Source: an uncultured Deferribacteres bacterium (lineage in GTDB: Bacteria; Zhuqueibacterota; JdFR-76; DREG01). Taken from it: a stretch of 40,152 nucleotides of DNA. Position numbers and translations under genes: made by a program. The notes beneath the pieces were generated by a model that saw only the letters and a list, made by a program, of their open reading frames with translations, ran no database searches and was not told the origin of the DNA. The stretch covers positions 1 through 40,152 of the forward strand of contig CAJVYQ010000050.1 of the NCBI GenBank assembly GCA_913009825.1. The letters run 5' to 3'. Every line of letters starts with the position of its first letter. Position 1 is the stretch's first letter. Shown one piece after another: positions 1 to 40,152 of this stretch.

Positions 1-593
1 TTAAAGAAATCAAACGATAAATAACCGCGATCAGCGATGTATGTTATCGCTTTTTCAATCATTGTCAACATCACTTTTCGCTCATCAGTTTTGCCGTTTG
101 TAATCAGAAAGCAGCTTGGGATCATCATGTTGAGCTCGAAATGAAGATGTAATTTAAGCGCTTTTGATTTCTTCCTGAATTCAGCCCAGATAGTATGAAT
201 AGCCATTGGGAAAACAGAACCATCGCTGATAATAAATCGCCCCAGCTCTTTGAATTCTTCGATGGCATAAACCGGGAGTTGTTCAAGTAATCGCACATAG
301 ATCAATTGAAACAAAGAAAGTGAATAGCGATGGAACGCATCATGGATCGTGGATAACCCAATAGGAATAAGATCAATCGTATGAATATGATCTTTAGTGT
401 GCAGGTCGGTTATCAAAGAACGGAGCGAATCGATACCTTGAAGGTAGAAATACAGTAATAATATTACAAATCTGTGAAAAAATAGCTTTTTACCGGAATC
501 TTCATCCAGATTGATCGTAGGGTCTTTTATCAAATCAATAACAGGTTGTGTGATTTCATGGAACAAATTTGTTCGTTTTTCAGTAATAATCAT
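1..593 (-). CDS. IS4-family transposase, partial (C-terminus beyond window edge)
   Basis: An uninterrupted minus-strand reading frame of 197 codons runs from ATG at 593 to the left edge. The translation has the look of an IS4-type DDE transposase. The first catalytic Asp sits in 'DGSVFPM' (about residue 124), followed by the conserved run 'LKLHLHFELN', then 'GKTDERK', and the second Asp in 'YIADRGYLSFDFF' near the edge. The YREK region with the catalytic Glu would lie outside the window. A GGAGGTG lies directly against the ATG (594-600), which is unusually close, so the true start may be a nearby alternative codon. The gene is divergent from the methyltransferase at 844. The family call rests on motif recognition; the subgroup is not determined. 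Confidence 0.8.
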   Translation of the reverse strand, partial: MIITEKRTNLFHEITQPVIDLIKDPTINLDEDSGKKLFFHRFVILLLYFYLQGIDSLRSLITDLHTKDHIHTIDLIPIGLSTIHDAFHRYSLSLFQLIYVRLLEQLPVYAIEEFKELGRFIISDGSVFPMAIHTIWAEFRKKSKALKLHLHFELNMMIPSCFLITNGKTDERKVMLTMIEKAITYIADRGYLSFDFF

Positions 594-602
594 CACCTCC
601 AT

Positions 603-652
603 TTTGCGTATTTGTATATTATTGTTGATTTTATAAATACAATATATGCAAA
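603..652. repeat. Imperfect inverted repeat upstream of the transposase
   Basis: The left arm begins TTTGCGTATTTGTA at 603 and the right arm ends ATATATGCAAA at 652; read as reverse complement it begins TTTGCATATATTGTA. The arms flank an AT-rich centre. It lies 10 bases upstream of the transposase start, so it could be an IS terminal repeat, an operator for the transposase promoter, or both. No target-site duplication can be checked because the other end of the element is outside the window. Confidence 0.35.
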
Positions 653-843
653 TGGAAGTTTATTTTTCAACTTTCAATAATCGTGCCGAACACTATTGAT
701 ATTAAACTTAATGGCCTGGCTTACGTCATATAAATTGAGTAACCTATGTTAAGTGTTTTTGCTATTTATGATCTGGTTTCATTTTCTCGGAGTATCAGAG
801 TAACAAACGTTATACTTTGAATTTTAACCCTATGGAGGAATCT

Positions 844-1491
844 ATGATAAAGAAGAAACGGCGTCCAATTATCGGAAAAATTGCTGATGTGATTGCTTTC
901 CCAATTAGAGCTTTGTTTATGGAAACTGAAGGAAAGTTTGGATTGTCCTCACTCAGATCAGAAAGAATGCGAATTGTTGCACAATATTGCACAGGTCGGG
1001 TTTTGGATATAGGCTGCGGACCTGGGAATATCTTTATTAAACAGTATATAGGCGATTCAGATGGAACAGGAATAGATCTTTTCCCTTATGTTGGCGTTGA
1101 AAATGTTTTTGAAGATATGACTAATTTACCATTCAAAGATTGTTCATTTGATACTTTAACATTAATTGCAGTAGGAGGTCACATACCAAAGTCAAAGCGT
1201 TCAGCTGAATTCTGTGAATTTGCTCGTCTGCTGAAACCGGGAGGTATTTTAATAATGACAGAGGGAGAACCAATTACTCAGTATTTGGTTCATAAATGGT
1301 CAAATTTCTATCTTAGGTTACAAGGTAAATTGGATATGGATTCAGAACGTGGGATGGAAGAAGAAGAAGAATACTGCATGCCAAGAAAAGAATTACTATC
1401 ATATTTAAATTCTCCACCATTGAAATTTGTCAAGCGACACAGATTTATGTTGGGGCTTAACAATGTTTATATCGCCAGGAAAAACGTATAA
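844..1491 (+). CDS. Class I SAM-dependent methyltransferase (Methyltransf_11-like)
   Basis: This 215-residue protein is a Rossmann-fold methyltransferase. Motif I is 'VLDIGCGPGNIF' (about residues 54-65), the SAM ribose-binding acidic residue is in 'GTGIDLF', post-I/II is 'SFDTLTLIAVGGHI' and motif III is 'LLKPGGILIMTEG'. There is no signal peptide, so it acts in the cytoplasm. The substrate cannot be told from sequence. ATG 844 is preferred because GGAGGA at 834-839 precedes it by four bases; an in-frame TTG at 817 and ATG at 832 are less well placed. It has no neighbour on its strand within 500 bases and is followed by two intrinsic terminators, so it is probably transcribed alone. It shows no link to the polysaccharide cluster. 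Confidence 0.88.
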   Translation: MIKKKRRPIIGKIADVIAFPIRALFMETEGKFGLSSLRSERMRIVAQYCTGRVLDIGCGPGNIFIKQYIGDSDGTGIDLFPYVGVENVFEDMTNLPFKDCSFDTLTLIAVGGHIPKSKRSAEFCEFARLLKPGGILIMTEGEPITQYLVHKWSNFYLRLQGKLDMDSERGMEEEEEYCMPRKELLSYLNSPPLKFVKRHRFMLGLNNVYIARKNV

Positions 1492-1600
1492 CAATAGGAT
1501 CATTCTGAATAGTATCCCGTTACACTCCATATTGGCAAATTATTCTTGGGTTATCCTTTGAAGTCTCTCTGCCATTCGGTATGTCCTGCTGTTATAAGAC

Positions 1601-1629
1601 AAGCTGGATTTAAATTGTCCGGCTTTTTT
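1601..1629 (+). terminator. Rho-independent terminator after the methyltransferase
   Basis: Stem AAGCTGGA / TCCGGCTT (one G-U pair), loop TTTAAATTG, followed by a run of T to 1629. It is about 110 bases downstream of the methyltransferase stop. Confidence 0.65.
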
Positions 1630-1744
1630 CATGTATAAAAACCATGATTATTTCAGCGAATATTAAAATTATAGTACCTGTTTTTGCTAATTTTATTGCT
1701 TTTATTATCTGCGAAACTTGAGCAACGAATTGTTCAACTGCTTC

Positions 1745-1781
1745 AAAAAAAGCCGGGAAGATGTTTTTACCGGCTTTTTTT
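1745..1781. terminator. Strong bidirectional intrinsic terminator
   Basis: A perfect stem AGCCGG (1751-1756) / CCGGCT (1770-1775) is extended by an A-run on the left and a T-run on the right, so it can end transcription in both directions. It insulates the cluster starting at 2063 from upstream transcription. Confidence 0.8.
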
Positions 1782-1941
1782 ATTGCACATTCCGGGTAAT
1801 TTTCCGTACAATTATTTTCCGGAAAGTATAAATTGTTTTAGATTGAGACAATGTATATACTTTTGGCACAATATAAAGAAAATATAAGAGGTTAGCTATT
1901 GTAACTTGCTGATTCTTAGATGGATTTTTGAAAGATGGTTT

Positions 1942-1963
1942 GGTATACATTTTGACATATACC
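1942..1963 (+). promoter_or_regulatory. Candidate operator/promoter upstream of the polysaccharide cluster
   Basis: An inverted repeat GGTATA (1942-1947) / TATACC (1958-1963) encloses TTGACA, a perfect sigma70 -35 hexamer. The -10 is not clear; AT-rich hexamers lie 16-17 bases further on. It is about 100 bases upstream of the first cluster gene. This is a suggestion from pattern only. Confidence 0.3.
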
Positions 1964-2062
1964 TTTTGATATGTAAATGATTAAGAAACCGGATTTATGA
2001 AATTCCGAAGTTCTAAAATTTATAAAAACCATTAAGAATTGATATTGGAAATTGTAGTGCGT

Positions 2063-5000
2063 ATGTTGCAAAAAAAATCAGCAAAAATCGTTTTATTGGT
2101 TAGTGTTTTCGCGATTTCAATTTTTTGTTTAAGATTGTCTTTTGCGCAAATCCCTTTTAGCCGCCACACTGTGGGTTCACACTTCGGCGCTTTTTTTATC
2201 AAAGCTTTTGATTTAAATAAGGATGGCAATGTTGATATTATCTCCGGTCATAATGATCTTGCCTGGTGGAAAAATGACGGCACCGGACATTTTTCAAAGA
2301 AATATATTGATGGAACTGTGTCAGCGCTCTGGTCGATTTATCCTGTTGATGTGGATGGTGACGGTGATATCGATTTATTGATAGCTGATAGCGCTAATCA
2401 TAATATTGTTTGGTATCGGAATGAAAATTTTAACTTTACAAAGATAATTATTGAATCCAATTTTTATAATGCGGAATCCGTTGCGGGAGCTGATTTCGAT
2501 AGAGATGGCGATGTAGATATTGTTGGCCTTACCTGGGCTAATTCAGCTCATCCGGGGATTGTTGCGATATGGAAGAATAACGGTCGTAATCAATTTTCAA
2601 GACAAAATTTAACAACTAATTTTGGCGGCGGCCATAAACTAACTGTTACAGATATTGATAAAGATGGCAATATTGATATTGTAGCCTGTTCCGGAAATGG
2701 TACTAATGGATTATGTTGGTTTGAAAACAATGGCCATGCAAGTTTTATCAAACATAGAATCTTTAGAGGCGGAGTTATTGGTTTCACCGTAATAGATTTT
2801 GATGGAAATGGTACATCGGATATAATTTTTAGCCAACATTCTGCAGGCAAGATTTACTTGGCGAAAAATAATGGGAACGGTTCGTTCTCGAATAAGAATA
2901 TATTTTCAGGACTTAACTGGCCGCATTTCCCCGCTGTTGCCGATTTAAATGGGGACGGAAGATTGGATGTGATTGTCGTGAATAGGGATAGCAATGATAT
3001 GATTTGGTTAGAAAATAATGGAGGATATAATTTTAAATCTCATCCTATTGATTCAATGTCAAAGCCATTTATTGTTGATGTCGCTGATTTTAACAATGAT
3101 CATTCGATCGATATTGTTTCCGGTTCAACCTATGATAAAAAATTATGGTGGTGGGCGAATGAGTCTGTCATTCAACCACAAAAATCATTAGCGGTTATAT
3201 ATCCGAATGGGGGAGAAGAATTGATATCGGGAAGCGACTGTGAGATTCAGTGGCAGTCTCAAGGAAATATAAGCGCTGTCGGCCTAACATATAGTACTAA
3301 TAATGGTACATCCTGGCAATCAATTCAAAATTCAACTACAAATGATGGTCGATATATTTGGCAGGTTCCATTATTGAACTCATCAAAATGTTTCATAAAA
3401 ATAAAAGATACAAATAGCTCCACTTCGGATCGCTCTGATAATATTTTTACAATTATCGATTTAACACCTAAAAAATCGTTAACACTAATTTCTCCGAATG
3501 GCGGAGAGAATTTAGTTTCTGGTGAACAGTTTAATATAACGTGGCAATCTGTAGGAGATATAAATGAAGTTTCTTTATTGTACAGTCTTGATAACGGCGC
3601 TAATTGGCAAATTATTCATTCCTCAACACAAAATGATGGTCAATATCTTTGGAGAATTCCTGATACAAGTTCCCGGCAATGTTTAATTAAAATATCTGAT
3701 GCTAATAATACAAGTATTAAAGATGTCTCTGACGATTTATTCGCCATAAAAAAACCACTACCATTAACTTTGGTGACGCCAAATGGGGGCGAGCGCTGGG
3801 CTACAAATACCAATAGGCTTATCGAGTGGAAAGGAGGAAGTTGGATAAATGAAGTAAGTCTGGAATATTCGTTAAATAACGGGCAGAGTTGGGATATGAT
3901 TACCAGCAATACGGAAAATGATGGAGCTTATCTTTGGACTGTTCCATCGCAGGAGTCTGATAATTGTTTTATCAGAATATCGAACGCTGCAAATTTAAAG
4001 GAAAATGATCTCGGTGATGACTTTTTCTCGATTAAAAAAGTGAACGCAGCCGGTTTTACACTGTATTTCGACGGTTTAACAAGTGCAGCTTTTATTCCTG
4101 ATAATAATCTATTGAGTGGTGGTGAAGGGAAAAGTATTTCTGTAGAAGCCTGGGTTTATCTAACAAAGTTGACCGAGGATCAACCAATTATTGTAAAATT
4201 TCTTAATGGCGGATGGAAAGATTGGGGGCTGCAGGTGCAGGAAGGTGTATTAAGTGTAGCTATCGAAAATAATTATGATAATTGGGAAATAAAAGGAGGA
4301 AATGTTCAACCAGATATCTGGACGCATATTGCATTTACATTCGATAATCAGGCTGATATGGTAAAATTATATATTAATGGTGAATTGGTGAATGAGGCAT
4401 CACTTCTAAAAGATATGCCGGACACGGAGTCTCGAATATACTTGGGACGTCATGCGTATTATAATTACCATGTTACCGGAGATATTGATGAAGTACGAAT
4501 CTGGAATTATGCCAGGAGCGGTACTGAAGTGAAGAAGGATATGCAAGTACTCCAGAGTGGAAGTGAGCCAGGATTGATAGGATATTGGCGTTTTGATGAA
4601 GGTGGAGGTCAGATTTCCTCTGATTTGACTGGGAACGGGAATGATGTCGTTCTGGGTTTATCCCAAAATGTCGATAGTGAAGATCCGATCTGGATGGTAT
4701 CTTACGCACCTTTAGGAAACAAGAACTCTCAGACTATCTCGATCGGAGGGAAAGTTTTATATTATGCCAATGACTTGGCTGTTCCAAATTCCAATGTCCA
4801 TTTAGGCGGTGCAACAACAAAATTTGACACAACAGCAATGGATGGCAATTTTTGTTTTTCTACATTGCCCTCTTATGATGTCTACTTTTTGTCTGTTTTT
4901 AAAGCGGCCAATGAAGATGAAAATTTTGCTGTGACTTCCTTTGATGCTGCACTCACCGCGTTGCATCAATTAGGAATAATACAATTTACAAATTATCAGC

Positions 5001-5917
5001 AAATTGCTGCCGATGTTGATTTAAACGGACAGGAACTTTTCCTCGATGCTGCATTGATAGCCAGGGAAGCAGTTGGTTTACCCAATTTGTCGAACACTTT
5101 TGCAGGCACATGGTATTTTATTCCGGATACATTACGTTTTAACAATCTAGAACATGATACATCAGGAATTAAATTCAGAGGTATCATTTTGGGTGATGTT
5201 GACGGTTCCTGGACGGACAATTCTCGACAAAAAATTTCGCAAAATAAATTTTCAATACAGAATTTTCCTGATAGTGGAATCATCGAAAAAGGGGATACTA
5301 CAATTCTTCAATTTGATCTCCCTGTTTCTGAAAATGTACTCTCTTTTGATTTAAGTATAAATTATACCGGAAATAAAAAATTTCTATTCAGCCGGCTATT
5401 ACCATCGGGATCGGATATGAATATAACTATTTATGATTCAAATGGTTGTTTACGTTTGGGAGGATACGGTACAAAGTATCTGAAACAAGATTATCAGATA
5501 GCGGTTTATTTTATTAGCGGCGAAGCCCAGACAGGTGGAGATTTTGTTATAAATCGATTTTTAATCAATAATCATTCGATTCTAAATAATGTTATAGTGA
5601 ATGTTCAAAAGATGACTTCGGATAATAATATCCCTGAAACGTTCAGATTATATCAAAATTATCCGAACCCCTTCAATTCCGAAACACAAATTGATTATTC
5701 AATCGCACAACGTGGTTATGTGAGCTTAAAGCTTTATGATATTCAGGGTCGTATTATAAACACTTTATTTACCGGCTTAAAAGACGCCGGGCATTATCAG
5801 GTTAACTGGAATGGTAAGGATCAGACCGGTAAACGTGTTTCGGGTGGTGTTTATTTCCTGGTATTAAATTTCAATAATCGTATGAAACGAATTATAAAAA
5901 TAAATTATTTGCCGTAA
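2063..5917 (+). CDS. Secreted FG-GAP / NGGE / LamG / dockerin / cohesin protein with T9SS tail
   Basis: The protein has 1284 residues. A signal peptide ends 'LSFAQ' near residue 29. Residues about 48-367 hold seven FG-GAP (VCBS) Ca-binding repeats of the type 'DxDxDGDxDI'. Three Ig-like domains starting 'PNGGE' follow (about 376-658). A LamG/ConA-like jellyroll is at 663-885, a carboxypeptidase-regulatory-like sandwich at 891-943, and a dockerin-like pair at 956-1007 with the loop 'DVDLNGQELFLD'. A cohesin-like domain is at 1073-1186 and the T9SS domain with 'YQNYPNPFN' at 1187-1284. No catalytic domain is recognised, so it is probably a binding or structural protein on the outer surface. Its N-terminus is paralogous to the gene at 11878. 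The start is uncertain: ATG 2063 gives the best signal peptide, GTG 2057 and TTG 2039 are in frame, and no strong Shine-Dalgarno is seen. First gene of the presumed operon. Confidence 0.85.
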   Translation: MLQKKSAKIVLLVSVFAISIFCLRLSFAQIPFSRHTVGSHFGAFFIKAFDLNKDGNVDIISGHNDLAWWKNDGTGHFSKKYIDGTVSALWSIYPVDVDGDGDIDLLIADSANHNIVWYRNENFNFTKIIIESNFYNAESVAGADFDRDGDVDIVGLTWANSAHPGIVAIWKNNGRNQFSRQNLTTNFGGGHKLTVTDIDKDGNIDIVACSGNGTNGLCWFENNGHASFIKHRIFRGGVIGFTVIDFDGNGTSDIIFSQHSAGKIYLAKNNGNGSFSNKNIFSGLNWPHFPAVADLNGDGRLDVIVVNRDSNDMIWLENNGGYNFKSHPIDSMSKPFIVDVADFNNDHSIDIVSGSTYDKKLWWWANESVIQPQKSLAVIYPNGGEELISGSDCEIQWQSQGNISAVGLTYSTNNGTSWQSIQNSTTNDGRYIWQVPLLNSSKCFIKIKDTNSSTSDRSDNIFTIIDLTPKKSLTLISPNGGENLVSGEQFNITWQSVGDINEVSLLYSLDNGANWQIIHSSTQNDGQYLWRIPDTSSRQCLIKISDANNTSIKDVSDDLFAIKKPLPLTLVTPNGGERWATNTNRLIEWKGGSWINEVSLEYSLNNGQSWDMITSNTENDGAYLWTVPSQESDNCFIRISNAANLKENDLGDDFFSIKKVNAAGFTLYFDGLTSAAFIPDNNLLSGGEGKSISVEAWVYLTKLTEDQPIIVKFLNGGWKDWGLQVQEGVLSVAIENNYDNWEIKGGNVQPDIWTHIAFTFDNQADMVKLYINGELVNEASLLKDMPDTESRIYLGRHAYYNYHVTGDIDEVRIWNYARSGTEVKKDMQVLQSGSEPGLIGYWRFDEGGGQISSDLTGNGNDVVLGLSQNVDSEDPIWMVSYAPLGNKNSQTISIGGKVLYYANDLAVPNSNVHLGGATTKFDTTAMDGNFCFSTLPSYDVYFLSVFKAANEDENFAVTSFDAALTALHQLGIIQFTNYQQIAADVDLNGQELFLDAALIAREAVGLPNLSNTFAGTWYFIPDTLRFNNLEHDTSGIKFRGIILGDVDGSWTDNSRQKISQNKFSIQNFPDSGIIEKGDTTILQFDLPVSENVLSFDLSINYTGNKKFLFSRLLPSGSDMNITIYDSNGCLRLGGYGTKYLKQDYQIAVYFISGEAQTGGDFVINRFLINNHSILNNVIVNVQKMTSDNNIPETFRLYQNYPNPFNSETQIDYSIAQRGYVSLKLYDIQGRIINTLFTGLKDAGHYQVNWNGKDQTGKRVSGGVYFLVLNFNNRMKRIIKINYLP

Positions 5918-5972
5918 TGACTAAAAAGAAAATTTGTTCTATTTGATATTATCTCAACATAAGATTTCTTTT

Positions 5973-8243
5973 ATGACTGTGAAGAAAATGTCAAAAATAG
6001 CTGTTGCATTGATCTTGGTGAATTATCTGAGTATTGCATTCGGGCTAAATGCAAACAACTTAAAATTTAATGTAACAGATTCTGTGATTTTTGTTAGTGC
6101 GGATGCGCGCGGGAAAAATGACGGAAGCTCGTGGAAAAATGCATATACAAAGATTCAAAGAGCTATTAACGCTGCATCAAATACAAAAAAAACTATCTGG
6201 GTGGCAAAAGGAAAATATGATAAAAAGATAACCATTAATAAAAATGTTTCTCTTTATGGCGGATTCGCCGGGTTTGAAGATAGTTTTCAGGATCGAGATT
6301 TCATAAAAAATGAAACAATAATTAATGGGAAAAAACAGTGGCGTTGTTTATTAATTAAGAAAGATTGTACGGTTGATGGGTTTATAGTTGAAGACGGGCA
6401 AGTTAATTTAGATATAAACAATTATGGAGACCTCTTTGACAGAGCAGGAGGAGGAATTTTGGTAGTCAATTGTAATGCTATTATACGAAATAACATTTTT
6501 CGTTTTAATGCCGCTTGTTGGGGTGGCGCTATTTTTGTTAATGGTTCTCCTGCTAAGTGTCTTATTGAACATAATGTCATTACTCGGAATCATGGGACAG
6601 TTTGTGCGGGAGGGATTGAATTAGATGGGTCAGATTCAATAGTTAGATTTAATACTATCGTTGATAATATCGGTTTTGGTCTTGAAATTCCCACACATTT
6701 TCCTGCAGTACTTGGAGATTTTTATAATAATATTGTTGTTGGGAATATCACTAACGGTCATCCCAGATTGAAAAATTCGTCAAAAGCTTATGATGTTTGG
6801 GCGTTGGCCAGGAACTGCACTAATTATAGTTTTGTTGGAAAAATTTGGAAAAAAGGTAAGCTATGGGATTCTCCTTGGGCGAAAAATAATCTTTATGGCG
6901 ATTATGATAATTTAGACGTTGGTTTTATTGATAGAAAAAATATGAATTATCATTTGACTGAAAACTCCCCATGTATCGGTGTAGGGAAACCGAATTCGCA
7001 TGGTTCATCTACAGACATTGGTGCTTATCCTTACATCAAAAAGAAATCCAATATATCAATATCAGGAAGTGTCAGATATTATTTCAATAGTAGTTTCATA
7101 AAAAATGCCATGATTACCATGATTGATGAAAATTCTAATTCACTACAAAGCAAGATGAGTAACAACAACGGTGATTTTTCCTTTTCTTTATTTCTTGATA
7201 ATAGCTCCTGTTTGTTGATTCCATTTAAACAAACGGACAAAGGTATGGGGCATTCTATCACGATGTTCGATGCAGCACTTACAGCCAGATTTGCCATTGG
7301 ACTTCAACAATTATCAACAATACAACAAATTGCTGCTGATGTGGAAGGAAATGACAATGTTTTATTTTATGATGCGGCCTTGATTGCCCGGGAAGCCGTA
7401 GGTTTGCCCAATTTGTCGAACACTTTTGCAGGTTCATGGTATTTTATTCCTGATACATTACGTTTGAACTTTTTATCACACGATACATCAGGAATTCAGT
7501 TCACAGGTATTATTCTTGGGGATGTTGACGGTTCATGGTCAAATAATATGCTACAAAACTATTCTCCTGGTAAATTATCAATACAGGGTTTTCTTGACAG
7601 GGGTGTCATTGAGAATGGTGATACAACATTCCTTCTCTTTGATCTGCCTGCTGCGGAGAATATACTCTCCTTTGATTTAAGTATCAATTATCCTAACAAT
7701 AAGAAATTTCTATCCTTCAAAATGATCCCGTTGGATTCGGATATGAATATAAGTAGTCATGATTCGGATGGATGTCTGCGTCTGGGAGGGTATGGTACCA
7801 AGTATCTGAAGACAGATTATCAGATAGCTGTTTATTTTTTAAATAGTGGTCCGCAAACGGATGGGAATTTTGCCGTCAAAAGATTTTTCATCAACAATCA
7901 TTCAATTTTCAATAATGTTATTGTTAATGTTTATAAAATGATTTTGGATAATAATATCCCTGAAATGTTCAGATTATATCAAAATTATCCGAACCCCTTC
8001 AATTCCGCAACACAAATTGATTATTCAATTACACAACGTGGCTATGTGAGCTTGACGCTCTATGATATTCAGGGACGTGTAATTAACACATTATTTTCCG
8101 GCTTAAAAGGCGCCGGTCATTATCAGGTTAACTGGAATGGTAAGGATCAGACCGGTAAACGTGTTTCGGGTGGTGTTTATTTCCTGGTATTAAATTTCAA
8201 TAATCGTATGAAACAAATTATAAAAATAAATTATTTGCCGTAA
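5973..8243 (+). CDS. Secreted right-handed parallel beta-helix protein with dockerin, cohesin and T9SS tail
   Basis: The protein has 756 residues and a signal peptide ending 'LSIAFG' near residue 25. Residues about 36-355 match the parallel beta-helix type that opens with 'DGSSWKNAYTKIQ', 'IWVAKGKY' and 'VSLYGGFAGFE', and then shows PbH1-like rungs rich in Asn and Ile. This fold is common among pectin and glycosaminoglycan lyases, but I see no diagnostic catalytic residues, so lyase activity is not claimed. The regulatory-like sandwich (360-410), dockerin-like pair ('DVEGNDNVLFYD', 428-481), cohesin-like domain (548-659) and T9SS tail (661-756) follow. The tail is almost identical in DNA to that of the preceding gene. 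It starts 55 bases after that gene. ATG 5973 was chosen for the signal peptide; ATG 5988 is possible and neither has a clear Shine-Dalgarno. Confidence 0.82.
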   Translation: MTVKKMSKIAVALILVNYLSIAFGLNANNLKFNVTDSVIFVSADARGKNDGSSWKNAYTKIQRAINAASNTKKTIWVAKGKYDKKITINKNVSLYGGFAGFEDSFQDRDFIKNETIINGKKQWRCLLIKKDCTVDGFIVEDGQVNLDINNYGDLFDRAGGGILVVNCNAIIRNNIFRFNAACWGGAIFVNGSPAKCLIEHNVITRNHGTVCAGGIELDGSDSIVRFNTIVDNIGFGLEIPTHFPAVLGDFYNNIVVGNITNGHPRLKNSSKAYDVWALARNCTNYSFVGKIWKKGKLWDSPWAKNNLYGDYDNLDVGFIDRKNMNYHLTENSPCIGVGKPNSHGSSTDIGAYPYIKKKSNISISGSVRYYFNSSFIKNAMITMIDENSNSLQSKMSNNNGDFSFSLFLDNSSCLLIPFKQTDKGMGHSITMFDAALTARFAIGLQQLSTIQQIAADVEGNDNVLFYDAALIAREAVGLPNLSNTFAGSWYFIPDTLRLNFLSHDTSGIQFTGIILGDVDGSWSNNMLQNYSPGKLSIQGFLDRGVIENGDTTFLLFDLPAAENILSFDLSINYPNNKKFLSFKMIPLDSDMNISSHDSDGCLRLGGYGTKYLKTDYQIAVYFLNSGPQTDGNFAVKRFFINNHSIFNNVIVNVYKMILDNNIPEMFRLYQNYPNPFNSATQIDYSITQRGYVSLTLYDIQGRVINTLFSGLKGAGHYQVNWNGKDQTGKRVSGGVYFLVLNFNNRMKQIIKINYLP

Positions 8244-8293
8244 TAATTTTGTTCAATATTACTGCTTTAAAAGAGCACAAAGTAAGGTGTCAC

Positions 8294-9934
8294 ATGAGAA
8301 GATTTGTAAAATTGTTGATTTTTATTTTTATCCTCGTTTTTTTCAACACGGCATGTGGAATGGATAAATCGTCAGTATCGGCCACAGTAAATTTTGATAT
8401 TTCCTCAAATTATTATTTTTGGGTAAGGCTGAAAACGGATGAAAAACAACATCGACTTCAGTTGTATATTAATAATAATTTGATAAATGAGGTGATGATA
8501 AGTAAAATTACACGTTATCAATGGATATTGATCGCAAGTAACGTTCCAATTCAGTCAGGGTCTCACCATTTTGAAATCACCATAGATAAACCTGTCGTAT
8601 TACTTGATAAGTTTGAGATTAGCTTAGATGTCGGTTACTATCCAAACGGATTAGGCAGCTCTGATGAAGTGAAAACTCCGAGTCAACCTGAGAAAATACT
8701 TGAGATTCCGTTGCAGGGGAAAGGCGGCTATGTCATGTTCGCTGATTTTGACAACGATCATTCCATCGACTATTTAATTACCGGCGAACAATTTGTTTCT
8801 GTCTACACGAATGCGGGTAATTTGCTTTGGGAGAAAAATTTTTCCGGCAAGCAACATCCGAATTGCGGCTGGGGATTTTTCTTTCGACCCTATGATATAG
8901 ATCATGATGGAAATGTGGAAGCGATAGGCCCGATCGATGTAAATGACTCCCTGTTTTTGGCAGTTTTGAAAGGCCAGACTGGTGCCATAAAAGCTAAATA
9001 TTTTCTTCCGGATTATCCCTCGAATTTTGGTTACGAGAGCAGTCAAATTGCTAATTTTGACGGCGATCATTATTCAAAATTTATCACTGTTAAATTATCT
9101 GATTCTGTTTTTCCTTATCAAAATTTTAAGTTTTTTGCATTTAAATATCAAAACAAAGAAATATTACCATTCTGGACTTTTGAGCGAAGCAATGCAGGTA
9201 AAGGTATTTGTCACCGTCCTGTTGTTTATGATATTGATCAGGATGGCAAAGATGAAGCGTTATTAGGACACTGGGCATTGGATGAAAATGGTAAAGTACT
9301 ATGGGAAAAGGTGCCAACATTTTTTGACCAATGGCGGCATGTTGATTCTATCAGGCCTGCTGATATTTTACCTGACCATCAGGGAATTGAAATTATGATT
9401 TCCAGCGGCTTTATTATGCTTGATCCTGATGGAAATGTAATATGGAGAAAGAATGTAGGGTACGATGTTCAATCGATTGCGATTGAAGATTTTAGAAGAG
9501 ATATTCCCGGGTTGGAAATTTTAACCGCAGTTCAAGCGCCGGATAATGATGAATATCTATTGACAGCTACAGGCGAGATTTTATGGAGCTATAACGGCCC
9601 TTCTGAATATGACGCCAGTTTTGAAACAACGCCCATTCAATGGATCGGTGATTCACAGAAAGAAGTTATTGAACAACGCTATGGAAGGGGAAGGGTGATT
9701 AGCCTTTATGATGAATATGGTAAAATAATTGGCGATATAGATCCTTCATTTCAATATGGAGAAGTAAATTACAAAATTGCAGATGTGTTCGGCGATTTTA
9801 GAGAAGAGATTGTTTTTTTTAATAGTAATCATCTTATTGTATATACAAATGGAGCAGTTAACCAATATGTTGGAGAGAGTCCCTGGAAAAATGAAGAATA
9901 TCAAAAAAAACAATACAACTGGGTCTATTATTAG
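8294..9934 (+). CDS. Exported FG-GAP beta-propeller protein, rhamnogalacturonan-lyase-like, possible lipoprotein
   Basis: The protein has 546 residues. The N-terminus has a hydrophobic segment ending 'FFNTACG', a weak lipobox, so it may be a lipoprotein. Residues about 25-128 form a beta-sandwich with 'YYFWVRLK' and 'LLDKFEISLDVGYYPNG', related to the carbohydrate-binding modules in the larger proteins of this window. The rest (about 135-546) is an FG-GAP propeller with 'DFDNDHSIDY', 'DIDHDGNVEA', 'DIDQDGKDEA' and a closing blade 'GDFREEIVF...YTN'. That ending resembles the propellers of rhamnogalacturonan lyases, although the catalytic residues were not verified. Alone in the cluster it lacks the dockerin, cohesin and T9SS cassette. 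ATG 8294 follows AAGG at 8284-8287. Its 3' end overlaps the next gene by 44 bases, which suggests translational coupling. Confidence 0.75.
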   Translation: MRRFVKLLIFIFILVFFNTACGMDKSSVSATVNFDISSNYYFWVRLKTDEKQHRLQLYINNNLINEVMISKITRYQWILIASNVPIQSGSHHFEITIDKPVVLLDKFEISLDVGYYPNGLGSSDEVKTPSQPEKILEIPLQGKGGYVMFADFDNDHSIDYLITGEQFVSVYTNAGNLLWEKNFSGKQHPNCGWGFFFRPYDIDHDGNVEAIGPIDVNDSLFLAVLKGQTGAIKAKYFLPDYPSNFGYESSQIANFDGDHYSKFITVKLSDSVFPYQNFKFFAFKYQNKEILPFWTFERSNAGKGICHRPVVYDIDQDGKDEALLGHWALDENGKVLWEKVPTFFDQWRHVDSIRPADILPDHQGIEIMISSGFIMLDPDGNVIWRKNVGYDVQSIAIEDFRRDIPGLEILTAVQAPDNDEYLLTATGEILWSYNGPSEYDASFETTPIQWIGDSQKEVIEQRYGRGRVISLYDEYGKIIGDIDPSFQYGEVNYKIADVFGDFREEIVFFNSNHLIVYTNGAVNQYVGESPWKNEEYQKKQYNWVYY

Positions 9935-11858
9935 TAATATTTTCAAATTCGCAATATTGGCTGTCTTTATCTTATCATGTATACAGTCTGTAGATGCCCA
10001 AAATAAATCCACTTATTTTGAACAAAACAATAGATCAATTATCTCTATTCAAGTAGAAGATATGGCCGGTAAATGGTTCTTCTCTGTCTATGATGATTCT
10101 TCTGCAGGAGATTATGCGCTAAAATTTGCTCATTATGATTCTTTGGAATTATCACCTTTGTCTGATTCTTATATTGATCGCAACCGACCTGTTTCTAATT
10201 TTGGCAATGAAATTTACTTATCTGTTTCAGGCAAAGGTAGAGAAAGTCGTGGCCGATTTGGAAAACCTGGTGAAGGATTTAAGAAAGTTACTTATTTAAA
10301 ATTCGGGAGCCCGGAAATTACGGATCAATTAATTGGGGCTAAATTACAGTTATACGCATTAACCGATGGATTTGGCGGCGGTGTTTTTTATTTAAACCCC
10401 AATGAGGATATATTGGATTGGAATGAAAATTCTATTACCTGGAATAACCGGCCGAGCGGGCGGACAGGACAGGGTGAACCCGGGACTTTTTTAGATTATC
10501 TGGGAGATGTGACGGCGAATCGTCTATATTCGTTTGATGTGACAAATGTCTTTCAATATAATATGAATTATTACTGTTTTGCCATTGTTATGCGAGAAGA
10601 TATACCCACTAATTGGGGCTCTAAAGAAAATGTACACCCGCCACTTCTAAAAATTTACTATGTCCCGGAGAAAAAAACTTCAAACATCTCTGGAAATGTG
10701 TTCTATTACGCAAACAATGCGCCAATTTCCAATGCCGCCATAAACTTGTCTGCTGATAACTTATTACAAAACACCTCAACCGACACGAATGGCAAGTATT
10801 TTTTCGAAAATGAAAAGACTCAGGTAAAATATGATTTGTACCCGTTCAAGGAACGTTACAGTGATATTCCTCCCCATACAATTTTAACTTATGATGCGGC
10901 TCTGACAGCGCAAGTCGCTATTGGGTTAAGAACTTTGACGGATTATCAGAAATTAGCGGCTGATGTGGATTTGGATGAGAAAATTTTATTCTATGATGCG
11001 GCATTGATTGCCCGTTATTCCATTGGACTTCCACAAAATGCAAATTCCAGGATTGCGGATTGGGTATTCGCACCATTTAAAAAATCTCTTACCTTAACAG
11101 GAGAAAAAGATAAAGAGATTGTGGATTTTAATGGAATAGTTCTTGGGGATGTTCATGGTGGCTGGCATTCAGATAACCAGCTCTCAAAGACTTCATTATC
11201 ACAGCTTACCATTTCATCAGTGAAGATGAAGGGAGAAGATACTTTATCGGTGGATTTCTCTATTTTAAACAATTCCCAAATTTCTTCTTTCGATTTTTCC
11301 CTAAAGTTTGATTCAAACTCTTTGCAGTATCTTTCATCCGAATTCGGCCATGATTTTTCTGATTTTTTTCTAAATCAAGTTGTCAATAAAGATGAGATCA
11401 AGTGGAATGGCTATACAACAAAACCTATTTCAGGAGGAGAAAGATTTCTTAAAGTAAAATTTGAATTATCGGGAAAGATGAATAAAACCAATATCACCGT
11501 TCCCTATTTCATTATCAATAATTTTAAGTGTTCAAAATATTCATTTGACTTGATGAACTATTTGTCCGGTTTAGTTCCTGAGGAATTTAAAATGTATTCC
11601 GGATATCCCAACCCATTTAACTCTGAAATCCTGTTTAAATTCGATATTCCATCTAATGGAAAAATGATGGTTTCTGTGTATAATCAGTTAGGGCAATTGG
11701 TAAGAGTGATTTATAACAATCAGGTTGATTCTGGCGAGAAAAAGATCATTTGGAATGGCAAAAACAAAGAGAATGACACAATCTCATCCGGTATCTACAT
11801 TGTTGTCACAAAATATAATGAACATGTTGTTAGCAAAAAAATACTATATCTGCGCTGA
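9891..11858 (+). CDS. Secreted DNRLRE (CBM96-like) protein with dockerin, cohesin and T9SS tail
   Basis: The protein has 655 residues. The signal peptide ends 'QSVDAQ' near residue 37. Residues about 88-258 form a DNRLRE/CBM96-like domain: 'DSYIDRNRPVSNFG', then 'TYLKF', 'GAKLQLYAL', 'WNENSITWNNRP' and 'FDVTNVFQYN'. CBM96 members are known to bind acidic polysaccharides such as alginate; the ligand here is unknown. A regulatory-like sandwich (264-318), dockerin-like pair ('DVDLDEKILFYD', 330-383), cohesin-like domain (442-553) and T9SS tail with 'SGYPNPFN' (562-655) follow. The T9SS tail is diverged from those of its neighbours. No enzyme domain is seen. ATG 9891 lies inside the preceding gene; it is preferred to upstream in-frame ATGs because it gives a clean signal peptide and has GGAGAG at 9872-9877. 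Confidence 0.82.
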   Translation: MKNIKKNNTTGSIISNIFKFAILAVFILSCIQSVDAQNKSTYFEQNNRSIISIQVEDMAGKWFFSVYDDSSAGDYALKFAHYDSLELSPLSDSYIDRNRPVSNFGNEIYLSVSGKGRESRGRFGKPGEGFKKVTYLKFGSPEITDQLIGAKLQLYALTDGFGGGVFYLNPNEDILDWNENSITWNNRPSGRTGQGEPGTFLDYLGDVTANRLYSFDVTNVFQYNMNYYCFAIVMREDIPTNWGSKENVHPPLLKIYYVPEKKTSNISGNVFYYANNAPISNAAINLSADNLLQNTSTDTNGKYFFENEKTQVKYDLYPFKERYSDIPPHTILTYDAALTAQVAIGLRTLTDYQKLAADVDLDEKILFYDAALIARYSIGLPQNANSRIADWVFAPFKKSLTLTGEKDKEIVDFNGIVLGDVHGGWHSDNQLSKTSLSQLTISSVKMKGEDTLSVDFSILNNSQISSFDFSLKFDSNSLQYLSSEFGHDFSDFFLNQVVNKDEIKWNGYTTKPISGGERFLKVKFELSGKMNKTNITVPYFIINNFKCSKYSFDLMNYLSGLVPEEFKMYSGYPNPFNSEILFKFDIPSNGKMMVSVYNQLGQLVRVIYNNQVDSGEKKIIWNGKNKENDTISSGIYIVVTKYNEHVVSKKILYLR

Positions 11859-11877
11859 ACGGATAGGTGATTTAGTG

Positions 11878-14800
11878 ATGAAAAGAATTTTTAACCATAG
11901 AATTATCATTTTCCTTCATATAATTCTTTTATCTTTTATATGGGATTCATTGCTTGCCCAGGCACTTTTCGAACGACATACTATTGATTCCAATTTCCGT
12001 GCTTTTTTTATAAAAAGTTTTGATTTAAATCAAGACAAAAACATAGATATATTGTCTGGTTTCAATGATCTTGCTTGGTGGGAAAATGATGGGATGGGTA
12101 ATTTTTCAAAACATTTAATTGATAAATCAGTTTCTGGTGTTTGGTCTATATTTCCAATTGATTTGGATAAGGATAATGATTTTGATTTGCTGATTGCTGA
12201 TGCTAAGAATAATGATGTGGTTTGGTATAGAAATGATAATTTCTATTTCAAAAGAATTGTTATACAAACCAACTTTTATAATGCGGAATCGGTTGCAGGC
12301 GGAGATATTGATAAAGATGGCGATATCGATATTGTTAGTTTAACCTGGGCAGACTCACTTCATCCTGGTATTGTTGCATTGTGGAAAAATAATGGTCATA
12401 ATCAATTTTCTCGGCAAGATTTAGCAACTAATTTTATGGGTGGGCACAAGATTGTTTTTACGGATTTAGATAAAGATGGCAATAGTGATATCATTGGTTG
12501 TTCTGGAACAGGTTCCGAAGGATTGTTTTGGTTTAAAAACAGAGGAAATGCAAGCTTTGATAAACATAGAATATTTAAAGGTGGAGTTGTAGGTTTCACA
12601 ATGGTGGATTTTGATGGTAATGGTACTTTGGATTTAGTATTTAGTAGGCATTCAGCAGGCCAAATTTATTTATCTAATAATAATGGAGGTGGATCATTTA
12701 CAAATAGAGTTCTCTTTGATGGCTTAAACTGGCCACATTTTCCTGCCGTCACAGATTTTAATAAAGATGGAAGATTGGATATTATAGTAGTGAATCGGAA
12801 TAGTAATGATATTGTGTGCTTAGAAAATATGGGAGAATTTAATTTTTCATATCACTTTATTGATTCAATGACTAAACCATTTATTGTCGATGTTGCTGAT
12901 TTTAACAATGATGGTGAAATTGATATTGTCTCAGGTTCTGCATATGATGAAAAATTATACTGGTGGGAAAATAAATCTTCAACTCAACCTCCCAAATCAA
13001 TCACCGTTATCTTCCCCAATGGTGGGGAGATTCTAAATTCCGGCGAGAACTATACTATCCAATGGCAAACCGGTGGAACTATTCCCGATGTAAATTTATT
13101 CTATTCTGTGAATAATGGAAATTCCTGGAAGTTTATTTCATCAACAAGCAATTCGGGGAATTATCTCTGGCATGTTCCCGATGTTCAATCTGATTTATGC
13201 CTGATAAAAGTAGAAGATAAAAACAAGAATGCAGTTGATATTTCCGATGGCAGCTTTACGATTCTGACAACAAATACCACTGTTTCAGACACAATGGACA
13301 ACTTTTTGGTAGTGGAAGCAGAAGAGATGCAGAACAAGATAAACGGTCATTCAATTGCTGGCGGCTGGGCTTTGGAGAATGATGGTTATTTATCCGATCC
13401 TGTTTATTTTCTGCGAGAAGGCAATTATCAGTTTAAGGTTGTTGTGAAAGGTCAACCGGGGCAAGGCGGCAATCCTACAATGCTATTGCAAATTGACGGA
13501 ATTCAATTAGCTCCGGCAGAGATTGTAAACCAGAATAATTATCAAATCTATCATTTTTATTCGTTCATTTCATCGGGAGAACACCCGCTTAAAATCTCCT
13601 TTGCTGAATATAAGAGCCAGCAAATATTGGATATCGACAAGATTGAACTTCAAAATTCGGCTTGTGATGATTTATGCGCTATGACAAGTTTGGCAAATTC
13701 AATTTTAGTAAAGATTCCTGATCCGAAACGGTATGGATTATTCGACTGGGCGATGGCCAATATGCTATTTGGCTTGTGTGAAACCTATGATCTAACCCGG
13801 GATAACCGATATTTGGATTATATAAAAAGCTGGGCAGATGCTCATTTGGATGCTTCAGGAAATACGGATGTCAATTTAGCATCGGATTGGAATCAGGCTA
13901 CTTACATTCTATATTGGTTGTATGACAAAACCAATAATGATAAATATATTCATTCCTTGTTCGCTATAGATTCCAAAGATATTAGCAAATTCTCACGCAT
14001 CAGCAACGGCGCTTTTGTCCATAAAAATCATGATCAAATATGGATAGACAGCATTCATGGCCTGGTTTATTTTATGATGGCATTATATAAACTGAATCAT
14101 GATCCTTACTATTTGAGAGAAACGGTTGATCAGATTATTGCGCATGCAGATCATTTGCAGGACCCTGTAACCGGTTTATTCTATCATGCTTATGATGAAG
14201 ATGGCTCTGCATCCTGGGCTGATCCAACAACCCATTTATCCCCTCATCTGTGGGGGCGCGGCAATGGGTGGATTTTTCAGGCTTTGGTTGATTTTTTAGA
14301 ATTTTTACCTGATCATTTTGCCAGGAGGGAAAAGCTTCTTCAAATTCTATCTGATCTTGGCCATGGAATTGTAAGTACCCAGGACAGTGCAAGCGGCTTA
14401 TGGTATACTGTGTTAGATCAACCGGATCGACAGGGAAATTATTTGGAGGTTTCCGCATCCTGTCTCTTAGCCGGCAGTCTGGAAAAAGCAATTAAATTAG
14501 GATATGTGCCGAACACTTATCAAAAATATGCTGATAACGCTGATCTTGGCTTAAATCGGGAAATATATAGTGATTATCAAAACATTTTTTATGTGACGGA
14601 TATCTCAGGCGGTACCGGTCCCGGAGATTTTAATTATTACACATCAAGGGTAAAATCTACAGGATATAACTATCTGTACGGAAGCGGATTGTTTTTGAGC
14701 GCTAAATATAGATTCATTCATGATTTTTCCGATAATTTATTGACTATTTCTGGGAATGTAAAATATGGAAATGAGAATCCTATCTCCAATACGGTAATAG

Positions 14801-15924
14801 GTATAAAAGGTAATTCAACGGATTTGGATACAACAGATATTGCTGGAAACTTTAGCTTCTCTTCCAGACAATCTAGGGATTCATACATACTTTTTCCTAG
14901 TAAAGTTCTCACAACAAATGTTCAGTATACCATACTAACCTACGATGCCGCCTTAACGGCTCGTCATGCAGTTGGGTTGGAACAATTCTCTTCGGTTCAA
15001 CAAATTGCGGCAGACGTTGATCAAAATGGACAGGTTAGTTTTTATGATGCCGGAAATATTGCCAGATATGCCATTGGACTCCCGCGCATCTCAAATACAT
15101 TCACAGGCGATTGGCACTTCATTCCGGATACCATCAATATTCAATCTTTAAAAAATGATACTACCGATATCTCTTTTGAAGGTGTTATTTTGGGTGATGT
15201 GGATTTTTCCTGGGGGGGAAGCAATTTGGCAAAAAATAATGTAACGACAACTTTCTTGATTAGACAAAGTGATTTATATAATATTAGCCAAAATAATGAT
15301 ACAACCATTATTGATTTTTTATTTCCTGAGGATCAAAATATTCTTTCTTTTGATCTTTATTTAAAATATTCGAGTGATAATTACTCTCTTTCTGGTTCAA
15401 AATTATTACCATTGGACCCGAATTTGAGATTGAATGTGAACAACTCAAAAGGAACTCTTAAAATTGGAGGATATAGTTTAGACTTTTTAAAAAAGGATAG
15501 TCAACTAAGAATCAATTTAATTTCTTCAAGTGATTTGGTCGATAAGAATGTTTTGATTGATAAATTTATCATAAACAATATCGTTTTATTGTCAGGGATT
15601 GAAGTAAAGGGAAATTTATATTCTCAACAAAATGTTATCCCTGAATCCTTTCACCTCTATCAAAATTATCCCAATCCATTCAATAGTGAAACTCAAATTG
15701 ACTATTCGTTACCAATTTCGGGAAGTGTGAATATTATTTTATATGATATTCGTGGACGTAGAATCAACACTCTCGTACATGAAAATCAAAATGCCGGTCA
15801 ATATTTTCTGGTTTGGAATGGAAAGGATTTCTCTGGTAAAAAAGTAAGTGCTGGAATCTATATTTTAAAATTTACTTTTAACAATCAATTAATTCAAACC
15901 ATAAAAATAAATTATTTATCATAA
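11878..15924 (+). CDS. Secreted FG-GAP protein with CBM60-like and GH105-type glycuronyl hydrolase domains, dockerin, cohesin and T9SS tail
   Basis: This 1348-residue protein has a signal peptide ending 'SLLAQ' (about residue 28), FG-GAP repeats (40-365, paralogous to the gene at 2063), one 'PNGGE' Ig-like domain (375-465) and a CBM60-like module (475-593: 'VVEAEEM', 'GGWALENDGY', 'LDIDKIEL'). At about 600-945 it carries an alpha/alpha barrel of GH105/GH88 type. The barrel shows 'FDWAMANMLFGL', 'WIDSIHG' with the likely catalytic Asp724, 'GLFYHAYDE', 'WGRGNGW' and 'GSGLFLSAKYRF'. Known members remove the 4,5-unsaturated uronic acid left by polysaccharide lyases (rhamnogalacturonan, ulvan). 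The usual dockerin ('DVDQNGQVSFYD'), cohesin and T9SS modules close the protein. ATG 11878 has AGGTGA at 11865-11870. Family members are often cytoplasmic; here the enzyme appears exported. Substrate is inferred only to class. Confidence 0.85.
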   Translation: MKRIFNHRIIIFLHIILLSFIWDSLLAQALFERHTIDSNFRAFFIKSFDLNQDKNIDILSGFNDLAWWENDGMGNFSKHLIDKSVSGVWSIFPIDLDKDNDFDLLIADAKNNDVVWYRNDNFYFKRIVIQTNFYNAESVAGGDIDKDGDIDIVSLTWADSLHPGIVALWKNNGHNQFSRQDLATNFMGGHKIVFTDLDKDGNSDIIGCSGTGSEGLFWFKNRGNASFDKHRIFKGGVVGFTMVDFDGNGTLDLVFSRHSAGQIYLSNNNGGGSFTNRVLFDGLNWPHFPAVTDFNKDGRLDIIVVNRNSNDIVCLENMGEFNFSYHFIDSMTKPFIVDVADFNNDGEIDIVSGSAYDEKLYWWENKSSTQPPKSITVIFPNGGEILNSGENYTIQWQTGGTIPDVNLFYSVNNGNSWKFISSTSNSGNYLWHVPDVQSDLCLIKVEDKNKNAVDISDGSFTILTTNTTVSDTMDNFLVVEAEEMQNKINGHSIAGGWALENDGYLSDPVYFLREGNYQFKVVVKGQPGQGGNPTMLLQIDGIQLAPAEIVNQNNYQIYHFYSFISSGEHPLKISFAEYKSQQILDIDKIELQNSACDDLCAMTSLANSILVKIPDPKRYGLFDWAMANMLFGLCETYDLTRDNRYLDYIKSWADAHLDASGNTDVNLASDWNQATYILYWLYDKTNNDKYIHSLFAIDSKDISKFSRISNGAFVHKNHDQIWIDSIHGLVYFMMALYKLNHDPYYLRETVDQIIAHADHLQDPVTGLFYHAYDEDGSASWADPTTHLSPHLWGRGNGWIFQALVDFLEFLPDHFARREKLLQILSDLGHGIVSTQDSASGLWYTVLDQPDRQGNYLEVSASCLLAGSLEKAIKLGYVPNTYQKYADNADLGLNREIYSDYQNIFYVTDISGGTGPGDFNYYTSRVKSTGYNYLYGSGLFLSAKYRFIHDFSDNLLTISGNVKYGNENPISNTVIGIKGNSTDLDTTDIAGNFSFSSRQSRDSYILFPSKVLTTNVQYTILTYDAALTARHAVGLEQFSSVQQIAADVDQNGQVSFYDAGNIARYAIGLPRISNTFTGDWHFIPDTINIQSLKNDTTDISFEGVILGDVDFSWGGSNLAKNNVTTTFLIRQSDLYNISQNNDTTIIDFLFPEDQNILSFDLYLKYSSDNYSLSGSKLLPLDPNLRLNVNNSKGTLKIGGYSLDFLKKDSQLRINLISSSDLVDKNVLIDKFIINNIVLLSGIEVKGNLYSQQNVIPESFHLYQNYPNPFNSETQIDYSLPISGSVNIILYDIRGRRINTLVHENQNAGQYFLVWNGKDFSGKKVSAGIYILKFTFNNQLIQTIKINYLS

Positions 15925-15941
15925 TATTGAGGATGATGGTT

Positions 15942-18900
15942 ATGAAAAATTTATTGTATTTGTGTATATTTTTAATTTCTTCTTTTTTATTGATCAACGC
16001 GGGTTATGCACAAATTTCTATAACAGTACCTGATCAGACCGCAAATAAAGGCGAAACAATCAATATTCCGGTGAATACTTCACAAATAAGCACCCAGGAT
16101 GCTGTGATCTCTTATCAGTTTGATGTATCTTTTAATCCCCAAGTATTAAAAGCGCTTGGTGCTTCAAAGGATGGCACTATTTCCTCCTCTGCTTCTATGT
16201 TTTTGGCGAATCCGGATAACAATGCTGGAAAGATGTCTGTTGGAGCTTTTTTTACTACTGAATTTACCGGACAAGGAGTAGTTGCCTATTTGCAGTTTGA
16301 AGTGATCGGTGATCCGGCGGCTACTTCACAAGTGAATTTAAATAATTTTATCTTCAATGGTGGGACACCCTCCGCAAGTGTGAATAATGGGACATTTACA
16401 GTGAATTATGTTTCTATTGATGTGAACACATCCCCGGCAAATCTTCAATTTAAATTTGATAATACAACCTATTCTGCTCCAAAATCTTTTAAGGTATCCC
16501 CCAATTCCAATCATTCTTTGGATGTGCCGGATCCACAAACCGATGGCGCCGACAAAAGATATGTCTGGAAAAATTGGAACGATGGTAAATCCAAATCTCA
16601 CTCCGTTTCTGCACCGGGGAGTGGATCTTCTGCTTTTACTGCTAATTTTGACACGCAATACCGATTGACAGTTGGCACAAATCCATCAGGCGCCGGAACG
16701 GTCAGTAAAAATCCCAATCAGGAATGGATAAAGACCGGTACCAGTGTTTCCTTGACAGCCACTGCAAATTCCGGTTATAATTTTTCAAACTGGACTGGTT
16801 CCAAATCTGGGAGTAATAATCCTTTGAGCTTTACCATGAATTCTGCTGTCTCTGTAACTGCCAATTTTGTTGCATGGCCTACAATTACGATCAAAACCAA
16901 TCCTTCCAATCAAGAAGTTATTATTGATGGAAGTACATATACTGCGCCTCAATCAAGACAGTGGAAACCCGGAACGCAACATTCAATTGGTGTAAATTCA
17001 CCAATATCCGTTAACGGGGGCAAACGGTACGTTTTTAATTCATGGAGTGACGGGGGCAATCAAAGTCATGACATAACAGTACCAAATTCAGATAAAACCT
17101 ATACGGCTAATTTTAAGACGCAATATAAATTAACTACTCAGGTAGACCCATCCGGGGGCGGCGCCATCAGCAAGAGCCCGGATGCGACCTGGTATGATGC
17201 CAATCAGTCTGTTTCACTCACAGCTAATGCTAACTCAGGTTTTCAGTTTGTCGATTGGTCGGAAGATTTGAGTGGCTCAACCAACCATCATGACTTGATG
17301 ATGAATTCAGCTAAAACAGTAACGGCAAATTTTGGTGAAGAAGTGACGGTAACTGTAAACACCAATCCCCAGGGTTTAAAAGTGAATGTGGATGGTTATG
17401 AATATACAGCCCCACACCAGTTTAATTGGCTAACCAATACAAATCACGATTTAGTGACGGATCAAATACAAAATGAAGCAAACGGCTCACGCTACAATTG
17501 GACAAGCTGGTCGGATGGAAAGACCAGGTCTCATACAATCCTGGCAAGTAAAGGCACTACCGGTTATACGGCCAATTTTACACAGCAATTTTATCTCACT
17601 ACATCCTCGAATCCGGCTGCAGGTGGGCAGGTTACTCCGGGGTCAGGTTGGTATGATAGTGGAGAAAATGTGCAGGTAAAAGCAAATGCAAATAGTAATT
17701 ATCAGTTTATTAATTGGAGCGGCGGCCTTTCCGGAAACGAAACCCCCACAACTGTTCAAATGAGTCAGGCAAAAACAGTCACTGCCAACTTCACACGGTT
17801 GCGAAATATTACAATCACTTCTTCACCAGCGGGTAAGAATGTGGATGTTGATGAAACTAATTACCAAACGCCAAAAACGTTTCAGTGGTTAGAAGGTTCA
17901 ACACATACAATTAACGTCTCACAATCCCCGCAAAGTGGCGGAACCGGGATTCGCCATGTATATGATAATTGGAGTGACGGGGGCAATCAAAGTCATGACA
18001 TAACAGTACCAAATTCAGATAAAACCTATACGGCTAATTTTAAGACGCAATATAAATTAACTACTCAGGTAGACCCATCCGGGGGTGGCACAATAGGCAA
18101 GAGTCCGGATGCGACCTGGTATGATGCGAATAAATCGGTAGAACTAACGGCAAATGCCGGTTCCGGTTTTCAGTTTGTTGATTGGTCAGGAGATTTGAGC
18201 GGGTTAACCAATCCTCAGAATTTGACGATGAATGCAGCCAAAACCGTGACGGCAAATTTTGGCGAGGAAGTGACAGTAACAGTAAACACAAATCCCCAGG
18301 GTTTAAAAATAAATGTAGATGGTTATAAATATACAGCCCCTCACCAGTTTAATTGGCTAACCAATACAAGTCACGATTTAGCGACTGACCAAATACAAAA
18401 TGAAGCAAACGGTTCCCGTTATAACTGGACAAGTTGGTCCGATGGAAAAGCCAGGTCTCATACAATCATGGCAAGTAAAAGTTCAACCAGCTATACGGCA
18501 AGTTTTGTAAAGCAGTTTTATCTCACTACCACCTCAAATCCGCCTTCCGGTGGTGATGTAACACCCGGCTCGGGCTGGCATGATAGCGGAGAAAATGTTC
18601 AGGTGAAAGCAAATGCAAATAGTAACTATCAGTTTATAGATTGGAGCGGCAGTCTTTCAGGGAGCAATAATCCGGCAACAGTTCAAGTGAGCCAGGCAAA
18701 AACAGTGACGGCCAATTTTACACGATTACGAAACATCACAATTACCTCTTCTCCCTCCGGGAAAAACGTAGATGTTGACGGAAATAGTTACCAGACGCCG
18801 AAAAGTTTTCAATGGTTAGAGGGCTCAACACATGCGCTCAACGTATCGCAATCTCCGCAAAGCGGTGGAACCGGGATTCGTCATGTCTATGATAATTGGA

Positions 18901-21900
18901 GCGACGGCGGCAATCAAAGCCATAATATAACAGTGCCTAACTCTGATAAAACGTATACCGCTAATTTTAAGACACAATACGAATTAATCACTCAAGTAGA
19001 TCCTTCCGGAGGCGGTTCAATCAGCCGGAGTCCTGATGCAACCTGGTATGACGCAAACCAGCCGGTGAAATTGACGGCAAATGCCGGTTCCGGTTTTCAG
19101 TTTGTTGATTGGTCAGGAGATTTGAGCGGGTTAACCAATCCGGAGAATATAACTTTGAGTTCTGCAAAGACTGTAACGGCAAATTTCGGTGAAAGTGCAA
19201 ATTTTACTATTAAGACAAATCCTGCAAATTTATCGATTACGGTTGATGAACAGAATTATACTGCTCCGAAAACTTTTACCTGGTTGACGAAATCAACGCA
19301 TACAATTGCTACAAGTTCACCACAAAATCAGAATAATGGCTCCAGACTTGTGTGGGACAGTTGGGACGATAATGGAGCAATTTCCCACCAGATTACAGTA
19401 CAAAAATCAAAAACAAGCTACACCGCAAATTTTAAAACCCAACATCAATTAACGACATCTGTTAAGCCATCCGGAGCAGGGAGTGTAAGTCAGGATAAAT
19501 CAGGAGAATGGTTTGACGAGGGAAGTTCTGTTCAATTTACTGCTCATGCAAACCAGGGTTATGATTTTGCCAACTGGAGTAATGGCGCCAGTGGCACAGA
19601 AAATCCGAAAACAATTGTAATAAATAGTGCATTAAATATTACGGCAAATTTCACCGCCTGGCCGAAAATTACGGTGACTTCTTCGCCATCTGGACAGAAA
19701 GTGTTAGTAGATAATCAGGAATATACATCTCCTAAAGTTTTTAGCTGGCAGCCGGGTAGCAAACATTCCGTAAATGTAAATTCACCTCAAAACGGTGGTT
19801 CCGGAGTGAGGTATGTTTATAAAAGTTGGAGTGATAATGACGCCCAATCTCATCAAATTAGCACGCCTGCAAATGCAGCTACTTTTACTGCTAATTTTAA
19901 AACCCGGTATCGTTTAACAACTGGTGTAAATCCTGGCGGTTCGGGGAATGTCAGTTTGGCTCCATCGGGAGAATGGTTCGATGAAGGAACAAATGTTAAA
20001 TTAACAGAAACTCCTGACTTGGGCTATGATTTTAATCATTGGAGTGACGGAGCTTCCGGAAATCAAAATCCCAAAACAATCACGATGAATAGCACTAAAA
20101 ATGTTATTGCCAATTTTACTGCCTGGCCGGAAATTACAATAACAACTTCTCCTTCTGGATTAAAAATAGTAGTTGATGGCAATGAATTCACTTCCCCGAA
20201 AAAATTCACCTGGCAGCCTAACAGTAATCACACATTAAAGATTAACTCTCCTCAAAATGGTAATAACGGTTCCCGGTATGTTTATGTGAATTGGAATGAT
20301 GGTGGAAGTCAGGAACACCAAATAACTACTCCCTCTTCTGCAACTATTTACAAGGCAAATTTTAAGACACAATATCAATTAACCGTTAATGTGACTCCTA
20401 CTGGTTCTGGAAGTATAGATGTGAATCCGTCAGGAGATTGGTTTGACAGTGGAGCTCAGGTTAATCTTACGGCGAATGCAAGTTCAAATTATGGTTTTCT
20501 CAATTGGAGCGGCGATTATAGCGGCAGTTCTGCATCAGTCGCCATTACGATGAATTCTTCAAAAAATATCACTGCTAACTTTGGCCGGTTACGAAACATA
20601 ACCATTAAAACGAATCCGGCTAACCAGATAATCAAAGTGGATAATAAGACTTATTCGTATTCCAAAACATTCCAATGGATCGAAAACACTTCCCACTCTA
20701 TTTCTGTTGATAATTTCATAAATGTGAACAGTGGCAAACGATATCTCTGGAAGAACTGGAGTAATGGAAAATCAAGAAGCCAAAATTATTCTGTCCCTGG
20801 TTCGGATCAAACAGTAACGGCTTATTTTGATACACAATATTTCCTCACTACTTCTGTTTCTCCTTCCTCTGGGGGGAGTGTTGCTCCAAGTTCTGGCTGG
20901 TATAAACAAGGTGAAAGTGTTAAAATCCAGGCAAATCCGATCAAAGATTGGGAGTTTAAAAATTGGTCGGAGGATATTTCCGGCTCATCCAATCCGGCTC
21001 AAATTACAATGAACAGTGCAAAGTCGGTTATGGCCAACTTCCAAATTAGTGAAGTGATTGTTACAGTGACCACGAATCCGCCAGGTTATGAAATTATGGT
21101 TGATGGAAAAAAATATACTTCACCGCGCCGATTTAACTGGATTATTGGTTATAGGCATCGTATTGAAGCGCATGAATCGTATGATGTAAATGCCGGTGAA
21201 CAACTCTGGTGGGAAAAATGGAACGATAATGGAAACCGGTCACATTCTATCACTGTTTCCAGAAATGTTACTGCCTATTCCGCAACTTTAAGAAATAAAT
21301 ATTTTTTAACCCTTAATTCCCAACATGGTTCTGTTTCCGGAGCAGGTTGGTATTGGGAAGGCAGCGAAGCTCAGATATTTGTCGATTCCCCTGTTTATGA
21401 TAGGGGCACAACCCGTTATATTTTTACCTCCTGGTCCGGAGATAATTCCGGTTCAAATAAATCTGGCACAATTCAAATGAATAGTCCTCATTCAGCTACG
21501 GCAAATTGGCGAACAGAGTATTATCTGGATATTAGCTCGAATATATCAAATAATACTGATTCTTTTCAAAGCATTGAGGCGGAGAATGGATCAATTGTGA
21601 GTCCGTGCCTTATTGGAAGTGAGATAAATGCTTCCAATAGTGCCTATACTTTTTCTCCTCAGCGACACTCCGGCGCGGTTAATTTAAATTTCTCCATAAA
21701 ACAGGAAGGCGATTTTTGGATATGGGGCCGGGTATTTGCACCCTCCAATATTGAGGACTCTTTTTGGTTGTTGAAGGATAATAACCAGGATACCATTTTA
21801 TGGGATATTGGCGGCATTTATTCTGAGTGGAAATGGCTTGAGGTGACTGATAGAGCGAAGGGCATAGAAACATTTCATTTAACTCCCGGTGAACATCAAT

Positions 21901-23765
21901 TGCATGTTTTTACAAGAGAAAGAAATAGCCGGCTTGATAAAATTGTCATTACCAATAGTAAGAATTTTTCGCCCTCAGGAGTTGCCGGTGACAATAATGC
22001 TTCAAATTTTCTTGGTAATTTATTTGGCAGCGGATGGTACCCAGCCGGCCAAAAAGTAAATTTGGGGGGGGATCATTTGATACAGGTTGATGCAGTGAAT
22101 CGTTATACTTTTAAAAATTGGAGCATTGATTATTCCGGGAATCAAAATCCCGCTTCTGTGACGATGAATGGTCCAAAATCCGTGATAGCACAATGGAACT
22201 GGCAGCATTATGTTTCGATCGCCGTCGATCCGGAAACAGCAGGTGATGTAAATCCTCCTTCGCCGGGTGGCTGGTATTCGCATAATCATCTTCTTCAATT
22301 AATAGCAACACCAGCTCCGGATTTTATTTTTACAAATTGGTCCGGAAGTATTACCGATACTTCATCATCTATTGAACTTAACGTGAATGAGCCAAAACAA
22401 GTTACGGCTCATTTTGGAGAACCTAATCACCCGCCTTCTATTGATAGTTTACGGGTATCCCCTCAGTCAGTTGTGAAAGGCAGTGAGATTCAGGTTTTCT
22501 ATCATTTTACAGATCAGGATAATGACTCTGAAGGGAATTCAATTGTCCGGTGGTTAAAAAACGGATCCATTGTGACGGAACTTGACGGTAATCGGATTGT
22601 CCCCGGAGATTCCATCAATATAGGAGATGTGTGGCAGGTTACGGTTCAACCTTACGATGGGCAAGATTATGGAAGGTTCTATTATTCTGCCCCGGTTTTT
22701 GTGCTGCCAACAGCGTTACGGAATGAAATGACGTTCTCCTGGGCAGGAAATGATACAACTGTTCAATTGAAGGAACAATCTCTCGGATTAACTATAACGA
22801 TTCATAAACAAGGTTCGCAATTAGGTAAAATAACTTCAACTTCCAATTCATCAAATATACCAGCAATGCTATCTTTGGTTAATATTCCCGGTTCGGAACA
22901 ATTCTATTTCAATAATACCATTCGATCCTATTGGCTATTGTATACAACGCTGCAAAATTTTTCAATTGATTTAGCACTAAATTATTCTGATTCTTTGGTA
23001 AACCAAGCTGGTATATCAGATGAACGCAATCTTAATCTTGGCTGGTCGGATAATCTTGGCGATGAGTGGTTTTACTCTACGAATGTACACATTGATACTG
23101 CCAAAAATCTTATTTCTGTCCAAGGTTTAACCCATCTTTCTTTGTGGGCCATTGGGCAAAAACCATTCTCAAAATTTTTTCCGGTTGAATTGATGTCTTT
23201 TACTGCCGATTTGACCGATGGCAACAAAATAGAATTAAACTGGAAAACCGCTTCGGAGACGGACAATTTGGGTTTTCAAATTGAAAGAAAATCATCCAAT
23301 GAAACTTTTCAAAAAATTGGATTTATTAAAGGAAATGGAACAACGAATATTCATCATGACTATCGTTTCCTTGATGATGGGAAAGAACCGGGAGAATACT
23401 ATTACCGTTTAAAGCAGATTAATATTGACGGGACTTTTTCTTATAGTGATGAAATCCGGGTTATTGTTACAGTTCCGATCGTGTTTCACTTATCCCAAAA
23501 TTATCCGAATCCATTTAATAACTCAACTAAAATTACATTCACAATTCCGGCAAAATATTCAGGGGAGAATGTCACTCTGAAAATTTATGATACCGTAGGC
23601 AGACAGGTTAATCAGGTTCAATTTATTTCTGTTTCTCCCGGTGGTCTCAGCTTTATCTGGGATGGCAAAGATAAATTTGGCCGGCTGTTAAGCTCGGGTG
23701 TATATTTCTACCAGATAAATTTGAAGGATTTAAGTCTGAAGAAAAAAATGATCTTAATGAAATAA
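15942..23765 (+). CDS. Giant secreted repeat protein with N-terminal cohesin, InlB/PEGA-type repeats, nested CBM and T9SS tail (candidate scaffold)
   Basis: The protein has 2607 residues. The signal peptide ends 'NAGYAQ' (about residue 24). A cohesin-like domain occupies about 26-146. From about 155 to 1863 there are eleven tandem two-part units of about 155 residues. Part A (PEGA-like) has 'ITITSSP...VDVDG..Y.TPK.FQW' and ends 'YTANFKTQ'. Part B (InlB B-repeat / bacterial repeat) has 'LTT.V.PSGGG', 'WYD.G..V.L.A.A' and 'F..WSG..SG', ending 'TVTANF'. A further B repeat is interrupted by a carbohydrate-binding module at about 1870-2013, one more B repeat follows, then Ig-like, FN3-like ('PVELMSF...LNWKTASETDNLGFQIERK') and T9SS ('QNYPNPFN') domains. 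No dockerin and no catalytic domain are seen. ATG 15942 has GAGG at 15929-15932. It is probably an outer-surface stalk or scaffold. Confidence 0.83.
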   Translation: MKNLLYLCIFLISSFLLINAGYAQISITVPDQTANKGETINIPVNTSQISTQDAVISYQFDVSFNPQVLKALGASKDGTISSSASMFLANPDNNAGKMSVGAFFTTEFTGQGVVAYLQFEVIGDPAATSQVNLNNFIFNGGTPSASVNNGTFTVNYVSIDVNTSPANLQFKFDNTTYSAPKSFKVSPNSNHSLDVPDPQTDGADKRYVWKNWNDGKSKSHSVSAPGSGSSAFTANFDTQYRLTVGTNPSGAGTVSKNPNQEWIKTGTSVSLTATANSGYNFSNWTGSKSGSNNPLSFTMNSAVSVTANFVAWPTITIKTNPSNQEVIIDGSTYTAPQSRQWKPGTQHSIGVNSPISVNGGKRYVFNSWSDGGNQSHDITVPNSDKTYTANFKTQYKLTTQVDPSGGGAISKSPDATWYDANQSVSLTANANSGFQFVDWSEDLSGSTNHHDLMMNSAKTVTANFGEEVTVTVNTNPQGLKVNVDGYEYTAPHQFNWLTNTNHDLVTDQIQNEANGSRYNWTSWSDGKTRSHTILASKGTTGYTANFTQQFYLTTSSNPAAGGQVTPGSGWYDSGENVQVKANANSNYQFINWSGGLSGNETPTTVQMSQAKTVTANFTRLRNITITSSPAGKNVDVDETNYQTPKTFQWLEGSTHTINVSQSPQSGGTGIRHVYDNWSDGGNQSHDITVPNSDKTYTANFKTQYKLTTQVDPSGGGTIGKSPDATWYDANKSVELTANAGSGFQFVDWSGDLSGLTNPQNLTMNAAKTVTANFGEEVTVTVNTNPQGLKINVDGYKYTAPHQFNWLTNTSHDLATDQIQNEANGSRYNWTSWSDGKARSHTIMASKSSTSYTASFVKQFYLTTTSNPPSGGDVTPGSGWHDSGENVQVKANANSNYQFIDWSGSLSGSNNPATVQVSQAKTVTANFTRLRNITITSSPSGKNVDVDGNSYQTPKSFQWLEGSTHALNVSQSPQSGGTGIRHVYDNWSDGGNQSHNITVPNSDKTYTANFKTQYELITQVDPSGGGSISRSPDATWYDANQPVKLTANAGSGFQFVDWSGDLSGLTNPENITLSSAKTVTANFGESANFTIKTNPANLSITVDEQNYTAPKTFTWLTKSTHTIATSSPQNQNNGSRLVWDSWDDNGAISHQITVQKSKTSYTANFKTQHQLTTSVKPSGAGSVSQDKSGEWFDEGSSVQFTAHANQGYDFANWSNGASGTENPKTIVINSALNITANFTAWPKITVTSSPSGQKVLVDNQEYTSPKVFSWQPGSKHSVNVNSPQNGGSGVRYVYKSWSDNDAQSHQISTPANAATFTANFKTRYRLTTGVNPGGSGNVSLAPSGEWFDEGTNVKLTETPDLGYDFNHWSDGASGNQNPKTITMNSTKNVIANFTAWPEITITTSPSGLKIVVDGNEFTSPKKFTWQPNSNHTLKINSPQNGNNGSRYVYVNWNDGGSQEHQITTPSSATIYKANFKTQYQLTVNVTPTGSGSIDVNPSGDWFDSGAQVNLTANASSNYGFLNWSGDYSGSSASVAITMNSSKNITANFGRLRNITIKTNPANQIIKVDNKTYSYSKTFQWIENTSHSISVDNFINVNSGKRYLWKNWSNGKSRSQNYSVPGSDQTVTAYFDTQYFLTTSVSPSSGGSVAPSSGWYKQGESVKIQANPIKDWEFKNWSEDISGSSNPAQITMNSAKSVMANFQISEVIVTVTTNPPGYEIMVDGKKYTSPRRFNWIIGYRHRIEAHESYDVNAGEQLWWEKWNDNGNRSHSITVSRNVTAYSATLRNKYFLTLNSQHGSVSGAGWYWEGSEAQIFVDSPVYDRGTTRYIFTSWSGDNSGSNKSGTIQMNSPHSATANWRTEYYLDISSNISNNTDSFQSIEAENGSIVSPCLIGSEINASNSAYTFSPQRHSGAVNLNFSIKQEGDFWIWGRVFAPSNIEDSFWLLKDNNQDTILWDIGGIYSEWKWLEVTDRAKGIETFHLTPGEHQLHVFTRERNSRLDKIVITNSKNFSPSGVAGDNNASNFLGNLFGSGWYPAGQKVNLGGDHLIQVDAVNRYTFKNWSIDYSGNQNPASVTMNGPKSVIAQWNWQHYVSIAVDPETAGDVNPPSPGGWYSHNHLLQLIATPAPDFIFTNWSGSITDTSSSIELNVNEPKQVTAHFGEPNHPPSIDSLRVSPQSVVKGSEIQVFYHFTDQDNDSEGNSIVRWLKNGSIVTELDGNRIVPGDSINIGDVWQVTVQPYDGQDYGRFYYSAPVFVLPTALRNEMTFSWAGNDTTVQLKEQSLGLTITIHKQGSQLGKITSTSNSSNIPAMLSLVNIPGSEQFYFNNTIRSYWLLYTTLQNFSIDLALNYSDSLVNQAGISDERNLNLGWSDNLGDEWFYSTNVHIDTAKNLISVQGLTHLSLWAIGQKPFSKFFPVELMSFTADLTDGNKIELNWKTASETDNLGFQIERKSSNETFQKIGFIKGNGTTNIHHDYRFLDDGKEPGEYYYRLKQINIDGTFSYSDEIRVIVTVPIVFHLSQNYPNPFNNSTKITFTIPAKYSGENVTLKIYDTVGRQVNQVQFISVSPGGLSFIWDGKDKFGRLLSSGVYFYQINLKDLSLKKKMILMK
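17044..17158 (+). repeat. 115-bp exact direct repeat, copy 1
   Basis: Bases 17044-17158 recur without a change at 17971-18085, 927 bases downstream, spanning the junction of a part A and a part B repeat. A third, diverged version begins near 18898 and differs mainly at synonymous sites. Confidence 0.95.
17343..19196 (+). repeat. Two copies of a 927-bp higher-order repeat (units 3-4 and 5-6)
   Basis: Within the giant gene, units 3+4 (17343-18269) and 5+6 (18270-19196) form a two-unit super-repeat of exactly 927 bases (309 codons). Diagnostic peptides such as 'DGYxYTAPHQFNWLTNT' and 'SQSPQSGGTGIRHVYDNWSD' recur at this spacing. Unit 2 resembles units 4 and 6, so the pattern extends half a period upstream. 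Confidence 0.9.
17971..18085 (+). repeat. 115-bp exact direct repeat, copy 2
   Basis: Identical to 17044-17158. The absence of any synonymous difference points to recent unequal exchange or gene conversion, because other repeat units in the gene have diverged. Confidence 0.95.
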
Positions 23766-23771
23766 GGAAAC

Positions 23772-26423
23772 ATGAGAAAGCTGAAATTAATACGGACTGT
23801 TTTTTCAATAGTATTTAGTCTTCAGGCTTTTTCCTTATCTTTTGCCCAAATCAAAATTATGCCTTTAGGAGATTCGATAACGAGAGGCACAATGAATCTT
23901 TCTCCGACTGAAAATGATTCGGGTTACAGAGGATTTTTATTCAGGTTGCTGGATAAGGAAATAGGACGATCAAATTTTGATTTTGTCGGCTCTCTATCTA
24001 ATGGCTTATTTGCAGATACTGATCATGAAGGGCATGGCGGGTGGCGGGCAGATCAGATCGATAAAAATATCTCAGCTTGGCTAAAGCATTCCCATCCTGA
24101 TTATATTTTGCTTCATATTGGCACGAATGATGTCAGTAATGATGAATCACATAGTTCGACAATTTCGGAAATAGAAAGTATTATTGATAAGATTTATAAT
24201 TATAATCCCCATATTCATATTTTTTTAGCCAGTATTATTCCTCGGAATGACGCCAAGGATTCTCGCATGAAGGATCTGAACGTCTTAATAAAGGATCTTT
24301 ATTATTATAAAAAGGAATCAGGGTATAAAATTTATTATGTAGGTCAGGATGAGTCATTCAGGGAAAATCCAAATTTTGCCATTGCTTATTTTTCGGATGT
24401 TGTTCATCCGAATATCCGGGGCTACAGACTTATGGCTGTAAATTGGTATAATAAACTGATTGAAGTGATACGCAACGACATTCCACGTACATATTCTATC
24501 AGCAAGTTTCAGGGAGACGCTCAATCGGGACAGGTTAATCATCTTCTTTATGAAAATGTATCCGTAAAAATTTTGGATTCCAACTCCAGAACGGCTCAAA
24601 ATATTCCCGTTCAATTCAGGGTAATTAGCGGAGATGGGACAATCCAGGAATCTGTTCATCCGGCTCATATCTTTTTAGAAGCAGAAGCAGCGCAAACTTC
24701 ATTCCCATCCCAAATATATTCAGATTCCCACGCTTCTAATAATGCTTATGTCAGCTCACCGGAACGTAAAAAGGGCAATTTTTCGCTAACGGTCAATTTA
24801 GAACAAGAGGGTAATTACCAATTTTGGGGCAGAGTATTCGGCCCTTCCGGGGAGGAAGATTCTTTTTATTTATTAGTAGACAACAAACCGGACACGATAT
24901 TATGGGACATCGGAGCCAAACATAATGAATGGTATTGGCTTCCTGTAAGAGACCGATATAATGGATTGGTGAATTTTTTTCTTCGTGCCGGAGAGCATTC
25001 TTTTCATTTTATTACCAGAGAAGCTAATGCCAGATTGGATAAAATCGCAATTTCCACTGATACAAATTTCTCTCCAATTGGAATAGACGGATTTGGCACC
25101 ATTCTAACAGATAAACATGGCATTGCCAGTGCCGGCTGGCTCTTGGGACCGAATGTCGGCGAACAAAGGATAGAAGTTTCCTCATCTTTTGCTCCGGGGA
25201 AGAAAATTAATTTTCAGGCCTATGCAACATCACCGGCACAGGGAAATATTCATATTGCCGGCTCCGTTCTTTATTATGATAAATTATTTCCTGTGCCTGA
25301 TGTTGTAGTTCGATTTGACAGTACCTCATCAGATACAACGGATCAAAACGGAAACTTTTCTTTTGGTCAACTTAAAAAAGGAGCCGATTATAAAATTTGG
25401 CCGGAAACCGATATCCCGATCGTTGACGCCCGGAATATCCTGTCTTTTTACGATGCAGCCTTAATTGCCAGAGGTGCGTTGGGGTTTGACGAACTCGGCA
25501 TCGACCAGACCCTGGCAGCCGATGTGAACGGAGACGGCCGGGTTTCAATGTATGATGCAGCTTTGGTTGCCAGATTTGTTATTGGCCTGGATGATAATTC
25601 CTCTACTTTTGTGGGAAAATGGATGTTTACTCCGCAGGAACGGGCTTATGCCCAATTGGATACTTCAGTTGAAAATGTTCAATTTATTGGCATTATGCGG
25701 GGGGATTTACATGGAGGGTGGAATCAAAGGAAACTATCAAAATCAAACACCCCTTCTTTGGCTACGGCGGCTAAAAGCTTTTACAATTTTTCGGGAGATA
25801 CTTTATCGTTGGAAATTCCTTTTCGGGCTGAATCACCAATATACTCATTTTACACAGAATTAAACTATGATGCAGAAAATCTTACCTGGATTCCCGGCGA
25901 TTATGGCAAGACTATCACCCGTTTGTTTACAATATATGAACAATCACAAAATGGGGTTCTCAAACTGGGGGGGATTTATCCGGCCGGCATTCAGGAATCC
26001 GGCGGGTTGCAGTTGAAGTTTCTCTGTTCTCATGACGGCTCGAATGCGCTAAAGTCATTTAAGATTACAATTAAGTTTAATGATGGAACAACACAAGAGA
26101 CTTCCGTTGCTCCGGATGTTAAAAGGATAGATGCAGATGAAAAATTTACTGTTGATCCTGTATACCCCAATCCGTTTAATTTGGAAACAACCATTCGTTT
26201 TTATTTGCCGGAACCTGGAAAAGTTTACTTGCGTTTGTTTAATATTTTAGGACAGGAAGTATGGGCCCGTGAGGACTATTATCAATCCCCGGGACAAAAA
26301 ACGGTCCTATTTGATGGGAAAAACTTAGAAAGGAATACCCTCGAGAGTGGCAGGTATTATTTACGGATAACGAGCGATATAAGTAATTCGGCGATTGTTC
26401 AAAAGATAGTGATTGTTAAATGA
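23772..26423 (+). CDS. Secreted CE3-type SGNH esterase with nested CBM, dockerin, cohesin and T9SS tail
   Basis: The protein has 883 residues. The signal peptide ends 'LSFAQ' at residue 26. The SGNH hydrolase (27-228) has block I 'PLGDSITRG' with nucleophile Ser35, 'DHEGHGGWRADQI', block III 'HIGTND' with Asn119, and block V 'SDVVHPN' with Asp209 and His212. The 'DHEGHGGW' segment is typical of CE3 acetylxylan esterases, so deacetylation of a plant polysaccharide is the likely reaction. Next comes a Big_1-like Ig domain split by a carbohydrate-binding module (about 298-437). A regulatory-like sandwich (492-546), a dockerin-like pair with a canonical loop 'DVNGDGRVSMYD' (557-610), a cohesin-like domain (673-777) and a T9SS tail with 'VYPNPFN' (789-883) follow. 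ATG 23772 lies six bases after the previous stop and has AAGGAA upstream. Last gene of the tight run. Confidence 0.88.
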   Translation: MRKLKLIRTVFSIVFSLQAFSLSFAQIKIMPLGDSITRGTMNLSPTENDSGYRGFLFRLLDKEIGRSNFDFVGSLSNGLFADTDHEGHGGWRADQIDKNISAWLKHSHPDYILLHIGTNDVSNDESHSSTISEIESIIDKIYNYNPHIHIFLASIIPRNDAKDSRMKDLNVLIKDLYYYKKESGYKIYYVGQDESFRENPNFAIAYFSDVVHPNIRGYRLMAVNWYNKLIEVIRNDIPRTYSISKFQGDAQSGQVNHLLYENVSVKILDSNSRTAQNIPVQFRVISGDGTIQESVHPAHIFLEAEAAQTSFPSQIYSDSHASNNAYVSSPERKKGNFSLTVNLEQEGNYQFWGRVFGPSGEEDSFYLLVDNKPDTILWDIGAKHNEWYWLPVRDRYNGLVNFFLRAGEHSFHFITREANARLDKIAISTDTNFSPIGIDGFGTILTDKHGIASAGWLLGPNVGEQRIEVSSSFAPGKKINFQAYATSPAQGNIHIAGSVLYYDKLFPVPDVVVRFDSTSSDTTDQNGNFSFGQLKKGADYKIWPETDIPIVDARNILSFYDAALIARGALGFDELGIDQTLAADVNGDGRVSMYDAALVARFVIGLDDNSSTFVGKWMFTPQERAYAQLDTSVENVQFIGIMRGDLHGGWNQRKLSKSNTPSLATAAKSFYNFSGDTLSLEIPFRAESPIYSFYTELNYDAENLTWIPGDYGKTITRLFTIYEQSQNGVLKLGGIYPAGIQESGGLQLKFLCSHDGSNALKSFKITIKFNDGTTQETSVAPDVKRIDADEKFTVDPVYPNPFNLETTIRFYLPEPGKVYLRLFNILGQEVWAREDYYQSPGQKTVLFDGKNLERNTLESGRYYLRITSDISNSAIVQKIVIVK

Positions 26424-26617
26424 ACAACTCTTTGTTAAATGCTGTGTGCTGCATATTTTTATTAATTTATCTACAGAATTTTAAAAGAAGGAATCGAATC
26501 TTTCTTGTGGAAGTTTCCCGGTAAGCTCTGCAAATTTCAATTTACGGTAGAGCCGTTGCCTAATTATGCCGATAATAATTTTGTGTGTATTTTGGCTGGA
26601 AAGGAGTCGTGTAGTTC

Positions 26618-28261
26618 ATGAATCAAAAAAAAGGAATAATTTTGTTTGTCCTGGTTTGTCTGACGTTTTGGCATCATTCATCATCGAGCCAGGTTTTGAC
26701 AGATTCACTGTTCCATAATTCCAAAGGAACCGTGACAGGCGGCGCGTTTGACACGACGGGCGGCTGGACACCCGTAAATTGGGATGATATGATTCGATAT
26801 AATTTGAAAAAATATTACATTAAAGGCCGTTTTTTCATCGATGTGCGCAATTTTGATCCGCCCAATCAAAATTCGGCGGCCCGGCATCATATCCTTTCCA
26901 TGTACGCAGATTCTATTGGCGATCATAACCACCGGAGTTACATCCAGGGAGATTCAACGGAAAAATCAGTCTGGAATTTGCATACGGGAACCCATTATCA
27001 TGATGGTTTTAAACTGTTATCGGTTGCCGGGGATAAAATAGAAACTTATGCTCAGGGTTTCACCTGGAATCCGGATAGCACCTACCGTTTTTCCGTATTT
27101 TGGGATCAGGATACCGTTCGCTTTTTCATCGATTCGGTGTTGATTATTCAAAATATTAATTCGCAGAATTTTTGTCTGCGCAACGTTTTTATTGGCCGGG
27201 ATTATACACATTCCTTGGATATCGATACCGGGCTGCCCAACAACGAATACCCGGCTATGCCTGGTCCTATTTATGCCAATTTAGTGATTTACGGTGATTC
27301 GCCGGCTCCGGTAATTAAGCCCAATGATCCGGTGGAATTCTCTGTGGATCTGCCCCAAACGGGAGATGTTTATTCATTCGATCTGGACATCAAATACAAT
27401 CCCGAATGGGTCGAACTGGATACAGTCAGGAAAAACACCAATGAAATAATGCTTTTTTACAATGATGTGTCCGGTCTGCTGAAAATCGGCGCTTATAGCG
27501 CCCGGAATATTGTCCGGCGGGATTCCGTTGTCACAATCCGATTTTTGCCTCATCCGGATACGTCGGAGGTGCGTTTTGCCCATTTCCGCAGCACCAGGTT
27601 CCTTGTTAATGCGACTGAACAGCCGCCATTCTGTAATTCTTATGTGGTTTATCCACTGGATTCATTGAAATCGCTTCCGGTAGAGTTGAGTTTTTTTAAC
27701 GTTTTCGGGGGAGAAAACAGTTCCGCCGAACTGGAGTGGCGGACGGAATCGGAAAAAGACAATTACGGATTTGAAATTCAAAGAAAAAGCGGACAGGAGA
27801 AATATCGAAAAATCGGATTTGTCAAAGGGAATGGTACCTCTTCGGAACCGCATTTTTATCACTATACCAACCGGAATCTATCTGCCGGTGAATATTATTA
27901 TCGTATCAAACAAATTGATCTGGAAGGTACTTTTTCATACACGGAGGAAAAATATATCCTTATCGGAATGCCGAAGCAGTTTGGACTTTTGCCCAATTAT
28001 CCCAATCCCTTCACAAAAAAAACCCGGATTCCGTTTTCCCTTTCTGCAGATGCAAAGTACGGATCGATTCAAATTGATATTTATGACATACGCGGCCGGT
28101 TTATAAAAAACCTGCTGCATAATATTTCGAAAGGCGGAAAAAGATTTGTTGACTGGGACGGCTCAGATCAGTTTGGCGTCCACTTGCCGGCCGGAGTGTA
28201 CTTCGGCGTCATGAAAATGGGACAAGTGAGAAAGGCGCGCAAAATATTAATAATTCGATAA
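26618..28261 (+). CDS. Secreted ConA-like lectin/glucanase-fold protein with cohesin-like domain and T9SS tail
   Basis: The protein has 547 residues with a signal peptide ending 'HSSSSQ' near residue 25. Residues about 25-225 look like a concanavalin-A-like jellyroll, as in GH16 enzymes and polysaccharide-binding domains: 'KYYIKGRFFIDVR', 'GFTWNPDSTYRFSVFWDQDTVRFFIDSVLI' and a closing 'YANLVIYGD'. The classical GH16 ExDxxE motif is not evident, so I call binding rather than hydrolysis. A cohesin-like domain (228-340), an FN3-like domain ('LPVELSFF...LEWRTESEKDNYGFEIQRK') and a T9SS tail with 'PNYPNPF' follow; there is no dockerin. ATG 26618 has AAGGAG at 26601-26606. It is separated from the preceding gene by 194 bases and is more GC-rich, so it may be a separate unit with the small gene downstream. 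Confidence 0.8.
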   Translation: MNQKKGIILFVLVCLTFWHHSSSSQVLTDSLFHNSKGTVTGGAFDTTGGWTPVNWDDMIRYNLKKYYIKGRFFIDVRNFDPPNQNSAARHHILSMYADSIGDHNHRSYIQGDSTEKSVWNLHTGTHYHDGFKLLSVAGDKIETYAQGFTWNPDSTYRFSVFWDQDTVRFFIDSVLIIQNINSQNFCLRNVFIGRDYTHSLDIDTGLPNNEYPAMPGPIYANLVIYGDSPAPVIKPNDPVEFSVDLPQTGDVYSFDLDIKYNPEWVELDTVRKNTNEIMLFYNDVSGLLKIGAYSARNIVRRDSVVTIRFLPHPDTSEVRFAHFRSTRFLVNATEQPPFCNSYVVYPLDSLKSLPVELSFFNVFGGENSSAELEWRTESEKDNYGFEIQRKSGQEKYRKIGFVKGNGTSSEPHFYHYTNRNLSAGEYYYRIKQIDLEGTFSYTEEKYILIGMPKQFGLLPNYPNPFTKKTRIPFSLSADAKYGSIQIDIYDIRGRFIKNLLHNISKGGKRFVDWDGSDQFGVHLPAGVYFGVMKMGQVRKARKILIIR

Positions 28262-28270
28262 GGAGTAACC

Positions 28271-28642
28271 ATGCCGGATGCAAAAATTGAAAAGCTCATC
28301 GAGATCGAAAAAAGCAGCGCAAAAAAAGCCGGGTTTCGGCAGGGATTGTTAGTCGGCTTTTTTATTCCGGTTTTGTTTTTATCTGTAATTGTCATTGTTT
28401 TAACCTTGTCCCGGCCCTATGTGGAAAAGAAAGTAGGGGAGTATGTGGTAACCAAGGTAGTTGGGGATGTGTTCTCTGCATTTCCCGATGCTTATTTTAC
28501 CAACGCCGCTTCCAATCACAAAATCAGCAACGCTGAATTCAACCGCTTGGGGCGACAGTTTTTGACATCCTTGAAAGATAAAAGACTGACCTACAAAGAA
28601 CTGGATTCGGTTCTGCAAACCATGACGGATGCGGCAAAATAG
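28271..28642 (+). CDS. Small single-pass membrane protein of unknown function
   Basis: The protein has 123 residues. A charged N-terminus of about 22 residues precedes one hydrophobic segment (about 25-46, 'GLLVGFFIPVLFLSVIVIVL'), then a soluble domain of about 75 residues. The order suggests an inner-membrane protein with its C-terminus outside or in the periplasm. I do not recognise the family. The Shine-Dalgarno AGGAG at 28261-28265 overlaps the stop codon of the preceding gene, and the ATG is nine bases after that stop, so the two are almost certainly co-transcribed. It could be an accessory factor for the upstream protein or unrelated. Confidence 0.75.
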   Translation: MPDAKIEKLIEIEKSSAKKAGFRQGLLVGFFIPVLFLSVIVIVLTLSRPYVEKKVGEYVVTKVVGDVFSAFPDAYFTNAASNHKISNAEFNRLGRQFLTSLKDKRLTYKELDSVLQTMTDAAK

Positions 28643-28780
28643 ATGGGCTAATTAAAAAACGTTTTGCATTTATCAACTCCGATAAACATTTGAACACACG
28701 TGACACTTTATTTCTGTGAAAAAACAGACGGCTTGTTATCAGTATAAAAATTTAATTCTGCAATAACATTTTCTCAAAAC

Positions 28781-28828
28781 ATGTCATTTTGAGTTCTCCG
28801 CCCTTAGGCAGAGAATTCGGGATGACAT
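28781..28828. repeat. Long imperfect hairpin, MITE/REP-like
   Basis: The arms ATGTCATTTTGAGTTCTC (28781-28798) and GAGAATTCGGGATGACAT (28811-28828) pair along their length if G-U pairs are allowed. An inner stem GCC / GGC continues the hairpin. Similar 'TGTCATT...GATGACA' hairpins are common dispersed repeats in many bacterial genomes. Confidence 0.6.
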
Positions 28829-28871
28829 CATTGGAGTTCATTTAAATACTACCTAAATTGAGCGATTGTAG

Positions 28872-28890
28872 GTCGATTCGCTGAATCGAC
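28872..28890. repeat. Perfect 8-bp hairpin
   Basis: GTCGATTC and GAATCGAC pair around the loop GCT. No T-run follows. Function is unknown. Confidence 0.5.
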
Positions 28891-29015
28891 AACAGGATTT
28901 ACACTAAATAGCGACGACCTTTTATGTAACAAAAACAAGCCCATAAACTGTGAAATCGATCAATTTAGGCACAAAAAAGGCATGGTTTATCAAATGATTA
29001 AAGTATTACCTCCAA

Positions 29016-29115
29016 TCGTCCCTTCGGGACGAAAAATATCATTCTCTTTTCTTTTCCCGGAGATGAATCTCCGGGCTATTTTCGTGTTGTCTCTGCGGGA
29101 CAAATTCCCAAATGT
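29016..29115 (+). repeat. Structured intergenic element, copy 1
   Basis: Hairpin TCGTCCC-TTC-GGGACGA (29016-29032), an AT-rich spacer, hairpin CCCGGAGAT-GA-ATCTCCGGG (29056-29075), then CTATTTTCGT and a CTCTGCGGGAC segment. It is homologous, in opposite orientation, to 29170-29275. Confidence 0.7.
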
Positions 29116-29169
29116 ATTGAACCAATATCCAAAAAATTAATTTTGTATCACTTTTTATTAAAACAGCCA

Positions 29170-29275
29170 AATTGCACTCCCGATAACCCCGTAGGGATTA
29201 ATGAAAATAGCCCACCAATTTATTGGTGGGTAACGAGAAATAAAATATATCCCGTCCCGTAGGGGCGGCTGAATA
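29170..29275 (-). repeat. Structured intergenic element, copy 2 (inverted)
   Basis: Read on the minus strand, it has hairpin CCGCCCC-TAC-GGGACGG, an AT-rich spacer, hairpin CCCACCAAT-AA-ATTGGTGGG (29211-29230), then CTATTTTCAT and a CCCTACGGGG segment. The order matches copy 1. The central hairpin differs from copy 1 by compensatory changes that keep the pairing. Confidence 0.7.
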
Positions 29276-29447
29276 TTCATCCCCAAATATAACGTTGATC
29301 ATGAAAGCATTAAAAAGATCGTCAATTTTTTCAAAGAACTAAAGTGTTACGAACACACAAAATTTGGAGATTAAAAGATCTTTTCGTATATTTTGTATGT
29401 TCCGTGGGCCGAATAATGATGAATCTTAGTTTGTGAACCTTCCGGTG

Positions 29448-29472
29448 ACGGTAGTATTTTTAAAACTACCGT
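29448..29472. repeat. Hairpin in the leader of the 29666 gene
   Basis: ACGGTAGT (29448-29455) pairs with ACTACCGT (29465-29472). No T-run follows, so a terminator is doubtful. Confidence 0.4.
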
Positions 29473-29507
29473 TCTGATTAAATATCCCCCTTTATCCTCC
29501 CCCCAAC

Positions 29508-29532
29508 CAACTGTTTCATATTTAAACAGTTG
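29508..29532. repeat. Second hairpin in the leader of the 29666 gene
   Basis: CAACTGTTT (29508-29516) pairs perfectly with AAACAGTTG (29524-29532) around a 7-base loop. No T-run follows. It lies 133 bases upstream of the start codon. Confidence 0.45.
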
Positions 29533-29665
29533 CGCTTATCCCAGTCATAAATCCCTCTTTATTATCTTTATTTTTCTCATACTTATGTCGATAAATAAAT
29601 GGTATCATATTTGTATTGTATAACCTGGAGAATCCAATCACTGGAAATAAAGATTGAGGTACATC

Positions 29666-32600
29666 ATGGAAGATATATTCAAAGTATGGCGTAAAAGTCT
29701 TACTTTTTTTATACAATTTATCCTGTTTATTTTATTAGTCGGCAGTTCGGAAGCACAGATCAGGGTTATGTCCCTGGGTGACGGCGTCGTTGTCGGCATT
29801 GGTTCATCCGGAAATAATGTGGGAGGTTTCCGGGATGATCTGTATTTACGGCTCAATTCCGATGCCATGCCTTTCAATTTTGTCGGCAGTCAGGATGACG
29901 GTTTTTCTGTCGACCCTGATCATGAAGGCTATGCAAATGCCACCGTTGCTCAAATCAATCAGAGCCTTTATGATTATCTGAACCGGGCACAGCCCCACAT
30001 TGTGATTGTCTGTCTGGGCACGGAAGAGATTGTTACCGGGGATGTCAGCACGATCATCAACGGATTAACAGAAACCATTAATATTATTGATAATTTCAGC
30101 CATGAAACCGAAATTGTTATGTCAACATTGGTTCCCAATTTGGATGCTGCAAATCCCCTGGTTAATTTGCACGTGAATGATTTAAATACGCAGATTGATT
30201 CCCTGGTTACCACTCAGAAGGCATTGGGTAAAAATATCTATCTGGCGGATCAAAACAGCGCATTCGGACAAATTACAAATTATATGAGTGCGGACGGCGT
30301 TCATCCCAAGGATGTTGGCTACCAGATTATGGCCACTACCTATTATCAGGCAATTATTACATCTTCTCAATACTGGCATACAGAATCTTACACGGACAAT
30401 TTCAACGGCAGAGTGTCTCTCGGTTTAAAATGGACTGCACACCCCGCGTTTCAAATCCAAAATAATGAACTTGAGAATACATCTACTCAGTATGTATGGA
30501 ACAATATGCTGGCAGCAGTCAATTCGGTTGTCAATCCCAACACCATCGATTTCCGTTTCAGCTTGAATGCGGATGCCGGCGGCATCTCAGAAACGGGGAC
30601 GGCAATTTTACTGGATTCCGCTTCTGTTCACTCCGACGGTTATTTGGTAATCATAAACAATAATTTACTCCGGCTCTTTTCTTTAACAGGCGGCGGGATC
30701 GGTCAGAATATCCAGAATATTAATATAGGTTCTACATTTCCGCAACCCAATGATCTGTTCCGTGTTACGGTGGACAAAGATGACCAGGGTTATTATTTTT
30801 CCGCCTATATCAATGGGAATTTGATCGGCGCGCTTACAGATAGCAATGCTCCCTCGCCCGCCCGACCTCATTTTGGCGGTGTTATGATGCGGGGAAATCT
30901 GAATAACAATATTGATGATTTTTATGTCACCAATGTAAAGGATGAAACACCGCCGGCGGCAGTTAGCGATTTACAAATCCTGCGCAGCGGGCCAACTTCC
31001 GTCGAATTACAATGGACTGCCACAGGCGATGACGGTGTTACCGGGCAGGCAATTAAATACAATCTGCGCTATGCTACTTTTCCCATCACCGGGAGTAATT
31101 TTTATCAAACGGAATATGTTGCCCTGATGCAGACGCCCTCTCCGGCACAAACGGTTGAGAATGTTTTTGTCTCCGGTTTGAAGCCGAACACACAGTATTA
31201 TTTTGCTTTAAAAGTGATCGATGACAATAAAAATGTCTCCGCCATTTCCAATTTGGTTACTACAACTATGGGCAATTCGGTCTATTTTCTGGACGATTTT
31301 GAACGCTCTGATCTCGGCGCGCAATGGCAAGCCGGAACAGGAGTGGAAATATCCGGCGGTAATTTGAGCACATCCAACAGCGGAAATAATTGGAATTCGC
31401 CGGCAGTGCTGACTGTGCCGCAAAATCCCATTGAGGTGGGGTTTCAATGGTCCTCTTCCATTGCCTCCGGTCAAATTGAAAACGCCGGTGTTCTGTTGAA
31501 ATTGAACAGCCAATCAAATGGCTATTTTGTAAAGTGGATACCGTTGAACAAACAATTCCAGCTTTGGTCTTACATTAATGGCACCCCGACCGAAATGTTG
31601 CATTCCTTCAGCGAACCGAGCCTTGCCGTTGTCCCCGGCGATTACATCAAAGTATATCAGTTTGCAGAAACGACGGGTATGAATTTCGCTGTTTTTATTA
31701 ATAATATTTACGCCGGGAAACTTGTTGATACGAAAAATATATTCGGTAACAACGATCCTAATTTTTGCGGTGTACTGCTGCACGGTAATTCCACAGTTGC
31801 AGTGGAAAATTTCTTTCTTTACGCCCCGGTAGTTCCGCCGGCCCAACTGCTTTATTCTTCCGGTAATAGTCAGAGCGATACAGTGAGACAAACACTGGCT
31901 GAACCGCTAACTGTTCAGGTTTTGGATGGAGATGGAAATCCGCTGCCGTACGGGAATGTCATTTTTGAAGTACAAAGCGGCGATGCTTCTTTTTTTCCGC
32001 CAACCTTCCCGGATGGAACCGTTTATCTGGAAGCGGAAGATGGTTTTCCTGTCGCTCCCATGGCAACCGGTTCAGACGGAAACGCTTCCGGCGGCGCCTA
32101 CATTGCCGCGCCTGCAGGTTCCGCGGATGGCGGCGGTATTTTGTTGAAATTTTATGTGAACAGTCCGGGAAATTATCTGCTCTGGGGCCGGTGTATTGCT
32201 CCGTCCGTATCGGAAAATTCATTTTCGTTGCAGATAGATAAGCAACCGGAAATTGTCTGGAATGTTTTCCATGGCGGTATTTCCCCGGCATGGGAATGGG
32301 AAAAAATTACTGCCCTTGGCGCCGGAACGGAAGAAACTCCTGAATTTGATCCCTATTCAATTTATCTCGATGAAGGAATACATACGGTTCTTATCAAGCG
32401 CCGGGAAGCCGGCGCTAAACTGGATAAATTGATTATCACCAAAAATACGCTTTTCAATCCGGTCGGCAAAGAAGAAACAACCGGTTTCCCCAGCGATTTT
32501 AACGGGTTTTCAAAAACGTATGTGAATCTTGGTCCGCAGGCAGGACAAATCGCGGTCACGGCCAGGATGGTTGAATTGCCCGGCCATGATGTGAATTTTC

Positions 32601-35600
32601 AGCTTGAATCGGTTAGGGATGCCGTTAATCAGTTAGTTTATGTCTCCGGCAACACACAAACCGGTAAAGCCGGGGAAGTCTTAGCCCAACCTTTAGTTGT
32701 TAAAGTGGCGGATCGATACGGCAATCCGGTTTCCGGGTACAGTGTCGGTTTTGCCGTCACACAGGGAAATGGCAGGATTGTGGAGCCGCAGCCGGTGCAG
32801 ACGGGAGCGGATGGAACGGCCTCTGTAACCTTTGTTTTGGCGACAGACATACAGGAGAACAAAGTGGCGGCGCAGGCAAACGGACTGCAGAACTCGCCTG
32901 TTCTGTTTAATCTCAGCGCTGCTGCCGGGCCTGCGTATAAAATTGTCAAAGTATCCGGCGACAGTGCGCTTGGGGTAAGTTCTTATCCTTTGTCCGAACC
33001 GTTTGTTGTGCAGGTTTTTGACCGGTTTAACAACGCCGTGTTGGGGGAAAATATTCTTTTCAAAGTAACGGCTGGCGGCGGGCATTTTCAGGATGCCGGC
33101 GCTGAGGTGACGGTTACTACGGACAATTCCGGTTACGCCCGGGCGACCCTGATTTTAGGCTCCGCCACCGGGAATTACAACAACAAAGCGCAGGCGGAAA
33201 AGAGCGGACTGCAGGGATCGCCGGTTCAATTTGTCGCCACTGCGCTGCCGCCTACCGCTTCTCATCTTACGTTGTACGACGGTGATAATCAGATCGGCGT
33301 AATTGATGATACGCTTCCTGCTCCATTGCGGGTACGGGTTTCCAATGCGGTGGATGAACCGGCAAAAAATCATCCGGTAACGTTCCATGTGATTTCCGGC
33401 GGCGGGTTATTTACCGGCAGTATGGATACCGTGCAGACCGTGGCAACCAATGGCGAAGGTATCGCGGAAGTTACGTTCAAATGCGGCTCTACTCCGGGAG
33501 CGGGGAAAAATGTAATCCACGCTACAGCGCAGGTTGGTTCCACGCCTTTAATCGGCTCGCCGGTGGTGTTCCATGAATCGGGAAAATATCCCGGCGTCAA
33601 AATAAATGAAGTGCGCGGGAATAATCAACAGGGGTTGGTTGGGGAGCAGTTACCCGTCCCTCTCGAAGTGAAAATTTTGGATAACAGCGATAATCCGGTA
33701 TCCGGGCAGAAAGTTGAATTTGTGTTAAAATCCGGTAATGGCAAAATGGACGGCAGGACAGATACATTATTGGTTAAAGAAACCGGTACTACAGGAAAAG
33801 TTTCCGTGCAATTTACTTTGGGGAGCGTCAGCGGATTGAACAGCTATGTGGTTCATGTCAGAGCCAATGACGGTTTTCAGAATTTGCAGGGTTCTCCGGT
33901 TATTTTTCAGGAATCGGCAGCGCTGACAACCGGGGAAAATCTGGTGAGAATCAGCAGCGCCTCTCTGACCGGAACGGTGGGCAAAGCGCTGTCCGAACCG
34001 GTAAAAGTGAAAGTTACCGATAAAAACAACCAGCCCGTAGAGAGACAGGATGTAACGTTTAAAATTCTTGCCGGTAAAGGCCATATCGGCTCGCTGTCAG
34101 GTGACACTTCGAAAGTGGTGAGAACCAATTCGTCCGGCATTGCCCAGGTGGATTGGTTTTTAGGGACAAGCGCCGGACAAAACAATAACCGGCTGAGCGC
34201 TGCGGCAAATAATGGGATTGCCGATTTGCACGGTTCAGCCCAAATTTTTACCGCCACCGGCAATCCCGATGTGACGGATGCCAATATTTCTACCATCTCC
34301 GCCACGTCTCCGGTAAAAGCGGATGGACAGGAACAATCGATTATCACGGTTATTTTGAAAGACAAGTATGAAAATCCCATCGTGGGCAAAGGGGTGATCC
34401 TCACCGCCAGCGGAGAATTTGCCTTTTTACACCAACCGGCCTCGGTTACAAACGATTCCGGCAAGACCACGGGATATATGACATCGATCAGGGCCGGAGA
34501 AAAAACCGTTTATGCCAGGAATTCAAGCGACAATGTGGTGCTGGCCAAACCGGCGAAAGTGGAATTCACGCCCAGTGAGGCGAGCCGGATTGCGGTGGCC
34601 GCCGGGAATAGTCAGAAACGAAATGTGGGAACCGCGCTGGCCAATTCACTTGTAGTGGTTGTGACGGACGATTTTGATAATCCCATTCCGGGCTATTCGG
34701 TTACTTTTCGCGCCAAAACGCCAAACGGGCGGGTAGCGGATTCACAACCTGTTTTGACCGATTCGTTTGGGATGGCCGCGGCGGATTACATTCTGAGTGA
34801 TACACCGGGCAATAATCTGATTGAAGCAGACGCCGGTAATTTGACCGGTAATCCGGCGCTTTTTACGGCAATGGGAGAAGAAAATCAACCCCATCGCCTG
34901 GTTTATCGCTCCGGGAATAATCAGACCGGCGTAGCAGGTAAACCGTTGGCAGAGCCGGTTTCCGTCCACGTGGTGGATACGGCTGACAATCCGGTAAAAA
35001 ATGTGAAAGTTACTTTTGATTTCTTTTTTGGCAAGGGGCAGATTGTTAACGGTCAACCTGTAAAAAGCAACGCGTACGGTGTGGCGTTTTCCCGGGTGAT
35101 TTTAGGCCGGAAAGTGGGCACCGAGTTGATCAGCGCAACCGCCGCCGGACTGGCGGGTTCGCCCTTCACTTTTGTAGTCAATGTAGTTCCTGACGAGGCA
35201 AAACGTCTGGAAATTGTCTCCGGGAACAATCAAAATGTAAGTTTACAGACGCAAAGCCAATCCCTCACCGTTAGTGTGCAGGATATATATTCCAACCCCG
35301 TTCCCAATGCAGCGGTTCGGTTTGAAATAATCACCGGCGCCGCTTCCATGGTAACATCCCAGCCGGTACTTTCCAACAACCTGGGTCAGGCGGGAGCCCG
35401 GATTTTAGCATCATCCACTGCGGGAGAGGTTCAGGTAAAAGCAAGTCTGGAATCCGAACCTTTCGCTTCTGTTCAGTTTTCCGTGCATATTCTGCCCGCT
35501 TCACCGAAGCATTTAACTTTGACCGGCAAAGATCAACTGATGGTTACCGTCGGGCATGTATCGGCGCAATCCCTGCAGGCTCTGGTAACGGATGATTTTG

Positions 35601-36949
35601 GTAATCCGGTGCCGGGCATACCGGTGAATTTTGTCATTTCATCCGGGGATGCTGCTGTTTATGGCGGTTCGGAGAAAGTGACCGGCGCCGACGGCATTGC
35701 AAAATGCCACATCCTTGCCGGAAGCAGTACCGGCCGGATTGAAGTATTTGCCACCTCAGGCAGCGACCTCAACGCTTTGCTGACCTACCATCTGACTGCG
35801 GTTGATAATGAAGTGCCCGCGATGGAACCTGTCTCGGATCAGCAAATCAGGGAGATGGAAATTTTGCAACTGCAAATTTCCGGATCGGATGCAGATGGCG
35901 ATTCGCTGGGCGTGAATGTTGAAAACAGGCCGAAAGGTTCCGCTGTCACAAAATTAGCCGATGCCAAATGGCAGTTTCACTGGCAGCCGGATTACGAGCA
36001 GAGCGGGCAATATTCGGTTATTTTTTCGGTTTATGATCAGAAAGGCGGAGCTGCCTGGGATACGGTGAGTATAAAAGTAGAAAACGTGAACCGGAAACCG
36101 GTGTTCACTTATTTTTATCCACCGGGAGACACCTTGCTTGTTCCGGGTCAACAACTTAGTTTTGAAATTCAGGCAACGGATCCGGATGGCCAGCCGGTTA
36201 CCATCAACTGGTATAAAAATGATGTTGCTGTTTCGGATTTGTCTGTGTTTGTTTACAAATCCCCGGCCGATTTTACCGGTTGGGATAAAATAAGCGTTTT
36301 CGTTTCCGACGGCGAGGATTCGACAAAACACCAATGGACCGTTACCGTGAAGACAGCCGTGGAGATGGGAGAATTAACAGCCGATGCGGATGAGAAGAGC
36401 AATACAATTATTCTGCACTGGAACACCCGGTCTGAATCGGATAATCTGGGTTTTGAAATTTGGCGTTCTGCCGGCAGGAAAGGAAAATACAAACCGGTCA
36501 ATTCGGCACCCATCCGGCCCAACAAACAGGGGCAATATTCTTTTACGGATGATTCTGTCCGGGCAGGAATTCCCTATTATTATCTGGTGATCGATCAGAA
36601 TATCTACGGCGCCAAAACGCAGCACGGCCCGGTACAAGCGATGATCTCGCTGCCGGAATCTTTTCGGCTGGAGCAAAATTTCCCTAATCCTTTTATCGCC
36701 GGCATGGGCTCGCCAAATACCGAAATAAGATTTCAATTACCGGGCAGGAGAAAAGTGCAGGTGCGCATTTTCAATCTTCTGGGCCAACAGGTGCGCATCC
36801 TTGCCGACCGGCAGTTTGTTCCCGGACGCCACAGCATTCATTGGGACGGCAGAGACAGCGCCGGTAAGCTGGTAGGTTCCGGGATTTATTATTATGAAAT
36901 GCGGGCCGGAAAATTCAAAGCGTTCAAACGGATGGTGATCATCAGGTAA
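29666..36949 (+). CDS. Giant secreted protein with degenerate SGNH domain, ConA/FN3 domains, nested CBM, ~11 Big_1 Ig repeats and T9SS tail
   Basis: The protein has 2427 residues; the signal peptide ends 'GSSEAQ' (about 31). Residues 32-235 align along their length with the CE3-type esterase at 23772. The nucleophile block reads 'LGDGVV' (Gly40 for Ser) and block III reads 'GTEE' (Glu120 for Asn), while Asp210 and His213 of 'DGVHPK' remain, so catalysis by the usual mechanism is unlikely. Two ConA-like domains (239-428 and 536-721) flank an FN3 domain (429-535). About eleven Big_1/invasin-type Ig domains span 724-2042 (recurring 'SGNNQTGxAGxPLAEP' and 'DxxxNPVxG'). The first of them contains a carbohydrate-binding module (785-935). 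Ig/cadherin-like (2045-2232), FN3-like and T9SS ('QNFPNPF') domains end the protein; no dockerin or cohesin is seen. ATG 29666 has GAGG at 29656-29659. It is probably a long surface adhesin or polysaccharide-binding stalk. Confidence 0.85.
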   Translation: MEDIFKVWRKSLTFFIQFILFILLVGSSEAQIRVMSLGDGVVVGIGSSGNNVGGFRDDLYLRLNSDAMPFNFVGSQDDGFSVDPDHEGYANATVAQINQSLYDYLNRAQPHIVIVCLGTEEIVTGDVSTIINGLTETINIIDNFSHETEIVMSTLVPNLDAANPLVNLHVNDLNTQIDSLVTTQKALGKNIYLADQNSAFGQITNYMSADGVHPKDVGYQIMATTYYQAIITSSQYWHTESYTDNFNGRVSLGLKWTAHPAFQIQNNELENTSTQYVWNNMLAAVNSVVNPNTIDFRFSLNADAGGISETGTAILLDSASVHSDGYLVIINNNLLRLFSLTGGGIGQNIQNINIGSTFPQPNDLFRVTVDKDDQGYYFSAYINGNLIGALTDSNAPSPARPHFGGVMMRGNLNNNIDDFYVTNVKDETPPAAVSDLQILRSGPTSVELQWTATGDDGVTGQAIKYNLRYATFPITGSNFYQTEYVALMQTPSPAQTVENVFVSGLKPNTQYYFALKVIDDNKNVSAISNLVTTTMGNSVYFLDDFERSDLGAQWQAGTGVEISGGNLSTSNSGNNWNSPAVLTVPQNPIEVGFQWSSSIASGQIENAGVLLKLNSQSNGYFVKWIPLNKQFQLWSYINGTPTEMLHSFSEPSLAVVPGDYIKVYQFAETTGMNFAVFINNIYAGKLVDTKNIFGNNDPNFCGVLLHGNSTVAVENFFLYAPVVPPAQLLYSSGNSQSDTVRQTLAEPLTVQVLDGDGNPLPYGNVIFEVQSGDASFFPPTFPDGTVYLEAEDGFPVAPMATGSDGNASGGAYIAAPAGSADGGGILLKFYVNSPGNYLLWGRCIAPSVSENSFSLQIDKQPEIVWNVFHGGISPAWEWEKITALGAGTEETPEFDPYSIYLDEGIHTVLIKRREAGAKLDKLIITKNTLFNPVGKEETTGFPSDFNGFSKTYVNLGPQAGQIAVTARMVELPGHDVNFQLESVRDAVNQLVYVSGNTQTGKAGEVLAQPLVVKVADRYGNPVSGYSVGFAVTQGNGRIVEPQPVQTGADGTASVTFVLATDIQENKVAAQANGLQNSPVLFNLSAAAGPAYKIVKVSGDSALGVSSYPLSEPFVVQVFDRFNNAVLGENILFKVTAGGGHFQDAGAEVTVTTDNSGYARATLILGSATGNYNNKAQAEKSGLQGSPVQFVATALPPTASHLTLYDGDNQIGVIDDTLPAPLRVRVSNAVDEPAKNHPVTFHVISGGGLFTGSMDTVQTVATNGEGIAEVTFKCGSTPGAGKNVIHATAQVGSTPLIGSPVVFHESGKYPGVKINEVRGNNQQGLVGEQLPVPLEVKILDNSDNPVSGQKVEFVLKSGNGKMDGRTDTLLVKETGTTGKVSVQFTLGSVSGLNSYVVHVRANDGFQNLQGSPVIFQESAALTTGENLVRISSASLTGTVGKALSEPVKVKVTDKNNQPVERQDVTFKILAGKGHIGSLSGDTSKVVRTNSSGIAQVDWFLGTSAGQNNNRLSAAANNGIADLHGSAQIFTATGNPDVTDANISTISATSPVKADGQEQSIITVILKDKYENPIVGKGVILTASGEFAFLHQPASVTNDSGKTTGYMTSIRAGEKTVYARNSSDNVVLAKPAKVEFTPSEASRIAVAAGNSQKRNVGTALANSLVVVVTDDFDNPIPGYSVTFRAKTPNGRVADSQPVLTDSFGMAAADYILSDTPGNNLIEADAGNLTGNPALFTAMGEENQPHRLVYRSGNNQTGVAGKPLAEPVSVHVVDTADNPVKNVKVTFDFFFGKGQIVNGQPVKSNAYGVAFSRVILGRKVGTELISATAAGLAGSPFTFVVNVVPDEAKRLEIVSGNNQNVSLQTQSQSLTVSVQDIYSNPVPNAAVRFEIITGAASMVTSQPVLSNNLGQAGARILASSTAGEVQVKASLESEPFASVQFSVHILPASPKHLTLTGKDQLMVTVGHVSAQSLQALVTDDFGNPVPGIPVNFVISSGDAAVYGGSEKVTGADGIAKCHILAGSSTGRIEVFATSGSDLNALLTYHLTAVDNEVPAMEPVSDQQIREMEILQLQISGSDADGDSLGVNVENRPKGSAVTKLADAKWQFHWQPDYEQSGQYSVIFSVYDQKGGAAWDTVSIKVENVNRKPVFTYFYPPGDTLLVPGQQLSFEIQATDPDGQPVTINWYKNDVAVSDLSVFVYKSPADFTGWDKISVFVSDGEDSTKHQWTVTVKTAVEMGELTADADEKSNTIILHWNTRSESDNLGFEIWRSAGRKGKYKPVNSAPIRPNKQGQYSFTDDSVRAGIPYYYLVIDQNIYGAKTQHGPVQAMISLPESFRLEQNFPNPFIAGMGSPNTEIRFQLPGRRKVQVRIFNLLGQQVRILADRQFVPGRHSIHWDGRDSAGKLVGSGIYYYEMRAGKFKAFKRMVIIR

Positions 36950-37006
36950 TTTTGTATCTACAGGGGAATTTTCAATTTTTAAACCAAATAGGAAAATAAA
37001 CGAATA

Positions 37007-37043
37007 CTTGCTTGGGCAGGAACTGCACCCCTGCCCAAGCAGG
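37007..37043. terminator. Strong hairpin between convergent genes (probable bidirectional terminator)
   Basis: TGCTTGGGCAGG (37009-37020) pairs perfectly with CCTGCCCAAGCA (37030-37041), extended to 14 pairs with one wobble, around a 9-base loop. It lies between the stops of the genes ending at 36949 and 37085. No clear T-run is present, so it may also be a repeat. Confidence 0.5.
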
Positions 37044-37084
37044 CTTTATATCTTCGTGTCTTCGTGGCAAATTAAATTTCCGGC

Positions 37085-39589
37085 TCAAAGACTTGTGGTC
37101 ACACCAACATAAAAATTTCTTCTTGCCGCCGGATAATAATAATTACTGCCGGCCCAGGAATCGTAATACCCGGCCGTCTCATATTTATTGTTGAACAGAT
37201 TATTGATCCAGAGAGAAAGTTTGACGCCCTGTAATCCCACCGGATTTTTCAGATCGAAGGAAAGATGCAGTGTGGCAACATCAAAAGGGGAAATGGTTCT
37301 CTCCTCCTTTTCACTGTTGTCCAGATACTGTTTGCCGATATATCGCCATTGCAGGTAGGCCAAAATACCGTGCCCCTGCACCGTAACCCGGGCCAGAGCT
37401 TGTGTGGCCGGAAATCCTGCTATGGAATTGCCGTTGAATGATATGGACTTTGTCCCCACTATATTCCAGTTTTCATCGTACACCGCCTGGTACTGGGTGA
37501 ATTTGTTAAAATAATTCTGACTAAGGGCTGCATTGCCATTCAAATTTAACCGGAAGCCGTTGCCCAGATAATGAGATGAGACCACTTCCGCTTCGATTCC
37601 CCGGTGAACTGTGCTCTTCGCATTTCCCTTGATTGGTTCGCCTTCATCGCCAATCTGGCTGTAGGAAACAATTTCGTTGGTGAAATTCATAAAATATCCG
37701 TTCACATTTGCCCGGAAATTATCCTTCCTGTATCCGGCGCCGATTTCATAATCGTACACACGTTCCGGTTTGATGAACGGATCGCGCCATTCCATGTAAG
37801 AAATTTTCCCGCCGCGGTAAACCGGTATGGCATGTTTAAACAGAGGCGTTACACCCAAATCATCGGGACCTTTCCAGATGTCGTACAGGTCATAATCGCT
37901 GGGTTCCAGATTGGCCACGGAAAAATTGCCGAACAGATTCCAGCGCCGGGTGGGATTGTAATTAACCCCAACTTTCGGGTTGAAAAACAGATAGGAAACA
38001 TCGAATTTATGACGGTTCACACCGAAAAAATTACCCACGGAATCCTGTTTAAAATGATAGGTTTTGTATTGAGCGTTCAGGTCCAGCATCAATTGAACAT
38101 TCTTTTTCAGACGAAAGAGTTCATGAATGAATCCGGTGGCGGAATTTTTGTCGCCGGCATAACGATGGTACGTATGATTGGGTTGGGTGTCCGGCGGCAA
38201 TTGTGCGGCCCAGAGAACGTTGCCCCAGTGATCGCTGGTGTAAATGTAAAAATTTCCACCGAATGTCAACTCACCGCGGTTGTGCTTGAGCGTGTATCTG
38301 GGAATCCAGCCGACCTGGTTTTTTTCCACCCATTTTTGCCGCAGAAGGTCGGTTTCCGTAATCAGTTGTCCGTCCCGTTCAAAATACCGGTAGCCGAAAT
38401 CCTTCAGATCCCGGTTGTGTTTGAACGTCTCGTAGTATCCTTTACCGTGGATGTAAAAAAGTGTGTTGCTTAATGTCATTCGGTCATTGATCTGCCAATC
38501 ATGCAAAAATTCGTAGTGCGGTTGATTGAAATTGTCGATTGTATTGGGGTAAGTGATGGAATTATCGCGGTGATTTTTAGCCAGAGCCGCCTGGCTGCTG
38601 CCGTCCCAGGCAGCATGGGTAATTTCCGGACCGCCGTACAGATTGATCTTTGTGGTCGTTTTCAGTCCGAACCGTGCCGCGCTGATGAAATAGGACCACA
38701 AATCCACGCCGGAACGCTGGCGATAGCCGTCCGTACTGATTTTTGAAAAACGTCCGGAAACGGCATACATATTATTCACTAATCCGGAATTGAACTGGGC
38801 ATTGAATTTCCGGGTGTTGTAGCTGCCGCCGCCGGTGGTGATATTCATACTTCGTTCACCGGTCAGTTCGGATGTGATCACATTCACCGAGCCGCCGAAA
38901 GAAGACGAGCCGTACAGAGAACTTCCCACGCCGCGCTGAATCTGAATATCCTGCACCGATGCGGCTAAATCGGGCAGATCTACCCAGTACATGCTGTGTT
39001 CCTCCGGATCGTTGTGGGGGATGCCGTTGATCATCACGGATATTCGTTTCTGATCGAAACCGCGTATTTTTAGATACGAGTAACCGATGCCGTTGCCCGC
39101 ATCGGAATAGGCATAAACGTTGGGAACGGTTGTCAGCAGCATGGGGATGTCCTGCGCCCAGTAATCCTGCTTCAGTTCCTTGCGACTGATATTTGAGAAA
39201 GCCACCGGTGTTTCACGCACTTTGGCCCGGCCGGCGGTAATAATAACTTCCTGACCTTTCAAAACAATCGGGGCAAGCTGAAAATCCTGCATGAGTGTTC
39301 CAACAGTCCGTACTTCAATCTCTTTTTTCCCGATCTTATAGCCAAGAAAACTGACACTGAGAATATATTTTCCCACCGGCACATCCCGCAGAGAATATTC
39401 ACCTTTGCTGTTTGAGGTCGAACCGATATTTGTGCCGAACAACACAACATTGGCGCCCTCCAGGGGCAGGCCGGTTTCGCTGTCTTTGATGGTGCCGTAC
39501 ACCCGCTCACCCACGAGGCCCTGTGCGCTGCAGAGGTTGACCATCCACATTACTCCAAAAACAATAGCGGCCAATTTTATTACTTTCAT
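37085..39589 (-). CDS. TonB-dependent outer-membrane receptor under TPP-riboswitch control, probable thiamin (precursor) importer
   Basis: The protein has 834 residues. The signal peptide ends 'NLCSAQ' (residue 23). An N-terminal carboxypeptidase-regulatory-like domain (about 28-105) has 'YGTIKDSETGLPLEGANV' and 'VPVGKYILSVSFLGY'. The plug (119-228) shows 'YSYLKIRGFDQKRISVMING', 'DLPDLAASVQDIQIQRGV' and 'SSFGGSVNVIT'. A beta-barrel rich in aromatic strands runs to the C-terminal 'NFYVGVTTSL'. Such receptors import scarce solutes through the outer membrane using TonB energy. The ATG at 39589 has AGGAG five bases upstream. The leader holds a TPP aptamer and terminator, so the cargo is probably thiamin, its phosphates or a pyrimidine/thiazole precursor. 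No SusD-like partner or inner-membrane transporter lies in the window. It is convergent with the 29666 gene and seems unrelated to the polysaccharide cluster. Confidence 0.88.
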   Translation of the reverse strand: MKVIKLAAIVFGVMWMVNLCSAQGLVGERVYGTIKDSETGLPLEGANVVLFGTNIGSTSNSKGEYSLRDVPVGKYILSVSFLGYKIGKKEIEVRTVGTLMQDFQLAPIVLKGQEVIITAGRAKVRETPVAFSNISRKELKQDYWAQDIPMLLTTVPNVYAYSDAGNGIGYSYLKIRGFDQKRISVMINGIPHNDPEEHSMYWVDLPDLAASVQDIQIQRGVGSSLYGSSSFGGSVNVITSELTGERSMNITTGGGSYNTRKFNAQFNSGLVNNMYAVSGRFSKISTDGYRQRSGVDLWSYFISAARFGLKTTTKINLYGGPEITHAAWDGSSQAALAKNHRDNSITYPNTIDNFNQPHYEFLHDWQINDRMTLSNTLFYIHGKGYYETFKHNRDLKDFGYRYFERDGQLITETDLLRQKWVEKNQVGWIPRYTLKHNRGELTFGGNFYIYTSDHWGNVLWAAQLPPDTQPNHTYHRYAGDKNSATGFIHELFRLKKNVQLMLDLNAQYKTYHFKQDSVGNFFGVNRHKFDVSYLFFNPKVGVNYNPTRRWNLFGNFSVANLEPSDYDLYDIWKGPDDLGVTPLFKHAIPVYRGGKISYMEWRDPFIKPERVYDYEIGAGYRKDNFRANVNGYFMNFTNEIVSYSQIGDEGEPIKGNAKSTVHRGIEAEVVSSHYLGNGFRLNLNGNAALSQNYFNKFTQYQAVYDENWNIVGTKSISFNGNSIAGFPATQALARVTVQGHGILAYLQWRYIGKQYLDNSEKEERTISPFDVATLHLSFDLKNPVGLQGVKLSLWINNLFNNKYETAGYYDSWAGSNYYYPAARRNFYVGVTTSL

Positions 39590-39797
39590 GGTTACTCCTG
39601 TGCCTAAAAATTGTTTTAATAATGACAATTTGTCAATATATTATTGCATTGATAAATTTGTTTTTCAGCAAAGTTTTTCAATCAATTGATGTGTAGGGCG
39701 ACGAATCTCGTCATCCTGCATTGTGTCATCTATTCTATAATCACATTTTCTGTAACAATAACAATTAGTCCTGTAACTGCGAAATTTGAGTATATAA

Positions 39798-39835
39798 CAA
39801 AAAAAGGCCATACAACAACGCAGGTTGTATGGCCT
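39798..39835 (-). terminator. Intrinsic terminator of the TPP riboswitch
   Basis: On the minus strand AGGCCATACAAC pairs perfectly with GTTGTATGGCCT (12 bp, 7-base loop) and is followed by seven T (39804-39798). It sits 20 bases after the aptamer and about 210 bases before the receptor start, so it is well placed to stop transcription when TPP is bound. Confidence 0.88.
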
Positions 39836-39854
39836 ATAAAAACTATATTGGAAT

Positions 39855-39935
39855 AGTTTCCCTGCGCTGGCATTATCCAGATCAGGTTCAATGGGTCTCT
39901 TCTCAGCCTTCCACAAGGGAAAAGCGCCCCAAACT
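39855..39935 (-). ncRNA. TPP riboswitch aptamer (THI element)
   Basis: The minus strand carries the hallmark parts of the TPP aptamer in order: GGGGCGC (39930-39924), CTGAGA (39906-39901), GACCC, then ACCTGATCTGGATAATGCCA and GCGCAGGGAAAC. P1 can close by AGTTT (39935-39931) with AAACT (39859-39855). CAGCGCAGG at the 3' side (39869-39861) is complementary over nine bases (one G-U) to CCTGCGTTG in the terminator loop region (39824-39816), which gives a ready antiterminator. Binding of TPP would be expected to favour termination. Confidence 0.93.
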
Positions 39936-39959
39936 GATGGTATTTAAAAGAACCGGTAA

Positions 39960-39988
39960 AAGATAGTCTAACAAAAATCGAATGTCAA
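39960..39988 (-). promoter_or_regulatory. Sigma70-type promoter for the TPP riboswitch / receptor transcript
   Basis: On the minus strand a perfect TTGACA (-35, 39988-39983) is separated by exactly 17 bases from TATCTT (-10, 39965-39960). Transcription would begin near 39953, just upstream of the aptamer. Confidence 0.75.
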
Positions 39989-40152
39989 GGAGAATATTTT
40001 AAATTTTGTAAAACCTCAGTTACGAGTGGATAAAAGTGGTTTCGCTTCATTATTTTATAGCCTGAGCTACCCATTTTAGAGTTCTAAAAACCTTATTTTT
40101 ATCTTTTACACCTTAATAGCATGATTTGCAACCAAGTCTCTAAACCTTATTA
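39989..40152. other. Right-edge region with no feature seen
   Basis: AT-rich sequence upstream of the receptor promoter. I see no gene, RNA or repeat that I can support in these 164 bases. Confidence 0.5.

Follow-up and report, generated by a model that had tools for sequence, protein, structure and literature searches.

A dockerin with an apparently split calcium loop is joined to a cohesin in T9SS surface proteins and may form an intramolecular clasp

Five proteins encoded in the window (the whole stretch of 40,152 nucleotides that was analysed) end in an X module, a dockerin, a cohesin and a T9SS sorting domain. Alignment of these proteins with their relatives shows that in sequence the first calcium loop of the dockerin, hereafter DOC*, is split in a manner resembling circular permutation, and that the domain is joined to the cohesin that follows it. 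The best reading of this arrangement is an intramolecular clasp between DOC* and cohesin in T9SS surface proteins, to which we give an even chance of being right. More tentatively, and with the chances slightly against it, we propose that a circularly permuted dockerin, essentially always accompanied by a cohesin in the same chain, is a self-contained lock in at least four bacterial phyla rather than a plug for a scaffold. Cohesin-dockerin pairs serve as the model case for the modular assembly of proteins and as parts of designer complexes. If our reading is true, a dockerin with a calcium loop closed from both ends and its own cohesin represents a new use of the pair. It would help to explain dockerin-like proteins in genomes that lack a matching scaffoldin, caution against the label 'cellulosomal' for every genome with dockerins and cohesins, and offer a ready-made intramolecular lock.

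The genes lie in a same-strand row spanning 2063-28261 of the window, which is contig C50 in a genome of 5.1 Mb. Its features are listed below, where COH stands for cohesin and split-loop dockerin for the predicted DOC*.

2063-5917, + strand: FG-GAP/LamG surface protein (protein 1), C-terminal X-DOC*-COH-T9SS
4736-4906, + strand: X module of protein 1, a CarboxypepD_reg/CnaB-like sandwich
4928-5212, + strand: split-loop dockerin of protein 1; AVTSFD at the start is the second half of loop 1, and loop 2, within these limits, is DVDLNGQELFLD
5192-5212, + strand: GDVDGSW of protein 1, the first half of loop 1
5255-5593, + strand: cohesin of protein 1
5645-5914, + strand: T9SS type A sorting domain of protein 1 (TIGR04183, 29.0 bits, cut-off 23)
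5973-8243, + strand: beta-helix-like surface protein (protein 2), C-terminal X-DOC*-COH-T9SS
7254-7538, + strand: split-loop dockerin of protein 2, SITMFD to GDVDGSW (7518-7538)
7581-7919, + strand: cohesin of protein 2
8249-9934, + strand: RGL11-like lipoprotein within the gene row (PF21348, 8.6e-18)
9891-11858, + strand: CBM96 (DNRLRE-type) surface protein (protein 3), C-terminal X-DOC*-COH-T9SS
10878-11165, + strand: split-loop dockerin of protein 3, TILTYD to GDVHGGW (11145-11165)
11199-11543, + strand: cohesin of protein 3 (PF00963, 7.2e-6)
11878-15924, + strand: FG-GAP and GH88/105 enzyme (protein 4; PF07470, 1.1e-72), C-terminal X-DOC*-COH-T9SS
14929-15213, + strand: split-loop dockerin of protein 4, TILTYD to GDVDFSW (15193-15213)
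15259-15600, + strand: cohesin of protein 4
15927-23765, + strand: 2612-aa protein with an N-terminal cohesin (about 16017-16364; 2.1e-10), PEGA and a T9SS tail
23772-26423, + strand: GDSL esterase (protein 5), C-terminal X-DOC*-COH-T9SS; modelled with AlphaFold
25437-25721, + strand: split-loop dockerin of protein 5, ILSFYD at 25437 and GDLHGGW at 25701-25721; loop 2, within these limits, is DVNGDGRVSMYD
25758-26108, + strand: cohesin of protein 5 (cohesin fold by Foldseek)
26148-26420, + strand: T9SS type A sorting domain of protein 5
26618-28261, + strand: 547-aa protein with a cohesin (about 27326-27559; 6.5e-4, below cut-off), then a T9SS tail

By profile scan, the RGL11-like lipoprotein (8249-9934) lacks dockerin, cohesin and T9SS tail, and the 2612-aa and 547-aa cohesin proteins lack a dockerin. 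In the 2612-aa protein (15927-23765), 14 InlB-B-type (Flg_new_2) repeats alternate with PEGA-like units behind the N-terminal cohesin.

The original prediction, made from the window alone, was that five proteins share this order of modules behind differing N-termini, and both points hold for all five: a shared X-dockerin-cohesin profile, built from the five and one protein of contig C16, matches each of them (E 2.5e-133 to 2.7e-116) at pairwise identities of 29-59%, and the N-terminal parts are FG-GAP/LamG, beta-helix-like, CBM96, FG-GAP with GH88/105, and GDSL esterase. Dockerin_1 (PF00404) scores above cut-off in the protein starting at 23772 (E 2.4e-6) and weakly in the GH88/105 protein, and Cohesin (PF00963) above cut-off in the protein starting at 9891 (E 7.2e-6). 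Taken alone, PF00963 gives no match in some cassette members, window protein 5 included. The remaining dockerins and cohesins of the window are identified because their relatives match these profiles: at E<0.01, Dockerin_1 recognises 71 and Cohesin 43 of the 106 aligned cassette members (best Cohesin E 1.3e-12). PF00963 has matches in 1/14 genomes of the control set. Against PDB sequences, the cassette profile finds the dockerins 4uyp_B (1.9e-9) and 1ohz_B (2.9e-6) and the Archaeoglobus fulgidus cohesin 2xdh (6.3e-9, or 1.2e-8 with a cohesin-only profile). A Foldseek search of the whole cassette against the PDB was dominated by tandem Ig-like proteins and uninformative, and the AlphaFold model of DOC* and cohesin was used instead; its top PDB folds are mostly cohesins (5nrm_A, E 5e-6), and the nearest also include a few sandwiches of unrelated proteins, for example YcnI. 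The C-terminal sandwich of the window proteins is thus a cohesin by profiles and by predicted structure, and the prediction escapes its own refutation, a C-terminal sandwich resembling no cohesin. That dockerin and cohesin homologues share a polypeptide exported as T9SS cargo is also supported: TIGR04183 is above cut-off in the 4/4 window cassette proteins scanned (of five) and matches 103/106 cassette members, while the genome encodes SprA (SprA_N, E 2.2e-38) and has 83 Por_Secre_tail matches. The prediction had covered neither the split loop nor the two window proteins with a cohesin only, nor an eight-cohesin protein encoded elsewhere in the genome.

The dockerin had been described as a pair of dockerin-like repeats. 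One of them is indeed a complete F-hand, the second, with a normal loop DV[DNST]x[DN]Gx[VI][ST]x[YF]D; the loop of the other is split in sequence. Loop 1 is absent from its usual place, and helix 1 opens with x[IV][TS]x[YF]D, which corresponds to loop positions 7-12. Positions 1-6, as GDV[DSHN]G[NSG]W, are found after a C-terminal beta-hairpin with W.F.P. Residues are numbered along the 396-aa segment encoded at 25233-26420 of the window. Over all stretches of the tandem alignment, residues 158-163 best match positions 1-6 of loop 2 (0.42, next -0.30) and residues 69-74 its positions 7-12 (0.83, next 0.07). Calcium-ligand positions are conserved in both loops, as the column frequencies in 104 cassettes indicate (D74 in 96/104, G157 in 103/104, D/N/E158 in 104/104). 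A pattern scan of about 146 dockerins found the displaced half only in 123, an intact loop 1 only in 12 and both in none; the 11 missed by the pattern each fall into one class or the other by eye. Judged by these patterns, intact loop and displaced half are mutually exclusive in all of the roughly 146 dockerins examined, and none of the displaced-half cassette members has the two contiguous calcium loops of a type I dockerin. We infer that DOC* is circularly permuted and that the cut lies within the calcium loop. An attempt to place the displaced half by its covariation with one F-hand gave equal values for the first and the second (mean z 1.47 and 1.49), so it is not placed by covariation. 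Ruminococcus bromii Amy16 was considered as a dockerin that already has the extension (9qf9, matched residues 63-179) and rejected, as its loop 1 is contiguous; Amy16 and Amy12 dockerins are both among the sequence matches.

The association with a cohesin is nearly constant. A cohesin was detected directly downstream of 124 of the 130 DOC* modules; of the other six, three are followed by a cohesin-like sandwich recognised by eye, one has an upstream cohesin and two lie at a contig end. This inseparability is partly favoured by sampling because all queries held dockerin or dockerin-cohesin sequence. Since dockerin and cohesin almost always co-occur, each protein probably locks onto itself and not onto a separate scaffold. 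Cassette matches were found in 53 of the 82 phylum genomes that were searched, with up to 18 per genome, counts that include related single modules. The phylum is most likely KSB1; the cassette is present in a named relative, candidate division KSB1 bacterium BS750m-G10, and, outside the phylum, the DOC*-cohesin pair occurs in Desulfonema magnum and a Desulfobacterales bacterium (Desulfobacterota) and in Clostridia; in Bacteroidota the pair has diverged sandwiches and was recognised by eye only. The cassette almost always immediately precedes the sorting domain, and in most members 83-138 aa separate its end from the stop. The N-terminal parts of 73 relatives include FG-GAP repeats (about 18), a further cohesin (15) and GDSL esterases (13), besides CBM96, PKD, C25 and C1 peptidases, CotH and others. 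The further cohesin before the cassette in 15/73 relatives makes some intermolecular docking in the phylum likely. An ordinary-type pair also exists in the genome of the window, where a 942-aa protein (C16:11128-13953) has an intact dockerin, then a cohesin and a T9SS tail.

The AlphaFold model of four domains of protein 5 reached a pLDDT of 89.9 and a pTM of 0.83, and that of DOC* and cohesin alone 86.3 and 0.85. By our own estimate, two equal domains without fixed relation should give a pTM near 0.55, and therefore AlphaFold proposes one arrangement. The pTM thus suggests a fixed relation between the predicted domains and is silent on which faces touch. In the mechanism that we propose, the displaced GDVxGxW half would fold back and complete calcium site 1, and DOC* would bind its own cohesin by the classical face, helices 1 and 3 of the dockerin facing strands 3, 6 and 8 of the cohesin. 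This would give an intramolecular clasp that depends on calcium and forms a stiff, folded base, with the surface anchor on one side and the catalytic or binding part on the other. The clasp could also open and pair with another copy by domain swap.

We analysed the fit between the two domains by covariation in 104 cassettes from 31 genomes, against a null in which rows were shuffled only within a genome. The top-20 coupling z was 7.3 for DOC-COH and 5.4 for EXT-COH, with 12.8 for the positive control DOC-EXT, values in which species history is controlled by the shuffle and paralogue history is not. Values were lower for X-COH (1.7), COH-CTD (1.1) and DOC-CTD (1.7), and any pair with X or CTD stayed at or below 2.3. 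Pairs above z 4 are enriched between recognition positions and cohesin faces (27/450 vs 32/4472 elsewhere; p 1e-13, computed on pairs that are not independent), also when columns 247/248 are removed (p 9e-9). The recognition positions are 10, 11, 14, 15, 17, 18, 21 and 22 of each dockerin repeat, as chosen from the literature, and the faces are predicted strands 3, 5, 6 and 8; the enrichment is not blind because the limits of the strands were chosen once the strongest pairs had been seen. The strongest covariation links Ala at dockerin position 17 with an aromatic residue at cohesin position 248, and Leu with Ala 248. A small residue at 248 occurs only with Leu/Met-type residues at both position-17 sites (22/22), and otherwise 248 is aromatic or large. 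Position 248, in strand 6, presumably aligns near Ala85 of C. thermocellum cohesin 2. The fit between positions 17 and 248 is mostly at the clade level because it involves about three changes on the tree, and with only three independent pairs the test has no power. Contrasts on 52 independent pairs gave a z of 2.3 for volume in a test of little power, blind even to the DOC-EXT positive control. These alignments show a fit of dockerin to cohesin at the level of subfamilies, short of repeated independent coevolution. Such self-matching would be compatible with an intramolecular bond and with a bond between copies alike.

The original prediction had offered two mechanisms, an intramolecular clasp and chains between different proteins, and the former fits better. 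In the latter, DOC* pairs with a cohesin on another copy or on a paralogue and links surface proteins into chains or networks without a scaffoldin, which we regard as possible though doubtful. By the code of positions 17 and 248, every window dockerin could meet every window cohesin, because Ala is at position 17 in both repeats of all five window dockerins (5/5) and position 248 is Tyr in four of the five window cassette cohesins, Ile in one, and Phe and Tyr in the two cohesin-only proteins. R. bromii Amy4, which has a dockerin and a cohesin, has moreover been proposed to be able to self-aggregate (PMC5814915). Several observations nevertheless lead us to prefer the clasp: DOC* is almost never seen without its own cohesin, covariation ties dockerin and cohesin of the same chain above same-genome paralogue shuffles, AlphaFold gives one fixed intramolecular arrangement (pTM 0.85), and an S8 protease of Petroclostridium X23 ends in COH-X-DOC*-COH, followed by a separate canonical dockerin. 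In the last case an ordinary dockerin may have been added where outward docking is wanted. A tethered cohesin, present at high local concentration, should also outcompete others.

A classical cellulosome-like design, in which the dockerins bind the cohesin-only window proteins or a scaffoldin and the adjoining cohesin serves otherwise, is improbable. The genome does encode, on another contig than the window, what a cellulosome needs in this respect, a non-catalytic scaffoldin with several cohesins: a scaffoldin-like protein of 2239 aa that has a T9SS tail and eight cohesins at even spacing (C16:58688-65404). Its C-terminus is strongly matched in about 13 of the 82 genomes of the phylum, including 7/16 genomes with at least five cassette matches vs 6/66 others (p 0.003), and similar scaffoldin-like proteins were inferred for Cloacimonadota (PMC8542988). 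It belongs to a conserved four-gene block (C16:53037-66360) whose order is kept in several genomes. The block encodes a predicted outer-membrane protein of about 482 aa that has no family match by profile scan, a 1406-aa protein with CnaB repeats, an intact dockerin, a cohesin-like domain and a T9SS tail, the eight-cohesin protein and a PorV-like protein. The dockerin of the scaffoldin's neighbour of about 1400 aa has an intact loop 1 and lacks the hairpin, and Leu and Phe at its position 17 are kept in most genomes read. These large residues speak for a different class from the window dockerins, and at position 248 the scaffoldin cohesins have mostly polar or small residues such as Ser, Gly, Thr and Glu, against Tyr or Ile in the window. 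Furthermore, 9/16 cassette-rich genomes have no detected scaffoldin, which led us to reject it as an obligatory partner of the cassette. We read the scaffoldin and its neighbour's dockerin as a second specificity class by sequence, apart from the window proteins; the eight-cohesin protein probably serves this other class and not the window enzymes. It is a testable scaffoldin candidate from a Gram-negative, T9SS-bearing uncultured phylum. A protein at C28:17149-21777 and similar ones of 2195-2841 aa in many genomes of the phylum combine the N-terminal region of the neighbour with the C-terminal region of the scaffoldin, and a fusion of this kind may have given rise to the pair of separate genes.

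Very improbable, finally, is an inert stalk in which both folds are a rigid spacer without calcium-dependent binding: the rigid high-confidence AlphaFold arrangement and the position of the cassette, nearly always just before the sorting domain, agree with it, but calcium-ligand positions are kept in both loops and covariation links the recognition faces.

Single chains that combine a dockerin with a cohesin are already known from R. bromii Amy4 (PMC5814915) and from ANME archaea (PMC9012536). Amy4 (Sca1), an extracellular enzyme of the amylosome (PMC5814915), resembles the window proteins in having both domains on one enzyme, but is from a Gram-positive, lacks a T9SS tail, and its system has cohesin-dockerin pairs that were measured by ELISA. 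ANME archaea encode proteins in which several cohesins accompany a single dockerin (PMC9012536). A. fulgidus provides the nearest solved cohesin by sequence to those of the window (2xdh), but these non-cellulosomal proteins of Archaeoglobus fulgidus and ANME have no T9SS, and we found no split-loop dockerin described there. Candidatus Stygibacter (Cloacimonadota) has dockerin enzymes and a large, scaffoldin-like protein with cohesins, whose C-terminal domain serves surface attachment (PMC8542988). The latter resembles the eight-cohesin protein, whereas the enzymes differ from the window proteins in having a dockerin only, with no cohesin in the same chain (PMC8542988). X-Doc complexes are among our PDB and Foldseek matches. 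In clostridial scaffoldins such as CipA, an Ig-like X module directly precedes the dockerin (X-Doc). These differ from the window cassette in their contiguous loop 1 and in having the partner cohesin on another protein. In Clostridium thermocellum dDoc_0689, two modules are packed in one chain and the first dockerin has an intramolecular clasp (review PMC12484212); that clasp lies within the dockerin, whereas the partner proposed for the window proteins is a cohesin. In the literature within reach, we found no description of a natural circularly permuted or split-loop dockerin, nor of a dockerin of this kind that is paired almost constantly with a neighbouring cohesin; this does not prove novelty in either case. 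The same literature yielded no paper on KSB1 with cohesins or dockerins.

The substrate had been predicted to be an acidic, acetylated plant or algal polysaccharide. This is plausible, and the enzymes point to rhamnogalacturonan I because an RGL11-like protein, a GH88/105 and a GDSL esterase are encoded side by side. The substrate is thus, judging from the enzymes, probably acetylated rhamnogalacturonan I. This suggests that the window enzymes act on pectin, unlike a cellulosome, which acts on cellulose. A TonB-dependent receptor with a CarboxypepD_reg domain (37085-39628, - strand) adjoins this pectin-type gene row. Also in the window, at 29654-36949, is a GDSL-type protein of 2431 aa that carries a T9SS tail and numerous Big_1-like Ig repeats, without dockerin or cohesin. 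The G+C content of the window is about 35% up to 16 kb and 38-51% beyond (1-16000 vs 16001-40152), with cassette genes in both parts.
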